Positions 1-64,000 of a stretch of 64,000 nt of DNA are shown one piece after another. This DNA comes from Phycisphaerales bacterium. Lineage in GTDB: Bacteria; Planctomycetota; Phycisphaerae; Phycisphaerales; UBA1924. Numbering within the stretch: the stretch's first letter is position 1; every line of letters begins with the position of its first letter. The stretch spans positions 1 to 64,000 of the forward strand of contig JALUWX010000119.1 of the NCBI GenBank assembly GCA_027019265.1, in the 5' to 3' direction. The position numbers were made by a program, and so were the translations under genes. The notes below the pieces were generated by a model. It ran no database searches, was not told the DNA's origin, and worked only from the letters and a program-made list of their open reading frames with translations.

Positions 1-110
1 GGTGTGGGGGGGGTGGTGGGGTGTGGGGGGGGAGGCGGTGTGGTAGGTTTTGGGGGTTCGTGCCCGGGTGCCGGGTGCGGCGGTGGTTTGGAATGCACAG
101 GAGGACCGGG

Positions 111-1391
111 ATGTCGATGCTGAGTCGGATGGTGTGGGGTGTTTTTGCGGTGGCGATGATGGCGGGGGTTGCGCTGGCGCAGACGTCGTCGATGTCGTAT
201 CAGGGGATGCTGAACGATGGGGCGCTGGGGGCTGAGGGGGACTTTGATTTCCGGTTCTCGTTGTACTCGGCGGAGACTGGGGGGACGGCGCTGGGGACGG
301 ACGAGCACCTCGGGGTGGCGGTTGTGGGTGGGGTGTTCGATGTGATGCTGGACTTCGGGGAGACGGCGTTTGAGTCGGGGAGCGATCGGTATCTGGGGAT
401 CGAGGTTCGGGAATCGGGGGGTGGGTCGTATGTGGCGCTGGATCCGAGGGTGATGATCGGGACGGTTCCGTTTGCGGAGCATGCGGATCGGGCTGAGGTG
501 GCGCAGTTTGCGTCGAGTGGGCCGTTCGAGCCCAGGGATACGACGCCTGAATCGACGAGCGGCGCGGCGGGGATGAACGTGTCGGTGAGCGCGGAGTTTG
601 ATGGGTTGATGACGTCGGGGTGGGAGGTGGATTTCCCGATCCGGATCGCGCGGGATGTCATCTACAGCTTGAACGGGGATGCGCTGTACGGGGGGACGGC
701 GGATTTCGAGGTGGAGCTGACTCGGGATTGGGATGAGACTTCGTTCTACGCGGACTTGTTCGTGCAGGGGATTATCCCGGTGGAGGTCTCGATCGCGGTG
801 ACACGGGCTGGGGATCGGACGGACTACGTGTTCAGCTCGGGTGCGATCTCGGGTCATCGTCTCGCGAACGATCCGAACTCGAACGGGCTCGTGGAGGTGC
901 TGACGGTGGTGTTCCAGCAGCCCGCGACGATGGATCCGTTGTCTTCGTATGCGTCCCGGGTTTCGACGGGGTTTTTGGGTGCGGGCACGCAGACGGGGAT
1001 TCCGTTCGGGGGCGGGGATGCGCCACGCGATGGGTTGTACTTCTACGAGTTTGATGGGTATGTGGATCCGTACTCGAATGTGGGCGAGCTCCCGACGGAG
1101 TCTCGCTTTGTGAATCAGCGGTTCCCGACGGGGGATCTCGAAGCGGAGCCCGTGTCGGTGCTGATGAACGTGTTCTCGGATCGGTTCAATATGTTCTGGG
1201 GGCCGATGACGGCGTCTTCGTCGTTGCCGGGGCGGCTGTACCTGGTGGATGATCGGGGCACGAGACTGTGGGAGGCGGAGCCCGGGAACGCGAACCGGGC
1301 GATTGTCGGGTCTTGGACGCTCGATCGGGCTGATGACGGGGGGGTGTTCGAGACGTACGAGATCTATTACAACCCGGCGATGGGGTTCTGA
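111..1391 (+). CDS. Secreted protein, hypothetical
   Basis: This 426-residue protein begins with a clear Sec signal peptide (hydrophobic stretch at residues 8-20, cleavage likely after Ala-Leu-Ala near residue 23). I chose the ATG at 111 over upstream in-frame starts because a perfect AGGAGG lies at 99-104, six bases before it. The mature N-terminus has the pattern SYQGxLxxxG...G.FDFRFSLY followed by 'GTVPFAEHADRAE'. This resembles the N-terminal module of many secreted adhesin or tail-fibre-like proteins that carry YQGxL...YDxxFxLY and 'PxxPYAxxA' stretches. I recognise no catalytic motif in the remaining 300 residues, so the function is unknown. A TAGGTT hexamer at 48-53 could be the -10 box. 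The gene stands alone ahead of gdhA, 84 bp away. Confidence 0.75.
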   Translation: MSMLSRMVWGVFAVAMMAGVALAQTSSMSYQGMLNDGALGAEGDFDFRFSLYSAETGGTALGTDEHLGVAVVGGVFDVMLDFGETAFESGSDRYLGIEVRESGGGSYVALDPRVMIGTVPFAEHADRAEVAQFASSGPFEPRDTTPESTSGAAGMNVSVSAEFDGLMTSGWEVDFPIRIARDVIYSLNGDALYGGTADFEVELTRDWDETSFYADLFVQGIIPVEVSIAVTRAGDRTDYVFSSGAISGHRLANDPNSNGLVEVLTVVFQQPATMDPLSSYASRVSTGFLGAGTQTGIPFGGGDAPRDGLYFYEFDGYVDPYSNVGELPTESRFVNQRFPTGDLEAEPVSVLMNVFSDRFNMFWGPMTASSSLPGRLYLVDDRGTRLWEAEPGNANRAIVGSWTLDRADDGGVFETYEIYYNPAMGF

Positions 1392-1420
1392 ATCGGGGTG
1401 ATCGTTGAAGCTCTCGTGAA

Positions 1421-1426
1421 TAGGAT
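1421..1426 (+). promoter_or_regulatory. Candidate -10 box of gdhA
   Basis: TAGGAT lies 49 bp before the gdhA start. It is the same hexamer that sits directly in front of several leaderless-type genes in this window. Here it would give a leader of about 40 nt, which holds a GGAG Shine-Dalgarno sequence. No convincing -35 box is seen. Confidence 0.4.
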
Positions 1427-1475
1427 TGTGGCCCGGCGGATTGTGCCTGGTTTGCACCTGTGAACGGAGATTTCG

Positions 1476-2816
1476 ATGACCACGATGGACGCGACGAATG
1501 ATTTGGCTTCGATGATCGACCTGGTGAACCCGGGGACGCTGTACCGGTCTGCGATCGAGGAGGTCGCGGAGTCGATCGGGCCGGTGATCGCTGAATCGGA
1601 GCAATACCGGAAAGCGCGGGTGTTCGAGCGTTTGCTGATCCCTGATCGGGTGATCCGGTTCCGGGTGGAGTGGGTGAACGACGAGGGCGGGGTCGAGGTG
1701 AACACGGGGTGGCGCGTGGAGCACACGAATGTGCTGGGTCCTTACAAGGGGGGCTTGCGGTTCCACCCGAGTGTGACGGAGGACACGCTGCAGTTCCTTG
1801 CGTATGAGCAGTGCTTCAAGAACGCGCTGACGGGTCAGCCCATCGGTGGTGGGAAGGGTGGATCGGACTTCGATCCGAAGGGGAAGAGCGACAACGAGGT
1901 GATGCGGTTCTGTCAGTCGTTCATGCGCGAGCTGTATCGGCACATCGGTCCGAGCGTGGATGTCCCGGCGGGGGATATCGGGGTGGGTGGTCGTGAGATC
2001 GGGTTCCTGTACGGTCAGTACATGAAGATCACGAAGCAACGCGACGGGGTGCTGACGGGGAAACCGGTCGGGCTCGGTGGGTTGCTGGGACGGACGGAAG
2101 CGACGGGGTACGGGTGCGTGACGTTTGCGGAAGCGATGATGAAGCACCGTGGGGACAAGATTGCGGGTTCCCGTGTCGCGATCTCTGGCGCGGGGAACGT
2201 GGCGTTGTACGCCGCGGAGTTGGCGCTGCAGAAGGAAGCGAAGGTGGTGTCGGTCTCGGACTCGGGTGGGTCGTTGGTGTGCGAGAACGGGTTCAATGGT
2301 GATCAGATCAAGGAGTTGATCCGGTTCAAGGAGGTCGAGCGGGGTCGGCTCAAGGACTGGTCGGGGGACGGGTGCGTGTTCCATAGCGAGGACAAGCCCT
2401 GGAAGCACGCGGAGTACGACGTGGCGCTCCCGTGCGCAACCCAGCACGAGATCGAGGAATCGGACGCGAAGGTGATCGCGGACCGGGGGTGCTTGTATGT
2501 GGCTGAGGGCGCGAACATGCCCTGCACGCACGGGGCGCGATCGGTCTTCCACGATCGTGGGGTGACGTTCGGTCCTGGGAAGGCGGCGAATGCGGGTGGG
2601 GTTGCGACGTCGTGTTTCGAGATGTCCCAGAACGCGGGTCACGAGACGTGGACGAAGGATCGGACGCTCGAGAAGCTGCACGGGGTGATGCTCGATATCC
2701 ACGAGCAGTGTGTGGAGCACGCGCCGAAGGAGAACGGGATCGTGAACTACGGCGCTGGCGCGGATCGCGCGGGGTTCGTGAAACTCGCGGACGCAATTGT
2801 CGCGATGGGTGTGTGA
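1476..2816 (+). CDS. gdhA: NADP-type glutamate dehydrogenase
   Basis: This enzyme reversibly aminates 2-oxoglutarate to glutamate in the cytoplasm, assimilating ammonium. The 446-residue length fits the hexameric bacterial GdhA class. The N-terminal domain carries the substrate-binding LGPYKGGLRFHP stretch (about residues 87-98) and the catalytic-lysine motif PIGGGKGGSDFDP, with Lys at about 127. A GDIGVGGREIG motif follows, and the Rossmann dinucleotide loop SGAGNVALYAAE is near residue 237. The start ATG follows GGAG by seven bases. It is monocistronic, with a strong hairpin terminator just after it. Cofactor preference (NADP) is inferred from similarity to the GdhA subfamily. Confidence 0.96.
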   Translation: MTTMDATNDLASMIDLVNPGTLYRSAIEEVAESIGPVIAESEQYRKARVFERLLIPDRVIRFRVEWVNDEGGVEVNTGWRVEHTNVLGPYKGGLRFHPSVTEDTLQFLAYEQCFKNALTGQPIGGGKGGSDFDPKGKSDNEVMRFCQSFMRELYRHIGPSVDVPAGDIGVGGREIGFLYGQYMKITKQRDGVLTGKPVGLGGLLGRTEATGYGCVTFAEAMMKHRGDKIAGSRVAISGAGNVALYAAELALQKEAKVVSVSDSGGSLVCENGFNGDQIKELIRFKEVERGRLKDWSGDGCVFHSEDKPWKHAEYDVALPCATQHEIEESDAKVIADRGCLYVAEGANMPCTHGARSVFHDRGVTFGPGKAANAGGVATSCFEMSQNAGHETWTKDRTLEKLHGVMLDIHEQCVEHAPKENGIVNYGAGADRAGFVKLADAIVAMGV

Positions 2817-2846
2817 GCTCCGCTGACACGGTGTGGTTGTTTCCGG

Positions 2847-2865
2847 AGGGCGCCTTGGGCGCCCT
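2847..2865 (+). terminator. Terminator of gdhA
   Basis: An 8-bp stem (AGGGCGCC / GGCGCCCT) with a 3-nt loop is followed by TCTTTG. It lies 31 bp after the gdhA stop and separates it from the convergent gene at 2880-3794. Confidence 0.75.
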
Positions 2866-2879
2866 TCTTTGTGCGCGGA

Positions 2880-3794
2880 TCATGATGGGTGGGCGCGTTC
2901 GCGCTGGGCGATCATGTTCGCGAAGTTCCGGCCGAGGAGGAGGTGGAGGCGGGTGTAGAGGATCGCGAAGATGATGGGGCCGATCATGAAGCACATGGAG
3001 CCGATGATGACCATGATGGGGCCGGACCAGATGAGGTGTTTGGCGCGTGCGAACATGGCTTGGTCGAGGGTGAGACGCGCGATGTGCTTGAGGTAGAGCA
3101 TGTGCTGGATCCAGAGGACGATCATGTTCGCGAGGACGGCGATCCCGAGGACGGCGAGGATGATGAGGATGACGATGTCGGAGGTTTGGAAGGTCCCGCT
3201 CTGGAGCCAGGTGGAGGATCCGGTGAGGATGGTGACGGCGTTGTAGACGCCGAAGAGAAAGGAGAGGATCGTTCCGATCGCTTGGAGGACGAGGGTGACG
3301 CGTGTCGTTCGTCGGGTGCTGTCTCGGGTGAGCCCGGGTGGGATCTCGGTGATGGGGGAGGTGATCTTCCAGCAGCCGTAGACGAGGAGGAGGACGGCTC
3401 CGGTGTTGAGCAGGTTGGTGATGAGCCCGAAGATGACCTGGGTCCGGTTGAAGGTGTAGGGCTGCCCGGGCTGGACGATCTGGAAGTGCGCGATGTTGAT
3501 GTAGATGCTTCCTGCGGTGTTGAGCACGACGATGATGACGTAGAGGACGCAGGCGGTGAAGGCGAGGGTGAAGCCCTTGCGGATGGCGCGGAGGGTTTCG
3601 GTGTTGACGGCGGCGAAGGGGCCGGGGGGGTAGGAGAGGGAGGCGGGGAGCCCGCATTCGGGGCAGGGGGAGTCGGGGTCGGTGCCGGAGAGGTCGTAGT
3701 TGCAGGTCACGCAGACGGGTGGGTGTGATGGGGTGTCCGGGAGATTGGGTTTTTCGATCCGGTAGGGGTCGTTGTTGTTGGAGTGTTCGGGCAT
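2880..3794 (-). CDS. Zinc-ribbon multi-pass membrane protein
   Basis: This 304-residue protein has an N-terminal C-x2-C...C-x2-C zinc ribbon (CVTCNYDLSG ... CPECG, residues about 28-48) and at least four hydrophobic segments (near residues 75-95, 120-140, 170-190 and 200-220, plus one around 260-280). This arrangement is common among uncharacterised Planctomycetota membrane proteins. The function is unknown. The start ATG lies six bases after a TACACT box, with no Shine-Dalgarno sequence, so the mRNA is probably leaderless. It converges on gdhA and is transcribed in the same direction as ftsH. The zinc ribbon alone does not define a role. Confidence 0.8.
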   Translation of the reverse strand: MPEHSNNNDPYRIEKPNLPDTPSHPPVCVTCNYDLSGTDPDSPCPECGLPASLSYPPGPFAAVNTETLRAIRKGFTLAFTACVLYVIIVVLNTAGSIYINIAHFQIVQPGQPYTFNRTQVIFGLITNLLNTGAVLLLVYGCWKITSPITEIPPGLTRDSTRRTTRVTLVLQAIGTILSFLFGVYNAVTILTGSSTWLQSGTFQTSDIVILIILAVLGIAVLANMIVLWIQHMLYLKHIARLTLDQAMFARAKHLIWSGPIMVIIGSMCFMIGPIIFAILYTRLHLLLGRNFANMIAQRERAHPS

Positions 3795-3800
3795 GGGGCG

Positions 3801-3806
3801 AGTGTA
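3801..3806 (-). promoter_or_regulatory. -10 box TACACT, leaderless start
   Basis: Read on the minus strand, TACACT ends six bases before the ATG at 3794. That distance places the expected transcription start at or next to the start codon. Confidence 0.55.
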
Positions 3807-3890
3807 CAGGACGGAGTGGGTGTCGTGAGGAGAGATCCTGCTTTGCCTTTCGGGTCAGAGCAGGGCACCCTTGGGAAGGAATGGATGTGA

Positions 3891-3917
3891 AAGCGCCCCG
3901 CTTGGGGCGGGGCGCTT
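3891..3917 (-). terminator. Terminator of ftsH
   Basis: A perfect 10-bp stem (AAGCGCCCCG / CGGGGCGCTT) with a 7-nt loop lies 27 bp downstream of the ftsH stop. The T-run after it is short, so rho-independent function is likely but not certain. Confidence 0.65.
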
Positions 3918-3943
3918 GGGGGGATTGGGATGGGGTAGATTGG

Positions 3944-5998
<2,055 letters not shown>

Positions 5999-6174
5999 GC
6001 TCGTCCTGGTTGGGGTGGAGTCGTGTCCGGCTTGGCCGTGCGTGGACTATCGGTCCGTTCGTCGTGATTCTTCCCTGCGATGCGATGATCCGCGTTTTGT
6101 GCGCGTGGAACAGCGTTGCTTATTGTAGATACGTCGCTCGGGGGGCTTCGGATCGCGCGGGGGTTCGGGTGGTG

Positions 6175-6696
6175 TTACCAGCGGGCGCGGAGCTGTTCGA
6201 CGAGGTCCCGGGCGAGCTCGTCGATGGCTTCTCGTTCGGCGTGTTCGAGGCGTTCCCCGATCCCGCGCTGGGGGACGAAGGTGGAGGTGGCGCTGAAGGC
6301 GGCTCGGGCGGAGAGGATGTCCCCGGTCCGGTTGTCCACCCATTCGTAGCGGATGGAGAGGGTGACCCCCTGCTCCTGGACGAGCCCGGTCCCGGGGGTC
6401 TGGGAGAGCTGGGAGAGTCGGTGCTGGGTGAGCGCGCCGGTGAGGGTGGTGTCGGCGTTGTCGGGGCGGGCGATGCGCCAGGGGGTGCGGGTCTGGATCT
6501 GTTTGATGATGGCGTCGGTGAGGGAGGTTTCGAGTCCTCGCTCGATGGTGTTGTTCTGGAAGATGGGGACGGCGATGGTGCGGATGGAGTCGTCGTAGGC
6601 GGAACCCAAGGCGTACCCGCGTGTGGGGTCGGAGGCGCAGGCGCTGAGGGGCGCGAGCGTGGTGAGGAGGGCGATGGCGATGAGCGCGCGGATCAT
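6175..6696 (-). CDS. lptE: LptE-family outer-membrane lipoprotein
   Basis: This 173-residue protein begins with a lipoprotein signal peptide; the lipobox is LSAC with Cys at about 20. The body (GYALGSAYDDSIRTIAVPIF, then 'IERGLETSLTDAIIKQI') matches the pattern of LptE-like proteins. LptE plugs LptD and helps deliver lipopolysaccharide to the outer leaflet. It overlaps the upstream BamD-like gene by 4 bp (ATGA), so the two are translationally coupled. This pairing suggests an envelope-assembly operon. Assignment rests on the N-terminal pattern and the lipobox; the exact partner in this organism is inferred. Confidence 0.75.
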   Translation of the reverse strand: MIRALIAIALLTTLAPLSACASDPTRGYALGSAYDDSIRTIAVPIFQNNTIERGLETSLTDAIIKQIQTRTPWRIARPDNADTTLTGALTQHRLSQLSQTPGTGLVQEQGVTLSIRYEWVDNRTGDILSARAAFSATSTFVPQRGIGERLEHAEREAIDELARDLVEQLRARW

Positions 6697-7685
6697 GAGG
6701 CGGGTGTGGTCTCGGTGGTGTCTTCGTCGAAAGTGAGCCAGCCCTGTTCGAGCATGAGGTCGAGGGCGTCGTCGGCGGCGATGGTTGCGGGGTGACGGCG
6801 GATCAGTCGCGCGAGGATGAACTTGGCGGAGGTTGGATCGTCGGTTTTGAGGTACCAGCGCGCGGTGTCGAGGGCTTGCTGGGCGGCGGATTCGTCGATC
6901 CAGGCTTCGAGCCCTTCGGTGATCCCGGAGCGGATGGATTCGGCCGGGAATCGTGCTCGGTAGTCTTCGATGAGGAGCTTTGCGTCAAGGAGCCCTGAAC
7001 CGTCGTAGCGAGGACCTTTGAACCTCGCGATGTTGCACTCGATCTCTCGGAGCATGGCGAAGCGGGTCTGGGTGGATTCGGGGTAGTTCTCGCGGAAGAT
7101 CTCGTACATCTCGGCGGCGAGTTTGAGTTCGCGGCGCTTGTAGTAGTAGTTTGCGAGTTCGAGGGCGGCGGTTTCGGCGAGGGCGGAGCCCGGGAGTCGT
7201 TCCTGGACCCGGATGATGATCTCGACTCCGGTGGGTCGTCCGGACTCGACCCGGAGCCCGAAGAGCTTTTGCTTGAGCCCGCCCAGGTAACGGAGCGCGG
7301 TTTCGTATTCGCGCTCGATAGCGAGTTGGTAGTACGGGGTCTCTGGGTAGTCCCGGATGACGGCTTCGAAATCGAAGAGGGCTTTGTACTCGTCGTTGTT
7401 GGCGGTGCGGGCGATCCCGCGGAGGTAGTAGGCCTGGGGGAGGGTGTCGTTGTGTCGGCGTTTGTGCTCCTCGATCCAGTCGGTGAGGAGGGAGGAGGCC
7501 TTTCCTGGCTTGTCCTCGGCGATGAGGCGCTGGGCTTCGGACATGACCCATTCGTCGGACCCGGGTTCGGGGGCGCTGGTCTGGGTGAAGGATCCGGAGT
7601 CGTCGAGTTCGAACTCGGTGGACTGCGCGTGGGCGCTCCAGGTGAGCGCGGCGATGAGGAGGATCGTTGGGGTGGTTCGTTTCAC
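6693..7685 (-). CDS. BamD-like periplasmic tetratricopeptide protein
   Basis: This 330-residue exported protein starts with a signal peptide (hydrophobic residues 6-16, cleavage after Ala-His-Ala near 20). Several TPR-like helical pairs follow, for example 'AYYLRGIARTANNDEYKALF' and 'ALELANYYYKRRELKLAAEM'. The spacing and motifs resemble the outer-membrane-assembly factor BamD/YfiO family. It lacks a lipobox cysteine, which classical BamD has, so it is called BamD-like only. I use the GTG at 7685 as start because longer in-frame extensions upstream are low-complexity and would precede the signal peptide. It overlaps lptE by 4 bp. No strong Shine-Dalgarno sequence is visible. Confidence 0.65.
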   Translation of the reverse strand: MKRTTPTILLIAALTWSAHAQSTEFELDDSGSFTQTSAPEPGSDEWVMSEAQRLIAEDKPGKASSLLTDWIEEHKRRHNDTLPQAYYLRGIARTANNDEYKALFDFEAVIRDYPETPYYQLAIEREYETALRYLGGLKQKLFGLRVESGRPTGVEIIIRVQERLPGSALAETAALELANYYYKRRELKLAAEMYEIFRENYPESTQTRFAMLREIECNIARFKGPRYDGSGLLDAKLLIEDYRARFPAESIRSGITEGLEAWIDESAAQQALDTARWYLKTDDPTSAKFILARLIRRHPATIAADDALDLMLEQGWLTFDEDTTETTPAS

Positions 7686-7724
7686 GCGGAACCATAGGGC
7701 GATGGGTCTGGGATGGGGTGAAAA

Positions 7725-7754
7725 GAGAACCGCCCGTCGTGACGGGCGGCTCTC
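7725..7754 (-). terminator. Terminator of the spondin gene
   Basis: Read on the minus strand, this is a long hairpin (GAGAGCCGCCCGTC paired with GACGGGCGGTTCTC, one mismatch) running straight into TTTT. It lies about 90 bp after the stop at 7845. This is a strong rho-independent terminator. Confidence 0.85.
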
Positions 7755-7844
7755 GTGTGGAGAAAGGGACAAAGGTGCAACAGGAAGCCCCAATCTCAAG
7801 AGTTCGGCTCCGCACAGAGAGAAGCCGGGGTCAGATATGGGGGG

Positions 7845-8642
7845 TCAGTTTCGGCGGCGGCGGGTGAGGAGGGGGGCGCCGACGATGGCGAGGGCGATGC
7901 TGGAGGGGGCGGGGACGATGGTGATGCGCCCGAGGAGGGTGGATTCGGTGAAGATCTGGTCGATGGAGTCGCCGTTGGCGGTCCCGGTGCCGACGAAGGA
8001 GGCGAGGTAGTCGATGTCTCCGGAGTCGGAGAAGAAGGCGCGGATGACGCCGTCCTCACTGGCGGAATCGCCGCCCAGGGCGCTGAATGCGGCGCCTCCG
8101 GAGGCGTTGTTGAACTCGGAGCCGTTGTCGCGGACGTCGCGGCCGTAGAACTCGATGGTGACGGGGCCGGCGAAGGAGCCGTCCTTGTTGAAGATGTTGT
8201 AGGCGAAGGGGTTGTCGTTCCCGACGAAGAGGTCGTTGGAGGGGACGATCATGGAGGCGAAGGAGAAGTAGCGGTTCGTGGCGCTGTCGGCGACGTCGAT
8301 ATCGAAGGAGGCGGACTCTCCGGGGGAGTAGACGGGTGCGTCGCCGTCGAATGCGACGGAGGCGAGGGTGGCTTGGGTTGCGCCGGGGTTGTTTGCGGCG
8401 AATCGATCGGAGATGGGTGCGGTGTTTCCGCCTTCGGCGATCTGGGTGATGCCGTCGAAGAGGTCTGCGTCGGCGCTGGTGTCGTAGGAATCGAAGGAGC
8501 CGTCGTGGAACCCGACCCAGACGGGGGTGAAGAAGAACCCGCCGTCGGCGGAGGTGTTCTCGATGGTGACGGTGATGGGGGACGCGGTTGCGGCGGTTGC
8601 TGCGAGCGCGAGGGCGGTGATGGTGATGGTCGTGGTGTTCAT
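7845..8642 (-). CDS. Spondin-domain secreted protein with VPAP sorting tail
   Basis: This 265-residue protein has a signal peptide (residues 1-21). A Spondin_N-type domain follows immediately (TVTIENTS, then FFFTPVWVGFHDGSFDSYD, then 'DLFDGITQIAEGGN'). The C-terminus is VPAPSSIALAIVG...RRRRN: a short proline motif, a hydrophobic segment and an Arg cluster. This is the PEP-CTERM-like anchor or sorting signal found in many Phycisphaerae. It is predicted to be exported and processed at the cell surface; its ligand is unknown. The ATG at 8642 follows GGAGGAG, seven bases away. The gene is divergent from the OxyR-like gene, so shared regulation is possible. Confidence 0.85.
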   Translation of the reverse strand: MNTTTITITALALAATAATASPITVTIENTSADGGFFFTPVWVGFHDGSFDSYDTSADADLFDGITQIAEGGNTAPISDRFAANNPGATQATLASVAFDGDAPVYSPGESASFDIDVADSATNRYFSFASMIVPSNDLFVGNDNPFAYNIFNKDGSFAGPVTIEFYGRDVRDNGSEFNNASGGAAFSALGGDSASEDGVIRAFFSDSGDIDYLASFVGTGTANGDSIDQIFTESTLLGRITIVPAPSSIALAIVGAPLLTRRRRN

Positions 8643-8696
8643 GGTGTCTCCTCCTGTGTTCGAATGGATGTGAACGGGCTCGTGGACCCGGGTGAG

Positions 8697-8711
8697 ACAA
8701 TGAGACATTGT
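8697..8711. promoter_or_regulatory. 15-bp dyad between spondin and OxyR-like genes
   Basis: ACAATG-AGA-CATTGT is a perfect 6+3+6 inverted repeat in the middle of the 195-bp divergent intergenic region. Its position suits an operator for the adjacent LysR-type regulator, but the sequence does not match the long OxyR consensus. Confidence 0.4.
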
Positions 8712-8837
8712 GTTTCGTTTGTTCGCGCGGGAACATCGACGGGGCGCGATGGGTTCGATCGGGTGTGACGATCGGTTCGGATCGATCCGCGCGATGGGTT
8801 GCTGCGGATGGTGTTCTGGGTCTGAAAGGGGATGATG

Positions 8838-9758
8838 ATGGAGCTCGGACAGCTTCGTGCTTTTGTTCAGGTGATCGATCAGGGGGGGTTTACCGCTGCG
8901 GCTCGTCATATGGGGGTGTCTCAATCGACGCTGAGCGCGCAGATCGGTCGGCTCGAGGATGCGCTGGACCTGATGCTGTTCGATCGGAGCGGGCGCGGGG
9001 CGGTGCTGACGGATGCTGGGGAGGTGCTTGCGCCGAGGGCGCGGGCGCTGCTGCGGGATGCGTGGTCGATCGAGTCGGAGCTGATGAGCTCGGTTCGTGA
9101 GGGGTGTGTGGAGCTGCGGATCGGGGCGATCCCGACGGTGTCGGGGTTTTTGATGGCTTCGGTGATCGAGGGTTTGGTCGAGCGGATGCCCAGGATCCGG
9201 GTGAGCTTCGAGGAAGCGCCGACGGAGGATCTGGTCCGGATGATCGAGACGGGTTCGATCCACGGGGCGCTGATGGCGCGGGTGGGATCGGTCGGGAAGC
9301 TGGAGCAGCGTGTGATCGGGGAGGAGCGTTTGGTGCTGGCCGGGGCGAAGGGGGACGGGGTGTTCGAGCGGGGGTGTCTGGATCTGGAGGACATCCGGAA
9401 GCGCGGGATCATCTCGCTCGATGAGGTGCATTGTCTCGGGGAGCAGACGAGGAACTGGTGTCTGGATCGGGGATTGGAGGGGTCGATCCGGTGTCGCGCG
9501 ACCCAGCTGGGGACGATGATGACGCTGATCGAGGACGGGGTGGGGATCTCGCTTGTCCCGGAGATGGTGATGGCGACGAGCGGGGATGGGAAGCTTCGGT
9601 ATCGGGAGGCGCGTCCGGAGTGTCCGACGAGGACGATCGTGCTGTGCTCGAAACCGGGCGCGGCGCTTCCGGGGGCAATGAAGGATGTGGAGGCGCTGGC
9701 GAAGGCGCGGATGGGGGCGCTGCTGGAATCGGCGCGGGGGATGATCGGGGGCGCGTAG
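8838..9758 (+). CDS. OxyR-like LysR family regulator
   Basis: This 306-residue LysR-type regulator has an N-terminal winged helix-turn-helix (QLRAFVQVIDQGGFTAAARH, then 'GVSQSTLSAQIGRLE') and a periplasmic-binding-like effector domain. Starting at the third of three consecutive ATGs (8832, 8835, 8838) gives the best spacing from AAAGGGG. It also places two cysteines at 199 and 208 in HCLGEQTRNWC, the same numbering and 9-residue separation as the peroxide-sensing disulfide of E. coli OxyR. A peroxide-sensing role is therefore plausible. No catalase or peroxiredoxin gene lies nearby, and targets are unknown. It is followed 8 bp later by a second LysR gene. Confidence 0.85.
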   Translation: MELGQLRAFVQVIDQGGFTAAARHMGVSQSTLSAQIGRLEDALDLMLFDRSGRGAVLTDAGEVLAPRARALLRDAWSIESELMSSVREGCVELRIGAIPTVSGFLMASVIEGLVERMPRIRVSFEEAPTEDLVRMIETGSIHGALMARVGSVGKLEQRVIGEERLVLAGAKGDGVFERGCLDLEDIRKRGIISLDEVHCLGEQTRNWCLDRGLEGSIRCRATQLGTMMTLIEDGVGISLVPEMVMATSGDGKLRYREARPECPTRTIVLCSKPGAALPGAMKDVEALAKARMGALLESARGMIGGA

Positions 9759-9761
9759 GAT
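9756..9761 (+). promoter_or_regulatory. -10 box TAGGAT fused to a stop codon
   Basis: The TAG stop codon of the OxyR-like gene (9756-9758) forms the first half of TAGGAT, which ends five bases before the ATG of the next LysR gene. This predicts an internal leaderless promoter. Confidence 0.5.
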
Positions 9762-9766
9762 CGCGC

Positions 9767-10639
9767 ATGGATCTGCGGGTGATGCGACAGATTGTGGAGA
9801 TCGCGGAGCACGGGCACATGACCCGGGCGGCGGAGACGCTGGGGGTGACACAGTCGGCGCTGAGCGCGGCGCTCCGGAAGCTTGAGGACGAGCTGGGGAC
9901 GGAGCTGTTCCATCGGACGGGTCACGGGGTGGAAGCGACGGAGGCGGGGAAGGTGTTTATCGAGCATGCGCGGATCACGATGCTGGCCGCGGATCAGACG
10001 ACGCGCGCGGTGCGGTCGCTCGTGGGGCTCGAGACGGGGTCGATCCGGGTGGGCGCGGGGGCGACGGCGGCGGGGTATCTGCTCCCGGGCGCGATCCAAG
10101 CGGTTCGGGCGCGGTATCCGGGGCTCCGGTTCTCGATCCGGGAAGCGGGGAGTGCGCAGGTGGCGCAGGGGGTGTTGTCGGGGGAGCTGGATCTTGGGGT
10201 GGTGACGCTCCCGATCGATCATCCGAGGGGGGATGAGTTGATGGTGGTGAAGGAGATCCGGGACGAGCTGATGCTGATCGTTCCCGAGGGGCATGCGCTG
10301 CACGGGCGCAAGACGTTCCGGTGGTCGGACATCGAGGGGGATCCGGTGGTGGCGTTTGAAGCGGGGTCGGCGGTGCGGAAGCTGATCGATGCGGCGGCGG
10401 CGGAGCACGGGGTGGGGCTCGAGGTGGTGATGGAGCTTCGGTCGATCGAGAGTATTGTGCAGATGGTGCGCGCGGATATCGGGGTGGGGTTTGTGAGCAA
10501 GCACGGGTTGCCCCCCAATATGGGGCTGCGCTGCAAGGACGGGGCGTTGACCCGGAGACTGGGGGTGGTTCGGGCGCTGGATCGGCTTCCGAGTCGGGCT
10601 TCGGCGGTGTTTGAGGGGGAGCTGTTGGAACGGCTGTGA
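9767..10639 (+). CDS. LysR family transcriptional regulator
   Basis: This 290-residue protein has a typical LysR DNA-binding domain (MRQIVEIAEHGHMTRAAET, then 'GVTQSALSAALRKLEDELG') and a substrate-binding domain with 'GSIRVGAGATAAGYLLPGAI'. It lacks the OxyR cysteine pair, so it is a different functional type from its upstream neighbour. The ATG at 9767 lies five bases after TAGGAT with no Shine-Dalgarno sequence. The tandem of two LysR genes ahead of acnA is unusual. Whether it controls acnA (start 152 bp downstream) or distant genes cannot be told from the sequence. Confidence 0.88.
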   Translation: MDLRVMRQIVEIAEHGHMTRAAETLGVTQSALSAALRKLEDELGTELFHRTGHGVEATEAGKVFIEHARITMLAADQTTRAVRSLVGLETGSIRVGAGATAAGYLLPGAIQAVRARYPGLRFSIREAGSAQVAQGVLSGELDLGVVTLPIDHPRGDELMVVKEIRDELMLIVPEGHALHGRKTFRWSDIEGDPVVAFEAGSAVRKLIDAAAAEHGVGLEVVMELRSIESIVQMVRADIGVGFVSKHGLPPNMGLRCKDGALTRRLGVVRALDRLPSRASAVFEGELLERL

Positions 10640-10664
10640 GGCTCGTTGCGACCGGCTCGCACTG

Positions 10665-10740
10665 CATTGATTCTATTGATACAACAGGTGATCTGGATTG
10701 ATTTGATTGATTGATCTTTGGGTTCGATACTTGTCTCATG
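10665..10740 (+). promoter_or_regulatory. AT-rich acnA upstream region with TTGAT repeats
   Basis: This stretch is conspicuously AT-rich for the window and holds at least five TTGAT units, including GATTGATTTGATTGATTGAT at 10696-10715 and two more near 10668 and 10676. It lies in the 152-bp gap before acnA. It probably contains the acnA promoter and regulator sites, but I cannot assign a specific -35/-10 pair with confidence. Confidence 0.45.
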
Positions 10741-10791
10741 GGATGGTCCGGGCCACCCCCCCACTGCTGAGCTTTCGAACCACGGAGATCC

Positions 10792-13566
10792 ATGATGAGC
10801 AACGACCCGTTCAACGCGCGTGAGACCCTTTCGGTCAACGGGACCGACTACAGCTTTGTGAATCTGAAGGCGCTGCAGGCGCAGGGGGTGGGGAACATCG
10901 GAAAGATGCCGTACTCGATCCGGGTGCTGCTCGAGGCGATGGTGCGGAACCTGGACGGGTTCATCGTGACGAACGACGACATCGCGGGGCTTGCGAACTA
11001 CAACGCGAAGGATGTGAACTCGGTCGAGATGCCCTTCATGCCCGGTCGTGTGGTGCTTCAGGACTTCACGGGGGTGCCTTGTGTGGTTGACCTTGCGGCG
11101 ATGCGTGACGCGATGAAGAACCTGGGTGGGGATGCGGAGCAGATCAATCCGGCCGTCGCGTGTGACCTTGTGATCGACCACTCGGTGCAGGTGGACGACT
11201 TTGCGACGCGCGTGGCGCTGACGATCAACGCGGAGAAGGAGTTCGAGCGGAACAACGAGCGGTACTCGTTCCTCAAGTGGGGGCAGGAGTCGCTCGACAA
11301 CTTCCGCGCGGTTCCCCCGGCAACGGGGATCGTGCACCAGGTGAACCTGGAGTACCTGGCTCGGGGGTGTCTGACCAAGAGCGTGGACGGCGCGACGTGG
11401 GTGTACCCGGACTCGCTCGTGGGGACGGACTCGCACACGACGATGATCAACGGCGTTGGTGTGCTCGGTTGGGGTGTGGGCGGGATCGAAGCGGAAGCGG
11501 TGATGCTCGGTCAGCCCGTGTACATGCTGACCCCCGAGGTGGTCGGGTTCAAGCTCAAGGGGAAGCTCCCCGAGGGCGCGACGGCGACGGACCTGGTGCT
11601 CACGGTGACGCAGATGCTCCGGGCGCACGGGGTGGTCGAGAAGTTCGTGGAGTTCTTCGGCGAGGGGATGGCGGAGCTTTCGATCCCGGATCGCGCGACG
11701 ATCGCGAACATGGCTCCGGAGTACGGCGCGACGTGCGGGTTCTTCCCGATCGACGCGAAGACGATCGAGTTCTTCCGGTTTACCGGCAAGACCGAAGAGG
11801 AATGCGCGCTCACGGAAGCGTGGGCGAAGGCGAGCGGGTTCTTCTGGACCCCGGATGCGCCGGAGCCCGAGTTCGGCGCGGTGCTCGAGCTTGATCTCGC
11901 GAGTGTGAAGCCCTGTGTTGCGGGTCCGAAGCGCCCCCAGGATCGGATCGATCTGGATTCGCTCCACACGGCTTGGAACGAGATGCTGACCGCGCCGATG
12001 GGTCCGAAGGGGCTCGGGGTCGATCCGTCCAAGACGGGCGCGACGGCGAAGGTCGTCCACACGGAGGCGTCACACCCGGAGACGATCGGTCAGGAATCCA
12101 TGCTCGCGCACGGGTCGATCGTGATCGCGGCGATTACGTCGTGCACGAACACGTCGAACCCGGATGTGCTGATCGCGGCGGGGTTGGTGGCGAAGAAGGC
12201 GCACGAGCTGGGGATCACGCGCAAGCCGTGGGTGAAGACGTCGCTCGCGCCGGGTTCGAAGGTGGTGACGGAGTACCTGGACAAGTCGGGGCTCACGGCG
12301 CACCTGGACGCGGTGGGGTTCAACACGGTCGGGTACGGGTGCACGACGTGTATCGGGAACTCGGGGCCGCTGCCGCCGGAGATCGAGGGCGCGATCAAGG
12401 AGGGCGATCTTGCGGTGGCTTCGATTCTTTCGGGGAACCGGAACTTCGAGGGTCGTGTCCACCCGGAGGTTCGCGGGAACTTCCTTGCGAGCCCGCCGCT
12501 CGTTGTTGCGTACGCGATGGCTGGTCGGATCGATGTCGATGTGTACAACGAGCCTTTGTGTCAGACCCCGGAGGGGAAGGACGTGTACCTGAAGGACATC
12601 TGGCCGACGCGCGCAGAGATCGACGAGATCGTGAACTCGTCGGTGACGACGGAGCAGTTCGAGCGGAAGTACGGGTCGGTGTACTCGGAGAACGAGACGT
12701 GGAACGCGGTTCCCGTGTCGAAGAGCGAGCTGTACGGGTGGGAGGATTCGAGCACGTACATCCAGAACCCGCCGTTCTTCGAGGGGATGACGGAGGAGGC
12801 GCCCGGGTTCGGGACGATCGGTGGGGCGCGGTGCCTGGTGTACGTCGGTGACTCGGTGACGACGGACCACATCTCGCCGGCGGGTCGGATCGAGCCCGAG
12901 ACCCCTGCGGGTCAGTACCTGCTGGCGCAGGGTGTGGCGCAGTCGGCGTTCAACTCGTACGGGTCGCGCCGCGGGAACGATCGTGTGATGACGCGCGGGA
13001 CGTTCGCGAATGTGCGTGTGAAGAACAAGATCGCGAAGACGGGGTCCGAGCAGCCCGAGGGCGGTTGGACCCGGAACTTCACGAAGGGCGCGGATCTTTC
13101 GAGCGCTCCTGTGGAGTACATCTGGGACGCGGCGCAGGACTACAAGTCTGCGGGGACCCCGCTGGTGGTGCTTGCGGGCAAGGACTACGGGATGGGTTCG
13201 TCGCGCGACTGGGCGGCGAAGGGGACGCTGCTGCTGGGTGTGAAGGCGGTGATCGCGGAGAGCTTCGAGCGGATCCACCGGAGCAACCTGGTGTTCATGG
13301 GTGTGCTGCCCTTGGTGTTCAAGGACGGTCAGAGCGCGGAGTCGCTCGGGCTCAAGGGCGATGAGACGTTCGACATCATGATGCCCGATCCGGTGGAGCC
13401 CCGCTGCGATGTGACGGTGAAGGCGACGAAGCCCGACGGGTCGAGCGTGGAGTTCACGGCGATGTGCCGGATCGATACGCCGGTGGAGATCGAGTACTTC
13501 AAGAACGGCGGGATCCTGCAGACGGTGATCCGGAAGAAGCTGAACGAGAGCAAGCAGATGGCTTAA
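10792..13566 (+). CDS. acnA: Aconitate hydratase A
   Basis: This enzyme isomerises citrate to isocitrate in the TCA cycle using a [4Fe-4S] cluster. The 924 residues match the AcnA/IRP1-type size. Recognisable landmarks are [12 protein letters not shown] near the N-terminus, the Ser-His motif '[20 protein letters not shown]' near residues 205-225, the cluster cysteines in SCTNTSNP and [12 protein letters not shown], and the swivelling C-terminal domain with [14 protein letters not shown] and '[18 protein letters not shown]'. The start is one of two adjacent ATGs (10792, 10795) preceded by GGAG. A strong terminator follows 27 bp after the stop. It is monocistronic behind two LysR genes. Confidence 0.97.
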
Positions 13567-13593
13567 ATTTACCACAGCATTCCAATTGAACTG

Positions 13594-13618
13594 GCACGGC
13601 GCGCAGCCGTGCTTTTTT
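13594..13618 (+). terminator. Terminator of acnA
   Basis: The stem GCACGGC / GCCGTGC with a 5-nt loop is followed directly by six T residues. This is a textbook rho-independent terminator, and its T-run abuts the -10-like box of the next gene. Confidence 0.92.
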
Positions 13619-13621
13619 CTA

Positions 13622-13627
13622 TATGAT
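13622..13627 (+). promoter_or_regulatory. -10 box TATGAT, leaderless start
   Basis: TATGAT ends six bases before the ATG at 13634 and begins four bases after the T-run of the acnA terminator. Any -35 element would fall inside the terminator hairpin. Confidence 0.45.
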
Positions 13628-13633
13628 CTCTAC

Positions 13634-14374
13634 ATGACTCTCTCCGAACCGCCAAAGAACCAGATTGACGCCTTCTTGCGCCTGGGTATCGAACTGGAGT
13701 CTGACACTATGAGATGCGGGATCGAAATCAGAAATCTATCGAAATCTGATTACAAAAGAGAATGGCTGGATTGCAGACTCATACTCGTCTCTGTAATTCG
13801 ATTTACTCATATGTTTCGTTCAGGCATCCCCGGCAAGACAAATGAATCCATCAGCAATCGGCTACAACTGATAGCTCAATACGCTCAGGGCGTAGGCCTA
13901 ACTGAGACAGCAATTTCAGAAGGGCTGTATGTCAAAGCAAACGCACTCCTGAAACAGGATTACGAAATTCTAACTCGAATCCGCGAATACAAAGCTGGAG
14001 CAGTGAAAGTTGGCAAAACCCCGAATGTAAAACATGCCCCTGAAGGATCACAGCAATTTTACGGTGATCTGAACTCTGTCGCTCACCCATCCAATCCTGA
14101 TTTGCTTGCTGCTCTAACCCGTCAGCACATCGACGGCGAAATTGCAGGAGTTTCTTCGTCACCAGTTTATCTTCGAGAAACCGCATGCTCTCACTATGAA
14201 CTTCATGTTTGGATCACACTTGAAATCGCCAGAGAAGCTCTACTGCTCTCATGTGAAATGTACGACAAACACGAGGACATGATGGATCTGTCATTGCCAT
14301 TCAGGATGTTTCTCACTGCGGTCAAATCACTAGAATCTGTAGGCTTTGAAGTAGAAACTTCAACAAGGGAGTAA
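13634..14374 (+). CDS. AT-rich gene of unknown function, probably acquired
   Basis: This 246-residue soluble, largely helical protein has no signal peptide. I do not recognise the family with confidence. A stretch reading QFYGDLNSVAHPSNPDLLAA (about residues 135-154) recalls the 'L..YxHPS' signature of some uncharacterised helical (DUF5677-like or HEPN-like) proteins, but this is a weak resemblance. My count over 13681-13860 gives about 43% GC, far below the neighbours. Codons such as AAA, GAA, CTC, TCA and AGA, rare elsewhere, are common. I place the start at 13634 because the earlier in-frame ATG at 13586 lies upstream of and across the acnA terminator. The stop is 2 bp before the VOC gene, whose ribosome-binding AAGGGAG lies inside this ORF. 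Confidence 0.7.
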   Translation: MTLSEPPKNQIDAFLRLGIELESDTMRCGIEIRNLSKSDYKREWLDCRLILVSVIRFTHMFRSGIPGKTNESISNRLQLIAQYAQGVGLTETAISEGLYVKANALLKQDYEILTRIREYKAGAVKVGKTPNVKHAPEGSQQFYGDLNSVAHPSNPDLLAALTRQHIDGEIAGVSSSPVYLRETACSHYELHVWITLEIAREALLLSCEMYDKHEDMMDLSLPFRMFLTAVKSLESVGFEVETSTRE

Positions 14375-14376
14375 GC

Positions 14377-14760
14377 ATGTCTGACCTCAACAGCGTGCAC
14401 AACCGGTTCGTGTGGTGTGATATCCCGGTGGATGATCTGGATCGGGCGATCGGGTTCTACGAGGGGGTGATGGGGATCTCGTGTCATCGGGAGTCGTTCG
14501 GGGAGTTCAACTTCGCGGTGCTCGACCACGACCAGGGGAACGGGGGGTGTCTGGTGCCGCGGCGTGAGGGGCAGGGGCGGAGCGGGGCGCTGGTGTACCT
14601 GAATGTGGACGGGCGGATCCGGGATGCGGTGGCGAAGGTGAAGGAACTCGGGGGGAAGGTGGTGGAGGATGTGCACGCGATCGGGCCGCACGGGTGTCGG
14701 GCGCTTATCGAGGATTCGGAGGGGAACCCGATGGCGCTGCACTCGACGACGGACGCTTGA
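14377..14760 (+). CDS. VOC family (glyoxalase-like) protein
   Basis: This 127-residue protein has the vicinal-oxygen-chelate fold signature. It opens with HNRFVWCDIPVDDLDRAIGF and 'YEGVMG', the usual first beta-alpha unit, and its end has the 'IGPHGCRALIEDSEGNPMAL' strand pattern. It resembles small single-domain bleomycin-resistance/glyoxalase-type proteins of unknown substrate. Metal ligands cannot be assigned securely. Its composition is normal high GC, in contrast with the gene directly upstream. A ribosome-binding AAGGGAG lies within the 3' end of that upstream ORF, so translation is probably coupled. Confidence 0.8.
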   Translation: MSDLNSVHNRFVWCDIPVDDLDRAIGFYEGVMGISCHRESFGEFNFAVLDHDQGNGGCLVPRREGQGRSGALVYLNVDGRIRDAVAKVKELGGKVVEDVHAIGPHGCRALIEDSEGNPMALHSTTDA

Positions 14761-14785
14761 TCGGACGGGGGGCTACAAAAAGACA

Positions 14786-14823
14786 GCCGTCCGTTCTTCG
14801 GGGGGACCCGGGGAACGGACGGC
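14786..14823 (-). terminator. Terminator of the small basic peptide gene
   Basis: A perfect 11-bp stem (GCCGTCCGTTC / GAACGGACGGC) has a 16-nt loop. On the minus strand it is followed by TGTCTTTTTG, which marks it as the terminator of the minus-strand gene at 14862-14963. It may also stop the VOC transcript on the other strand. Confidence 0.75.
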
Positions 14824-14861
14824 GCTTTCGATCGGGGCGGCTTAAGCCCGTGTCGTTTGGA

Positions 14862-14963
14862 TTACTTCTTCTTGGTGGGCTTGGCGGCCGGCTTCGTGCT
14901 GCCTTTGGGGGCGGGCTTGGTCGCGTTCTTGGCCGGGGCGGTGATCTTCTTGGTGGTTGCCAT
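14862..14963 (-). CDS. 33-residue Lys/Ala/Pro-rich basic protein
   Basis: This tiny gene encodes 33 residues, starting MATTKKITAPAKNATKPAP and ending KPTKKK. About a third of the residues are lysine and the rest are mostly Ala, Pro and Thr. The composition matches the tails of bacterial histone H1-like and AlgP-like proteins, which bind nucleic acid by charge. Support for a real gene is strong for its size: AAGGAG eight bases before the ATG, a candidate promoter upstream (TTGAGT, 16 bp, CATACT at 15049-15022) and a perfect hairpin terminator downstream. The role is unknown. A DNA- or RNA-condensing function is inference from composition only. Confidence 0.7.
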   Translation of the reverse strand: MATTKKITAPAKNATKPAPKGSTKPAAKPTKKK

Positions 14964-15021
14964 GGTGTGTGCTCCTTCAGAGAAGCGTTCGTCGCTCGCG
15001 GAGTGCGTGCGGCATGCGCAA

Positions 15022-15049
15022 AGTATGACATGTTCGGCGACAAACTCAA
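15022..15049 (-). promoter_or_regulatory. Candidate promoter of the small basic peptide
   Basis: On the minus strand, TTGAGT (15049-15044) and CATACT (15027-15022) are separated by 16 bp, followed by a leader of about 50 nt to the ATG at 14963. It is one of the few -35/-10 pairs that can be seen in this window. Confidence 0.5.
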
Positions 15050-15128
15050 GTCGTCTGAGGCAGCGGGTTACAAATTATTTTTCGCAAGTGCCTTTGGCGG
15101 GGCACGCACGGGTTCGGAGGGGGACTGA

Positions 15129-17846
15129 TCAGCCCGTGGACTGCATGGCAGCGGCGATGGCGTTGATGCTCGCTTGGAGGACGGGCGCGAGCTGATCGCG
15201 CTCGGTGTCGGTGGTGGCTGACTGGTAGCGGCTCAGGAGCTCGATCTGCGCCAGATGGAGGACGTCGGTCATGGGGTTGCGCTCGGCGATGGAGCGCCCG
15301 ACGACGGGGGAATGGGCCATGAGGTCGGCGGTGCCTGTTGCGTGCTGGATGGCGCTGGTGGCGCGGACGTACTCGTCGTGGATGCGCGAGAACATGGCGT
15401 CTCCTCCCTCGGCGCGGAGCGCGTACCTTCGGAGGATGGGCATTCGGGCTCTTGCGAGTTCCTGGGAGGCGTTTTCGAGGATGGTGGCGATGAGGGGACG
15501 CGAAGCACCCTCGGCGAGTTGGGCGCGTTCGGTGTCGGACGCGCCGGCGATGGCGGAGCCGATCCCGTACCACCCGGGCGCGAGGGCACGCATCTGGATC
15601 CAGGAGAAGACCCAGGGGATGGCGCGGAGTCGGTCGAAGGTGAGCGCTTTGCCCTGAGCGCGGGAGACGGGACGGGACGCGATGCGGAGGTTCCCGATGT
15701 GCTCGATGGGGCTGGCGCTGACGAACCAATCCCAGAACCCGGGGTCGTCGATGAGGGAGCGGTAGGCGTCTTTGGCGCGGGTTGCGAGGGTGTAGAGGAG
15801 GTCGTTGAAGGGTTCGTCGGTGGGTGTGTCGCAGACCCCGGAGCTCGCGAGGAGGGCGGCGTGGACGATCTGCTCGAGGTGACGACGCGCCATGTCGGGG
15901 AGCGCGTAGCGGAAGGTGATGACTTCGCCTTGTTCGGTGAAGCGCATGCGCCCGGTGCGGGCGTTTGGGGGCGCGGCCATGATGGCGCGGCCGGCGCGGC
16001 CTCCGCCTCGTCCGATGGTGCCGCCGCGGCCGTGGAAGTAGCGGAGACGGATCGAGTGCTTGGCGAAGACCTCGGCGACGCTGTGCTGGGCGCGTGCGAG
16101 GGCGATGTTGGCCATGAGGAAGCCGCCGTCTTTGTTGGAGTCGGAGTATCCGAGCATGACCTCTTGTTCGAGGGGGGCGCCGGCGGCGATGGTTTCGAGG
16201 TGGGCGCGGAAAGCGGGGTCGGTGAGGGTTTCGTCCATGAGGGACGGGGCGCGCTGGAGGTCATCGATGGTTTCGAAGAGGGGGACGACGTGGACGAGGC
16301 TTCGCGCGGGGGTGGTCGGGGTTTGGGGTCTGTAGAGCCCGGCTTCCTTCATGAGGAGAAGGAGCGTGAGCATGTGGCTCACGTCGTGGGTCATGGAGAT
16401 GACCCAGGAGCGGACGGCGTCGGGTTCCTGTTCGACGGCTTCTTTGACGACGGCGAGGACGTCCATGAGTTCGCGGGTGTCGTCGGAGAGGGGGACACCC
16501 TGGGGGGTGAGGGGACGCGCGGTGGCGAGTTCTCTCCGGAGGAGATCGAGTTTTTGGGCTTCGGGGAGGGACGGGAAGTCGTCGCAGACCCCGGAGATTG
16601 TGAGGAGCTCGGTGAGCGCGTGCTCGTGGACGCGCGAGTGCTGTCGGATATCGAGGGAGGCGAGGTGGAGCCCGAAGGCCTTGGCTCGGACGATGGAGTC
16701 GGCGATCAGCCCGTGCTCGGCGACGTCGGCGAGCCCGGCGCTGTGGAGGGCGCGGCGGATCATCTGGAGGTCATCGAGGAGGTCGGACGCGCGGTAGGTG
16801 TCGTCGCGTTTGACGCGCTGCTGCACCTCGACGAGTCGGACCCGGAGGGGTTCGTAGCGGCGCTGTCCGAGGTGTTCCTGGTCGTCCACCCAGTGGAGGT
16901 CGCGCTGGATGCGCTCGGTGAGTTCGGTCCCGAGGTCGGCGCGGAGGGTGGAGACGCTGAGCGCGTGGCGGAGCTTTCCGAGTTCGTCGTACCAGAGCTC
17001 GCGCGCGGCTTCTCGGTGTCGTTTGAGGGTGTCCCGGGTGACCTTGGCGGTGACGTTGGGGTTCCCGTCGCGGTCGCCTCCGATCCAGGAGCGGTATCGG
17101 AGGATGGCGGGGAGTTCGTTGGCGACGATGTCGGCTTGGTCGTCCCCGAAGGATTCGCGCGCGGCGTGGGTGATGTCGCGGACGAGTCGGGGGACGGTTT
17201 CCCAGATGGTGGAGGTGAGGAAGTAGAGCCCGTTTTTGACCTCGTCGGTGACATCGAGGCGCTGGGCGCGGATCTCGTCGGTGCGGAGGAGGACCGAGAT
17301 GATCCGGTGGAGTCTTGCTTCGATGTCGGTTCTGCGGCGTTTGCTGAGGGACTCGTTGTTGAGCTCGATGAGGCACTGCGCGATGTCGGCTTGTTTGTCG
17401 AGGATGGTCCTGCGGCGGGTCTCGGTGGGGTGCGCGGTGAGGGTGGGCTGGATGTCGAGGTCGTCGATCAGGGCGCGTGCTTTGGGCGCGTCGATCCCGG
17501 ACTCGCTGAGTCGCGCGATCGCTTCATCGATGGACTCGGGGCGCGGGGACCCGGATTCGGACTCGATCTCCCGGCGCTGGTTGACCCGGATGATGTTCAG
17601 CTGCTCGGCTTTGTTGATGAGGTGGAAGTGCGCGGTCGCGACCCGGATCAGGTCGGCGATCTCTCGGAGCTCGAGCTGGGCGATGCGCTGCGCGGGTTCG
17701 TCGAGGGTAGTCTGGAAGGGGTCGGACCCGGACTGGGCGCAGCGGGCTTCGAGCTCGGTGGCACGCTCATGGGCGCGCTGGAGCGCGGGGGTGGAGCAGG
17801 ACGCGGCGAGGGTGGATGCGAGGAGCTGCTTGTCACGGGTGTGCAT
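15129..17846 (-). CDS. ppc: Phosphoenolpyruvate carboxylase
   Basis: This anaplerotic enzyme fixes bicarbonate onto phosphoenolpyruvate to give oxaloacetate for the TCA cycle. The 905 residues fit the bacterial PEPC family. Signature sequences are LTAHPTE with the catalytic His at about 139, IGGDRDGNP, 'LGYSDSNKDGGFL' and the glycine-rich FHGRGGTIGRGGG loop. The C-terminus ends ...QSTG. I start at the ATG at 17846 because TACCAT lies six bases upstream, fitting the leaderless pattern, and the longer extension is low-complexity. It is convergent with no neighbour and lies downstream of nothing on its strand, so it is probably monocistronic. Confidence 0.96.
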   Translation of the reverse strand: MHTRDKQLLASTLAASCSTPALQRAHERATELEARCAQSGSDPFQTTLDEPAQRIAQLELREIADLIRVATAHFHLINKAEQLNIIRVNQRREIESESGSPRPESIDEAIARLSESGIDAPKARALIDDLDIQPTLTAHPTETRRRTILDKQADIAQCLIELNNESLSKRRRTDIEARLHRIISVLLRTDEIRAQRLDVTDEVKNGLYFLTSTIWETVPRLVRDITHAARESFGDDQADIVANELPAILRYRSWIGGDRDGNPNVTAKVTRDTLKRHREAARELWYDELGKLRHALSVSTLRADLGTELTERIQRDLHWVDDQEHLGQRRYEPLRVRLVEVQQRVKRDDTYRASDLLDDLQMIRRALHSAGLADVAEHGLIADSIVRAKAFGLHLASLDIRQHSRVHEHALTELLTISGVCDDFPSLPEAQKLDLLRRELATARPLTPQGVPLSDDTRELMDVLAVVKEAVEQEPDAVRSWVISMTHDVSHMLTLLLLMKEAGLYRPQTPTTPARSLVHVVPLFETIDDLQRAPSLMDETLTDPAFRAHLETIAAGAPLEQEVMLGYSDSNKDGGFLMANIALARAQHSVAEVFAKHSIRLRYFHGRGGTIGRGGGRAGRAIMAAPPNARTGRMRFTEQGEVITFRYALPDMARRHLEQIVHAALLASSGVCDTPTDEPFNDLLYTLATRAKDAYRSLIDDPGFWDWFVSASPIEHIGNLRIASRPVSRAQGKALTFDRLRAIPWVFSWIQMRALAPGWYGIGSAIAGASDTERAQLAEGASRPLIATILENASQELARARMPILRRYALRAEGGDAMFSRIHDEYVRATSAIQHATGTADLMAHSPVVGRSIAERNPMTDVLHLAQIELLSRYQSATTDTERDQLAPVLQASINAIAAAMQSTG

Positions 17847-17852
17847 GGATGG

Positions 17853-17858
17853 ATGGTA
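17853..17858 (-). promoter_or_regulatory. -10 box TACCAT, leaderless start of ppc
   Basis: On the minus strand, TACCAT ends six bases before the ppc ATG; no Shine-Dalgarno sequence is present. Confidence 0.5.
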
Positions 17859-17907
17859 CGGGGGAGGATGGGTGGATCGGGTTGTGCGAACGGTCGATGT
17901 TGGTGGT

Positions 17908-18039
17908 ATGGAGACGGCTTTGGTTGTCATCGGGTGGGCCGTGGGGTGTGTGATCCTGCTCGGGGTGACGCGCTGGCTCATCCGGATCGGGGGCGCGGAT
18001 TCGTCGTGGTTCAAGGGCGGTGGCTCGGGATCGCTGTGA
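17908..18039 (+). CDS. Possible 43-residue single-TM protein
   Basis: A short ORF between ppc and recQ encodes [20 protein letters not shown]..., a hydrophobic segment of about 18 residues followed by a basic turn and a Gly/Ser-rich tail. This is what a small inner-membrane protein looks like. No clear Shine-Dalgarno sequence or promoter is seen, so the gene is uncertain. It lies only 58 bp before recQ on the same strand. Confidence 0.35.
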
Positions 18040-18085
18040 GCGTTATTGCTCGGGTGGATCGGGGATATCGCGCGGGCGGGACCTG

Positions 18086-18091
18086 TATACT
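18086..18091 (+). promoter_or_regulatory. -10 box TATACT, leaderless start of recQ
   Basis: TATACT ends six bases before the GTG at 18098. It is the closest match to the sigma-70 -10 consensus in the leaderless set. Confidence 0.6.
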
Positions 18092-18097
18092 CGCCCT

Positions 18098-19990
18098 GTG
18101 AGTTCAGGGACGGACGACATCCAGGCACTGCCCGATTCCGAGGTCCTGGATGCGGTGCGTCGGGTGTGGGGGTTTGATGCGCTGCGCCCGATGCAGGCGA
18201 AGGCGATCGAGGCGGGGATCGAGGGTCGGGATTGCTTGGTGGTCCTCCCGACGGGAGGGGGGAAGTCGCTGTGCTACCAGGCGGTGCCCTTGGTGACGGG
18301 GAAGGTGTCGATCGTGGCTTCGCCGTTGATCGCGCTGATGCGGGACCAGGTGCGGGGGCTGGAGCTGTCGGGGTACAAAGCGGGGGCGCTGCATTCGGGG
18401 GTGGACCCGGAGGAGGCGCGGGAGATCATCACGGGCGCGTTCCAGGGGGAGATCAATCTGGTGTATGCGGCGCCCGAGCGGATGGTGACATCGGGGTTCA
18501 AAGCGATCGTCGCGGAGCTCGCGGATGCTGGTCGGTTGGGTTCGATCGTGGTGGACGAGGCGCACTGTATCAGTCAGTGGGGGCACGATTTCCGTCCCGA
18601 GTATCGGCGGATCGCGGAGCTCCGGGAAGTGGCGCCTGGGGTGAGTGTGCAGGCGTTTACGGCGACGGCGACCCCTCGGGTGCGCGAGGACATCGTGAAG
18701 CAGCTCGGGCTGGTCGATGCGGATGTCTTGGTTGGGACGTTCGATCGTCCGAACCTGACGTATCGGGTGCAGGCGCGGAACGATGCGGCGGGGCAGATCG
18801 GGGAAGCGGTTCGGAGGCACAGAGCGGCCGGCGACGGGGGTGGGACGATCGTGTACTGCATCTCGCGCAAGGAGACGGAGGGGCTTGCGGAGAAGCTGCG
18901 CGAGATCGGGCTCGATGCGATGGCGTATCACGCGGGGATGGACGAGCGGAAGCGGTCGAGGGTGGAGGAAGCGTTCAAGAACGAGACGCTGGACATTGTC
19001 GTTGCGACGGTGGCGTTCGGGATGGGGATCGATCGGTCGAATGTGCGGCTCGTGGTGCACGCGGCGCTCCCGAAGTCGATCGAGGCGTATCAGCAGGAGA
19101 CGGGACGCGCGGGGCGGGACGGGGAGCAGGCGGAGTGTTTGCTGCTGTACGGCGCGAGCGACAGCTCGAAGTGGGAACGGCTCATCGAGCGGAGCGCGAA
19201 TGAATCGGGGAGCGATCCGTCGGCGCAGCTCAAGCTGGTGCGCGAGATGCGCCGGTTGGTGTGCGGAGCGGGGTGTCGTCATCGGGCGTTGTCGGAGCAC
19301 TTCGGACAGGAGTACACGCCTCCGAAAGGTTCGCACACGTGCGGGGCGTGTGATATCTGTCTGGGGGAGACGGAGACGGACCCGGATTCGGTGCGGGTGG
19401 CGCAGGTGCTGATGTCCACGATCGCGCGGACGGATCAGCGGTACGGGGCGGCGTATATCGCGGACATCGTGCGCGGCGCGGACATTGCGGCGGTGCGGGA
19501 TCGGGGGCACGGGGATTTGTCCGTACGTGGGATGCTCAAGGGTCGGCGGAAGGCGCGGATCATCATGGATCTGGAGCAGCTGGTGTCGATGGGGGCGCTC
19601 GAACGGGTGATCGAGGAGCAGTTCGAGACGCTGCGATTCGGGGAGCGCGGGGTCGAGGTGATGCGCGGGGAGGTCCCGGTGACGCTGGTTGCGCCCGTGG
19701 GGACGGGGTCGGCGCGGGCGGAGCGATCGAAGCGCCAGGGTCGAGAGATGATCGCGCTGAGTGTCGAGGAGCGTGCGGTGTTCGAGTCGCTCCGGGAAAC
19801 GCGGATGCGTTTGGCGAAGGACAACGAGGTGCCGCCGTATGTGGTGTGCTCTGACGCGACGCTGCGCGAGCTGATCCGGGTGAACCCGAGCACGCTCGAG
19901 GGGATGCTGGACGTGAAGGGGATCGGTCGTGCGAAGATGGAAGCGTTCGGTGATGAGCTGCTGAGCGCGCTCAAGGAGGCGCAGGGATGA
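18098..19990 (+). CDS. recQ: ATP-dependent DNA helicase RecQ
   Basis: This is a 3'-5' helicase for recombination and replication-fork repair, 630 residues long. Helicase motifs are in order: Walker [13 protein letters not shown] (Lys at about 56), DEAH box [17 protein letters not shown], motif III FTATATP, and motifs V/VI with '[14 protein letters not shown]' and [10 protein letters not shown]. The RecQ-type zinc cysteines (CGAGCRH ... CGACDIC) and winged helix follow. The C-terminal 80 residues form an HRDC domain with '[15 protein letters not shown]'. I chose the GTG at 18098 because TATACT precedes it by six bases. It overlaps the acetyltransferase gene by 4 bp. Confidence 0.96.
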
Positions 19991-20463
19991 GCGGTGCGAC
20001 GGGTTCGGGATGGCGCGTTGTGGAGGTTCCGACGGCGGAGGTGCTGCCATTGCGTGCGATGGTGCTGCGCCCGGGGTGGGGGTCGGACATGTGCGAGATG
20101 CCCGGCGACACGAAGGCGGGGACGTTCCATCTCGGAGCGCGTCGGGATTCGGACGGCGCGATCCTCGCGGTGATGACGATGATGGTCGATGACACCCCCG
20201 CTGCTGGATCGTTGACTCCTGCGCCGGCGTGGCGGATCCGGGGGATGGCTTCTCATCCGGAGGCGCGGGGGATGGGGTGCGGGAAGGCGCTTGTGGTTGA
20301 GGGGTGCGCGCGGGTGTGGGGTGAGCGGAAGGACCCGGTGTGGTGCAACGCGCGGCGGGTTGCGTACGGGTTTTACGAGAAGCTCGGGTTCCGGTTCGAG
20401 GGGGGGGAGTTCGAGATCGAGGGGATCGGGCCGCACATGGTGATGGTGCGGGATCCGGAGTGA
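19987..20463 (+). CDS. GNAT family N-acetyltransferase
   Basis: This 158-residue single-domain protein has the GNAT core: the acetyl-CoA loop [20 protein letters not shown] (about residues 83-102, matching V/I-x-x-x-x-Q/R-x-x-G-x-G/A) and the closing '[19 protein letters not shown]' strand-helix typical of the fold. The substrate is unknown. Its start overlaps the recQ stop as ATGA, so it is translationally coupled to a DNA helicase. It ends 7 bp before the convergent terC gene. Confidence 0.88.
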
Positions 20464-20470
20464 GTCGATC

Positions 20471-21298
20471 TCAGTGCTGGCTCTGCGCGGCGCGTTTCTT
20501 GGCGCGTCGGTGTCCGGCTTTCATATTGATGAGCTCGAGCACGAACGCGAAGACGATCGCGAAGTAGATGTACCCTCGGTTGAAGTGCTCGCCGATCCCT
20601 TCGGCGACGAGCAGGACCCCGATGAGGACGAGGAAGGCGAGGGCGAGGGTCTTCATCGTGGGGTGGGTGTTGACGAAGCTCGCGATGGGTCCCGCGAACC
20701 CGATCATGACGATGATCGCGATGACGACGGCGAGCGCCATGATGGGGTAGTGGGTCGTCATCCCGACGGCGGTGATGACGGAGTCGAGGGAGAAGACGAG
20801 GTCGAGGAGCATGATCTGCATGAGGACCTTGCCCACGGTGGCGACGGGTTTTTTGAGCCCGGGGCGGACGGTGGGGTCGTGCGCGTGGGCGCCTGCATCG
20901 TCGATGAGGTGATGGATCTCGGAGACGGCTTTGTAGATGAGGAAGAGCCCGCCTCCGAGGAGGAGGAAGGACTTGCCCGAGAAGTCGCGCCCGAGGACGG
21001 TGACCCAGGGGTCGGTGAGTTTGACGATCCAGTAGGCGAGCCCCAGGAGGATGAGGCGCATGACCATCGCGAGGAGGAGCCCGATGGTGCGGACCCGGGC
21101 GCGTTTCTCTTCGGGGAGCCGATCGGCGATGATCGCGATGAAGACGACGTTGTCGATCCCGAGGACGACCTCGAGGACGGTCAGGGTGAGGAGGGCCATG
21201 AGCCCGGCGACAGTGAAGAGCCCGGCGTCGCTCGGGGTGGGCGCAGCGGCCGCGGATTCGGAGAGGAAGGCGAGGGTTGTGAGGGCTGATTCGCTCAT
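20471..21298 (-). CDS. TerC family integral membrane protein
   Basis: This 275-residue protein has about seven hydrophobic segments and the TerC signature LEVVLGIDNVVFIAIIADRLP near residues 42-62. A matching second half repeats Asp in the membrane ('VFSLDSVITAVGMTTH'). TerC proteins are linked to metal-ion (manganese) export in several bacteria; that role is family knowledge, not shown here. It starts 6 bp after nuoN and continues the nuoJKLMN operon. A His/Asp-rich loop (HHLIDDAGAHAHDP) recalls the His-rich segments of its Nuo neighbours. Confidence 0.9.
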   Translation of the reverse strand: MSESALTTLAFLSESAAAAPTPSDAGLFTVAGLMALLTLTVLEVVLGIDNVVFIAIIADRLPEEKRARVRTIGLLLAMVMRLILLGLAYWIVKLTDPWVTVLGRDFSGKSFLLLGGGLFLIYKAVSEIHHLIDDAGAHAHDPTVRPGLKKPVATVGKVLMQIMLLDLVFSLDSVITAVGMTTHYPIMALAVVIAIIVMIGFAGPIASFVNTHPTMKTLALAFLVLIGVLLVAEGIGEHFNRGYIYFAIVFAFVLELINMKAGHRRAKKRAAQSQH

Positions 21299-21304
21299 GG
21301 ACGA

Positions 21305-22882
21305 TCAGCTGTCGTGGTCGTCGTCGTGGTGGAGATCGGTCTCGGCGTGCGCGTCGTGGAGGTCGTCGTGGGTGATGACGGGACGATCGATACGGGCTGC
21401 GCGTTGCGCGGCGCTGGCCATCGGTTGCGCGACGAGGAGGAGGACGACGACCCCTGCTGCTGAGCAGAGGGCGGCGATGCGCCGGCCGGCGTAGCGCGAT
21501 GAGGTGACGATGGGCGCGGGGCCTTGTCCCTTGTCGAGGTACGCGACGGCGACGAGGCGGAGGTAGTAGACGGCGCCGATGGCGCTGTTGATCCCGAGGA
21601 TGACGACGATGGGGATCTGTCCGGCGCTGACGCCCGACGCGAAGAGCCCGAGCTTCCCGACGAACCCGAGGAGGGGGGGGAATCCGAGCATGGAGAGGGC
21701 GCAGAGGATGACGGTCCATCCGAGGACGGGGTGGGTCTTGGCGAGTCCGCGGAGGCACTCGATGTCGTCGGCTTCTTCGTCCTTGCGGGTTTCGAGGGCG
21801 CCGAGGACGGCGAAGACCCCGACGGACATGACGCCGTAGACGGCGAGGTAGAAGAGGACGGCGGCGAGGCCGTTTCGGTAGAAGGGTGCGCCGGCTTCAC
21901 CGGGGCCGGCGAGGATCCCGACGAGCATGTACCCGGAGTGGGCGATGGAGGAGTACGCGAGGATGCGCTTCACGGAGGACTGGAGGAGCGCGAGGATGTT
22001 CCCCGCGAACATGGTGACGGCGGCGACGATCCAGAGGGTGGATTCGACGGTCTCGGGGAGGTGGCCTCCCTCGCGCCATCCGACGGCGGCGGTGATGGCG
22101 ATGATCCCGAGGAACCCGGCGCACTTGGGGACGAATGCGAGCATGGCGCTGACGGGGGCTGCGGCGCCCTGGTAGACGTCGGGGGTGTAGAAGTGCATGG
22201 GGAAGGCGGCGATCTTGAAGCAGAGCCCGAGGAGCGCGACGAGGATCCCGGCGGTCCCGATCGGGGAGAGCCCGTGGGTCGCGAAGTGCTGCGCGATCTC
22301 GGCGAGGTTGGTGGAACCGGTCGCGCCGTAGATGAGGGCGAACCCGTAGAGGAAGATGGCGGCGCCCAGCGCGCCGAGGAAGAAGTACTTCACGCTCGCT
22401 TCGTGGGACTTGTTGGACTGGGTCGAGATGGCGACCATGATGTAGGTGGGGAGGGAGGTGAGTTCGAGGGCGAGGAAGAGCCAGATGAGGTCGTCGGCGC
22501 TGGCGGTGAGCATGAGCCCGGTGATGGAGAAGAGGAAGAACGCGTAGAACTCGCCGCGGTTGGAGCGGAGGGGGAGGAAGGGTTTGCCTTCGTCCACGTC
22601 GCGCTCGAGCTGACGATCGACGACCCCGGAGAGGTTGACGAGGAGGAGGAGCCCGATGAACCCGATCATGGCCTTTGCGTAGGGGGCGATGGTCGGGAGG
22701 AGGGCGCCGGGGGTGGGTTCGGTGTTGAGCCCGATCATGGCGGCGATGAAGAGGGCGATCGCGGCGATCCAGGGGGTGATCTCGCGCAGGGCGCGGGAGG
22801 GCCATTGACCCGTGATCATCACGACGCAGGTCGCGATGAACAGGACGATCTCGGGGACGATGAGCGCGAGCTTCTCGTTCAC
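21305..22882 (-). CDS. nuoN: NADH-quinone oxidoreductase subunit N
   Basis: An antiporter-like proton-pumping subunit of Complex I, 525 residues with about 14 membrane segments. The family core is visible in 'FFLGALGAAIFLYGFALIYG', then 'PFQMWxPDVYxGAPxP'-type sequence (here AAFPMHFYTPDVYQGAAAP) and 'ILAYSSIAHSGYMLVG'. The GTG start at 22882 overlaps the nuoM stop as GTGA, matching the other junctions in the operon. The C-terminus ends in a His/Asp-rich tail (LHHDDDHDS) not usual for NuoN. It is the last nuo gene, followed 6 bp later by terC. Confidence 0.95.
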   Translation of the reverse strand: MNEKLALIVPEIVLFIATCVVMITGQWPSRALREITPWIAAIALFIAAMIGLNTEPTPGALLPTIAPYAKAMIGFIGLLLLVNLSGVVDRQLERDVDEGKPFLPLRSNRGEFYAFFLFSITGLMLTASADDLIWLFLALELTSLPTYIMVAISTQSNKSHEASVKYFFLGALGAAIFLYGFALIYGATGSTNLAEIAQHFATHGLSPIGTAGILVALLGLCFKIAAFPMHFYTPDVYQGAAAPVSAMLAFVPKCAGFLGIIAITAAVGWREGGHLPETVESTLWIVAAVTMFAGNILALLQSSVKRILAYSSIAHSGYMLVGILAGPGEAGAPFYRNGLAAVLFYLAVYGVMSVGVFAVLGALETRKDEEADDIECLRGLAKTHPVLGWTVILCALSMLGFPPLLGFVGKLGLFASGVSAGQIPIVVILGINSAIGAVYYLRLVAVAYLDKGQGPAPIVTSSRYAGRRIAALCSAAGVVVLLLVAQPMASAAQRAARIDRPVITHDDLHDAHAETDLHHDDDHDS

Positions 22883-24546
22883 GGCGTGACCCCCATGGTG
22901 ATCGTGTCGTGGTGGGTGGTGGACTCGGCGTGATCGCCCGATTGGTGGTCCATGTGGTGCTCGGGGTGGTCGTCGATGCGCGGTGCGGCGGCGCCCGAAG
23001 CGGCTTCGACGTGCGCGATGGTTGCGTTGACGGGCTGCTCGATGGCATCGAGGAGGTAGACGGGCTTGAGCCCGAAGACGAGACACCCGAGCGCGAGGGG
23101 GATGAGGGTCCAGATCTCGCGTTTGTTCAGGTCCGCGGGGAGGACGGGGTGCGCGTGGTGGTCCTTGGGTTCACGGTACGGGCCGAAGCAGATCTTCCCG
23201 ACCATGTAGAGGAGGTACATCGCGGCGATGACCATCCCGGTCCCGGCGAAGACGGCGAACCAGGGGCCCAGGGTGACGCCCCATGCGCCGGGTTCGCCCA
23301 TCGCGGTCCAGGTTGCGTCGGCTTGGAACGCGGCGATGAGGCAGAGGAGTTCGGAGGGGAACCCGTTGAGACCCGGGAGTCCGACGCTCGCCATCGCGAA
23401 GAAGACCATGAAGAAGGACCAGACGGGCATTTTGGACGCGAGCCCCCCCACTGTGTTCATGTCGCGCGTGTGGTAGCGCTCGTACATGAACCCGATCATG
23501 AGGAAGAGCCCACCTGTAGAGAGCCCGTGGGAGAGCATGTAGAGGACGGACCCGGACAGACCCGACGCGTTGACTGCGGCGAGCCCGAGGACACAGAATC
23601 CGAGGTGGGAGACGGAGGAGTACGCGACGAGCTTCTTGATGTCGGTCTGGACCCAGCAGATGAGCCCGGCGTAGATGATCCCGATGACGGAGAGGGTCGC
23701 AATCATGGGCGCGTATTCGACGAACGCGCCGGGGACGACGGGGATCGCGAAGCGGAGGATCCCGTAGGTACCGAGCTTCAGGAGCACACCCGCGAGGATG
23801 ACGGAGCCCGCGGTGGGGGCTTCGGTGTGCGCGAGGGGGAGCCAGGTGTGGACGGGGAAGAGGGGGACCTTGACGGCGAAGCCTGCGAGCATGGCTCCGA
23901 GCACGAGGGCTTGGTGCTCGACGGGCATGCGCGGGGCGATGGCGGTGATGATCCCGATGTCGAGGGTCCAGAGCCCGGTCTCGCGCGCCACGAAGGTGAC
24001 GACGAAGAAGAGGCCGGCGAGGGTGATCATGGAGCCCGTGAAGGTGTAGAGGAAGAACTTGGTGGAGGCGGCGACCCGGTTGGTGGAGCCGAAGACCCGG
24101 ATGAGGATGAACATGGGGAGAAGGGTGAACTCGAAGCAGATGTAGAAGAGGAGGAGGTCGCGCGCGGCGAAGACCCCGACCATGGCTGCTTGGAGGACCA
24201 GGAGCCAGGAGTAGTACATGCGCCGGTTGGTCGTGATTGCGGTTTTGGAAGCAGCGACGACGATCGGTCCCAAGAGCGCGGTGAGCGCGATGAGGAGGAC
24301 GGCGATGGAGTCGGTCCCGATGGAGAGCTTGAGTCCGAGCGCTTCGACCCAGGTGATGCTCGCGGCGCCCTGGAACATCGACGCATGGCTGAAGTCGAAG
24401 TTCATGAGCATGAAGACGGCGGGGATGAGCGTGAGGATCATCGTCCGCCAGGCCGACTGGTATGCGCCTTCTTCCCGATCGAACGCGACGAGGAGTGCGC
24501 CGAGGAGGGGGAGGGCGATGAGGAGGAGTGTCCAGATGGCGCTCAC
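22879..24546 (-). CDS. nuoM: NADH-quinone oxidoreductase subunit M
   Basis: A 555-residue antiporter-like subunit of Complex I. Conserved NuoM features include the 'FYICFEFTLLPMFILI' segment with the buried Glu, 'KVPLFPVHTWLPLAHTEAPT' and KKLVAYSSVSHLGF. The GTG start at 24546 overlaps the nuoL stop by 4 bp (GTGA). The C-terminal 45 residues are rich in His and Asp (for example DDHPEHHMDH), an extension beyond the normal membrane domain. It translocates protons as part of the membrane arm; the electron-input arm genes are absent here. Confidence 0.95.
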   Translation of the reverse strand: MSAIWTLLLIALPLLGALLVAFDREEGAYQSAWRTMILTLIPAVFMLMNFDFSHASMFQGAASITWVEALGLKLSIGTDSIAVLLIALTALLGPIVVAASKTAITTNRRMYYSWLLVLQAAMVGVFAARDLLLFYICFEFTLLPMFILIRVFGSTNRVAASTKFFLYTFTGSMITLAGLFFVVTFVARETGLWTLDIGIITAIAPRMPVEHQALVLGAMLAGFAVKVPLFPVHTWLPLAHTEAPTAGSVILAGVLLKLGTYGILRFAIPVVPGAFVEYAPMIATLSVIGIIYAGLICWVQTDIKKLVAYSSVSHLGFCVLGLAAVNASGLSGSVLYMLSHGLSTGGLFLMIGFMYERYHTRDMNTVGGLASKMPVWSFFMVFFAMASVGLPGLNGFPSELLCLIAAFQADATWTAMGEPGAWGVTLGPWFAVFAGTGMVIAAMYLLYMVGKICFGPYREPKDHHAHPVLPADLNKREIWTLIPLALGCLVFGLKPVYLLDAIEQPVNATIAHVEAASGAAAPRIDDHPEHHMDHQSGDHAESTTHHDTITMGVTP

Positions 24547-26867
24547 GAGAGGCCTCCTTGCGCGATGAGCACGAAGACGACGAGGAGGAGGATCGCGACT
24601 CCGCCGGCCATGGAGACGGCGTAGCCCTGGAGGACACCCGATTGGCTCGGACGGACGATCCATGCGCCGACGCGCGGGAGGATCCCGAAGAGGTTGACGA
24701 TCCCGTCGATCACCAGCTTGTCGAACCAGTGGAGGACGTGGGAGAAGATCCGGAGGGGGGTCACGATGACGGCCCAGTAGATCTCATCCACGTACCACTT
24801 GTGCTCGGCCCATTTGGGGATGGGGCCGAAGAGTCGTGCGATGGGGTCCATCTTGCATGTGGCGGCTTCGGTGCGCCCGAAGAGGTGGAGGAACCATGCG
24901 AGGGCGATCCCGATGACCCCGACGACACCCGAGATGTAGTACATCATCTTGTGGGGGTCTCCTCCGAAGAGGGGGACGGTCTGCGCGTGTTCGATGGTTC
25001 CACGGGGTCCGACGCCGGCGGCTGGGGCGGCGTGGTCGGAGCCGTGATCGTCTGGCGCGTGGGCGTCGTCGTCGTGCGAATCGTGGGCGGCGTGGAAGGC
25101 GTGTTCGGAGTAGGGGGAAGAGAAGGCGGCCGTCGAGGACATGACCATCGTCTCGGCGTAGTGCTTGGTGTGCTTGTCGGAGGATCCTCCGACGATGTAG
25201 AGACCGGATGCGGCGAGTGAGGCGATGGTGAGGGTCGCGAGGACGGTGTTGATCGCCCAGCCCGGCGCGTGGGGGTGGAAGTGGTCGCTGTGGTGATCGC
25301 CGTTCTGACCTGCGTCGTGGTGGTGTTGCTCGCCGTGGGCGTCGTTGTCGTGATCGTGGTCGTGGGCTTCGTCGCCGGGGTGGTATTCGACGGGTCCCAT
25401 GAAGACCCGGAAGAAGACCCGGAACGTGTAGTACGCGGTGAGCCCGGCGGTGAAGATCAGGATCCATCCGAGGAGTTCGTACCCGGGGGTGACGAAGGCC
25501 TCGGCGAGGATGGTGTCCTTGGAGAAGTAGCCCGCGGTGAAGGGGACACCCGCGAGGTTGATACACCCGACGAGCATCCCGATGGTGACGATGCCCCAGC
25601 CCTTGACCTGGCGTAGGCCGGAGAGCTTGCGGAGGTCGAGCTGGCCGGCGAATCCGTGCATGACGGCGCCGCAGCAGAGGAAGAGGAGGGCTTTGAAGAA
25701 GGCGTGGGTGAGGACGTGGTAGACGCCGCCCGTGGGGGTGAGGACCCCGAGCCCGGCGAACATGTAGCCCAGCTGGGAGACGGTGGAGTAGGCCATGATG
25801 CGCTTGATGTCGAACTGCGCCATTCCGATGGTCGCGGCGAGGAGGGCGGTGATGGTGCCGATCCATGCGACGATGGGGAGCGCGTGCTCGGAGGCGATGA
25901 AGAGGGGGTAGGTGCGCGCGATGAGGTAGACCCCGGCGGTGACCATGGTCGCGGCGTGGATGAGCGCGGAGACGGGGGTCGGGCCTTCCATCGCATCGGG
26001 GAGCCAGACGTAGAGGGGGAACTGGGCGGACTTACCGAAAGCACCGACCATGAGGAGGAGCGGGATCCACTGCGCGGTCGCGGGGATGGCGCTGAAGTTG
26101 CCCACGCTTGCGTATTCGACGTAGGAGAGGAGCTTGGGGTCGCTAAAGAGCTTGGCGTATTCGAGGGTTCCGAAGTGGACGAAGGTGAGGTAGACGCCGA
26201 GGGCGAGCCCGAGGTCGCCGATGCGGTTGACGATGAAGGCTTTCTTGGCGGCGGCGACGGCTTCGGGCTTCTTGTAGAAGTACCCGATCAGGAGGTACGA
26301 GCAGAGCCCCACCCCTTCCCAGCCCAGGTAGAGCATGAGGAAGTTGTCGCCCATGACGAGACAGGCCATCGAGAAGACGAAGAGCCCGAAGGCGGCGAAG
26401 AAGCGGCAGTACCCGAGCCCCACGTCGTGGGACATGTATTCGGAGGCGTAGAGCGCGATGAGGGTCGCGAGCCCGGTGACGAAGAGCATCCAGTAGATGG
26501 AGAGGGTGTCGATGTAGAAGGAGAAGTTCGCGATGAGGGAGCCGTGGGAGTCGGTGTGGACCTGGATCCAGTCGAAGGCCTTGACGGTGTAGGGGGTGCC
26601 GTCGTAGGAGATGTACATCGAGACGGTAAAGAGGAACGCGATGAAGCACGCGATGACGGTGGTCCAGGCGGGTTGTTTGGATTTGACCCCGAGTGCGGCG
26701 GCGAGGCCGGAGATGATGCTCGCGAGGAGGGGGAGCCCGACGATGAGGAGGATCCAGCTCGGACCGGAGCCGATCTCGGTGTGGGCAGCGTGTCCGTGCG
26801 CGTCGGGCGCGAGCATAGCGGTGCTGCTGAGGACGGGTTCGAGGATGGATGTGAGCGAGGTGATCAC
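24543..26867 (-). CDS. nuoL: NADH-quinone oxidoreductase subunit L
   Basis: The largest antiporter-like subunit, with the long lateral helix, is 774 residues here against about 610 in E. coli. The NuoL core is plain: 'LMLYLGWEGVGLCSYLLIG', 'GKSAQFPLYVWLPDAMEGPT', PVSALIHAATMVTAGVYL and 'DIKRIMAYSTVSQLGYMF'. The extra length comes from two insertions rich in His and Asp (for example HDHDHDNDAHGEQHHHD and a later DDDAHAPDDHGSDH), plus a His-containing N-terminal stretch. The GTG at 26867 overlaps the nuoK stop (GTGA). The in-frame Met 18 bp upstream is inside nuoK and is not used. Confidence 0.95.
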   Translation of the reverse strand: MITSLTSILEPVLSSTAMLAPDAHGHAAHTEIGSGPSWILLIVGLPLLASIISGLAAALGVKSKQPAWTTVIACFIAFLFTVSMYISYDGTPYTVKAFDWIQVHTDSHGSLIANFSFYIDTLSIYWMLFVTGLATLIALYASEYMSHDVGLGYCRFFAAFGLFVFSMACLVMGDNFLMLYLGWEGVGLCSYLLIGYFYKKPEAVAAAKKAFIVNRIGDLGLALGVYLTFVHFGTLEYAKLFSDPKLLSYVEYASVGNFSAIPATAQWIPLLLMVGAFGKSAQFPLYVWLPDAMEGPTPVSALIHAATMVTAGVYLIARTYPLFIASEHALPIVAWIGTITALLAATIGMAQFDIKRIMAYSTVSQLGYMFAGLGVLTPTGGVYHVLTHAFFKALLFLCCGAVMHGFAGQLDLRKLSGLRQVKGWGIVTIGMLVGCINLAGVPFTAGYFSKDTILAEAFVTPGYELLGWILIFTAGLTAYYTFRVFFRVFMGPVEYHPGDEAHDHDHDNDAHGEQHHHDAGQNGDHHSDHFHPHAPGWAINTVLATLTIASLAASGLYIVGGSSDKHTKHYAETMVMSSTAAFSSPYSEHAFHAAHDSHDDDAHAPDDHGSDHAAPAAGVGPRGTIEHAQTVPLFGGDPHKMMYYISGVVGVIGIALAWFLHLFGRTEAATCKMDPIARLFGPIPKWAEHKWYVDEIYWAVIVTPLRIFSHVLHWFDKLVIDGIVNLFGILPRVGAWIVRPSQSGVLQGYAVSMAGGVAILLLVVFVLIAQGGLS

Positions 26868-27226
26868 CCGTTGAGTTCCTTCCACGCCTGGGACGAGAGG
26901 GTTTCGCGATGGCGGAACAGGAGGACGACGAGCGCGAGCGCCATGGCTGCTTCAGCGGCGGCGACGCACAGGACGAAGATGACGAAGGTCTGGCCGTCGG
27001 CGCCGAGGTGGTGACGGCCGAAGGCGATGAGGGCGAGCCCTGCGCCTTGGAACATGAGCTCGGTGCAGAGGAACATGACGATCATGTTGCGCCGGGTCAT
27101 GAACCCGACGAGCCCCATGACGAACATGGCGGCGGAGACGAAGAGGTAGTGCGCGAGGGTCGCGTTTCCGACCGCTTCGGGGAAGGCGAGTTGGAGGGGG
27201 GTGATGAGGTCGATCATGTGGTTCAT
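26864..27226 (-). CDS. nuoK: NADH-quinone oxidoreductase subunit K
   Basis: This 120-residue, three-helix membrane subunit shows the NuoK signature 'GFMTRRNMIVMFLCTELMFQ' with the membrane-embedded Glu, and 'VFVLCVAAAEAAMALALVV'-type sequence with the second conserved Glu (here IFVLCVAAAEAAMALAL). Size is close to the family norm (about 100). The ATG at 27226 overlaps the nuoJ stop (ATGA). It takes part in proton translocation between the quinone site and the NuoN/M/L chain. Confidence 0.95.
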   Translation of the reverse strand: MNHMIDLITPLQLAFPEAVGNATLAHYLFVSAAMFVMGLVGFMTRRNMIVMFLCTELMFQGAGLALIAFGRHHLGADGQTFVIFVLCVAAAEAAMALALVVLLFRHRETLSSQAWKELNG

Positions 27227-28227
27227 GCGTCACCCCCTTGGGAGGCGCTCTTGCGGCGCGGGGGGAGGGTGAGGGAGGGTCCGAGCTTGCGGGCTTGGGC
27301 CGCTTTGAGTTCGTCCTCGAGTTCGATGTGCTTGCGCGCGAGGACGGTCGCGCCGAGCATGGCCATCAGGAGGATGACGCCGGCGATCTCGATCGTCATG
27401 GGGTGGTCGTGCATGAGGTTGTAGCCGAGTCGGTCGAGGTTGCCGGCCGTCAGGGTGTCGGGCCACTGGTCGGGCTCGAGGACGCGGGTGGTCCCGAGGT
27501 CTTCGTTCTCGACGACGATGGTCCGGTTCGCGATATCGAGGAGGGCGGTGCCGTCGTCGGCGCGCGCGACGCGCTCGTCGTCGTTGATGACCCCGGCGCG
27601 GTGGAGGATGCGGTCGACCTTGCGCGGGAGCTGGACGAGGACCGAGTCCTGCGCGGTGTCCATGCCCTTGGGGGCGCGGAGGTCGCTGAGCCCGTTGAAC
27701 ATTGCGCTGGTGAGGACGGCGAGCATGACGAACCCGATGGCGCTCGCGAGGATGGGCTCACGCGCGACGGCGTCGGTTTCGTCGAGGATCTGTTTGGAGG
27801 CTTCGGTGGGCTGCTGGGTGGCGAGCATGATGACGAAGAGGTAGGTGATGAGGATCGCGCCGGCGTAGATGATGACGAGGGCGAAGGCCATGAACTCGGC
27901 GCTGAGGAGGACGTAGAGCCCGGCGCTGGCGATGATCGAGAGGATGAAGTAGAGCGCGGAGTAGACGGGGCGCGGGTGGGTGATGACCCGGGCCGACGAT
28001 CCGAGCGCGATGATCGCGAAGATATAGAAGAAGAGGTTGGGGGTGTCTTGTCCGGAGCTCTTTGCGGCGCTGGTCAGACCCAGGGCGGCGAGCCCGAGGG
28101 TGATGGCGAGGACGACCCCGCCGACGATGGCGAGTTTGTCGTTCCTTCTCGGGAGCGCGAGCGCGAGCGCGAGAGCTCCGAGAGCGCAGACAAGGTAGAG
28201 CACGAGTGGGTTGATGATCGATTCCAA
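27223..28227 (-). CDS. nuoJ: NADH-quinone oxidoreductase subunit J, extended
   Basis: NuoJ is identified by its five-helix core with 'ARVITHPRPVYSALYFIL' and 'AEFMAFALVIIYAGAILITY'. At 334 residues it is about twice the usual length. A hydrophilic stretch of about 120 residues sits between TM4 and the last TM helix (from 'LSDLRAPKG' to 'NLMHDHPMTIEIAG'), and a basic tail follows. I use the TTG at 28227 because AAGGA lies eight bases upstream and the reading frame above it is unrelated low-complexity sequence. It is first in nuoJKLMN-terC, with nuoI and earlier genes missing from this locus. Confidence 0.88.
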   Translation of the reverse strand: MESIINPLVLYLVCALGALALALALPRRNDKLAIVGGVVLAITLGLAALGLTSAAKSSGQDTPNLFFYIFAIIALGSSARVITHPRPVYSALYFILSIIASAGLYVLLSAEFMAFALVIIYAGAILITYLFVIMLATQQPTEASKQILDETDAVAREPILASAIGFVMLAVLTSAMFNGLSDLRAPKGMDTAQDSVLVQLPRKVDRILHRAGVINDDERVARADDGTALLDIANRTIVVENEDLGTTRVLEPDQWPDTLTAGNLDRLGYNLMHDHPMTIEIAGVILLMAMLGATVLARKHIELEDELKAAQARKLGPSLTLPPRRKSASQGGDA

Positions 28228-28341
28228 GGCCCGTGTCCTTCGCGCTGAGCGGCGCGTCGAGCGCTCCTCAAGTGCGCCACTCCGAACGGAAGGGCGCGAT
28301 CGAGACCTGTGCGGCGCGTCCTTCAACCGCTCTGAGGACGC

Positions 28342-28366
28342 TGAGCACTCAGGATAGTGAGCACTC
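28342..28366 (-). promoter_or_regulatory. nuo operon promoter with flanking direct repeat
   Basis: On the minus strand a 9-bp direct repeat, GAGTGCTCA, occurs at 28366-28358 and 28350-28342. The -10-like TATCCT lies between the copies. Such flanking repeats suit a regulator site overlapping the promoter. Confidence 0.45.
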
Positions 28367-28448
28367 GCGCTCCCTTCCACTCACGATGGGTGTTTGGGTG
28401 GGTGTGCATCACAAGATCTCGGGGGTCGCTCGGGGCTCGGGGGAGCAC

Positions 28449-28454
28449 TACACT
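28449..28454 (+). promoter_or_regulatory. -10 box TACACT, leaderless start of pgsA
   Basis: TACACT ends six bases before the pgsA ATG at 28461; no Shine-Dalgarno sequence is present. Confidence 0.55.
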
Positions 28455-28460
28455 GGGCCG

Positions 28461-29291
28461 ATGACGCAACTCCAGACGATGATGGGCTCGCCGGAACAGG
28501 CGCGCCGTGTCCATATCCCGAACCTGCTGACCCTCGGACGGATCGTGCTCGCGATCGTGTTCGTGATCCTCTTGTCCTCGGCGAACCCACGTGAACTGGG
28601 GGACGAGCTGAGTGTGGGGTCCCGGATCGGGGAGCTGACCCAGAGCTCGACGACCCTTCTGATTGTCGCGTGCGCGATTTTCGTGATTGCTTCGATCACG
28701 GATGCGCTGGACGGGCATCTCGCTCGGAAGTGGAAGGTGGAGTCGAAGTTCGGACGGATCATGGATCCGTTCGCTGACAAGCTCCTGGTACTCGGCGCGT
28801 TTGTGATGCTTGCTGGGCCGGTGTTCGCAAGTCCTTTGCTCTCGGGGGGTTCGCTTCAGGTTTCAGCGGTTTCCGGGTGGATGGTCATCGCGATGATTGC
28901 GCGGGAGCTGCTCGTGACCTCGATCCGGGGGGTGTACGAGGGTGAGGGGGTCGAGTTCCCGGCGGGTTGGTCGGGGAAGGCGAAGATGATCCTTCAGAGT
29001 GTGTCGGTCCCGATCATTCTGTTGCTCGTGGCGCTGGGTTCGCCGGGGCCGGGGAGCGCGGAACGGACGATCATCGTGGTCCTGGTGTGGCTCACGGTGG
29101 TGGTGACGATGATCTCGGGGCTGCCCTATGTCCTTCGGGCGCTTCAACATACGGTGGATCAGCAGGCGAAGATGCTCGAGGTGATGCGTGGGAAACCCGC
29201 TCGGAAGCCCACGAAGGGGACGAATCGGCCGGGGGCGAAGGCGCGTCAGAAGAGCACCAAGGGCGGACAGGGTGGTGGCAAGAAGCGGTAA
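28461..29291 (+). CDS. pgsA: Phosphatidylglycerophosphate synthase
   Basis: This membrane enzyme transfers the phosphatidyl group from CDP-diacylglycerol to glycerol 3-phosphate, the committed step of phosphatidylglycerol synthesis. The 276 residues contain the CDP-alcohol phosphotransferase signature D-G-x2-A-R-x8-G-x3-D-x3-D as DALDGHLARKWKVESKFGRI followed by MDPFADK. A stretch of Gly/Lys/Arg-rich residues makes up the last 30. It is followed 24 bp later by pgpA, the next enzyme of the same pathway, so the two form a functional unit. Confidence 0.95.
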   Translation: MTQLQTMMGSPEQARRVHIPNLLTLGRIVLAIVFVILLSSANPRELGDELSVGSRIGELTQSSTTLLIVACAIFVIASITDALDGHLARKWKVESKFGRIMDPFADKLLVLGAFVMLAGPVFASPLLSGGSLQVSAVSGWMVIAMIARELLVTSIRGVYEGEGVEFPAGWSGKAKMILQSVSVPIILLLVALGSPGPGSAERTIIVVLVWLTVVVTMISGLPYVLRALQHTVDQQAKMLEVMRGKPARKPTKGTNRPGAKARQKSTKGGQGGGKKR

Positions 29292-29315
29292 ACGCTTCGG
29301 AAAGCGGGGTTTGCG

Positions 29316-29822
29316 ATGAACACGATCTCTGCGAATCGGGCTCGTTGGCTGACGGTGTTCGGGCTCGGGCACATGAGGCCGGCGTCGGGGACGTGGGGGT
29401 CGATGCCGGCGGTGGTGCTCGGGGGGGCGATGATCGTGTTTATCCATATCAGCACGTTCCCGGGGGAGGGGTATCGGGTGCTGATGGCGCTGGGGGCGCT
29501 GTGGTTCTCGCTCGTGTGTGTGCTGTGGGGCGCGGACGCGGAGGCGCGCTGGGGGAAGGACCCGTCGGAGGTGGTGGCGGACGAGATGGCGGGTCAATTC
29601 GTGACGTTGCTGATGATCCCGAGCGCGATGCTGGGGACGGGGTGGTCCACGCTTTTGACGCTTCTGGGGGCGTTTTTCCTGTTCCGGGCGTTTGATATCC
29701 TCAAGCCCTGGCCGGCGGGGGCGATGCAGAAGATCCCCGGGGGGTGGGGTGTGCTGCTCGATGATATTTTCGCCGGGGCGATGGGGGGATTGGTGATCTG
29801 GATTGTGCAGTGGGTGCAGTGA
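29316..29822 (+). CDS. pgpA: Phosphatidylglycerophosphatase A
   Basis: PgpA removes the terminal phosphate from phosphatidylglycerophosphate to give phosphatidylglycerol. This 168-residue membrane protein has the family landmarks: 'GLGHMRPASGTWGSMPAVVL' (GxGxxPxAPGTxGS pattern), VVADEMAGQFVTLL with the catalytic-site Asp-Glu, and 'FRAFDILKPWPAGAMQKIPG' followed by LLDDIFAG. The order pgsA-pgpA matches the order of reactions. Confidence 0.95.
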   Translation: MNTISANRARWLTVFGLGHMRPASGTWGSMPAVVLGGAMIVFIHISTFPGEGYRVLMALGALWFSLVCVLWGADAEARWGKDPSEVVADEMAGQFVTLLMIPSAMLGTGWSTLLTLLGAFFLFRAFDILKPWPAGAMQKIPGGWGVLLDDIFAGAMGGLVIWIVQWVQ

Positions 29823-29845
29823 GGGCGGGTTGTCTGAGGCGGGGG

Positions 29846-29860
29846 CTCCCCCACTACCAT
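29846..29860 (+). promoter_or_regulatory. Promoter 15-mer shared with fahA
   Basis: CTCCCCCACTACCAT ends in the -10-like TACCAT, eight bases before the GTG of the dihydrouridine synthase gene. The identical 15-mer lies upstream of fahA (43032-43046). Confidence 0.5.
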
Positions 29861-29868
29861 TGCGGATC

Positions 29869-30987
29869 GTGACGCAAGCTATTGAGACATCTCGGGTTGG
29901 GTTTGCTTCGCCCTTGGTGCTTCGAGCGTCGGGAGGGTCCGTGGCGCTTGAGAGCAATCTGATGCTCGCGCCGATTGCGGGGTGGTGTGAGCATGCTTGG
30001 CGGGTGGCGGTTCGGAAGGTCGGGGGTGTGGGGCTTGCGTGCACGGACTTGTTGAGTCCGACGGGGCTGATCTGCGGGTCGGAGGCCAGCAAGGACCTGG
30101 CGCATACGAGCGGGGAGGATCAGCCCATCGGGATGCAGTTGTATGGGTCGGATCCAGGGGTGATGGCGGAAGGGGCCGTCTGGTGCGCGGAGCACGGGGC
30201 GACGGTGGTGGACATCAACATGGGGTGCCCGGTCGATAAGGTGTGCAAAAAGGACGGGGGGTCGAAGCTGATGTGCGATCTCCCGAACACGTTCGCGATT
30301 TTCGAGCGGGTGCGCGCGGCGCTCCCAGGGACGATCCCGCTGACGGCGAAGATGCGCCTCGGGTGGGACGAGGATGCGAAGCGCGACGGGGTTGCTGGTG
30401 AACTCGCGCGGGGGCTGTGCGAACGGGGGGCGGCGTGTATCACGGTGCACGGCCGGACGACGGAGCAGCGATTCAAGGGGTCGTGCGATCACGACGGGAT
30501 CGCGCGGGTGGTGGACGCGGTGAACGACGCGACGAACGGAACGGTCCCGGTGCTCGGGAACGGGGACGTGAAGTCGGCGATGGACGTTGTGGCGATGCGC
30601 GCGAACACGGGGTGCGCGGGGGTGATGATCGGGCGCGGCGCGTTCGGAGATCCGTTCATCTTCCGGAAGGCGTGGGCGCTGCAACAACAGATCGATGAGC
30701 ACGGGGTGGATCCGAGGGACACGGAGGGCGTCGAACGGATCGATCTGAGCGATGTGGTCCCGAGCGACGACGAGGTGCTCGATCTGGTGCTCGATTACTT
30801 CGAGCGGATGATCGAGACGCGCGGCGAGCGCCACGCGATGCACGTCATCCGGCAGAAGATTTCGTGGCTCGGGAAGACGATCCGGGACGGGCACAGCAAG
30901 GCGTTGAAGGAATCGATCCGGACGGCGAAAGACCCTGACGAGGTGCGTTGGGTGATCGGGGATTGGCGCACGGGGGAACGCGCGTGA
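29869..30987 (+). CDS. tRNA-dihydrouridine synthase
   Basis: This FMN enzyme reduces uridine to dihydrouridine in tRNA D-loops. The 372-residue protein has the Dus pattern: MLAPIAGWCEHAWR near the start, the catalytic-cysteine motif INMGCPVDKVCKKDGGSKLM, 'ACITVHGRTTEQRFKG' and 'AGVMIGRGAFGDPFIFRKAW'. It is closest to the DusB class, but I leave the subclass open. The GTG at 29869 is chosen for the TACCAT box eight bases upstream and the lack of similarity above it. It overlaps the next gene by 4 bp (GTGA). Confidence 0.92.
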   Translation: MTQAIETSRVGFASPLVLRASGGSVALESNLMLAPIAGWCEHAWRVAVRKVGGVGLACTDLLSPTGLICGSEASKDLAHTSGEDQPIGMQLYGSDPGVMAEGAVWCAEHGATVVDINMGCPVDKVCKKDGGSKLMCDLPNTFAIFERVRAALPGTIPLTAKMRLGWDEDAKRDGVAGELARGLCERGAACITVHGRTTEQRFKGSCDHDGIARVVDAVNDATNGTVPVLGNGDVKSAMDVVAMRANTGCAGVMIGRGAFGDPFIFRKAWALQQQIDEHGVDPRDTEGVERIDLSDVVPSDDEVLDLVLDYFERMIETRGERHAMHVIRQKISWLGKTIRDGHSKALKESIRTAKDPDEVRWVIGDWRTGERA

Positions 30988-32180
30988 TCTCGAGGTTTGT
31001 GAGCGCGTTCGTCGGGGGGCGCGGCGCGGTGCTCGACGATCGGGGGAAGGTTGTTCAGCGCGGGAGGCACGGGGATCTGAAGTTCCGTCGGGACGAGGGA
31101 TCGGGCGAGACCGATGGACTCGATGAGTCCGAATCTCCAAGAAGTGAACCGCTCAAACGGCGTGTGTTCGGGTGGGTGTTGGTCATCGGGAGCGGGCTCG
31201 TGACGCTCTGGATGGTTGTTTGGATGGGGTGGCTCGGGTGGCGATTCGCGCGATGGATCGGGACCACGCTGTATGGGCTGTCGGGTGTGCTCGGCTTGTT
31301 GAGCGGGACCGGCACGTTGCTCGGGGTGGTTGCGATCTGGATCGTTGTTGGATGGCGAGCGCGGAGTGCGCGGAGCGAGGTTCGCGCGAACGAGCGGCGG
31401 AGATCGTTCGAGGATCGCGCTGAGATCGCGGGTCGGCTCGTGATGGGGTACTGCCCGGCGTGTTTCTACCCGATCGAGGGGTCGCGCGTCGAGGAGGACG
31501 GGTGCACGGTGTGCGGCGAGTGCGGGGGCGCGTGGCACCAGGATCTGTGGTCCACGTATCGGTGTGTGGAGCACGATGTGATCGTGAAAGGGATGGGGAA
31601 ACGTGAGATCGACTCGATGGTGTTCTTCGATGCACGGATGAGTGTGTGCCGAGCTGCGCGTCGGTTGTCGGAGCGGGAGGTTGTGGCGCTGTGCTCCACG
31701 ACACGCTCGTGGGCTCGGCGGTTGCTGCGTTGGGTGCTGGCCCTCGGGTGTATCGGGGGCGCCACGTTGATCTGGATCATGCTCGCGGGATCGGCGCTGG
31801 ATTCGAACACTTCGTTCGCGGCGATTGTGTTCGTAGTTTCGAGTGGGGTGATCGGTGTGGTGGTGTTGGTGCTCGGGATCCGGTCCGCTCGGATCGGGAG
31901 TATCCGATCCGATGTCCGTCGATGGATGCTCGGGGAGCTCCGTGCGAAACGGTGTCCGTGCTGCGCGGCGGATGTATCGGGGGTTCGCGCGGACCCGGTC
32001 GATGGAGCGATCGTGTGCCCTGGGTGTGGGCATGCGTGGGACGTGCTCCCGAGGGGTCGGAAGCATCATCTCTGGAAGCCCATTGAGCGGGAGTTCCGGA
32101 AGACGCTCCGATCGGGGGTCGCATGGGAATCGGGACGGGATCGAGACGATCGGACGGTCGGCATCCCGACCAGAGGTTGA
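30984..32180 (+). CDS. Membrane protein with two zinc ribbons
   Basis: This 398-residue protein has four hydrophobic segments arranged in two pairs (about residues 60-125 and 255-300). Two C-x2-C...C-x2-C ribbons face the same side: CPACFYPIEGS...CTVCGECGG and CPCCAADVSG...CPGCGHAW. Each unit of two helices plus ribbon looks like an internal duplication. The function is unknown. It is translationally coupled to the dihydrouridine synthase by a GTGA overlap. Similar zinc-ribbon membrane proteins occur at 2880-3794. No enzyme motif is seen. Confidence 0.72.
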   Translation: MISRFVSAFVGGRGAVLDDRGKVVQRGRHGDLKFRRDEGSGETDGLDESESPRSEPLKRRVFGWVLVIGSGLVTLWMVVWMGWLGWRFARWIGTTLYGLSGVLGLLSGTGTLLGVVAIWIVVGWRARSARSEVRANERRRSFEDRAEIAGRLVMGYCPACFYPIEGSRVEEDGCTVCGECGGAWHQDLWSTYRCVEHDVIVKGMGKREIDSMVFFDARMSVCRAARRLSEREVVALCSTTRSWARRLLRWVLALGCIGGATLIWIMLAGSALDSNTSFAAIVFVVSSGVIGVVVLVLGIRSARIGSIRSDVRRWMLGELRAKRCPCCAADVSGVRADPVDGAIVCPGCGHAWDVLPRGRKHHLWKPIEREFRKTLRSGVAWESGRDRDDRTVGIPTRG

Positions 32181-32404
32181 GAAAGGGATCCGCTCGGTCG
32201 AACTGAGGTCGAGGGCAAGTGGGATTCGCTTCCGGGACGATCCTGAACCTGCTCTGGAGGGGGAAACCCGCGGATTCGGCTGAAACCGGGGAGGATCGGG
32301 TGTCGTATGGGGGGGCACGGGCGTTCGTCCCGGCGGGTGTGGCCGACTCTTGGTGTGCCCGTGTTTGATGGATCCTCCCGGCTCGTGATTCAACTGGAGA
32401 TGGT

Positions 32405-33880
32405 ATGATGGCGCGCAATGGACTTGGTGTGTGGTGTGGTCTCTCTCTCGTGTGCTCGTGCGGGGTCGCGGCGTCGGTTGCCGTCGGCTCCCAGGATGTG
32501 CCGGCGGCGCTGACGCCGTTTGATGCGCCCGAGGGGACGGTGAAGGTGCACGGGTGCTTCGGCGATGAGCACGGGCACCTGGAGGGCGGGATTCATTTCA
32601 TCGAGCAGGACCCGCTCGTGCTCGAGTTGGTCGAGGCGCTGGAACGAGCGCAGGGCGCGGCGCACGACAACCGGGTGGACATCGTGTTTGTGGGGGACGG
32701 GTACACGGCGGGGGAGATGGCGCAGTTCCATGCGGATGTGGACCGGGTGCTCGATACGTTCTTCTTCTATGAGCCCTTCAAGAGTTATGAGCCGTACTTC
32801 CGGATCACACGGGTCGAGGTGGTGTCGAACGAGTCGGGTGTGGACAACGACCCGTCCCAGGGGATCGATCGGGATACGGCGCTGGACATGGGGTATTGGT
32901 GTTCGGGGATCGAGCGTCTGCTGTGCGTGAATGTGTCGAAGGCGTACACGGCGGCGTTCATGGGCGGGGTGGATGTCGATCAGGTGATCGCGATCGCGAA
33001 CTCGAGCAAGTACGGGGGCGCGGGGTACCCGAGCAACAACCTCGGGACGGTCGCGGGGTCCAACGCGTTCGCGGCGGATATCGGGATCCATGAGTTCGGG
33101 CACTCGTTCGGGGATCTTGCGGACGAGTACACGTACGGGGGGCCGCAGACGTACAACGGGCCGGAGCTGAGCCCGGCGGACGTGTCGATCTTTGATCGTT
33201 CTGAGCAGATCTCGATGGAGACGAAATGGTGGCGTTGGATGGACGCGAGCATGAGCGGGTTCGACGGTCCGACGAGCACGTACGAGGGCGGGAACTACTC
33301 GGAGTTCGGGGTGTACCGTCCATCGAATAACTCGATGATGCGGAACCTGGGTCGGCCGTTCAATCTCCCGAGCGCGGAGGAGATCCTGAAGAAGCTGTAC
33401 GGGGGCGAGGTGGACCCGATCGATGACGGGACCCCGAACGGGACGGAGCTGATGGAGGGGGACACGGCGTGGGTGCTCCCGATGCAGCCCTTGGATCATG
33501 ATCTGACGGTGATCTGGTATCTGGATGATGTGATCGTGCCGGCGTTGATCGGTGAGACGAGTGTGGACATCGCGATGCTCGGTGCGATGCCCGGCTCGGA
33601 GCTCAAGGTCGAGGTGATCGACGCGACGCCTTGGGTCCGGAACCCGGACACACGAGCGAACCGGTTGACCGAGACTCGGGTGTTCACGATCGGCGGGTGC
33701 GTCCGTGACCCGGACCTGACGGGGGACGGGGAGCTCGACTTCTTCGATGTGAGCGCCTTCCTCCAGGCGCTCGCGAACGAAGATCCGATCGCGGACTTCT
33801 CGGGGGACGGTCTGTACGACTTCTTCGATGTCAGCGCGTTCCTCCAGGCGATGGCGAGCGGAGAGTGCGTTCCGGCGTGA
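32405..33880 (+). CDS. M64-family secreted metallopeptidase with dockerin-like tail
   Basis: This 491-residue exported protein has a short signal sequence (residues 1-28). A peptidase M64 (IgA peptidase-like) domain follows, marked by VDIVFVGDGYTAGEM near residue 91 and the zinc site HEFGHSFGDLADEY at 229-242. The last 60 residues carry two near-identical copies of a Gly-Asp-Gly calcium-type loop followed by 'DFFDVSAFLQA', a dockerin-like tail common in Phycisphaerae secreted proteins. The tail ends GECVPA. The ATG at 32405 or 32408 follows GGAGA. It is probably a surface or secreted protease that acts on proteins in the medium; the substrate is unknown. Confidence 0.88.
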   Translation: MMARNGLGVWCGLSLVCSCGVAASVAVGSQDVPAALTPFDAPEGTVKVHGCFGDEHGHLEGGIHFIEQDPLVLELVEALERAQGAAHDNRVDIVFVGDGYTAGEMAQFHADVDRVLDTFFFYEPFKSYEPYFRITRVEVVSNESGVDNDPSQGIDRDTALDMGYWCSGIERLLCVNVSKAYTAAFMGGVDVDQVIAIANSSKYGGAGYPSNNLGTVAGSNAFAADIGIHEFGHSFGDLADEYTYGGPQTYNGPELSPADVSIFDRSEQISMETKWWRWMDASMSGFDGPTSTYEGGNYSEFGVYRPSNNSMMRNLGRPFNLPSAEEILKKLYGGEVDPIDDGTPNGTELMEGDTAWVLPMQPLDHDLTVIWYLDDVIVPALIGETSVDIAMLGAMPGSELKVEVIDATPWVRNPDTRANRLTETRVFTIGGCVRDPDLTGDGELDFFDVSAFLQALANEDPIADFSGDGLYDFFDVSAFLQAMASGECVPA

Positions 33881-34002
33881 CCCCGTGTTCGATTTGCGTT
33901 CGGTATCGATCGGTGTTTTTCGGTCGTCGAGGGTGCAATGGTGCGGTTCGTCCGGCGTTGAGCGAGCGCGTGATGGTGTGTTCGCGCGGATCGGGTCCGG
34001 GA

Positions 34003-34029
34003 TTGAGCTTGGGTGTCCGAGACTAGTAT
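34003..34029 (+). promoter_or_regulatory. Promoter of the DUF1573 gene
   Basis: TTGAGC (34003-34008) and TAGTAT (34024-34029) are separated by 15 bp. The predicted leader of about 40 nt contains the AGGAGG used by the DUF1573 gene. Confidence 0.45.
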
Positions 34030-34077
34030 GGATCAGATCTGACCTTTGATCGCTTGAAGAACTCAGGAGGCAACGAG

Positions 34078-35184
34078 ATGGTGAAGTTCACGGGACGGAT
34101 GTCGATGATCGCGATGCTCGGTCTGTCGCTTACGGCGGCGGGGGCGTTTGCGCAGGACGCGGGCTCGGCGGACCCACATGCTGGGCATGACCATGCGCCG
34201 GGTGAGCATCGCGCGATCGATGAGGACCTGAACAACTCGAATATGCTCTTTAAGAGCGACACGGTCTCGCTCGGGGAGGTGCTCGACACGGACCCGGTGC
34301 CCTTGGCGTTCGAGTTCAAGAACACGGGTTCCGAGGAGCTCGAGGTTCGGCTCGTGAAGCCCTCGTGCGGGTGCACGGCGGCGGATATGAAGAAGACGAG
34401 GTTCGCGCCGGGTGAGAGCGGGACGATCGATATGACGTTCGACCCGCACGGGCGGAACGGGGCGCTGCGCCGGAATGTCACGGTGTACACGAACTCGAAG
34501 ACCAACCCGGTCCAGACGCTGTACATCGATTGCATTGTGAAGCCCGTGGTGATCACGAAGCCGCAGGTGCTTGCGTTCGAGCCCGTGGACAAGGGTCAGG
34601 GCGCGGAGCAGACGCTTTCCGTATTCGGTCGTTTCCCCGAGTTCGAGGTGTCCCGCGCGACGGTGCAGGACCCCGGGAACTTCGACGTTGAGGTCGTGAA
34701 GGTCGGGGAGGAAGAGGTCCAGGGCGACACGATGTACCGCTGGGACCTGAAGGTGAAGATCAAGGAGGGCGCGAAGCCCGACAACTACCGGACCGAGCTT
34801 TCGATCCGGACGAACGACGAGCATCGTCTGATCTTCTCCCGCGCGGTTGTCGCTCGGGTGATCGGTGACCTCGAGCTCCGTCCCGTGCGTTTGACGATGG
34901 GTCGTCTGCGTGTGGGTGACGAGTTCGAGCGCGAGGTGACGCTCAAGTCCCGTTCGGGGAAGGCGTTCAACGTGACGAACCTGAACTCGAACAACATCGT
35001 CCTCGACGCGGAGTACAGCGCCGAGCCCGTGGATCCGGAGAAGAAGGACGAGTGGGTGATCCGGGTGAAGGGGAAGGTGTCGAATGCGGCGCCGCGCTTC
35101 AACTCGCAGCTCTTCGTGGCGACGGACATGGAAGACGAGGATCTGGTGACGGTCCAGATGTACGGCCAGCTCCTCGACAAGTGA
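34078..35184 (+). CDS. DUF1573 domain exported protein
   Basis: This 368-residue protein has a signal peptide (residues 1-25), a His-containing linker (HAGHDHAPGEH) and a DUF1573 domain with the hallmark KPSCGCTAADMKK at about residues 95-107 and 'FAPGESGTIDMTFDP'. The later part has further immunoglobulin-like beta strands. DUF1573 proteins are abundant in Bacteroidetes and Planctomycetota, exported, and of unknown role. The ATG at 34078 is fixed by AGGAGG at 34065-34070. It is followed by a rhodanese and a MauE-like gene in one operon, which hints at envelope thiol chemistry. Confidence 0.85.
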   Translation: MVKFTGRMSMIAMLGLSLTAAGAFAQDAGSADPHAGHDHAPGEHRAIDEDLNNSNMLFKSDTVSLGEVLDTDPVPLAFEFKNTGSEELEVRLVKPSCGCTAADMKKTRFAPGESGTIDMTFDPHGRNGALRRNVTVYTNSKTNPVQTLYIDCIVKPVVITKPQVLAFEPVDKGQGAEQTLSVFGRFPEFEVSRATVQDPGNFDVEVVKVGEEEVQGDTMYRWDLKVKIKEGAKPDNYRTELSIRTNDEHRLIFSRAVVARVIGDLELRPVRLTMGRLRVGDEFEREVTLKSRSGKAFNVTNLNSNNIVLDAEYSAEPVDPEKKDEWVIRVKGKVSNAAPRFNSQLFVATDMEDEDLVTVQMYGQLLDK

Positions 35185-35194
35185 TCGGAGCCCC

Positions 35195-35869
35195 ATGAAC
35201 GGATCCCTTTCTACCCCGACCCGGGTGCTCGCGATCGTGGGGGCGGCGTTTGTCGTCGGCACGGTCCATGCGCTTGTCGGTGCGCCCGTCTCGCTCAAGA
35301 GCGCGACCCTGAGCAACCCCGATGCTGAGGTGAAGGGCGGAGAGCGCCGGACCCCGAACGCGGACACTCCTGCGGATGCGCCGGATCCCGTGGTCGAGGA
35401 TCAACTCGACGAGACGGAGGAGGTTGTTGATCCTCAGCAGAAGATCGACGACATGCTCGCGAATCTGGACGATCCGGAGTATCGGAGGAACCAGCTCCTC
35501 GATGCGCCGGTTCCCGAGGGGACGATGACCCTGCGCCGATCGCACGAGTTGTGGGAGCAGGGCGCCTACTTCATCGATGCGCGTCATCACGATCAGTACG
35601 ACGCGGGGCACATCGAGTACGCGCTGCGGCTCACGAGCGGCGAGTTCGACACGGACTTCGAATACGCGAACTGGGTCATGGGACAGATCCCGCAGGACGG
35701 GACGGTCGTGATCTACTGTGTCGGGGGCGACTGTGATGCTTCGAAGAACGTGGCCGCTCGTTTGGAACAGTTCGGGTACACGGACCTGCGGATCATGGGC
35801 GCGGGGTACAACGAGTGGGAGATGGCGCAGCTCCCGAAAGCGTTCGGACCCGAGGGGAGCGAGCCTTGA
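35195..35869 (+). CDS. Membrane-anchored rhodanese-domain protein
   Basis: This 224-residue protein has an N-terminal signal anchor (residues 10-29), an acidic linker and a C-terminal rhodanese domain from about residue 110. 'AYFIDARHHDQYDAGHIEYA' and the active-site strand VVIYCVGGDCDAS, with Cys at about 175, are clear. Rhodaneses carry persulfide sulfur or act as thiol redox modules. The topology implies that the domain lies outside the cytoplasm. GGAG stands four bases before the ATG. It sits 10 bp after the DUF1573 gene and overlaps the MauE-like gene (TTGA). Confidence 0.85.
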   Translation: MNGSLSTPTRVLAIVGAAFVVGTVHALVGAPVSLKSATLSNPDAEVKGGERRTPNADTPADAPDPVVEDQLDETEEVVDPQQKIDDMLANLDDPEYRRNQLLDAPVPEGTMTLRRSHELWEQGAYFIDARHHDQYDAGHIEYALRLTSGEFDTDFEYANWVMGQIPQDGTVVIYCVGGDCDASKNVAARLEQFGYTDLRIMGAGYNEWEMAQLPKAFGPEGSEP

Positions 35870-36420
35870 GCACGAAGAAGGACGGGCACGGGGCGCTGGT
35901 GTGGGTCGAGTCGATCCTGATCGCGCTCCCGGTGCGCCTCGCGCTGGGTGGGCTCATCGGGCTCGCTGGGGTGAGCAAACTGCAGGGGGTTCAGTCCTTC
36001 GCGGAAGCGATCAAGGGCTTCCGGATCGTCGATGCGGAGGAGCACGGTCATCTGATCATCAGCGCGGCGTACACGATCCCGTATGTGGAGCTGATCGCGG
36101 CGTTGCTGGTGGTGCTCGGGCTCTGGACCCGGGCGGCGGCGGCGGCGCTGGGGCTGTTGCTGCTGGGCTTCATCGGGGCGCTGGTCCGGGTGATCCTGGA
36201 TGAATCGGTTTCGGCGGACTGTTCGTGCTTCGGGGATATCGAGCTGTTCTGCGAGGCCGGGGTCGGGTGGTGTCAGGTGGGTCGGAACGCGATCCTGCTC
36301 CTCGGGGTGGGGTATTTGCTCTGGCGCAAGGGTGGGCTGGTGTCGATCGATGCGTGGTGTTCGGGTCGGTCCGCGCAGGCCGGGGACCCGGAATGGTCGG
36401 TCGAGCGGTCGGAACCCTGA
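35866..36420 (+). CDS. MauE/DoxX-family membrane protein
   Basis: This 184-residue protein has four hydrophobic helices and the pattern 'RLALGGLIGLAGVSKLQGVQ' near the N-terminus, typical of DoxX/MauE-type proteins. A periplasmic-side loop carries a cysteine cluster, SADCSCFGDIELFCEAGVGWC, in which CSCFG matches the conserved CxCFG of MauE-like proteins. MauE is needed for disulfide formation in methylamine dehydrogenase; here no such enzyme is present, so a general thiol-oxidation role is inference. I use the TTG at 35866 because it gives a 4-bp overlap (TTGA) like other junctions in the window. Confidence 0.72.
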   Translation: MSTKKDGHGALVWVESILIALPVRLALGGLIGLAGVSKLQGVQSFAEAIKGFRIVDAEEHGHLIISAAYTIPYVELIAALLVVLGLWTRAAAAALGLLLLGFIGALVRVILDESVSADCSCFGDIELFCEAGVGWCQVGRNAILLLGVGYLLWRKGGLVSIDAWCSGRSAQAGDPEWSVERSEP

Positions 36421-36449
36421 GGGGTGGAGACTTGCGGGGGGTTCGGGGC

Positions 36450-36508
36450 TAAACTCCTTTCCCGATTCAGAATCCGTCGCTCGGGTGTGACACGTCGTTC
36501 GTGACACG
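36450..36508 (+). promoter_or_regulatory. rpsR promoter and leader with direct repeat
   Basis: A TAAACT -10-like box (36450-36455) predicts a leader of about 84 nt before rpsR. The leader holds two copies of GTGACACG (36487-36494 and 36501-36508) with a 14-nt period. They could form a protein-binding or structural element. Confidence 0.4.
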
Positions 36509-36546
36509 ATCCGGGCCGCAATGAAGACCACGACGGAGCATTTCAG

Positions 36547-36786
36547 ATGAGCAGATTCCAGCGTTTCGGTGCTACCCAGGGCAAGGTCACTGTTGAGAGC
36601 GGCAAGGGTATCGAGTACGTCGATTACAAGGACGTCGAATCCCTCCGTCGGATGATGACCCCGAACGGGAAGATCTACGGGCGCAAGCGCCTGGGCACGA
36701 ACGCGCGTCAGCAGCGGATGGTCGCGACGGCCGTCAAGCGTGCGCGTTTCATGGGTCTGCTCCCCTTCACGAGCGCGACCCTCTGA
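36547..36786 (+). CDS. rpsR: Ribosomal protein bS18
   Basis: This 79-residue protein is bS18 of the small ribosomal subunit, which contacts 16S rRNA and bS6. The core 'YVDYKDVESLRRMMTPNGKI' followed by GRKRLGTNARQQRMVATAVKR and 'ARFMGLLPFT' is diagnostic. GGAG lies eight bases before the ATG. It is not next to rpsF, ssb or rplI, its usual operon partners; instead it stands in front of a GAF-domain gene. Confidence 0.97.
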   Translation: MSRFQRFGATQGKVTVESGKGIEYVDYKDVESLRRMMTPNGKIYGRKRLGTNARQQRMVATAVKRARFMGLLPFTSATL

Positions 36787-36813
36787 GCGTTGCTCGTCTG
36801 AACCGACGGACTT

Positions 36814-37308
36814 ATGGCGACATTCGATCGTGAATACGAGCCCATCGTGCTGGCGTTGAACCACGTGGCTGGTGACCGTGCGCGCCGGATGCGTGAGGTC
36901 GTCGATGTGCTGTGGCGCTTCATGAAGGACCACGGGGTGTCGTGGGTCGGGTTCTACCTGATCAACGAGGACGAGAGCGCGATGAACCTCGGTCCGTCGC
37001 GCGATACCCCTGCGTGCAATCCGATCGAGCTCCACGGGGCTTGTGGGAAGTCGTGGCGCACGAACAAGCCGCTGATCATCCGGGATATCAAGAACCTGGG
37101 TCCGGAGTACATCGCGTGTGATCCGCGGGATATGTCGGAGCTGGTGATCCCGTTGTTCGATCAGGACGGTGGGTGCTGGGGGGTGCTCGACGTGGATTCG
37201 CGCGAGCGTGGCGCGTTCGGGGAGGTGGACATGGTGGAGCTGCGCCGGATCATGGAGTCCACGGGGCTGTCTTGGCCGAAGCCCCACCTTGAGGCGCTGC
37301 AGTACTGA
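36814..37308 (+). CDS. GAF-domain protein, free methionine-R-sulfoxide reductase type
   Basis: This 164-residue single GAF domain matches the free Met-(R)-sulfoxide reductase (fRMsr/YebR) pattern: VGFYLINEDE, 'SRDTPACNPIELHGACGKSW', PEYIACDPRDMSELVIPLF and 'GVLDVDSRE'. Three cysteines (68, 77, 102) fall in the order of the catalytic cysteines of the family. The first spacing is one residue shorter than in E. coli, so activity should be confirmed. It would repair free oxidised methionine in the cytoplasm. It starts 27 bp after rpsR and ends 4 bp before the convergent pseudouridine synthase gene. Confidence 0.82.
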   Translation: MATFDREYEPIVLALNHVAGDRARRMREVVDVLWRFMKDHGVSWVGFYLINEDESAMNLGPSRDTPACNPIELHGACGKSWRTNKPLIIRDIKNLGPEYIACDPRDMSELVIPLFDQDGGCWGVLDVDSRERGAFGEVDMVELRRIMESTGLSWPKPHLEALQY

Positions 37309-37312
37309 GTGA

Positions 37313-38173
37313 TCAGAACGGGTCGGGGGCTTTGAACGTCATCCGGCGGCCGCTGACGGGGTGGTGGATCGTGAGCATGGAAGCGTGGAGCATGAGGCGC
37401 GGGGCGTTGGGGGTGCCGTAGAGCTCATCGCCGACGACGGGGGCGCCGAGCCCCTCGGTTTCGTCGCCCTCGGGGAAGCCCACGGTGGTGATGTTGGGGT
37501 GCGCCGTGTGGACCCGGAGTTGGTGGGTGCGCCCCGTGACGGGTTCGAGCTCGACCCGGGTGACGGGTCTGCCGTCGTAGGTTTCTCGCGCGAGGACCCG
37601 GAATCGGGTTACGGAGGGTTTCCCGTAGATGTAGTCCACGAGCATGAGGGGACGGACGTCCATGTCCTTGCGCATGGGGGTGTTGACTTCGCCGGAGTCG
37701 GATTCGAGGTGCCCTTCGAGGAGCGCGAGGTAGCGTTTGGCGGTGTTCCGGTCCTCGAACTGCTTGGAGAGGTTCCGGTGGGTGTGCGCGTCGAGCGCGA
37801 GGATGATGATCCCGGAGGTGGAGAGGTCCAAACGGTGGCAGGTCATCGGTCCCGTGGCGTTCGGATAGAGCTCGGAGACCCGGGAACGGACACAGTCCTG
37901 CTTTTCGGGCGCGATCCCGGGGACGGTGAGGAGCCCGGCTGGTTTGTCGACGACGACGAAATGCTCGTCCTCGTGGAGGATCGAGAGGGGATCGGTCGGG
38001 GGGGTGTAGTCGAATGTCTCGACGGGCTCGGTCCGGACTCTCCGGAGGAGGTGGTCCGGGATCTCGGGGTTGATGATCTTGGGTTTTTTGGGTTTGGAGC
38101 CCTTGCGCTTGCGCCGACGTTTGGGGCGTTTACCTTCTGAGGGATCGGGGCGCGCTGACCTAGGATCGTCCAT
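37313..38173 (-). CDS. RluA-family pseudouridine synthase
   Basis: This 286-residue protein has a Lys/Arg-rich N-terminal tail (RRRKRKG...), then the RluA fold with 'EHFVVVDKPAGLLTVPG', the catalytic Asp in CHRLDLSTSGIIILAL and 'EPVTGRTHQLRVHTAHPNI'. It isomerises uridine in rRNA or tRNA; the target site is unknown. I choose the ATG at 38173 because a TACACT box lies seven bases upstream. This start codon overlaps the divergent start codon at 38172 within CATG. Confidence 0.9.
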   Translation of the reverse strand: MDDPRSARPDPSEGKRPKRRRKRKGSKPKKPKIINPEIPDHLLRRVRTEPVETFDYTPPTDPLSILHEDEHFVVVDKPAGLLTVPGIAPEKQDCVRSRVSELYPNATGPMTCHRLDLSTSGIIILALDAHTHRNLSKQFEDRNTAKRYLALLEGHLESDSGEVNTPMRKDMDVRPLMLVDYIYGKPSVTRFRVLARETYDGRPVTRVELEPVTGRTHQLRVHTAHPNITTVGFPEGDETEGLGAPVVGDELYGTPNAPRLMLHASMLTIHHPVSGRRMTFKAPDPF

Positions 38174-38186
38174 GAAGATGAGTGTA
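38161..38186. promoter_or_regulatory. Interlocked divergent leaderless promoters
   Basis: Plus strand: TAGGAT (38161-38166), five bases before the ATG at 38172. Minus strand: TACACT (38186-38181), seven bases before the ATG at 38173. Each -10 box lies in the coding region of the other gene and the two start codons share CATG at 38171-38174. Confidence 0.6.
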
Positions 38187-39482
38187 TTCAGCGGCATGGT
38201 GACGCCGGCGCTGCTCGCGGCGACGGCGATGGGACAGACCACGAACCCGAACCCGGGCTGGGACTCGGAGTGGGACCAGCGTGAGGCGCGCTTCCTGACG
38301 AACCATCGTCAGATCACGAGCGAGCAGGAGTTCGTGAAGGCCGGGGAGTCGTACTTCTCGCCGGACGGGAACATGATCATCTTCCAGGGGATCGAGATCC
38401 CGGAGGACGGGGAAGCGCCAAGCGCGTACTACGCGATGTATGTCGCGCCCGTGGAACGGGACGGGTCGGGCGCGATCACGGGGCTCGGGGAGCCCGTCAT
38501 GGTGTCGGAGCCCGGGAGCTCGAACACGTGTGGCTGGTTCCATCCCACAGACTTCACTCCGGAGCAGTCGTACGAGATCCTGTTCGGGACGACGACGACT
38601 CCGCCGAACGACGAGGGGGTTGCTGGGTATCAGCGCGGGACGTCGAAGTACTCGTGGCAGTTCCCGAACGAGATGGAGATCGTCACGAAGACGGTGAGCA
38701 AGCAGACTCTCCGGATGACGCCGATGGATGACGAGAACCAGGGCGAAGTGAGCAAGGGCACCATGATCATGAATGGTGGTCCGATCTGGGAGCGCGACGG
38801 GTACGACGCGGAGGCTTCGTGGTCCCCCGATGGTCGGCACATCCTCTACACGCGCCTCAAGCCCGACAGCGACGACGGGGATCTGTGGATCTACGACACG
38901 CAGACGGGGAAGCACGTCGAGCTGATCGCGGAACCGGGCTATGACGGTGGGCCGTTCTTCTCGCCGGATGGGAAGTCGATCACGTACCGATCGGATCGTC
39001 GTCAGGACAAGCTGCTCCAGGTCTTCGTCGCACGGCTCGGGTTCGACGATTCGGGCGCGGTGACGGGGGTCGAGAAGGAGATCCAGATCACGGACAACGA
39101 GCACGTGAACTGGTGCCCGTTCTACACGCCGGACGGGAAGTACCTGTTCTACGCAACGAGCGAGGTGTCGCACGGGAACTACGAGGTGTTCTGTGTGAGC
39201 GCGGAGGGGGACGAAGGCGCGGATGCTCGTCCGAGACTCCGGATCACGGATGCGCGGGGGTTCGACGGGCTCCCGGTGTTCTCGCCCGATGGGTCCACGA
39301 TGCTGTGGACGGCGCAGCGCGGGGCGCAGCGCGAGGATGAGGGTCGTCCGAGCTCGCAGTTGTGGGTTGCGGATATCGATCTGAAGGGCGTGGACAAGGC
39401 ATATCGGGCGCTCGAGGAGTCGATGCGTTCGGAGGACACGATGGAATCGTTCGATGAGTTCGTGCCCGAAGGTGTGGATTGA
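38172..39482 (+). CDS. Exported beta-propeller (PD40/TolB-like) protein
   Basis: This 436-residue protein begins with a signal-like segment (MKMSVFSGMVTPALLAATAMG, residues 1-21). It contains at least four PD40 blades recognised by 'SxDGxxIxFxS'-type cores: AGESYFSPDGNMIIFQG, EASWSPDGRHILYTR, GPFFSPDGKSITYRSDRRQ and 'CPFYTPDGKYLFYATS'. It is probably a periplasmic or surface protein that binds protein or polysaccharide; the role is unknown. It is divergent from the pseudouridine synthase and lies 24 bp ahead of an esterase-like gene on the same strand. Confidence 0.82.
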   Translation: MKMSVFSGMVTPALLAATAMGQTTNPNPGWDSEWDQREARFLTNHRQITSEQEFVKAGESYFSPDGNMIIFQGIEIPEDGEAPSAYYAMYVAPVERDGSGAITGLGEPVMVSEPGSSNTCGWFHPTDFTPEQSYEILFGTTTTPPNDEGVAGYQRGTSKYSWQFPNEMEIVTKTVSKQTLRMTPMDDENQGEVSKGTMIMNGGPIWERDGYDAEASWSPDGRHILYTRLKPDSDDGDLWIYDTQTGKHVELIAEPGYDGGPFFSPDGKSITYRSDRRQDKLLQVFVARLGFDDSGAVTGVEKEIQITDNEHVNWCPFYTPDGKYLFYATSEVSHGNYEVFCVSAEGDEGADARPRLRITDARGFDGLPVFSPDGSTMLWTAQRGAQREDEGRPSSQLWVADIDLKGVDKAYRALEESMRSEDTMESFDEFVPEGVD

Positions 39483-39506
39483 TCGAGAGGGAGGGTTGAA
39501 CGCGCG

Positions 39507-40637
39507 ATGAGCTCGGCGCCGATCCATGACGATGCTGTCCGTGTGATGGCGCACGTCGGGGATCGCACGCCGTCTCCCGAGCACTCGGTGTTCTGGAAGA
39601 TGTGGTTCCAGTCGCTCATCGAGACCCAGCCCGAGCTGTGTGCGCGGACGACTTCGGACGAGTCGGACCCGAGCGCGACCCACGAGTTCGTGTCGCACGG
39701 GGATGTGCGGATCGGGTGTTCGCTCGTGGTCCCGGAGTCGGCGCCGATCAAAGCGGCGATGGTGACGCTGCACGGCGCGGGGACCCCGGATGCGTTGGAG
39801 TCGGATGCGCGTCGGTGGCGCGGGGTTGCGGACAAGGGGGTTGCGGTGCTGGTGGTCCGGGTGCGCGGGTTCCCGGGGTCGAGGACGGACATCGAGGGTC
39901 GATCGATCGGGTTCTCCAGCGATGACCACGGCTGGTTCACGCGCGGTCTGGAGCAGGATGAGCCGAACAAGTGGGTGGTCCCCCACATGGTGAGCGATGT
40001 GTGCAACGCCGCTCGGGTGATGCGGAACGCGCTCCTGGGTCGGGATGAGTCGGGTCGGTGTCTCACACTCGGCACGGATCTCAAGAACGCGCCCGTGTAT
40101 CTGCACGGGGTGTCATTGGGGGGTGGGCTGTCTGTAATCGCGGCGGCGCAGCTGAGCGGTCGTGTGGTGGGAGAGCCCGTGATCGAGCGGATCGCGCTGC
40201 GCTGGCCTTCGATGGGGGCGATGGGGTGGCGGCTCGCGAACTCGCGCGCGGGGCTCGCTGGGGTGATCCACGAGGCGCTCGAGGCGCACCCGGATCGTCG
40301 GGAGCTGCTGATGGATCGCTTGCGATTGTGCGATCCGGTGGTGCATGGTCGTCGGGTGCGGGTGCCCACGCTGGCGCTGCTTGCGGCGCTTGACGATGTG
40401 GTCCCGGGGGAAGCGGCGGCCGCGGTGTACAACGCGATCGAAGCGGATCCGGGTCGGAAGTGGCGCATGTGTATCGAGCGGGGTCATGTGGACGGGGACG
40501 TGGCGCTGACGAGACGGATCGCGACGTTCCACCGGGCGCTCGAGGACTTCTTCGACCCGGATCAGCGCCCGATCGACGCGATGCACTCCTGGGATTCCGA
40601 GCTCGGGGTCCGCGCGATGGTGCGGAACGAGCGTTGA
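39507..40637 (+). CDS. Alpha/beta hydrolase, acetyl-esterase type
   Basis: This 376-residue hydrolase has the nucleophile elbow GVSLGGG (Ser at about 206), an oxyanion-side 'VVRVRGFPGSR' motif reminiscent of the RGQxxS of family CE7 acetyl-xylan esterases, an acid in 'LAALDDVVPG' and a catalytic His in 'IERGHVDGD'. There is no signal peptide, so it is cytoplasmic. An ester of a sugar or an antibiotic-like acyl group is a likely substrate class, but this is inference. A weak AGGGAGGG lies 11 bases before the ATG. It follows the beta-propeller gene. Confidence 0.78.
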   Translation: MSSAPIHDDAVRVMAHVGDRTPSPEHSVFWKMWFQSLIETQPELCARTTSDESDPSATHEFVSHGDVRIGCSLVVPESAPIKAAMVTLHGAGTPDALESDARRWRGVADKGVAVLVVRVRGFPGSRTDIEGRSIGFSSDDHGWFTRGLEQDEPNKWVVPHMVSDVCNAARVMRNALLGRDESGRCLTLGTDLKNAPVYLHGVSLGGGLSVIAAAQLSGRVVGEPVIERIALRWPSMGAMGWRLANSRAGLAGVIHEALEAHPDRRELLMDRLRLCDPVVHGRRVRVPTLALLAALDDVVPGEAAAAVYNAIEADPGRKWRMCIERGHVDGDVALTRRIATFHRALEDFFDPDQRPIDAMHSWDSELGVRAMVRNER

Positions 40638-40649
40638 GCGATCCGGGTC

Positions 40650-40655
40650 TACCCT
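40650..40655 (+). promoter_or_regulatory. -10 box TACCCT, leaderless start
   Basis: TACCCT ends six bases before the ATG at 40662. Confidence 0.4.
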
Positions 40656-40661
40656 TTGGAC

Positions 40662-41633
40662 ATGAGCGAACACAAGGCGGCGACGATGAGCGTGATCAAG
40701 GCACTGATGGACGGAGTGATCGACTACGCGGGCTTGTTTCCCCCGAGCGCGGTGTCGATGGATCAAGCCGTCACGAACTACGCGAAGTATCTGCGCTCCG
40801 AGCACGCTTCGTTCCTCGGGCGCTTCGTGTGCCCTGTTGCGCGGCTCGACGAGTTGACGAAGGAGGGCGCGATGCTCATGCCCGGGACCCACGCGACGAG
40901 CGGGTACCGGGAGAACGCGGACACGATCGATGCGTGGCGCATCAGCGGGGTGCTGCGCGAGGACCTCCCGGGTGCGCTCGAGAAGATCTACCAGTTCAAC
41001 GAGCACCACGACGACGAGGCGAACGGGCTCGCGATGGTCGATGTGATCGAGATGCCCGTCCGGACCCCGGACGAAATCGACGAGGCGCTCGAGGTGCTCC
41101 CCGAGATGATCGGGGCGGCGTTTGAGATCCCTCAGGACATCGTGGTGGACGGGGACCCGCGCGGACTGATCGCCGCGCTCGCGGGGTCGGGGGTTTTGGC
41201 GAAGGTGCGGTGCGGCGGGGTTGAGCCGCAGATGATCCCGGACAGCGCGAGCATCGCGCGGTTCATGATCGGGTGCAAGCGCGCGGATGTGGGGTTCAAG
41301 TGCACGGCGGGGCTTCACCACCCGATCCGGAAGGAATACGCGCTGACCTACGAGGACGACGCGCCGCGCGGGGTGATGCACGGGTTCGTGAACATGTTCT
41401 TCGCGGGCGCGGCGACGCGCAAGCTCAAGAACATCGACGAGGCGACGATTATCGCGATCCTCGACGAGACGGACCCGGAGAAGTTCGTGTTCAAGGACGA
41501 CTCGATCCGATGGGACACGATCACGATCGGCACGGATGATCTTGTTGTCGCGCGGGAGTCGTTCATCACGAGCTTCGGGTCGTGCTCGTTCACGGAACCG
41601 ACGGACGATCTGCGATCGATGGGGCTTTTGTGA
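40662..41633 (+). CDS. Conserved unknown protein linked to fahA region
   Basis: This 323-residue soluble protein has no signal peptide. I do not recognise a named family. Striking features are 'MDGVIDYAGLFPPSAVSMDQ' near the N-terminus and 'GFKCTAGLHHPIRKEYALTY' at about residue 205. The latter is rich in His and Lys, with a possible (beta/alpha)-barrel metal site in CTAGLHHP. It overlaps the MFS transporter by GTGA, and fumarylacetoacetase follows. A role in the same aromatic or small-organic-acid pathway is therefore reasonable but unproven. The start codon follows TACCCT by six bases. Confidence 0.8.
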   Translation: MSEHKAATMSVIKALMDGVIDYAGLFPPSAVSMDQAVTNYAKYLRSEHASFLGRFVCPVARLDELTKEGAMLMPGTHATSGYRENADTIDAWRISGVLREDLPGALEKIYQFNEHHDDEANGLAMVDVIEMPVRTPDEIDEALEVLPEMIGAAFEIPQDIVVDGDPRGLIAALAGSGVLAKVRCGGVEPQMIPDSASIARFMIGCKRADVGFKCTAGLHHPIRKEYALTYEDDAPRGVMHGFVNMFFAGAATRKLKNIDEATIIAILDETDPEKFVFKDDSIRWDTITIGTDDLVVARESFITSFGSCSFTEPTDDLRSMGLL

Positions 41634-43006
41634 GCACAGCGGACAATCCGAGTTCGTCGAGCCCGAAGCCCGCGTTGTTCTACGGGTGGGTGATGCTCGG
41701 GATCGCGATCGTGATGGCGATCGCGACGATGCCCACGCAGTCGGTGGTGGTGTCGTTGTTCAACGATCCGATCAGCGGGGCGTTGTCTCTGGACCTTGAG
41801 CAGCTGAGCCGGGCGTACACGATCGGGACGATCTGCGCCGCGATCCCGCTCCCGTGGGTGGGACGGATGGCCGACAAGCACGGGCTCCGGGTGGTCGTGG
41901 GGATCGTGTGTATCGGGTGCGCGGGCGCATTGGTGCTGCTGTCGTTCGCGCATTCGTTGGTTGTGCTGACGATCGCGTTCTTCTTCATGCGGTTCCTGGG
42001 TCAGGGGTCGCTCGGGATGCTTGCTGGGCACACGATCGCGATGTGGTTCGAGCGGAAGCTCGGGCGCGCGCACGCGCTGCTGGCCGTCTGCGGGTTTGCG
42101 GGTGGTTCGGCGCTGATGCCCGCGCCGACGGCGTGGCTCATCGGGGAGCTGGGGTGGCGGAGCGCGGCGTTGGTGCTGTCGGGGTTCGTGGTCCTGCTCG
42201 TGCTCCCCTTGGTGCTGTTCCTTTTCCGGAACAAGCCCGAGGACATCGGTCTGCACCTGGACGGGGATGATCACGAGCACATGAAGCATGACGTGATCCA
42301 CGGGGGGAGCCCGCCGAAGAACGATCCGGGCTTTACACGCCGTCAGGCGATGTGCACCCGCGCGTACTGGATCATCGTCCCGATCATGTGCGCGAACGGG
42401 ATGATCGGGACGGCGTTGCTGTTCCATATGACCCCGATGCTCCGAAGCGCGGGGATCGACGGGGACAACGCGGCGTTGCTCAAGCAGTCCGCGCTCGCGA
42501 TCCAGCCCTGGCCGATCGCGTTCGGGGTATCGATGCTCTCGATGGGGTGGTTGGTGGATCGGGTGAAGCCGAGACATCTCATGCCTCTGGGTCCGGTGCT
42601 GATGGGGATCGCGTGTGTGGTGTGCCTGGGCGCGGTGTCGGGGTGGTTCGGTCCGGATCGGATCGTCGCGGCGATGGGATTGGGGATGGGGATCTTCGGG
42701 GTCGCGATGGGGGTCGGGGTGGCCGTGGGGAATCCGGCGATCGCGCGGTATTTCGGTCGGACCCACCACGGCTCGATCCGTGGGACGATCTCGCTCGCGA
42801 GTGTCGCGGCGACGGGCGCTGGGCCTTGGATCGCGGGGAAGGCGTATGTGGTGAGCGGGGAGGATTTCGGTCCGGTGCTGCTGGTGTTCGCGCTGTGCGG
42901 GATCCCGCTGGCGATCGGGAGTCTGTTTCTCCGGCCTCCGAGTCCTCCGAAGGATCGGGATGTGTCGGATCCGGACCCGGATGATGTGGATCCGGTCCAG
43001 GTGTGA
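41630..43006 (+). CDS. MFS transporter, monocarboxylate-like
   Basis: This 458-residue protein has about 12 hydrophobic helices with a central cytoplasmic loop (near residue 210-240). It opens with 'FYGWVMLGIAIVMAIATMPT', the pattern seen in OFA/monocarboxylate-type MFS members, and has GRMADKHGLR, the MFS motif A, at about residues 80-89. The substrate is unknown; an organic acid is plausible given fahA downstream. The GTG at 41630 overlaps the unknown gene before it (GTGA). The C-terminus is Asp/Pro-rich. Confidence 0.88.
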   Translation: MSTADNPSSSSPKPALFYGWVMLGIAIVMAIATMPTQSVVVSLFNDPISGALSLDLEQLSRAYTIGTICAAIPLPWVGRMADKHGLRVVVGIVCIGCAGALVLLSFAHSLVVLTIAFFFMRFLGQGSLGMLAGHTIAMWFERKLGRAHALLAVCGFAGGSALMPAPTAWLIGELGWRSAALVLSGFVVLLVLPLVLFLFRNKPEDIGLHLDGDDHEHMKHDVIHGGSPPKNDPGFTRRQAMCTRAYWIIVPIMCANGMIGTALLFHMTPMLRSAGIDGDNAALLKQSALAIQPWPIAFGVSMLSMGWLVDRVKPRHLMPLGPVLMGIACVVCLGAVSGWFGPDRIVAAMGLGMGIFGVAMGVGVAVGNPAIARYFGRTHHGSIRGTISLASVAATGAGPWIAGKAYVVSGEDFGPVLLVFALCGIPLAIGSLFLRPPSPPKDRDVSDPDPDDVDPVQV

Positions 43007-43031
43007 GGGGGATCGGGGTGGATGGAGGCGA

Positions 43032-43046
43032 CTCCCCCACTACCAT
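43032..43046 (+). promoter_or_regulatory. Promoter 15-mer shared with dihydrouridine synthase gene
   Basis: CTCCCCCACTACCAT is identical to 29846-29860. TACCAT would start transcription around 43053, giving a leader of about 20 nt that holds GGAG before the ATG at 43073. Confidence 0.5.
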
Positions 43047-43072
43047 GCGATTCACGATTGATGGAGATAGAT

Positions 43073-44479
43073 ATGGCACCGATCATCGACGAGACACACG
43101 ATCCGAAACTCGAGTCCTGGGTGGAGAGCGCGAATGAGCCGGGGACGGACTTTCCGATCCAGAACTTGCCGTACTCGGTGTGGAACACGACCAACCTGAA
43201 CTTTCAGGGTGATCATGTCCTCGTGCCCATTGGCGATCAGTTCCTTGATCTGGATGAACTCTCAGAAGCGAAGCTTCTCAATGAATCACTCTTCCAACCG
43301 TTCCATTACGGGGACCTCGATGATGGAGCCCGTTCATTGATGGCGATTGCTCAGTCTCCGATCCATGTACGGCGATCGTTGCGGAAGCGATTGGTGGCAT
43401 TGCTGTCTGGAGAGGATGCTTCACTCCGAGACGATTCCAAACTCAGAGAACGCTGCCTGATCTCGCGTGAAGATGTGCTCAATGATGGTGTCCCGATCTG
43501 CATCCAGTCGCGCGACTACACGGACTTCTACGCGTCGCTCCATCACGCGACGAACGTGGGGTCGATGTTCCGGCCGGACAATCCGCTGCTCCCGAACTAC
43601 AAGCACATCCCGATCGGGTACCACGGGCGCGCGTCGTCGATCGTGGTGAGCGGGACGGATGTGCGCCGTCCCGTGGGTCAGCAGGCGCCGACGGAGGACG
43701 GGGGTTCGCCGGGCTTTGGGCCTTGCAAACTGCTGGACTACGAGATGGAGATGGGCGCGATCATCGCGCAGGGGAACGAGCTGGGGGAATCGATCTCGAT
43801 CGAGGATGCTGAGGATCACATCCTGGGGATGTGCATTCTCAACGACTGGTCGGCGCGGGATCTGCAGAAGTGGGAGTATGTGCCGCTCGGTCCGTTCCTG
43901 GCGAAGAACTTTGCGAGCACGGTGTCGCCGTATGTGGTGACGATGGAGGCGCTCGCGCCGTTCCGGTGTGGCGCGTTCGAGCGGGATGGGTCGGATCCGC
44001 AGCCGCTCCCGTACATGGATTCCGAGGGGAACCGGGAGTCCGGGGGGATCGACATCACGGTCGAGGTGTGGCTGTCGTCCGCGCAGATGCGCGACAAGGG
44101 GATGGACCCGATCAAGCTGTCGCAGGGTTCGTTCAAGGACATGTACTGGACGATCGCGCAGATGGTGACCCACCATACGGTCAACGGGTGCAATCTCCAG
44201 CCCGGGGATCTGCTCGGGTCGGGGACGATCTCCGGTCCGACGCGTGGAGCGCGGGGGTCGCTGCTCGAGCTGACGTGGGACGGGGATCCGTTCGCGGAGC
44301 CCCCGGTGCTGGTCCCCGGGACCCAGCGGACCCCGATCGAGCTCCCGACGGGTGAGGAGCGGAAGTTCCTCGCGGATGGTGACGAGGTGATCATGAAAGC
44401 GTACTGCGAGCGCGACGGGTTCCGTCGGATCGGGTTCGGGGAGTGCCGGGGGATCATCACCCCGGCGCGTTCGGTGTGA
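43073..44479 (+). CDS. fahA: Fumarylacetoacetase
   Basis: This enzyme cleaves fumarylacetoacetate to fumarate and acetoacetate, the last step of tyrosine/homogentisate degradation. The 468-residue protein has the FAH core: 'SRDYTDFYASLHHATNVGSM', 'HIPIGYHGRASSIVVSGT', LDYEMEMGAII, NDWSARDLQKWEYVPLGPF and 'GDLLGSGTISGPTRGARGSL'. The SD-led ATG at 43073 follows GGAG by six bases; the ATG at 43061 is an alternative. The segment 43201-43500 averages about 52% GC by my count, with TCA, AGA, CTC and CCA codons unlike the rest of the gene, so the gene appears mosaic. No other homogentisate-pathway gene is visible nearby. Confidence 0.94.
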   Translation: MAPIIDETHDPKLESWVESANEPGTDFPIQNLPYSVWNTTNLNFQGDHVLVPIGDQFLDLDELSEAKLLNESLFQPFHYGDLDDGARSLMAIAQSPIHVRRSLRKRLVALLSGEDASLRDDSKLRERCLISREDVLNDGVPICIQSRDYTDFYASLHHATNVGSMFRPDNPLLPNYKHIPIGYHGRASSIVVSGTDVRRPVGQQAPTEDGGSPGFGPCKLLDYEMEMGAIIAQGNELGESISIEDAEDHILGMCILNDWSARDLQKWEYVPLGPFLAKNFASTVSPYVVTMEALAPFRCGAFERDGSDPQPLPYMDSEGNRESGGIDITVEVWLSSAQMRDKGMDPIKLSQGSFKDMYWTIAQMVTHHTVNGCNLQPGDLLGSGTISGPTRGARGSLLELTWDGDPFAEPPVLVPGTQRTPIELPTGEERKFLADGDEVIMKAYCERDGFRRIGFGECRGIITPARSV

Positions 44480-44499
44480 CACCTGTGTCCGTGTTGCGG

Positions 44500-44505
44500 T
44501 AGGAT
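44500..44505 (+). promoter_or_regulatory. -10 box TAGGAT of the GT87 gene
   Basis: TAGGAT ends nine bases before the ATG at 44515, giving a leader of at most 2-3 nt. Confidence 0.45.
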
Positions 44506-44514
44506 GCTCGCACG

Positions 44515-45864
44515 ATGACGACGAAGTCCGTGCTGGCGCATCGTGAGCGCCTGACCCCGAAGTACCTGACCCTGCTCGCGGCGATGCTCGCGGTCCTCAT
44601 CACGTTCGCGGTGCTCGCGGCGATCCGCGCCGTGAAGCACCCTGATGAGACGGACTTCCAGTACTTCTACTACGCCGCATACGGGGTGGTGAACGGGGAG
44701 CATCTGTACACGGTCGGGGAGCAGTTCACGGGGGTGCGCTGGTATGCGTATCTGCCCTTGTTCGCGATCGTGCTGTCGCCGCTGGTTCCGCTCGGGGTCG
44801 GGACAGCGGGCGCGGTGTGGGCGTTTGTCTCCGCGGCGATCCTGGGCGCGTGTGTCTGGATCGCGAGTTCGCAAGCGATCCGGAGACTGGGGATGCGCGC
44901 AAGCCCGAACCTCCTCGTCGGGGTCGCGATGCTCGTGGTGCTCGTGTTCGGGGACAAGATCCGGGGGGAGCTGCGCCTGGGTCAGTCCGATGCGTTCGTG
45001 ATGATCTGGGTGATGCTCGGGCTCTTGTGGCTCGAGAAGCGCCCCATGCTCGCGGGGTTCATGCTGGGTGGATCGGTGAACGTGAAGCTCCAGGGGATGG
45101 TGTTTCTTCCGTACCTGATCGTGCGCGGGCGCTGGAAGAACCTCGTCGGGCTCGTCTCGGGCTCGTTGTTCTTCGCGTTTGTCGGGGTGCTGATCTGGGG
45201 GTGGGCGCGGAACCTGGAGTACCTCGGGACGGTGCTCGGGTGGGTTGGGCAGCTCGTCGGGGTGGAGTCGGGAGTTGAGAAGTCGGAGCTGTACCCGCTC
45301 GAGTGGATCCGGAGTGTGTCGATCCCGAGCGTGATGGCGCGGGCGCAGCTCCGGTTCGATCTCCCCGAATCGTTCGTGATGCTCGCGACGACTTCGCTTG
45401 TCGGGCTTGTCGTTGCGTTGGGATGGGCGATGTACCGACTCCGGGGGGTGGCGCTGTTCAAGAGTCGGTTCGGGGCGAAGGAAACGAGCAGCGCCCAGCG
45501 CCGGGGGATTGTGGGGCTCGAGTATGCGGGATTGCTTGTGGGGGTGCTGGTGTTCTCGCCGCAGAGCACGGTGCGGCACTTGCTGCTGTCCGTGTTCGTG
45601 GTCGCGCTGGGGAGCGCGATCCTCCACTCGGGGGTGTCCATCGCGAAGAAGATCCCGATCGGGGTGCTGATCGCGCTGTATGGGGCTTCCCTCACGTTTC
45701 CGCCGGCGAGCAACGGGGAAGCGTTGAACTGGTGGCGCGGGGTCGGGGGCGCGTCGTGGGTGCTGCTCGGGCTGTACTTCTCTGTGCTGTGGGTGGGATT
45801 AGGGATCGTCCGAGAACTCCCGTCGGATCGGGATTCCGATGCTCAGCGTGTGGTTGACGCATAA
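44515..45864 (+). CDS. GT87-family membrane glycosyltransferase
   Basis: This 449-residue protein has about ten hydrophobic helices and the DUF2029/GT87 features: 'DETDFQYFYYAAYGVVNGEH' near the N-terminus, with the Asp-Phe pair in the first extracytoplasmic loop, 'RWYAYLPLFAIVLSPL' and 'GQSDAFVMIWVMLGLL'. GT87 enzymes use polyprenyl-phosphate-linked mannose on the outer side of the membrane. This fits the next gene, a polyprenyl-phosphate glycosyltransferase. It starts a three-gene group with GT2 and a methyltransferase, probably making a cell-envelope glycan or glycolipid. Confidence 0.85.
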   Translation: MTTKSVLAHRERLTPKYLTLLAAMLAVLITFAVLAAIRAVKHPDETDFQYFYYAAYGVVNGEHLYTVGEQFTGVRWYAYLPLFAIVLSPLVPLGVGTAGAVWAFVSAAILGACVWIASSQAIRRLGMRASPNLLVGVAMLVVLVFGDKIRGELRLGQSDAFVMIWVMLGLLWLEKRPMLAGFMLGGSVNVKLQGMVFLPYLIVRGRWKNLVGLVSGSLFFAFVGVLIWGWARNLEYLGTVLGWVGQLVGVESGVEKSELYPLEWIRSVSIPSVMARAQLRFDLPESFVMLATTSLVGLVVALGWAMYRLRGVALFKSRFGAKETSSAQRRGIVGLEYAGLLVGVLVFSPQSTVRHLLLSVFVVALGSAILHSGVSIAKKIPIGVLIALYGASLTFPPASNGEALNWWRGVGGASWVLLGLYFSVLWVGLGIVRELPSDRDSDAQRVVDA

Positions 45865-45902
45865 ACTCGGGTCGCGGCGATCGCCGCGGATCTGGGGACA
45901 CC

Positions 45903-47009
45903 ATGCGGACCGTGTCAGTCATTGTGCCGTGCTTCAACGAGGAGGAGGTCCTCGGGGCTTTCTATGAGCGGAGCGTGGCGGCCGCGGATGCGGTTGGGGG
46001 ATGGAACCACGAGTGGATCTTCGTCAATGACTGCTCGACGGACCGGACAGCCCAGACCCTCGACGCGCTGAGCGCGCGTGATGAACGGGTGAAGGTCGTC
46101 CATCTCGCGCGGAACCGGGGTCACCAGGTCGCGGTGACGGCCGGGCTCGACTACGCGATGGGGGACGCCGTCGTGATTATCGATGCGGATCTCCAAGATC
46201 CCCCCGAAGTGATCGAGCGGATGCTGAACCTGATCGACGAGGGGTACGACGTGGTGCACGCGCAGCGCGCGGAGCGCCGGGGGGAGACGAAGTTCAAACT
46301 GCTGACGGCGAAGCTCTTCTACTCGATCCTGCGCCGGATCGGGAACGTGCGCGTGGTGGAGAACGCTGGGGACTTCCGCTGTGTGTCGAGACCTGTCGCG
46401 GACACGATGCGCGCGTTCCGGGAGCCACACCGGTTCCTGCGGGGGATGTTCGCGCATCTGGGGTTCACGCAGTGTGTGCTGCGCTACGACAGAGACGAGC
46501 GGTTTGCGGGGGAGAGCAAGTACCCGTTCATGAAGATGCTGCGATTGGCCGCGGACGCGGTGTTCAGTATGTCCGCGGCACCGATCCGCGCGATCCTGTG
46601 GGCGGCGGCCGGGATGTGGGCGCTGGGGCTCGGGTATCTGGTGTACTCGCTCGTGACCTACTTCACGGTGGGGATCGAGGAGCCCGGGTGGACGTCCGTG
46701 GTGTTCCTGCTCACGATGTACACGGGGTTGATCCTCGGATCGATCGCGGTGATCGGGCAGTACGTGGGACGGATCTTCGAGCAGGGGCAGGCGCGCCCGC
46801 TGTACTGGGTGTCGGCGATGCGGAACATCGATCCCGATGCGCTGCGCGGGAAGTCGGTCGAGTCCAAGCTCGCGCGCCGGGTGGTGACGAAGGGGTCGGG
46901 CCTTGCGTCGCAGACGGAGATGAAGGTCTTCACGGTCCAGCGCCCGGCTGACGGGTGGTCCAGCGCGATCCGCGCGGATCAGCGCGAACCAGAGACGACG
47001 AGCGCGTGA
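45903..47009 (+). CDS. GT2 polyprenyl-phosphate glycosyltransferase
   Basis: This 368-residue protein has an N-terminal GT-A domain (SVIVPCFNEEEVLGAF, 'FVNDCSTDRTAQTLD', VVIIDADLQDPPE) and two C-terminal membrane helices (about residues 230-255 and 275-295). This is the layout of dolichol-phosphate mannosyltransferase/GtrB/ArnC-like enzymes. It would charge undecaprenyl phosphate with a sugar on the cytoplasmic face, supplying the GT87 enzyme encoded just upstream. It overlaps the methyltransferase gene as GTGA. The sugar is not predictable from the sequence. Confidence 0.92.
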   Translation: MRTVSVIVPCFNEEEVLGAFYERSVAAADAVGGWNHEWIFVNDCSTDRTAQTLDALSARDERVKVVHLARNRGHQVAVTAGLDYAMGDAVVIIDADLQDPPEVIERMLNLIDEGYDVVHAQRAERRGETKFKLLTAKLFYSILRRIGNVRVVENAGDFRCVSRPVADTMRAFREPHRFLRGMFAHLGFTQCVLRYDRDERFAGESKYPFMKMLRLAADAVFSMSAAPIRAILWAAAGMWALGLGYLVYSLVTYFTVGIEEPGWTSVVFLLTMYTGLILGSIAVIGQYVGRIFEQGQARPLYWVSAMRNIDPDALRGKSVESKLARRVVTKGSGLASQTEMKVFTVQRPADGWSSAIRADQREPETTSA

Positions 47010-47743
47010 GTGAGCGGATCGAGCAACCCGACCACGACACGTGGACGAACGTCTATCCCGACGGGATCGGCGATCACTACTGGACCCATGCGCGGAACGC
47101 GCTGGTGCGATCGCTCGTGAAGGGGTATGCGCCCGAGGCGCGGGTGCTGGAGATCGGGTGCGGGCGCGGGGTGGTGTGCACGTCGCTTCTGGAGCACGGG
47201 ATCGACTGCGAAGGGATCGATCTCGAGGCGCACCGAGCGATCGACGATCGGGTCGCGCCCCGGATCCGGACGGGAGTGGACCTGTTCGATCAGGACCCGG
47301 ATTGGCTCAGCACGTTCAGCGCGGCGATGATGCTCGACGTGCTCGAACACATCGGGGACCCGGTCGGGTTCTTGACTCGGGTTCGCGGAGCGATGCCCAA
47401 TCTCCGGACGATCATCGTAACCCTCCCCGCGCGGATGGAGCTGTGGTCGAACTTCGACGAGTTCTGTGGGCACTACCTCCGGTATGACGAGGGGTCGCTC
47501 CGGGCGCTCGCGCGGGGCGCGGATCTGGAGTTGGTGCGCTGGGGGTATGCGTTCCGGCCGATGTATGTGATGGGACGGGCGCTGCTGGGGTCGGGGAAAG
47601 AGCGATCCACGACGATCGATGCGCCGAGCCCGATGATGCGCCCGATCCACCACGCGCTGTCGGCGATGCTCACGCTCGAACGTGGTCTTATCCCGGATGA
47701 TTGGAAGGGATCGACGATCTACGGGGTGCTCAGGGTTCGCTGA
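47006..47743 (+). CDS. SAM-dependent methyltransferase
   Basis: This 245-residue class I methyltransferase has motif I as VLEIGCGRGVVCTSLLEHGI (about residues 48-67), an acidic end of strand 2 in 'CEGIDLEAH', and motif IV-like 'AAMMLDVLEHIGDP'. It belongs to the Methyltransf_11/23-like group that often modifies sugars, lipids or glycans. It is coupled by GTGA overlap to the GT2 gene, so a sugar or lipid intermediate of the same pathway is the likely substrate. Start: GTG at 47006. Confidence 0.88.
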   Translation: MSERIEQPDHDTWTNVYPDGIGDHYWTHARNALVRSLVKGYAPEARVLEIGCGRGVVCTSLLEHGIDCEGIDLEAHRAIDDRVAPRIRTGVDLFDQDPDWLSTFSAAMMLDVLEHIGDPVGFLTRVRGAMPNLRTIIVTLPARMELWSNFDEFCGHYLRYDEGSLRALARGADLELVRWGYAFRPMYVMGRALLGSGKERSTTIDAPSPMMRPIHHALSAMLTLERGLIPDDWKGSTIYGVLRVR

Positions 47744-47764
47744 GCGGGATTCGGATCTGTCGAA

Positions 47765-47837
47765 TGGAGCGCAGGGGACTCGAACCCCTAACTTCCAGCT
47801 TGCAAAGCTGGCACTCTACCAGTTGAGTTAGCGCCCC
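47765..47837 (-). tRNA. tRNA-Ala (anticodon UGC)
   Basis: A 73-nt cloverleaf on the minus strand. The acceptor stem GGGGCGC pairs with GCGCTCC and contains G3-U70, the identity pair of alanine tRNA. The anticodon stem-loop is CCAGC-TTTGCAA-GCTGG, with UGC as the anticodon. The T arm GGGGTTCGAGTCCCC is canonical. The 3' CCA is not encoded (A73 is followed by TTCG), so it must be added after transcription. Confidence 0.97.
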
Positions 47838-47869
47838 GGAGGGACCCACCCGGGTTGGATGGGGCCGCA

Positions 47870-47875
47870 ATGCTA
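47870..47875 (-). promoter_or_regulatory. -10 box TAGCAT of tRNA-Ala
   Basis: On the minus strand, TAGCAT lies about 32 bp upstream of the tRNA 5' end, implying a 5' leader of about 25 nt for RNase P. Confidence 0.4.
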
Positions 47876-47923
47876 GCCCGGATCTTCATGGATGACGAAT
47901 CCGCACGGGTCGAGGGTCCGGGG

Positions 47924-47929
47924 TAGGAT
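47924..47929 (+). promoter_or_regulatory. -10 box TAGGAT, leaderless start
   Basis: TAGGAT ends seven bases before the ATG at 47937. Confidence 0.55.
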
Positions 47930-47936
47930 CGACACC

Positions 47937-48926
47937 ATGAAGACCATCATCCCCTGCTCAGCTCGTTCGATCCTCGCGATGTCTCTGTTTCTGGGTGCGA
48001 TCGCGCCGATGGCGCTCGCGCAGGACGGGGGTGCGGATCGGGCCGTCGATCCAGAAGCGCAGGAGGCCGTCCGGCCCGAGCGCCCGGGGGTGACGATCAC
48101 CCTGAACCCGAGTGTGTGGTACAGCGCGGAACGGGACTACGACACGGGGGTCGGGGATGTCGAGACGACCAAGCTCGGGGGCGAGGTCACGATCGGTCTT
48201 CCGATCGGGGATCGTGGTCGGCTCAACCTCGGGGTGGGCGCGTTCACGACGGACTACGACGTCACGGTGAACCCGGCATTCGCGGCCGGGGTGAACGCGG
48301 CGACGATCGGGACCCAGTTCGATGAGGTCCAGGAGCTGAGCTTCAACGCGATGTACACGCGCGTGCTCGATGAGCAGGGGACGGCGTTGTTCGTCGGGGG
48401 TCGGATCGGGTCGGCGAGCGAGGGCGGGGTGGACTTCGACGACGCGCTCGTGTGGGGCGCGTTCGGGGGGCTCTCGTGGCGCGTCAATGAGCAGTTCACG
48501 TTCGGGCTCGGGGTCGGGGTGTTCTCCAGGCTCGAGGACGATGTGCGGATCATCCCGCTCCCCCAGTTCCGCTACACGATCGATGAGCGTTGGACGCTGA
48601 TGAGTGAGGGACCGGGGGTGAAGCTGGATTATGCGTGGAAGGACGACATGCACATGGGGGTGTTCGCGCGGTTCGAGGGGGACGATTTCCGGATCGAGAC
48701 CACGAACACGATCGTCCCGGGCGGCGCGGTGTCGAACTCGATGGTCCCCATCACCTACTACCTCGACACGAAGCTCGGGGATTCGAAGAATATCGCGCTC
48801 TTCGCGGAGGTGGGTGTGGTGGTCGCCGGGGAGACGGAGATCTTCAACGCGGCCGGGAATGTTGTGGTCGAGGAGGACATCGACCCGGGTGTGTTCGCCG
48901 GGCTGTCGCTCAAGATCCGGTTCTGA
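47937..48926 (+). CDS. Outer-membrane beta-barrel-like protein
   Basis: This 329-residue exported protein has a signal peptide (residues 1-28, cleavage after Ala-Leu-Ala). The body is a run of alternating strands of about 10-12 residues joined by turns, for example 'LGGEVTIGLPIGDRGRLNLG' and 'LSFNAMYTRVLDEQGTALFVG'. It ends in Ile-Arg-Phe, the C-terminal Phe typical of barrels inserted by BamA. It resembles DUF6268-type outer-membrane proteins. Function is unknown. The TAGGAT-ATG architecture suggests leaderless expression. The gene is divergent from tRNA-Ala. Confidence 0.78.
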   Translation: MKTIIPCSARSILAMSLFLGAIAPMALAQDGGADRAVDPEAQEAVRPERPGVTITLNPSVWYSAERDYDTGVGDVETTKLGGEVTIGLPIGDRGRLNLGVGAFTTDYDVTVNPAFAAGVNAATIGTQFDEVQELSFNAMYTRVLDEQGTALFVGGRIGSASEGGVDFDDALVWGAFGGLSWRVNEQFTFGLGVGVFSRLEDDVRIIPLPQFRYTIDERWTLMSEGPGVKLDYAWKDDMHMGVFARFEGDDFRIETTNTIVPGGAVSNSMVPITYYLDTKLGDSKNIALFAEVGVVVAGETEIFNAAGNVVVEEDIDPGVFAGLSLKIRF

Positions 48927-48946
48927 CCCCCCTCCTGCTCTCGCCG

Positions 48947-50029
48947 TTACCGATCGGGTTCGGTGCGCGCCGGGGTGGGCTCGGTGCGCTCGAATGAGCC
49001 GTCCTGGACGAGGGTGCTCAGTGGCGCGGGGCGCTGCGCGTAGGGGGGCGCGTCCCGGAGTTCGCTCGACAGGATCATGGGGGGATCGAGGGGACGGTCA
49101 TCGGGGTTGACGGGGACGCTCGCGATTTTGCGGATGGCGTCTTGTCCCGAGACGGCCTCCGCGAAGCTGGTGTAGCGCCCGTCGAGGAAGCTGGTCCCTT
49201 CCCGCGAGAGCGCGACGAAGACCTGGGATCCGTTGGTGTCCGGGTCGGAATCACGCGCCATCGAGAGGACCCCGAAGTCGTGAGGGAGGTCGGAGTTCTC
49301 GAGATCGATCATGTACCCGGGTCCACCCGATCCGGTCCCGGAGAGGTCCCCGACCTGGATGACGAAGGGCGCGCCCGTGGGGAGCGCCGCAACGACCCGG
49401 TGGAAGATGACGTTGGTGTAGAACCCGCCTTCGACGAGGTGCATGAAGTTGAACGCTGTATTCGGGGCGCTGTCCGGGCGCATCCGGAACACGATGTCTC
49501 CTTCGCTCGTGGACATGACCACTTCCTTGTCCGGGTAGATCCGGAGCCCCGAGTAGGTCACTTCCCGATCGGTCACGTTCTGTCCGAGCGCGCGACGTGA
49601 CTCGATGAGTTTGTCGTCGAACATCACGGGGGCGCGTGGATCGGTCGAGGGTTCGAGGGTCGAGGGATCGATGACGTGCCCTCGTTCGGGGGTGATGATG
49701 GGCTGAATGACGAGGGGGGACCCGACCTGCTCGCCGTCGAGGATGAGCTGTGCGTAGATGACCCTGTGGGGTTTGTCTTCCCAGAGCACGGGGAGGAGGG
49801 AGGTGAGATCCACGCGCCCTCTGGCGGCCGGGGCGCTCCGGGTCCAGTCGGGGTTCTCGGGATCGATGAGCTCGATCGCGATCTCGCCGGCGAAGTCATC
49901 GGGGGTCTGGACGAGGATGGGGACACGTTGTCCGACGCCGTAGTACAAACGCTCGGGGACGAGTTGGGCGTGCGCGAGATGGGATGTGAGGGTGAGGACG
50001 ACGGCGAAGATCGCGAGCGTTCGTGTCAT
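48947..50029 (-). CDS. Exported cyclophilin-type peptidyl-prolyl isomerase
   Basis: This 360-residue protein has a signal peptide (residues 1-21), an N-terminal beta-rich domain of about 140 residues unique to this protein, and a C-terminal cyclophilin domain from about residue 165. Cyclophilin landmarks are 'APNTAFNFMHLVEGGFYTNV' and IFHRVV, 'GTGSGGPGYMIDLE', 'GVLSMARDSDPDTNGSQVFV' and 'LDGRYTSFAEAVSGQD'. It would catalyse proline isomerisation during folding in the periplasm. The substrate range is unknown. It points towards the OMP gene, 20 bp between stops. Confidence 0.9.
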   Translation of the reverse strand: MTRTLAIFAVVLTLTSHLAHAQLVPERLYYGVGQRVPILVQTPDDFAGEIAIELIDPENPDWTRSAPAARGRVDLTSLLPVLWEDKPHRVIYAQLILDGEQVGSPLVIQPIITPERGHVIDPSTLEPSTDPRAPVMFDDKLIESRRALGQNVTDREVTYSGLRIYPDKEVVMSTSEGDIVFRMRPDSAPNTAFNFMHLVEGGFYTNVIFHRVVAALPTGAPFVIQVGDLSGTGSGGPGYMIDLENSDLPHDFGVLSMARDSDPDTNGSQVFVALSREGTSFLDGRYTSFAEAVSGQDAIRKIASVPVNPDDRPLDPPMILSSELRDAPPYAQRPAPLSTLVQDGSFERTEPTPARTEPDR

Positions 50030-50098
50030 GGGAGAGCGTACGCACGGACAGCGTGGCGCGATGGGTGGTGGGGTTGCTGTGTGGGGGGTGTGGGGCTG

Positions 50099-50863
50099 TT
50101 AGGAGCCCGAGCTGGTGTCGTCGCCGTCGAGGAGGACCCAGGTGCGGTTGACCTCTTCGATGATGTCCTCGTCGTTCCCGGTCCGGCTCATGATGGACTG
50201 GGTGATGAGGTTGTCCGTGTCTTCGAACCAGTTCACGCTCAGACCCGCGGCGAGGACGTTGAAGCCCTCTTCGTGGTTGATATCTTCGAGTGAACGGACG
50301 GAATCGGTGACGAGTGACGCGCTGGACTCGATCATGTAGAGGTAGCGTTCCCCGCCGGGGCCGATCCCTCGGTACTGGTAGTTGGTGATGATCTCATCGT
50401 CGTTTTCCTCGTTCCAGGCGCTGGCGTAGACATCGACCTGGTGTGAGCCCTTGTGGCTCGGGCAGTAGTACACGCTGGGCGCGTTGACATAGGACTTGTA
50501 GAAGAGGACCCCGAGCCCGTCCCATTGCATCCAGTCGCGCGGGGCGAACTCATCGGTGCGGGTCCGCGCGGTGTCCATCCGATGGGGTGCGATCGACTCC
50601 GCTCGGCGGGCTCCGTTGGCTTGGAGGAACACGCTGGGGGGGAGGAGGTCGTTGTTGTCCTCGGCGTACATATTCATGCCCAGACCGATCTGGCGCATGT
50701 CGGAGGAGCAGATCACCTTCCGCGCGGATTCACGGACCATGGAGATCGAGGGGAGGAGGATCGCGATGAGGACGGCGATCACGCTGATCGACACGAGCAC
50801 GTCGATGAGGGTGAACGCGCGGCGTTCGGATCTGGAAGCGAGTTGGTGTTGACCCTTTTTCAC
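50099..50863 (-). CDS. Prepilin-like (DUF1559-type) secreted protein
   Basis: This 254-residue protein has a prepilin-type N-terminus (basic residues, then RRAFTLIDVLVSISVIAVLI, then a long hydrophobic helix). The following 'ICSSDMRQIGLGMNMYAEDN' resembles the H-X9-DG/DUF1559-type proteins common in Planctomycetota. The mature position +1 is Phe. The residue before it is Ala instead of the usual Gly, and position +5 is Asp instead of Glu, so processing by the standard prepilin peptidase may be altered. The remaining 170 residues form an extracytoplasmic domain with two cysteines. I use the GTG at 50863. Confidence 0.82.
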   Translation of the reverse strand: MKKGQHQLASRSERRAFTLIDVLVSISVIAVLIAILLPSISMVRESARKVICSSDMRQIGLGMNMYAEDNNDLLPPSVFLQANGARRAESIAPHRMDTARTRTDEFAPRDWMQWDGLGVLFYKSYVNAPSVYYCPSHKGSHQVDVYASAWNEENDDEIITNYQYRGIGPGGERYLYMIESSASLVTDSVRSLEDINHEEGFNVLAAGLSVNWFEDTDNLITQSIMSRTGNDEDIIEEVNRTWVLLDGDDTSSGS

Positions 50864-51188
50864 GAGAGAGAACCCACTTTGTCTGAGTATCGGAACATCA
50901 CCGGACGCGGCTTTGTTCGATATCCGGACGCGGGGTCTTTCAACCCAGCGCCACGACGCGCTTTTAGGGTACAGGGAAGTGTGAAGATCCGCAAGGACCG
51001 AACGAGATTCGGGTGATCCCCCTACTTTGCGGAAACACTCGATCATGACCCGATAACCGAGCGAAGGCATTGTGAAAAAATCGGTTGGATCTCGGTGTTG
51101 CGGGCATCCCCTCGCTTCGAGTAGCGTATAGGCCGGTGGCTCGCGGGCGTCTTGCGAGCCCCGGGCACGCTCGTGAACCCGGGACAAG
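50864..51188. other. Divergent intergenic region ahead of the sigma factor
   Basis: This 325-bp gap between the prepilin-like gene and the ECF sigma gene contains no convincing ORF. On the plus strand it has a TATAGG hexamer (51127-51132) and a hairpin of perfect 7-bp stem (GGCTCGC 51138-51144 / GCGAGCC 51154-51160, 9-nt loop). The hairpin lies 28 bp before the sigma start codon and could act in its leader. Confidence 0.45.
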
Positions 51189-51851
51189 ATGGCAGAGAAT
51201 CAGAATCAACGTGATAGGGACCCACGTGTTCAGGGGAAGAACGCGGGATCCGGCGAACCGCCGTTGCGGGCGCAGGATCTGTCGGGTCAGGACCGAGTGG
51301 ACTACGAGCTCATGCAGAGTGTCGCGCACAACCAGGAATCCGGGATTTCGGAGCTGTACGACCGATTCGGGTCGTTGGTGTTCCGGATGTCGGTCCAGGC
51401 GCTCCCGACTCGCGATGAGGCCGACGATGCGGTCCAGGAGATCTTCGTTCGTCTGTGGAAGACGGCGGATCGGTACGACCCTCGGAAAGCGGCGCTCGTG
51501 ACGTGGGTGATGCTTCTGACTCGTCGTCACCTTGTGGACAAACTCCGGCGCAAGCGTGCCCGGATCAAGACGACTGGATACGAGGACACCGGGTACGGGG
51601 GAGACACGGCCCGGGTTCTTGCTGATGTCTCGGAGCGCATGGAGCGCGACGAGAACTTCGCGGCTCTGATGAAGCGCGTGGACGCGCTCCCTGAGCTGCA
51701 ACGGACGGTGGTGATCCGTGCTTATCTCGGAGGTCAGACGTTGCGTCAGATCTCGGATGAGCTCGATACCCCGCTCGGAACGATCAAATCCGCGCTCAGC
51801 CGAGCGTTGGTACGTCTGCGTGAACGCGCGGAAGAGGAAGTGGCTTCATGA
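51189..51851 (+). CDS. ECF-type RNA polymerase sigma factor
   Basis: This 220-residue sigma-70-family factor has region 2 ('ISELYDRFGSLVFRMSVQAL' and 'DEADDAVQEIFVRLW', about residues 52-95) and region 4 ('LPELQRTVVIRAYLGGQTLR' and 'LGTIKSALSRALVRLRE', about residues 160-215), with no region 1.1 or 3. It is closest in pattern to SigK/RpoE-like ECF factors. Its first 40 residues are a polar extension. It overlaps the downstream anti-sigma gene by ATGA, so the two are made in a fixed ratio. The regulon and the trigger are unknown. Confidence 0.92.
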   Translation: MAENQNQRDRDPRVQGKNAGSGEPPLRAQDLSGQDRVDYELMQSVAHNQESGISELYDRFGSLVFRMSVQALPTRDEADDAVQEIFVRLWKTADRYDPRKAALVTWVMLLTRRHLVDKLRRKRARIKTTGYEDTGYGGDTARVLADVSERMERDENFAALMKRVDALPELQRTVVIRAYLGGQTLRQISDELDTPLGTIKSALSRALVRLRERAEEEVAS

Positions 51852-52729
51852 GCACCAACAACGACCCCTACACCACCCAGGATCTCATCGAGAACACCAT
51901 GCTCCACGCGCTGGGGTTGCTCGATGAGGACGAATGCGCCATCTACGAACGCGCGATGCTCGATGCGCCCGAGACGACCCGGTCGCTCGTGCTCGAGGAA
52001 GCACGAAGGATGGCGGACCTCGGGGACCTGCTCCCGAATGAGGAGCCCGACCCCGCGCTGCGCGAGATGGTCATCGCGGCGGTCCGTGCGGCGATCCGTG
52101 AAGAAGAAAACGATCAGCACCTCACAACGGCTGGTGTGAACGGCGCTGCGGTCGCTGGGCGGATCACCCACGAGAGCGCGGCGCGCGCTCAGAAATTCGC
52201 GCAACCCGTGATGCCCAGGGGGCGCCGGGTGCATCGCGCGTGGCGCGCCGCTTCGATCGGTTTGGGCGCGGCGACGATCGCGCTGACGGTCGTCTCGATG
52301 AACCACTACAAGACCTACCAGAGCACGATACCCGCGGGTCAGTTCGGGTCCGCGTATGACAATCTGGGGGGTCGGTTCTACGACGACATGATCTATGACC
52401 CCACGACGCGCCGGGTGTCGCTGGTGTCCCAGGACTCCTCGACGGAAGCGATGGCGGCGGCCGTCTGGTACAACTCGGACTGGGACTCCCCGCGCCTGCA
52501 CATCAAGAATCTGCGCACCGAAGCCGACAAGCCCTACCGGCTCGTCGTCCTCGATGCCGACGGGAACGTGGTGCGTGAGGTCATGACTTTCGTGTCCTCG
52601 GGTGAGCGCGAGAACTTCGCGGTGGATGTGAACCTCGGTACGGACGACTCGTTCGCGATCTACGAGAGCGTGTCGAGCGAAGTCCGCGCGGACGCGCCCC
52701 TCCTGCTCAGCACCGACAGCACGCTCTGA
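51848..52729 (+). CDS. RskA-like membrane anti-sigma factor
   Basis: This 293-residue protein has an N-terminal ASD-like helical domain (ALGLLDEDECAIYERAM, about residues 20-36), a TM helix around residues 136-152, and an extracytoplasmic C-terminal domain in which 'LRTEADKPYRLVVLDADGNV' recalls the RskA/anti-sigma-K fold. It lacks the HxxxCxxC motif of zinc anti-sigma factors, so it is not a redox-type ZAS protein. It is presumed to hold the ECF sigma of the overlapping gene inactive at the membrane until a signal triggers its removal. The RskA resemblance is moderate. Confidence 0.75.
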   Translation: MSTNNDPYTTQDLIENTMLHALGLLDEDECAIYERAMLDAPETTRSLVLEEARRMADLGDLLPNEEPDPALREMVIAAVRAAIREEENDQHLTTAGVNGAAVAGRITHESAARAQKFAQPVMPRGRRVHRAWRAASIGLGAATIALTVVSMNHYKTYQSTIPAGQFGSAYDNLGGRFYDDMIYDPTTRRVSLVSQDSSTEAMAAAVWYNSDWDSPRLHIKNLRTEADKPYRLVVLDADGNVVREVMTFVSSGERENFAVDVNLGTDDSFAIYESVSSEVRADAPLLLSTDSTL

Positions 52730-52754
52730 TTCAGAGCCCCATCCCTGATCAATC

Positions 52755-52787
52755 AGAAACGCCCGCTCGGATCGAGCGGGCGTTTCT
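52755..52787. terminator. Bidirectional terminator
   Basis: A perfect 15-bp inverted repeat (AGAAACGCCCGCTCG / CGAGCGGGCGTTTCT) with a 3-nt loop lies between the convergent anti-sigma and coiled-coil genes. It can terminate from both sides, though its T-runs are short. Confidence 0.8.
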
Positions 52788-52819
52788 CGTTGTGGAATAC
52801 ACGGAGAAGGAGGTTGTGG

Positions 52820-55180
52820 TCAGCCCTCGTTCACGGTCCAGCTGTCCTCGTCGAAGAGGGGCTCGACCCGGGTGTCCCGCTCGAACTTGGCTTTGACGGC
52901 GCTGAGTCTGCGGAGGAAGAGCCCGCCGACGAGGAAGGTCGCGAGGGAGGAGCCGCCGAAGATCATGCCGGCCATCTCGACGCGTTTGGTGTCGAGGGGG
53001 GATTTGCCGGCCGTCGCTGTCTGGTCGATCTTGGTGAGCGCGCCGTCGGTGCGTCGAGCGCGGGACGCGTTCGCGTTGGAGGTGAGGGTGAGCGCGAGGG
53101 TGTCGAGGACGCGCTGGGTGCGCGCGGCGCCTTCGCCCCGGAGTTCGATCTGGATCTGCCCGGGTTCGGGGGTCATCACATCGAGCGATTCTCGGATGTG
53201 AGCGCCCAGATCGCCGGGCACGGCGAGGTCAGTGATCCCGCGCTGCTTCATGCGCTGGGAAGCTTGCTCGTGGAACTGCGGGTCCTGGATGAGCTCGGTC
53301 ACGTAGGTTTCCCATCCGGAGAGATCGGAAGCAGTGAGGGAGCGTTCGCCGGCGTCGGCGCTGAGGACGATGCTCGATGCGTACACCCCCGGGGTGATCT
53401 GACCCGAGACGAACCAGCTGAGCCCGGCGAGGAGCGCGAGCACGAGCCCGAAGGCGCCGAGCCCGATGAGCGCGCCGGAGCGGGCTTCACGGCGCGCGAG
53501 CTTCTTCTCGCCCTCGGCGACGGCGTTGTACGCTTCGACGAGCTCGGCACGCTTCTGGAGGACCGCTTCGCACTGCTCGTAGCGATCGCTCAGCGCCTCG
53601 GTCGCGAGGCGTACCTTGTTGGCGCGGTTCTTGAGCGCCGCTTTCACGTTCGCGAGGCGCTCACGGCGGATCGAGACGAACTCGTCGCTCACCCCCTGGG
53701 GCTGCGATTGGAGTTCCTCGACCTGCGCTTCGAGGGTGTTCGCGTGCTTCTGGGCCATCGAGAGCTCGGCGTTGACCCGGTCGAGGTTCTGGACCCCGAT
53801 CGCGAGCTCTTCTTCCAGAGTGCCGATCCGTTCGATGGCTTCGCGGAGCTGCTGCTCGATCTGTGTGTTCGATTCATTGGTCGCGCTGCGTGATTGTTCG
53901 AGTGCGGCCGACAGCTCGTCGCGCTCCTGGATCGCGCGGTCCGCGGACTCCTTGGCTTGATCGAGCTGCTTGGAGAGCGACTCGGCTTTGGCTTCGAGCT
54001 CGCTGATCCTGGCTTCGGATTCCTTCGCGCTCTCTCGGAGGGAGTCGTCGCCCTGCTTGGCTTGTTCGAGCTCGAGGCGTGCGGAGTCGAGCCTTTGCTG
54101 CGCGCTCTGGAGCTTGGACTCGAGCTCCTCGATCGTGCTCAGTGCGTGCTCGAGCTCTTCTTTCGATGATGCGCGCCGGGTCTCGAGCTCCTGCTCGAGC
54201 GATTCGACCTTGAGCTGCGCGTCCTGGGCGGCGACGAGGGCTTGATCGAGCTCGGTCCGGTCCGCCGCGCCCTCGATCGCGCGGGACGCATTGGCGAGTT
54301 CATCGCGGAGGGTCTGCTCGCGTTGGGCGTACTCCTGGGCGCTGGACTCGAGGGTCTCGATCCGTTCCATCGCGCGGGTGAGAGCTTCGTCGCGCGTCTC
54401 GATGAGCGCGGTCGCTTCGTCGAGCTTCGCTTGGACGGCGCTGGTCTGCGCGGAGAGCTCCTCGCGCTCTTTGCGGGAGCGTTCGCTCATCTCCTGGATC
54501 TGGTTCTCGAGCGCCCCCGCGCGGACCGCGAGCTCTTCGACAGCGCGGGCGCGGTCGCGCAGCTCGATCTCTTTCCCGGAGACGGCCGCTTTGGCTTTCT
54601 GGAGGTCTTCCTCGAGCTGCTCGATCCGAGCGGCGAGCTCGGTGTCCTTCTCGAGCTTGGCGCGGGCTTCCTCTTCGAGCTTCGCGAGCTCTTCCTTGCT
54701 CTTGGAGATCCCCTCGAGCTGTTTGTCGAGCTCCTCGACGCGCGAGTCGATTTCCTTTGCTCTGGTGTCGAGTTGGGCTTCGAGCTCTTCGATCTTCTTG
54801 GCTTGCTCGGCGAGCTGGGACTCGCGGGTCTCGAGACCCGAGGCGCGCTGGACGAGGTCCGACTCGCGCTCCTCGAGCTGCTCGCGCATCTGCGCGACCT
54901 CGACCTCGTGGTCGGAGACCTCGGTTTCGCGCGCTTCGAGCTGATCGTTCATCTCGTCGAGCTTGGCGCGGCGGGTCGCGAGCTCGGCGGCGAGTTCACG
55001 GTGTTCCTCGTGCGCACGGCGGAGCGATTCGAGCTGCTTCTCGACACCCTCGATGACACCCAGGACTTCGTCCGGGTTCTTGGGGGGTTTGATCTCCGCC
55101 GTCGGATCCTTGGGGGGGGTCTGGTCCGCGCGGGCGGCGCGGGAGTTTCCGGCCGTCTGTTGGTTGTGGTCCTGAGACAT
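52820..55180 (-). CDS. Large coiled-coil membrane protein, co-polymerase-like topology
   Basis: This 786-residue protein has an almost continuous Glu/Gln/Arg/Leu-rich coiled coil (about residues 40-560). A TM helix follows (570-593), then a 140-residue extracytoplasmic segment, a second TM helix (736-756) and a 30-residue cytoplasmic tail. The extracytoplasmic part contains LDVMTPEPGQIQIELRG and 'RVLDTLALTLTSNANA', reminiscent of the TM-periplasmic-TM region of polysaccharide co-polymerases (Wzz-like). The long coiled coil would lie in the cytoplasm. The function is unknown. The ATG at 55180 is fixed by GGAGGT five bases upstream. Other options are a cell-shape or chromosome-organising scaffold. 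Confidence 0.78.
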   Translation of the reverse strand: MSQDHNQQTAGNSRAARADQTPPKDPTAEIKPPKNPDEVLGVIEGVEKQLESLRRAHEEHRELAAELATRRAKLDEMNDQLEARETEVSDHEVEVAQMREQLEERESDLVQRASGLETRESQLAEQAKKIEELEAQLDTRAKEIDSRVEELDKQLEGISKSKEELAKLEEEARAKLEKDTELAARIEQLEEDLQKAKAAVSGKEIELRDRARAVEELAVRAGALENQIQEMSERSRKEREELSAQTSAVQAKLDEATALIETRDEALTRAMERIETLESSAQEYAQREQTLRDELANASRAIEGAADRTELDQALVAAQDAQLKVESLEQELETRRASSKEELEHALSTIEELESKLQSAQQRLDSARLELEQAKQGDDSLRESAKESEARISELEAKAESLSKQLDQAKESADRAIQERDELSAALEQSRSATNESNTQIEQQLREAIERIGTLEEELAIGVQNLDRVNAELSMAQKHANTLEAQVEELQSQPQGVSDEFVSIRRERLANVKAALKNRANKVRLATEALSDRYEQCEAVLQKRAELVEAYNAVAEGEKKLARREARSGALIGLGAFGLVLALLAGLSWFVSGQITPGVYASSIVLSADAGERSLTASDLSGWETYVTELIQDPQFHEQASQRMKQRGITDLAVPGDLGAHIRESLDVMTPEPGQIQIELRGEGAARTQRVLDTLALTLTSNANASRARRTDGALTKIDQTATAGKSPLDTKRVEMAGMIFGGSSLATFLVGGLFLRRLSAVKAKFERDTRVEPLFDEDSWTVNEG

Positions 55181-55386
55181 CGCGCACCTCCATCGCCGGC
55201 GCGGTCCCCTTGTGCGTAGCGCGCTCGGCAACTCCTGATATCGGTTCTGGATCGCTCCCGATCGATCACTCCCCGGAACAGGCGCAGATTCTGCGGAGTC
55301 CGTGGTCCGGTCGTGACGCGCGTAACGGACACAACGATCGAGCACCCGAAAGGGGGTCGATCTCCGCGTCCGATCAGGGGTCCGGA

Positions 55387-55392
55387 TACAGT
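55387..55392 (+). promoter_or_regulatory. -10 box TACAGT, leaderless start
   Basis: TACAGT ends five bases before the ATG at 55398. Confidence 0.4.
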
Positions 55393-55397
55393 GGGAC

Positions 55398-56105
55398 ATG
55401 GGTCCGATCACCCTGGAATGCGATGATCTTGCGTGCGCTCTGGGCTCGACGAGCCCTGGGGCGCTCGATGCGCTCACGCTCCGGCACGGGACATCGGGGT
55501 GGGTCCCGATCCTCCTCGACCCCGGGTGCGCGGCGCTCCCCGATCGGATCGGCGCGAGCGAACTCATCGTCCCCGACGGATCCCCGGCGGGGTCTACGGG
55601 CTGGAGGATCTTGGACCGATCACCCGGTTCTGCACGATTCGTCCGGGAGTTCGGGTCCGGCTCGACCCGGATGGGCGCGGTCCAGCGTGTGGAGCTTTCG
55701 CCGGGACGGGTGACGATCGACCAGTCCGTCACGAATCTTGGGGACTCCCCCACCCCGTGCTGGATGGCGCGGCGGTTCCGGGTCCCGAGGGTCCTGCTTT
55801 CGACGAGCGACACCCTGGATGTGGGTCGGGACGGGGAGGGCGCGTCGTGCTCGTGGGTCCGATCCGGGATCACGCTCCACCTAGACCATTCGGGCGCATT
55901 CGATCGACTCGGGTTCGAGGAGCCCGAATCCGGGGTCGGGACTGCTGGGGAGTCGATGTACGTCGAGATCACGATGTCAACGATCGATCCCAGGGTGCTC
56001 GGGAGCGGGAGCGAGCGCGAGCATGCGCCGGACCTGGGTCCGGGGGAGACGTTGAGCGCGACGATCGCGCTGAGTGTGACGTCGGGGCGCGCGGTGTCGC
56101 CGTAG
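55398..56105 (+). CDS. Conserved hypothetical, aldose-epimerase-like size
   Basis: This 235-residue protein is soluble with no signal peptide or TM helix. I recognise no family. The sequence is beta-rich with several Gly/Ser turns ('GSARFVREFGSGSTRMGAVQ', 'CWMARRFRVPRVLLSTSDTL') and only three or four Cys. A fold of galactose-mutarotase type is possible but is only a guess. Start: ATG at 55398 after TACAGT. Its TAG stop codon (56103-56105) is the first half of the TAGGAT box of the EVE gene. Confidence 0.7.
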   Translation: MGPITLECDDLACALGSTSPGALDALTLRHGTSGWVPILLDPGCAALPDRIGASELIVPDGSPAGSTGWRILDRSPGSARFVREFGSGSTRMGAVQRVELSPGRVTIDQSVTNLGDSPTPCWMARRFRVPRVLLSTSDTLDVGRDGEGASCSWVRSGITLHLDHSGAFDRLGFEEPESGVGTAGESMYVEITMSTIDPRVLGSGSEREHAPDLGPGETLSATIALSVTSGRAVSP

Positions 56106-56108
56106 GAT
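56103..56108 (+). promoter_or_regulatory. -10 box TAGGAT fused to a stop codon
   Basis: The stop TAG of the upstream gene is part of TAGGAT, which ends six bases before the EVE gene ATG at 56115. Confidence 0.55.
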
Positions 56109-56114
56109 GGGTGT

Positions 56115-56546
56115 ATGGCGACATGGCTTCTGAAAACCGAACCCGATGACTACTCGTACGACGATCTGGTGCGCGATGGGCGCACGATCTGGGACGGGGT
56201 GTCGAATCCGACGGCGTGTATCCATATCCGGAAGATCAAGGCCGGCGATTGGGCGCTAATCTACCACACGGGGAAAGAGAAGCGGATCGCCGGGCTCGCG
56301 AAGGTGATCAGCGATCACTACGAGGACCCGAAAGCGCCTGGGCTGACGGCGAAGGGGGACATCAAGCGCCCTGTCGTCGATCTGGAAGCTTCGAAGGAAG
56401 CGACGAAATCGCTGACATTGTCGGACATCAAGGGTGATGACTCGTTCGTGCACGAGGGGTTCGAGCTGACGACGAACTCAAGGCTCAGCGCGATGCCCGT
56501 CCCCGCGCCGATCGCGAAGAAGATCCGCTCGCGCGCGGGGCTCTGA
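56115..56546 (+). CDS. EVE-domain (PUA-like) protein
   Basis: This 143-residue protein is a single EVE domain: WLLKTEPDDYSYDDL at the start, 'WDGVSNPTACIHIRKIKAGD' and 'WALIYHTGKEKRIAGLAKVI'. EVE proteins belong to the PUA superfamily and are thought to bind modified bases in nucleic acid; the ligand is unknown here. The eukaryotic homologue is thymocyte nuclear protein 1. Expression is probably leaderless from the TAGGAT box. Confidence 0.92.
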   Translation: MATWLLKTEPDDYSYDDLVRDGRTIWDGVSNPTACIHIRKIKAGDWALIYHTGKEKRIAGLAKVISDHYEDPKAPGLTAKGDIKRPVVDLEASKEATKSLTLSDIKGDDSFVHEGFELTTNSRLSAMPVPAPIAKKIRSRAGL

Positions 56547-56660
56547 GCAACCATACTTCATTTTTTCGGTATCCCGTGACTGGTGATGTGCTCCGGCGCG
56601 TCACTGATTTGGTCGCGCGCTGTTTGTGCGCGCATCGCACAGAAGAAGAGAGGAGCCGGC

Positions 56661-57932
56661 ATGCTCGGACGGATCGGGATTGCAGTCGTGTCTGTGGTTG
56701 CTTCGATGGGGAACGCGGCTCCTGTCGATCGGGAACTGATCGACGAGCTGTGCGACATGATCCGCGCGAACTACGTGTTCCCCGATGTCGCGAACGATGT
56801 GGCGCTGCACTTGGAGTCGCGCGCGGACGAGGGCGCGTACGACGACCTGGATCGGATGGCGCTGTCGTCACTGCTGACCCGGGATCTTCAGGAGTTCACG
56901 AAGGATCGGCACTTCGGGGTGCGCCCGCTCCCCGAGGGGTGGGAGCCGCCGGCGGAGGATCCGGAGCTCGAGCCCGCTGAGGAACCCGTGGGGATCCCGT
57001 GGGAGCGTTCCCCGTTCGGGGTCTACAACGTCGATCGGCTCGACGGGAACATCGGGTATCTGGATCTGCGTGAGTTCGGGCCGGTGGATGTGGTGCGGGA
57101 TTCGATCATGGCGGCCGTCCAGCTGCTGAAGGGCTCGAGCGCGCTCGTGCTCGATCTCCGGAAGAACGGAGGGGGGGACCCGGCGACGGTGCAGCTCTTG
57201 TGCTCGTACCTGTTCGATCCGAGCGAGCCCGTGCACCTGAATAGTTTGTACTTCCGGCCGACGGATACCACCACGGAGTTCTGGACGGACCCGGAGCGCC
57301 CGGAGCTGGCGATGGGGGACATCCCGATCTACGTGCTGACGAGCCCGTACACATTCTCGGGCGCGGAGGAGTGCGCGTACAACCTCCAGACGCGCGAACG
57401 CGCCACGATCGTCGGCGAAACAACCGGGGGCGGGGCGCACCCGGTCAACGGGTTCCCGATCGCGCGTTCGGTTGTTGCGATGATCCCCGTGGGTCGTGCG
57501 ATCAATCCCGTGACCAAGACCAACTGGGAAGGGGTCGGGGTCGTCCCCGATGTCGAGGTCCCGAGCGATGAGGCGCTGGACGAAGCGCGACGGATGATTT
57601 TCGATGAGCTCATCGCGAATGGGGATCCGCGCGCGATCTGGGGGAAGTACGGGATGATCAGCGCCGACGGCGGGCTCGAGATAGACCCGGAGACGATCCG
57701 CGAGATCGTGGGGTCGTACACGGATCGCGAGATCCGTGCCGTCGATGGGGCGCTGGAGTATCGGCGCAAGGGCGCACCCGATTGGCGCCCGCTGCACCGG
57801 GTGGATGACGATGTCTACATGATCGATGGGCTCAGCGACTTCCGTCTCGAGGTCGATCGTGACGGGGAAGGCTCGATCATCGGTCTCCGTGGGTTGTACC
57901 GAGGAAACGAGGATTACTCAGCTCGGGAATGA
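56661..57932 (+). CDS. Exported S41-family peptidase
   Basis: This 423-residue protein has a short signal peptide (residues 1-20). An N-terminal helical domain of the IRBP/tricorn-like S41 type follows ('IDELCDMIRANYVFPDVAND'), then a catalytic domain. The latter has 'LDLRKNGGGDPATVQLLCSY', the nucleophile region TSPYTFSGAEE (Ser at about 228) and 'TIVGETTGGGAHPVNGFPI'. No PDZ domain is evident, which separates it from CtpA. Its substrate is unknown; a carboxyl-terminal or peptide-processing role outside the cytoplasm is expected. AGGAG lies five bases before the ATG at 56661. It overlaps the convergent HD-GYP gene by 15 bp. Confidence 0.88.
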   Translation: MLGRIGIAVVSVVASMGNAAPVDRELIDELCDMIRANYVFPDVANDVALHLESRADEGAYDDLDRMALSSLLTRDLQEFTKDRHFGVRPLPEGWEPPAEDPELEPAEEPVGIPWERSPFGVYNVDRLDGNIGYLDLREFGPVDVVRDSIMAAVQLLKGSSALVLDLRKNGGGDPATVQLLCSYLFDPSEPVHLNSLYFRPTDTTTEFWTDPERPELAMGDIPIYVLTSPYTFSGAEECAYNLQTRERATIVGETTGGGAHPVNGFPIARSVVAMIPVGRAINPVTKTNWEGVGVVPDVEVPSDEALDEARRMIFDELIANGDPRAIWGKYGMISADGGLEIDPETIREIVGSYTDREIRAVDGALEYRRKGAPDWRPLHRVDDDVYMIDGLSDFRLEVDRDGEGSIIGLRGLYRGNEDYSARE

Positions 57933-58613
57933 AGACACGGAACGATCCCCGAAATCCTTCCGGATGTGTTCGAACTCCTCGTCCCGCGCGATCTGGAACT
58001 CGGGGACGTGGACCTCGTCATTGAAATAATGCAGAATGAAATCCAGACTCCCGGTTCTGTAGAGATCGGCGAAAGCATCGACGGCTTGGGGCCAGTAGCG
58101 GGTTCCCGATCCGGACTGGATCTCGACGAGCGCGTTGTCGGCCGCCCGTTCTCCGAGCTCGGACCGGTAGGGTCGGACACTGGTCATCGCGTCGAACGAG
58201 TCGATGACGGCGAACATGCGCGGCGCGATCGGGATGGAGTCACCTGAGATCCCGTATGGATATCCCTTCCCGTCCCAGCGTTCGTGGTGGTATCGGATGA
58301 GATCGAGGATGGGTTCTTCGGAGACGTCCATGTGGATCATGCGTGCGTAGCCGGAGACGGTGTGGAGCTTGATGATCTCGAACTCTTCGTCCGTGAGCGA
58401 ACCCGGTTTCTGGAGTATCCGGTCGGGGATGTCGAGCTTGCCCACGTCGTGGAGCGCGGCGGCGTGGGTCGCGATCCGGAGCTCGTCGTTCGTGATCCCG
58501 AAGTGTTCGAGGAGTGCGCGTGTGTACAGCACGACGCGCCAGGTGTGTGCGGCCGTGGAAAGGTCCTTGCGCTCGATGCGGCGCACGAGTTCGTAGACGA
58601 TTTCGGGTGACAT
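57918..58613 (-). CDS. HD-GYP domain c-di-GMP phosphodiesterase-like protein
   Basis: This 231-residue protein is a lone HD-GYP domain. Metal site HD at 55-56 (ALHDVGKLDIP), 'YHHERWDGKGYPYGISGD' with GYP at 117-119 and 'PRMFAVIDSFDAMTSVRPYR' are all present. It should hydrolyse c-di-GMP to pGpG or GMP. It lacks any sensor domain. I use the ATG at 58613, preceded by GGAG and by a TACACT box at 58638. It follows the GGDEF-EAL gene on the same strand, 45 bp apart, and its 3' end overlaps the S41 gene. Confidence 0.92.
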   Translation of the reverse strand: MSPEIVYELVRRIERKDLSTAAHTWRVVLYTRALLEHFGITNDELRIATHAAALHDVGKLDIPDRILQKPGSLTDEEFEIIKLHTVSGYARMIHMDVSEEPILDLIRYHHERWDGKGYPYGISGDSIPIAPRMFAVIDSFDAMTSVRPYRSELGERAADNALVEIQSGSGTRYWPQAVDAFADLYRTGSLDFILHYFNDEVHVPEFQIARDEEFEHIRKDFGDRSVSSFPS

Positions 58614-58632
58614 CGTGTGGGTGCTCCACACG

Positions 58633-58638
58633 AGTGTA
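58633..58638 (-). promoter_or_regulatory. -10 box TACACT of the HD-GYP gene
   Basis: On the minus strand, TACACT lies 19 bp upstream of the ATG, giving a short leader (about 12 nt) with GGAG. The HD-GYP gene may therefore be transcribed independently of the GGDEF-EAL gene. Confidence 0.45.
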
Positions 58639-58658
58639 CGGAGTCGGGGGCTTCCGGT

Positions 58659-61202
58659 TCAGGCCGCCCGTTTCGTGGTCTGCTCGGAATCGAGGAAGTC
58701 GGGGATCTGATCGCCGGGCATGGGTTTGGCGAAGAAGTATCCCTGGACCATGTCGCACCCGTGGGCGAGGAGGGCGGTGACCTGAGACTGCGTCTCGACC
58801 CCTTCGGCGACGATCGTCATCCCGGAGTTGTGCGCGAGCTCGATGATCGCGTGGAGGACGGCGCCGATGTCTCGGTTGAGCTCGAGGTTGTTGATGAAGC
58901 TCCGATCGACCTTGAGCACGTCGAACTGGAAGTTGTGGAGCAGACTGAGCGAGGAATGCCCGGTCCCGAAGTCGTCCATCGCGATCTGGACACCCATCTC
59001 TCGGATCGCATCGAAGACCTCGATCATGGGCTCGGAGCTGCGCGGATCGACGATGGTGGACTCGGTGACCTCGATCTTGAGGTACTCGGGGTTGAGCTGG
59101 GTCCAGTCGAGGAGCGCCTTCAGGTTCGGGACGAACGAATCATCGATGATCTGACGCTTGGAGACGTTCACATTCACCGAGAGCACGGCGGCATCCTTGC
59201 GCCTCGAGTTCCAGACCATGATGTCCTGGACGGCGCGTTCGAGGACCCAGGATCCGATCGGGACGATCTGACCCGTGTCCTCCGCGATGTTGATGAATCG
59301 GTCCGGGCTGATCATCCCGAGCTCGGGGTGCTCCCAACGGATGAGCGCTTCGAACCCGCGCGTCTCGAGGGTGACGAGATCGATGATGGGCTGGTACGCG
59401 ACCCGGAGCTGGCCCTTCTCGATGGCCTTGTAGAGATCCTCTTCGAGGCGGAGACGGAGTTTCGCGTTTTCGTGCATCTGGTGATCGAACCCGACGACCC
59501 TCCCCTTCCCGTCGAGCTTGGCTTGGTACATGGCGGCGTCGGCGTCGCGGATGATGTCGTCGGGGTTGGTGTACCGATCATCGCTCATCACGAGCCCGAT
59601 GCTCGCCGTGGAGGTGACCTGGTGCCCGTCCAGATCGTGGGGCTCCTCGAAGACCTTGAGCAACCGATTCGCGGCCTCGTAGGCCTGGGTTTCGGACTCG
59701 ATGGGCGCGAGCACGACGACGAACTCATCGCCCCCGAAGCGCGCGGCGAGCTCGGTGGAGCGGAGCGTGGAGCGGAACCGGTCCGCGATGGAACACAGCA
59801 GCGCGTCGCCGGCGGCGTGGCCCAAGGAGTCGTTCACGAGCTTGAAGCGGTCGAAATCGAAGAAGAGGACAGCGAACTTGCGGCGCATGTCGTTGTGGTA
59901 TTCCTCGATCTCGCACGCGAGCGCCTTGCTGAACAGCTCCCGGTTCGCGAGCCCGGTGAGCTTGTCGTGCTGGGAGTCGTAGCGGAGTGTTTCATTGAGC
60001 TTGACCAGCTGCTCGGTCCGTTCGACGACGGTGTAGTCGAGTTTGTCGATCTGCTGCTTGAGTGAGTATCGCATGTCATCGACGGCGTGCTGGAGCTGCC
60101 CGATCTCGTCGTCGCTCGTGATCTCGATCTTCCGGAACAAATCCCCTCGAGCGACGGCGGTCGCTGACTCGACGAGCGATTGGATCGGTTTGCTGAAGTA
60201 CCGAGCGAGGATGATCGCCGTGATGGCGCAGATGAGGATGATGACGAGCCCGACGACGGTGAATCGTGATTGCTGCGCCCGCGCGTCGGCGAAGACCTCT
60301 CGCTGACCGAACTCGACGGCGATGATCCAGGGATAGACGCTCGACGGCATGTATACCCCGAGGACCGGTCCGTCCGGGGTGTTGTAGTTCCCCGACGAGA
60401 TCCGTCCGGTCGTCATCGCTGAACGGAGCCCCGGGGTTTTGGTGGGGATCTCAACGCTGTCGCCTTTGAGATGGACGACACGCGCCCCCGTGCTCGTGAC
60501 GAGCTCGATCCGTCCGGACTCACCGAGTTTGAAGTCCGAGCACAGCAGGTCGATGGTGCTCTGGATATCGATCTCGATCACGACGACCCCGATCGTCTCT
60601 CCGCTGCTCGAACGGACAGGGTGCATCGCGAGCTGGTGGTAATGGTCACGCTCCTCGAACCCGAAGAAACCCGAGACGTAGGGAGCGGACTTCGCGTGCT
60701 CGAAGCTTTCCTCGTTGGCGATCGATTGTCCGAAATGCGGGCCCTGGGTGTGCTCGATCAGTTCGATCGTCAGCCCGGGCTCGGACCAGCCCGTGGCCGG
60801 GGGGGAGAGGACGACATTCCCATCGAGATCGCAGAGGAAGACATGGTGCGCGTCGCCCCAGGCCGTCGCTTGGATCGTGGCGAGTTCCTGCGCAACCCGG
60901 ATGGTGTTCGAGTGCTCGGGACTCTCTCCGCTCGACAGGTCCGTCAGGTACTCGATCAGGGAGGGCATAGTCGCGAGCGCGCTGACGTAGCGCTCCATGG
61001 AAGCGATGTGCTCTTCGAGGAGCTTCTCACGAGCGCTCACGAGTTCGATGAGCTTCTCTTCTGTGTCAAGATTTGCTTGAGTGTGCGCGGCGTTGTTGAT
61101 CGCGGCGAGCCCGATCACCATGGGGATCGACGAAGCGAGGAAGAACGCGATCGCGATCTTCGCCGTGATGGATCGGGTGGGTGATCGGAGAAAGCGTCGC
61201 AT
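58659..61202 (-). CDS. Sensor GGDEF-EAL protein (c-di-GMP turnover)
   Basis: This 847-residue protein has TM1 (about 13-35), a periplasmic dCache-type sensor domain (about 36-312), TM2 (313-335), HAMP (336-390), GGDEF (about 405-570) and EAL (about 590-840). The GGDEF motif is intact at 490-494 and the EAL triplet at 618-620 is intact, with DDFGTG further on. The inhibitory I-site is degenerate: RSTE at 481-484 instead of RxxD. It may both make and destroy c-di-GMP in response to an extracellular signal. It is next to the HD-GYP gene and close to a polysaccharide-export gene. Confidence 0.95.
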   Translation of the reverse strand: MRRFLRSPTRSITAKIAIAFFLASSIPMVIGLAAINNAAHTQANLDTEEKLIELVSAREKLLEEHIASMERYVSALATMPSLIEYLTDLSSGESPEHSNTIRVAQELATIQATAWGDAHHVFLCDLDGNVVLSPPATGWSEPGLTIELIEHTQGPHFGQSIANEESFEHAKSAPYVSGFFGFEERDHYHQLAMHPVRSSSGETIGVVVIEIDIQSTIDLLCSDFKLGESGRIELVTSTGARVVHLKGDSVEIPTKTPGLRSAMTTGRISSGNYNTPDGPVLGVYMPSSVYPWIIAVEFGQREVFADARAQQSRFTVVGLVIILICAITAIILARYFSKPIQSLVESATAVARGDLFRKIEITSDDEIGQLQHAVDDMRYSLKQQIDKLDYTVVERTEQLVKLNETLRYDSQHDKLTGLANRELFSKALACEIEEYHNDMRRKFAVLFFDFDRFKLVNDSLGHAAGDALLCSIADRFRSTLRSTELAARFGGDEFVVVLAPIESETQAYEAANRLLKVFEEPHDLDGHQVTSTASIGLVMSDDRYTNPDDIIRDADAAMYQAKLDGKGRVVGFDHQMHENAKLRLRLEEDLYKAIEKGQLRVAYQPIIDLVTLETRGFEALIRWEHPELGMISPDRFINIAEDTGQIVPIGSWVLERAVQDIMVWNSRRKDAAVLSVNVNVSKRQIIDDSFVPNLKALLDWTQLNPEYLKIEVTESTIVDPRSSEPMIEVFDAIREMGVQIAMDDFGTGHSSLSLLHNFQFDVLKVDRSFINNLELNRDIGAVLHAIIELAHNSGMTIVAEGVETQSQVTALLAHGCDMVQGYFFAKPMPGDQIPDFLDSEQTTKRAA

Positions 61203-61347
61203 CGATGTGGATCCCTCAACCGAGAGACAGCGATGACCCCGAGCGGAACGAGGTGCCGATCCGCTCAGTCGGCAGAATCACGGGGGCGGATCCCATCCGA
61301 TCACACAGGATCGGGTCAGATTAGGGGTAACGGCTGAGAAGAAGTGA

Positions 61348-62451
61348 TTATCGGTTGTGGAACATCGAGATCTGCTTATCCGCGAGATAACTCGATCGGA
61401 CGAGGGGCCCGGACACCACGAGCTTGACTCCGGCGCGTTCGCCCATCGCGATGTATCGCTCGAACTCGTCGGGGTGGACCCAGCGATCGATCGGGAGGTG
61501 GTTGCGCGTGGGCTGGAGGTACTGGCCGATCGTGATGATGTCACAGGGCGCGCCGCGCGAGGGGTCGTTCTCGTCGCGCGGGCCGTCGTGATCGGACGTC
61601 ATCTCCACAAGGTCGTGGAAGAGCTGCTCGACTTCGTGCTCCCGCTCCCCGATCCCGACCATGATCCCGGTCTTCGCGACAGCGCCCTGGGCTTTGACCC
61701 GTTTGAGGAGTTCCATGGTGCGTTCGTATCGAGCGCTGGGACGGACGGCCGGGTGACAGCGCTTCACCGTTTCGAGGTTGTGCGCGATGATCTCGGGCTG
61801 CGCATCGATGACCATCTGGAGCGCGGCTTCGTCCCCTTTGAAATCCCCGATCAGGACTTCGATGGACATGTCGGGACAGGCGTCCCGGACCCGGAGGATG
61901 GTTTCTGCCCAGATCCCCGCGCCGCCGTCGGGGAGATCGTCTCGGTCCACGCTCGTGATAACGATGTGGTTGAGCCCGGCGCCGCGGAGGGATTCGGCGA
62001 CTCTCCGGGGTTCGTCTTTGTCCACGGCTCCGGGTTTCCCGGTTTTGACGTTGCAGAACCCGCACGCGCGGGTGCAGGTGTCGCCGAGGATCATGGTGGT
62101 CGCGACCCCACGGGACCAGCACTCCCCGAGGTTGGGGCAGGCCGCTTCCTCGCAGACGGTGTGGAGCGCGTGTTTCTTGACGGTTTCGCGGGTGCTCCGG
62201 AAGCCCTCGCCGTGGGGGAGTTTGGCTCGGAGCCAGGAAGGTTTTTTCTTGGGGTTCAGGTGATGGATCGCGCCGTCCTGGTTGTCGAGGATCATGGCGC
62301 TGAGCGAGACACTCGGACGGAGGGTCCGGATGGGGTCGCCACCGAGGGGTCTGGGGTGCCGTTCGAGGGTCCGCGCGATCCCGGTGCTGGGTGTTGGATT
62401 GGGCGCGGACGGGGTGGTCGGCGAGTGCTCGGATGCGGATTCGGAGGGCAT
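61348..62451 (-). CDS. lipA: Lipoyl synthase
   Basis: This radical SAM enzyme inserts two sulfur atoms into octanoyl groups on lipoate-dependent enzymes. The 367-residue protein has both clusters: the auxiliary CEEAACPNLGEC and the radical SAM CTRACGFC motif. 'MILGDTCTRACGFCNVKTGK' and the C-terminal 'SGPLVRSSY' serine region that binds the auxiliary cluster are also present. The first 52 residues are a Ser/Pro/Thr-rich extension not found in most LipA. I still use the ATG at 62451 because a TAAACT box ends five bases upstream, and no better start is supported; the ATG at 62295 is the alternative. Confidence 0.95.
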   Translation of the reverse strand: MPSESASEHSPTTPSAPNPTPSTGIARTLERHPRPLGGDPIRTLRPSVSLSAMILDNQDGAIHHLNPKKKPSWLRAKLPHGEGFRSTRETVKKHALHTVCEEAACPNLGECWSRGVATTMILGDTCTRACGFCNVKTGKPGAVDKDEPRRVAESLRGAGLNHIVITSVDRDDLPDGGAGIWAETILRVRDACPDMSIEVLIGDFKGDEAALQMVIDAQPEIIAHNLETVKRCHPAVRPSARYERTMELLKRVKAQGAVAKTGIMVGIGEREHEVEQLFHDLVEMTSDHDGPRDENDPSRGAPCDIITIGQYLQPTRNHLPIDRWVHPDEFERYIAMGERAGVKLVVSGPLVRSSYLADKQISMFHNR

Positions 62452-62456
62452 AACGG

Positions 62457-62462
62457 AGTTTA
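62457..62462 (-). promoter_or_regulatory. -10 box TAAACT, leaderless start of lipA
   Basis: On the minus strand, TAAACT ends five bases before the lipA ATG at 62451. Confidence 0.5.
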
Positions 62463-62688
62463 TGTCGGCGGGTTGGGCAATTCTCGAACGATCCGGGATC
62501 GGGGGCGTACGGAGAACACGCGGAATCTGCGCGGCTCGATGAGGTGTGGCCCGGATCTTCGAGATGAGTCGAGCCGGAGGATGGAGAGGACCGAAAAGAA
62601 CCTGATCTTCGGGTCTGGATCAACAGACAGGGTCTCGTGGTCGATGGCGAGACGGGCTCGGGCGCACTGGCGTGCGTGGTGACCCGGC

Positions 62689-62694
62689 TACACT
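62689..62694 (+). promoter_or_regulatory. -10 box TACACT of the export lipoprotein gene
   Basis: TACACT lies 53 bp before the ATG at 62748. The predicted leader of about 47 nt carries GAGGAG. Confidence 0.45.
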
Positions 62695-62747
62695 GCGTTT
62701 GCGGCGGATGGCGTCGCTTGGATCGAGCTTTGAGGAGCGATTCGGAC

Positions 62748-64000
62748 ATGGGTTGTCGAGACGAGAATACGAGCGGGCTGAAAGGCCTTGGCGCACGCAC
62801 GATCCGGACACTTACGGCCGGGGGCGCGTGCTTGCTCGCGCTAGGGGGGTGCAACACATATGACTCGTTCCTGAACCCGTCCGTGACGGGTCGCTGGGAA
62901 CGGACCCCGACCCGGGTTCCGATTCTGGAGCACCTTGCGGCGATCGAGGATCCGTCTGACCAGTGGGTCGAGTTCTCCGAGATCACGCGCGAGGATCTGA
63001 TCCCGCAGTCGGATGTGTACCGGGTTGCGCCGGGGGATGTGCTCACGATCACGGTCTGGGACCTGATCCAAGCGAACCAAGCGGAAACGCTCCCCCGTGT
63101 GGTGGACCCGAACGGGTATATCGAGATCCCCCAGCTCGGGCGGATTTTCGTGACGGGACGGACGGAGAAGGAAGTCGCGGACGCCGTCGCCGACGCGATG
63201 ACGGTTCTCGTGCTGGACCCGACGGTTTCGGTCGTGGTCGAGCAGCGCCGGGACCAGACGTTCCACTTGATGGGCAATGTCGCCGGACCCGGCGCGTATG
63301 TGATCCCGAGCGCGGACTACCGGTTGCTCCAGGGTCTGGTGGGCGCTGGGGGGATCCCGGCGTTCATTAAAGAGGTCTATGTCATCCGTCAGGTCCCGCT
63401 GAGCGATGATGCTGGACGGATCGCGCCCGAGGCGCAGCCCCAGCTCCCCGATTCTGGGGGTCCGAGCGGGGATGATCTGCTCGATGTGATCGATGATCTC
63501 TCGAGCCCGGCCGTGATGTCGGGACGGGCTTCAAACGGGCTTGTCGCGCCGAGTATGAACGTGCGCGATGAGGATCCCCCGATCGACCTGATCGATTCGG
63601 GGTCCGCGCCTTCGAGGACTGCTGCCCAGAGCGCCCAGAATCAGGGCGGATCGGAGTCGCAAGCGGTTCAGAACTCGCTCAGCCCGACCTGGCGATTCGT
63701 GGACGGGGAGTGGGTGCGCGAGTCGATCCCGGTGACGACTGGACGGACGATCGCGCGGGATGAATCGATGACCCCTCAGGATCTCCGGGGTGATCTGTTC
63801 ACCCAGCGTGTGATCCGGGTTCCGACGGAGCCGTTGCTGGCCGGCGATGCGCGGTACAACATCGTGCTCCGTCCTGGTGACATCATCAATGTGCCCCCTG
63901 CTCCGGCCGGGAACGTGTATGTGGACGGCGAAGTGAACCAGCCCGGGGTGTTTAACCTCCCGACGCTGGGCCGGCTGACCCTGACCCGGGCGCTCACGAG
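62748..64000 (+). CDS. Polysaccharide export lipoprotein (Wza/GumB-like), partial
   Basis: This ORF is open at the right edge of the window; at least 417 residues are visible. It starts MGCRDENTSGLKGLG, and the lipobox LALGGC has Cys at about 36. Next comes a Poly_export (SBB) domain: 'SDVYRVAPGDVLTITVWDLI', 'VVDPNGYIEIPQLGRIFVTG' and 'VAGPGAYVIPSADYRLLQGL'. SLBB-type repeats follow, including 'LRPGDIINVPPAPAGNVYVD'. It would form the outer-membrane channel for capsule or exopolysaccharide. A Ser/Gln/Asn-rich linker of about 130 residues (roughly 222-345) interrupts the SLBB region, which is long for this family. GAGGAG lies ten bases before the ATG. Confidence 0.93.
   Translation, partial: MGCRDENTSGLKGLGARTIRTLTAGGACLLALGGCNTYDSFLNPSVTGRWERTPTRVPILEHLAAIEDPSDQWVEFSEITREDLIPQSDVYRVAPGDVLTITVWDLIQANQAETLPRVVDPNGYIEIPQLGRIFVTGRTEKEVADAVADAMTVLVLDPTVSVVVEQRRDQTFHLMGNVAGPGAYVIPSADYRLLQGLVGAGGIPAFIKEVYVIRQVPLSDDAGRIAPEAQPQLPDSGGPSGDDLLDVIDDLSSPAVMSGRASNGLVAPSMNVRDEDPPIDLIDSGSAPSRTAAQSAQNQGGSESQAVQNSLSPTWRFVDGEWVRESIPVTTGRTIARDESMTPQDLRGDLFTQRVIRVPTEPLLAGDARYNIVLRPGDIINVPPAPAGNVYVDGEVNQPGVFNLPTLGRLTLTRALT

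What the first reader, a model, noticed from the sequence alone, without database searches (positions are those of the whole stretch)
3792..62462. Widespread leaderless-mRNA architecture: TANNNT ending 5-8 nt before the start codon
At fourteen genes a TANNNT hexamer ends 5-8 nt before the start codon, with no Shine-Dalgarno sequence between: 3794(-) TACACT, 9767 TAGGAT, 13634 TATGAT, 17846(-) TACCAT, 18098 TATACT, 28461 TACACT, 29869 TACCAT, 38172 TAGGAT, 38173(-) TACACT, 40662 TACCCT, 47937 TAGGAT, 55398 TACAGT, 56115 TAGGAT and 62451(-) TAAACT. A bacterial -10 box places the transcription start about 7 nt downstream, that is, on the start codon. Other genes here have strong AGGAGG/GGAGGT sites, so two initiation modes seem to coexist. 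Widespread leaderless mRNA is known in some Actinobacteria and Deinococcus; I am not aware how well it is documented for this lineage. No -35 box is evident at most of the sites.
Basis: partly seen in the sequence, partly recalled or inferred. Interest (0 to 1): 0.75.

Follow-up and report, generated by a model that had tools for sequence, protein, structure and literature searches.

The report
Promoter boxes abutting start codons
In this planctomycete bacterium of the order Phycisphaerales, roughly one gene in eight appears to begin transcription at its start codon, giving messages without a leader; this mode is known from other bacterial groups and is here conserved within a lineage where it is little documented.

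Summary
All 14 TANNNT hexamers end 5-8 nt before the named codons. With a gene caller blind to upstream signals, 71 of 520 starts in 24% of the genome carry TANNNT at that spacing (21 at gap 5, 38 at gap 6), against about 8 at control distances. SD motifs avoid these starts; the boxes favour divergent first genes (39/166) over tightly packed ones (3/101); no -35 element accompanies them. Close relatives of six window genes keep the box at fixed spacing in 60 of 82 loci, recQ 17/17 and the EVE gene 8/8; orthologues of SD-led or unclassified genes have it in 6 of 134 pairs. The genome is a Phycisphaerales MAG. Pooled samples show the signal in genus, family and order, not in the rest of the phylum, one genome excepted. 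Best reading: leaderless mRNA from -10-only promoters beside SD-led initiation. The mode is known (Deinococcus, Actinobacteria); the lineage is a new member. Sites 13634, 38173(-) and 55398 are weak. Transcript ends were not mapped, so leaderlessness is inferred.

The parts
3801..3806 (-). -10-like box TACACT, gap 6, before 3794(-) (unknown protein)
   Evidence: start also called blind
9756..9761 (+). TAGGAT, gap 5, before 9767(+) LysR-type regulator; its TAG is the stop codon of the upstream gene
13622..13627 (+). TATGAT, gap 6, before 13634(+); ORF doubtful (AT-rich, negative coding score); directly follows the T-run of a terminator-like hairpin at 13593-13613
17853..17858 (-). TACCAT, gap 6, before 17846(-) PEP carboxylase; 4 of 4 close relatives have TANNNT at gap 5-6 of the aligned codon
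18086..18091 (+). TATACT, gap 6, before 18098(+) RecQ; 17 of 17 same-genus relatives have TANNNT at gap 6 of a start
28449..28454 (+). TACACT, gap 6, before 28461(+) PgsA-like; 16 of 17 same-genus relatives (the miss is cut off by the contig end)
29855..29860 (+). TACCAT, gap 8, before 29869(+) GTG of tRNA-dihydrouridine synthase; 13 of 14 same-genus relatives have TANNNT at gap 5-8 of a start 10 codons further in
38161..38166 (+). TAGGAT, gap 5, before 38172(+) PD40/TolB-like protein
38181..38186 (-). TACACT, gap 7, before 38173(-) RluA-type pseudouridine synthase; start uncertain
40650..40655 (+). TACCCT, gap 6, before 40662(+); 7 of 18 same-genus relatives have TANNNT at gap 5-8 of a candidate start
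47924..47929 (+). TAGGAT, gap 7, before 47937(+); this codon opens a signal-peptide-like N-terminus (own reading of the translation); the blind caller chose 47979
55387..55392 (+). TACAGT, gap 5, before 55398(+); of four weak relatives (23-38% identity) one has a box
56103..56108 (+). TAGGAT, gap 6, before 56115(+) EVE-domain protein; its TAG is the upstream stop codon; 8 of 8 same-genus relatives have TANNNT at gap 5-6
62457..62462 (-). TAAACT, gap 5, before 62451(-) lipoyl synthase; 8 of 18 same-genus relatives have TANNNT at gap 5-8 of a candidate start
7691..7696 (-).
50035..50040 (-).

Best explanation
The TANNNT hexamers are -10 elements of housekeeping-type promoters placed so that transcription starts on, or within a base or two of, the first base of the start codon. 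The mRNA is then leaderless and the ribosome initiates at the 5'-terminal AUG/GUG without an SD sequence. About 12-13% of genes in this Phycisphaerales genome use it, mostly genes that begin a transcription unit. Many other genes, including operon-internal ones, use SD initiation with a normal anti-SD. Shown: position, enrichment, context, exclusivity with SD, lack of a -35, conservation. Inferred: that the box is a promoter, where the transcript starts, and how the ribosome binds.
For: Sharp peak at gap 5-6 (59 of 520 starts), the length of a usual discriminator (recalled: about 6 nt between the -10 box and +1). Start-agnostic count: 85 of 519 genes have such a candidate start against 18.5 in control bins, an excess of about 13%. 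Divergent first genes 39/166, co-directional genes at <=20 nt 3/101, while SD goes the other way, 54/166 vs 54/101. SD at 8 of 71 TANNNT starts vs 215 of 449 others. Base -1 is a pyrimidine at 89% of 71 TANNNT starts vs 65% of 215 SD starts, p=8e-5, as expected of a YR initiator. Relatives keep the box at 5-8 nt while the start moves by up to 27 nt relative to the protein alignment. Orthologue pairs: 63/81 for TANNNT genes, 6/134 for other genes. Positive control D. radiodurans MP1 7/69 (0.7 expected), negative control E. coli 0/38 (1.6 expected). The 16S ends with an intact CCTCC.
Against: No transcript data. No -35 or extended -10 accompanies the boxes, so promoter recognition would rest on a three-base motif. 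A raw pattern count over the whole genome shows no excess. Of co-directional genes more than 150 nt from their neighbour, which should often start units, only 3 of 76 have the box. lipA and gene 40662 keep it in 8 and 7 of 18 same-genus relatives. Two of six sampled genomes of other families in the order had none, 0/33 and 0/28. The start caller was exact for 29 of 38 E. coli genes, so percentages are approximate.
Confidence: 0.9

Rival explanations
1. The motif is an AT-rich translation signal (a non-SD ribosome-binding or S1 site) in a leadered mRNA, not a promoter.
For: It sits close to the start and is anti-correlated with SD. Nakagawa et al. 2017 say AT-rich biases near -10 could be a Pribnow box or an S1 site (PMC5397173, passages).
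Against: A ribosome site should also serve operon-internal genes, but only 3 of 101 closely spaced ones have it while 54 of those 101 have SD. The fixed T, A and T with variable middle bases and the pyrimidine at -1 fit a -10 box and initiator.
Confidence: 0.06
2. Chance or start-choice artefact: TANNNT falls near codons picked because of it, or comes from upstream stop codons.
Against: A blind caller gives 71 vs about 8; 3 of 71 boxes overlap an upstream stop; orthologues have the box in 63 of 81 pairs against 6 of 134 for other genes.
Confidence: 0.02
3. The boxes are -10 elements but start selection lies a few nt away from the codon, so that very short leaders or internal starts are made rather than truly leaderless mRNA.
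For: Gaps range from 5 to 8; transcription start choice varies by a base or two in known promoters (recalled).
Against: The mode at gap 6 and the YR step at the start codon put +1 on the codon.
Confidence: 0.1

Closest known systems
-10 region adjacent to ORFs in Deinococcus-Thermus (PMC12340547, passages incl. abstract; Zheng et al. 2011, PMC3160421, passages)
   Same: TANNNT a few bases before the start codon, leaderless, promoter activity without a -35, coexisting with classical genes. My D. radiodurans MP1 sample shows the same gap peak.
   Different: Lower share here (about 13% of genes, against about 30-40% reported there); another phylum; no functional assay here.
Leaderless genes of Actinobacteria (Zheng et al., average 19.2%; M. 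tuberculosis PMC3898074, search listing with start of abstract only)
   Same: High-GC genome, TAnnnT pattern, mixture with SD genes.
   Different: Another phylum; I compared no actinobacterial genome here.
Leaderless class of bacteria predicted by GeneMarkS-2 (as quoted in PMC9581028, passages: 21.6% of bacterial species, up to 40% of transcripts)
   Same: Same type of prediction from upstream signals.
   Different: I did not see which genomes are in that class, so Phycisphaerales may already be among them.
Planctomycetes entry of Nakagawa et al. 2017 (PMC5397173, passages)
   Different: One species, nucleotide bias only, cause left open; my pooled samples outside the class show no excess.

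Membership tests
Leaderless (TA-led) bacterial genes | TA-like signal about 10 bp upstream of the start, sharply positioned | tested here: met
   gap 5: 21, gap 6: 38 of 520; about 2 per gap at gaps 20-60
Leaderless (TA-led) bacterial genes | No SD sequence at these genes | tested here: met
   SD in 8 of 71, inflated by TAGGAT, vs 215 of 449 others
Leaderless (TA-led) bacterial genes | Found at genes that begin transcription units | tested here: met
   39/166 divergent vs 3/101 at <=20 nt; but only 3/76 of co-directional genes >150 nt apart
Leaderless (TA-led) bacterial genes | Primary transcript 5' end at the start codon | not testable with these tools
   no transcriptome available
Deinococcus-type -10-only promoter | -10 box without a -35 element | tested here: met
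   relative entropy at most 0.06 bits at positions -24 to -18 before the box; mean TTGACA matches 2.45 vs 2.25 control (spacers 16-18) and 2.66 vs 2.64 (15-19); orthologue columns there 0.27-0.40 identity, as elsewhere upstream
Deinococcus-type -10-only promoter | Box needed for transcription in reporter assays | not testable with these tools
   bench work
SD-led initiation (for other genes) | Anti-SD at the 16S 3' end and SD at starts | tested here: met
   CCTCC present; SD at 223 of 520 starts

The most novel reading that the evidence does not exclude
Phycisphaerales run a lineage-specific dual system: about a quarter of divergent first genes are driven by promoters reduced to a bare TANNNT (no -35, no extended -10) fused to the start codon. 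This mode is inherited across families of the order and exchanged gene by gene with SD initiation (lipA, gene 40662), while most other planctomycetes lack it.
Probability: 0.5. Interest if true: 0.5.

Novelty: new member of a known kind. Interest (0 to 1): 0.4.

Why it matters
It adds an order of Planctomycetota to the bacterial groups with many likely leaderless genes, and gives orthologous gene sets in which box-led and other starts alternate between close relatives, so the switch can be studied. It also bears on annotation: start prediction that relies on SD or coding signal alone may misplace such starts (inference; my own blind caller misplaced the dihydrouridine synthase start and probably that of 47937).

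Tried and rejected
Raw whole-genome pattern count TANNNTN6ATG: 254 vs 252 for the reversed control, no power without gene starts. -35 search at spacers 16-18 and 15-19: no clear excess. Stop-codon origin of the boxes: 3 of 71. Leaderless signal in planctomycetes below 55% GC: background TANNNT too high (8-9% per four-gap bin), so absence there is weak evidence. Terminators upstream: a simple scan found 2 of 71 starts, and a scan of window 1-20000 adds 13634, too few to argue from. Literature: nine searches listed no paper that I recognised from title and abstract start as a mapped leaderless transcriptome of Planctomycetota; the library holds open-licence papers only. PMC10783764 (passages) lists Phycisphaerae in a table of anti-SD types; the passages seen say nothing on leaderless genes there.

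Full report
Source. The window is positions 1-64000 of a 129-kb contig of a 3.04-Mb genome in 122 contigs, 91.5% complete, GC of the window 64.4%. Its PEP carboxylase matches four Phycisphaerales MAGs at 72-74% identity and two more Phycisphaerae at 50% and 45%. The 16S rRNA ends in an intact anti-SD, CCTCC.

Observation. All 14 hexamers and spacings are as stated. Because a reader may choose start codons by the motif, I called genes with a Markov coding model that sees no upstream signal. In 742,616 bp of this genome, 71 of 520 starts do. The gap histogram is 1 at gap 4, 21 at 5, 38 at 6, 4 at 7, 8 at 8, 4 at 9; the control mean per four-gap bin is 7.9. Without trusting any single start, 85 of 519 genes have such a candidate within 60 nt of the called start against 18.5 in controls, an excess of about 13%. 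A raw count of the gap-6 pattern over the whole genome shows no excess, presumably because most ATGs are not starts.

Context. The box is at 39 of 166 divergent first genes, 16 of 78 co-directional genes 21-60 nt from their neighbour, 8 of 83 at 61-150, 3 of 76 beyond 150, 3 of 101 at 20 nt or less, and 2 of 16 at contig ends. SD is at 54, 23, 45, 38, 54 and 9 of the same groups. The low share beyond 150 nt is unexplained; such genes may carry leaders. TANNNT and SD rarely coincide (8 of 71, p about 1e-9), and some of the 8 can arise because TAGGAT contains AGGA. Base -1 is C or T at 89% of TANNNT starts and 65% of SD starts. Three of 71 boxes share the upstream gene's stop codon.

Promoter anatomy. 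Aligning the 71 sites on the box gives information at T, A and T (fixed by the search), a preference for A/C at the fifth base and for C after the box, and nothing at -35. Alignment of 65 close-relative sequences of six genes (five of them from the window itself) shows the same: in -24 to -18, mean column identity is 0.27-0.40, no higher than elsewhere upstream, apart from the four bases next to the box (0.56-0.62). The three fixed columns there are identical by construction, since only sequences with the box were aligned.

Conservation. For six window genes (recQ, lipA, EVE, pgsA, 40662, PEPC) I compared relatives. Leaving out the window itself, 60 of 82 same-genus or close loci have TANNNT 5-8 nt before an in-frame candidate start: recQ 17/17, EVE 8/8, pgsA 16/17 (the miss is cut by the contig end), PEPC 4/4, lipA 8/18, 40662 7/18. 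The four PEPC loci were grouped by identity, not by a genus label. Control gaps 12-15 and 18-21 gave 14 and 5 of 87 loci, the window included. More distant loci, from other families of the order plus two more distant Phycisphaerae MAGs, gave 21 of 51 after I removed one row (L266, a second piece of the same contig as L259; 22 of 52 with it); controls were 0 and 3 of 52. Some of these distant alignments are poor and offer several candidate starts. In recQ the start shifts by -18 to +21 nt relative to the protein alignment while the gap stays 6. The tRNA-dihydrouridine synthase gene, whose start my caller misplaced, has the box in 13 of 14 same-genus relatives found in the fetched loci. Across sampled own genes, orthologues of TANNNT genes have it in 63 of 81 pairs (control 12.5), of SD genes in 3 of 32 (2.7), and of other genes in 3 of 102 (3.7). 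The 'other' group contains the dihydrouridine synthase under its misplaced start (11 pairs). The pairs are not independent: six genes supply 76 of the 81, and most loci were fetched around five of those genes.

Distribution. Blind-called starts in samples of 20-60 kb per genome gave: genus 16 of 88 (control 3.0, 2 genomes), family 10 of 122 (1.5, 4 genomes), order 11 of 208 (2.8, 6 genomes, two of them with none). Elsewhere in the class 10 of 118 (control about 10, 4 genomes), and elsewhere in the phylum 16 of 443 (control about 17, 17 genomes). One of these, G174, has 5 of 39, and two others of high GC (G100, G157) have one each where almost none is expected. D. radiodurans MP1 has 7 of 69, E. 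coli 0 of 38. Power is low in AT-rich genomes.

Single sites. Best supported, by relatives: 17846(-), 18098, 28461, 29869, 56115; then 62451(-) and 40662 (in part of the relatives), and 3794(-), 9767, 38172 (blind-called start, no relatives examined) and 47937 (alternative start). Weak: 55398 (of four weak relatives, one, L198 at 23% identity, has a box) and 38173(-), whose same-genus homologues align only from residue 30 or later. Poor: 13634, before an ORF with a negative coding score in a 46%-GC stretch.

Interpretation. These properties together fit a -10 element whose +1 is the start codon, hence leaderless mRNA in addition to SD initiation. The transcript start itself is not shown.

Prior knowledge. 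Leaderless genes with TANNNT boxes are established in Deinococcus-Thermus and reported for Actinobacteria (PMC3160421, PMC12340547, passages). A leaderless class was predicted for 21.6% of bacterial species (PMC9581028, passages); I did not see its list of genomes. For Planctomycetes, a study with a single species left leaderless mRNA or S1 binding open (PMC5397173, passages). None of the papers listed appeared, from title and abstract start, to map leaderless transcripts in a planctomycete.

Noticed in passing
window 13567-14380: AT-rich island (GC 0.456 against 0.644) with ORF 13634-14374 that has a negative coding score and no Pfam or NCBIfam match; a terminator-like hairpin ends just before its TATGAT. 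Possibly acquired DNA.
   Followed up: partly
window 38171-38174: CATG: the named start codons of the TolB-like and RluA-like genes overlap, so each gene's -10-like box would lie inside the other's coding region if both starts are right.
   Followed up: partly
L164-L182 and L241-L259: lipA and gene 40662 orthologues within one genus alternate between TANNNT-led starts and starts without the box, some with GGAGG upstream (L252, L255); material for studying how initiation mode switches.
   Followed up: partly
G174 (L103-L105): A 71%-GC planctomycete outside the class has 5 of 39 called starts with TANNNT at gap 6-7, unlike the other 16 non-class genomes sampled.
   Followed up: partly
own genome, co-directional genes more than 150 nt from their neighbour: Only 3 of 76 have the box although many of these should begin transcription units; half (38) have SD.
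   Followed up: no
   Followed up: yes
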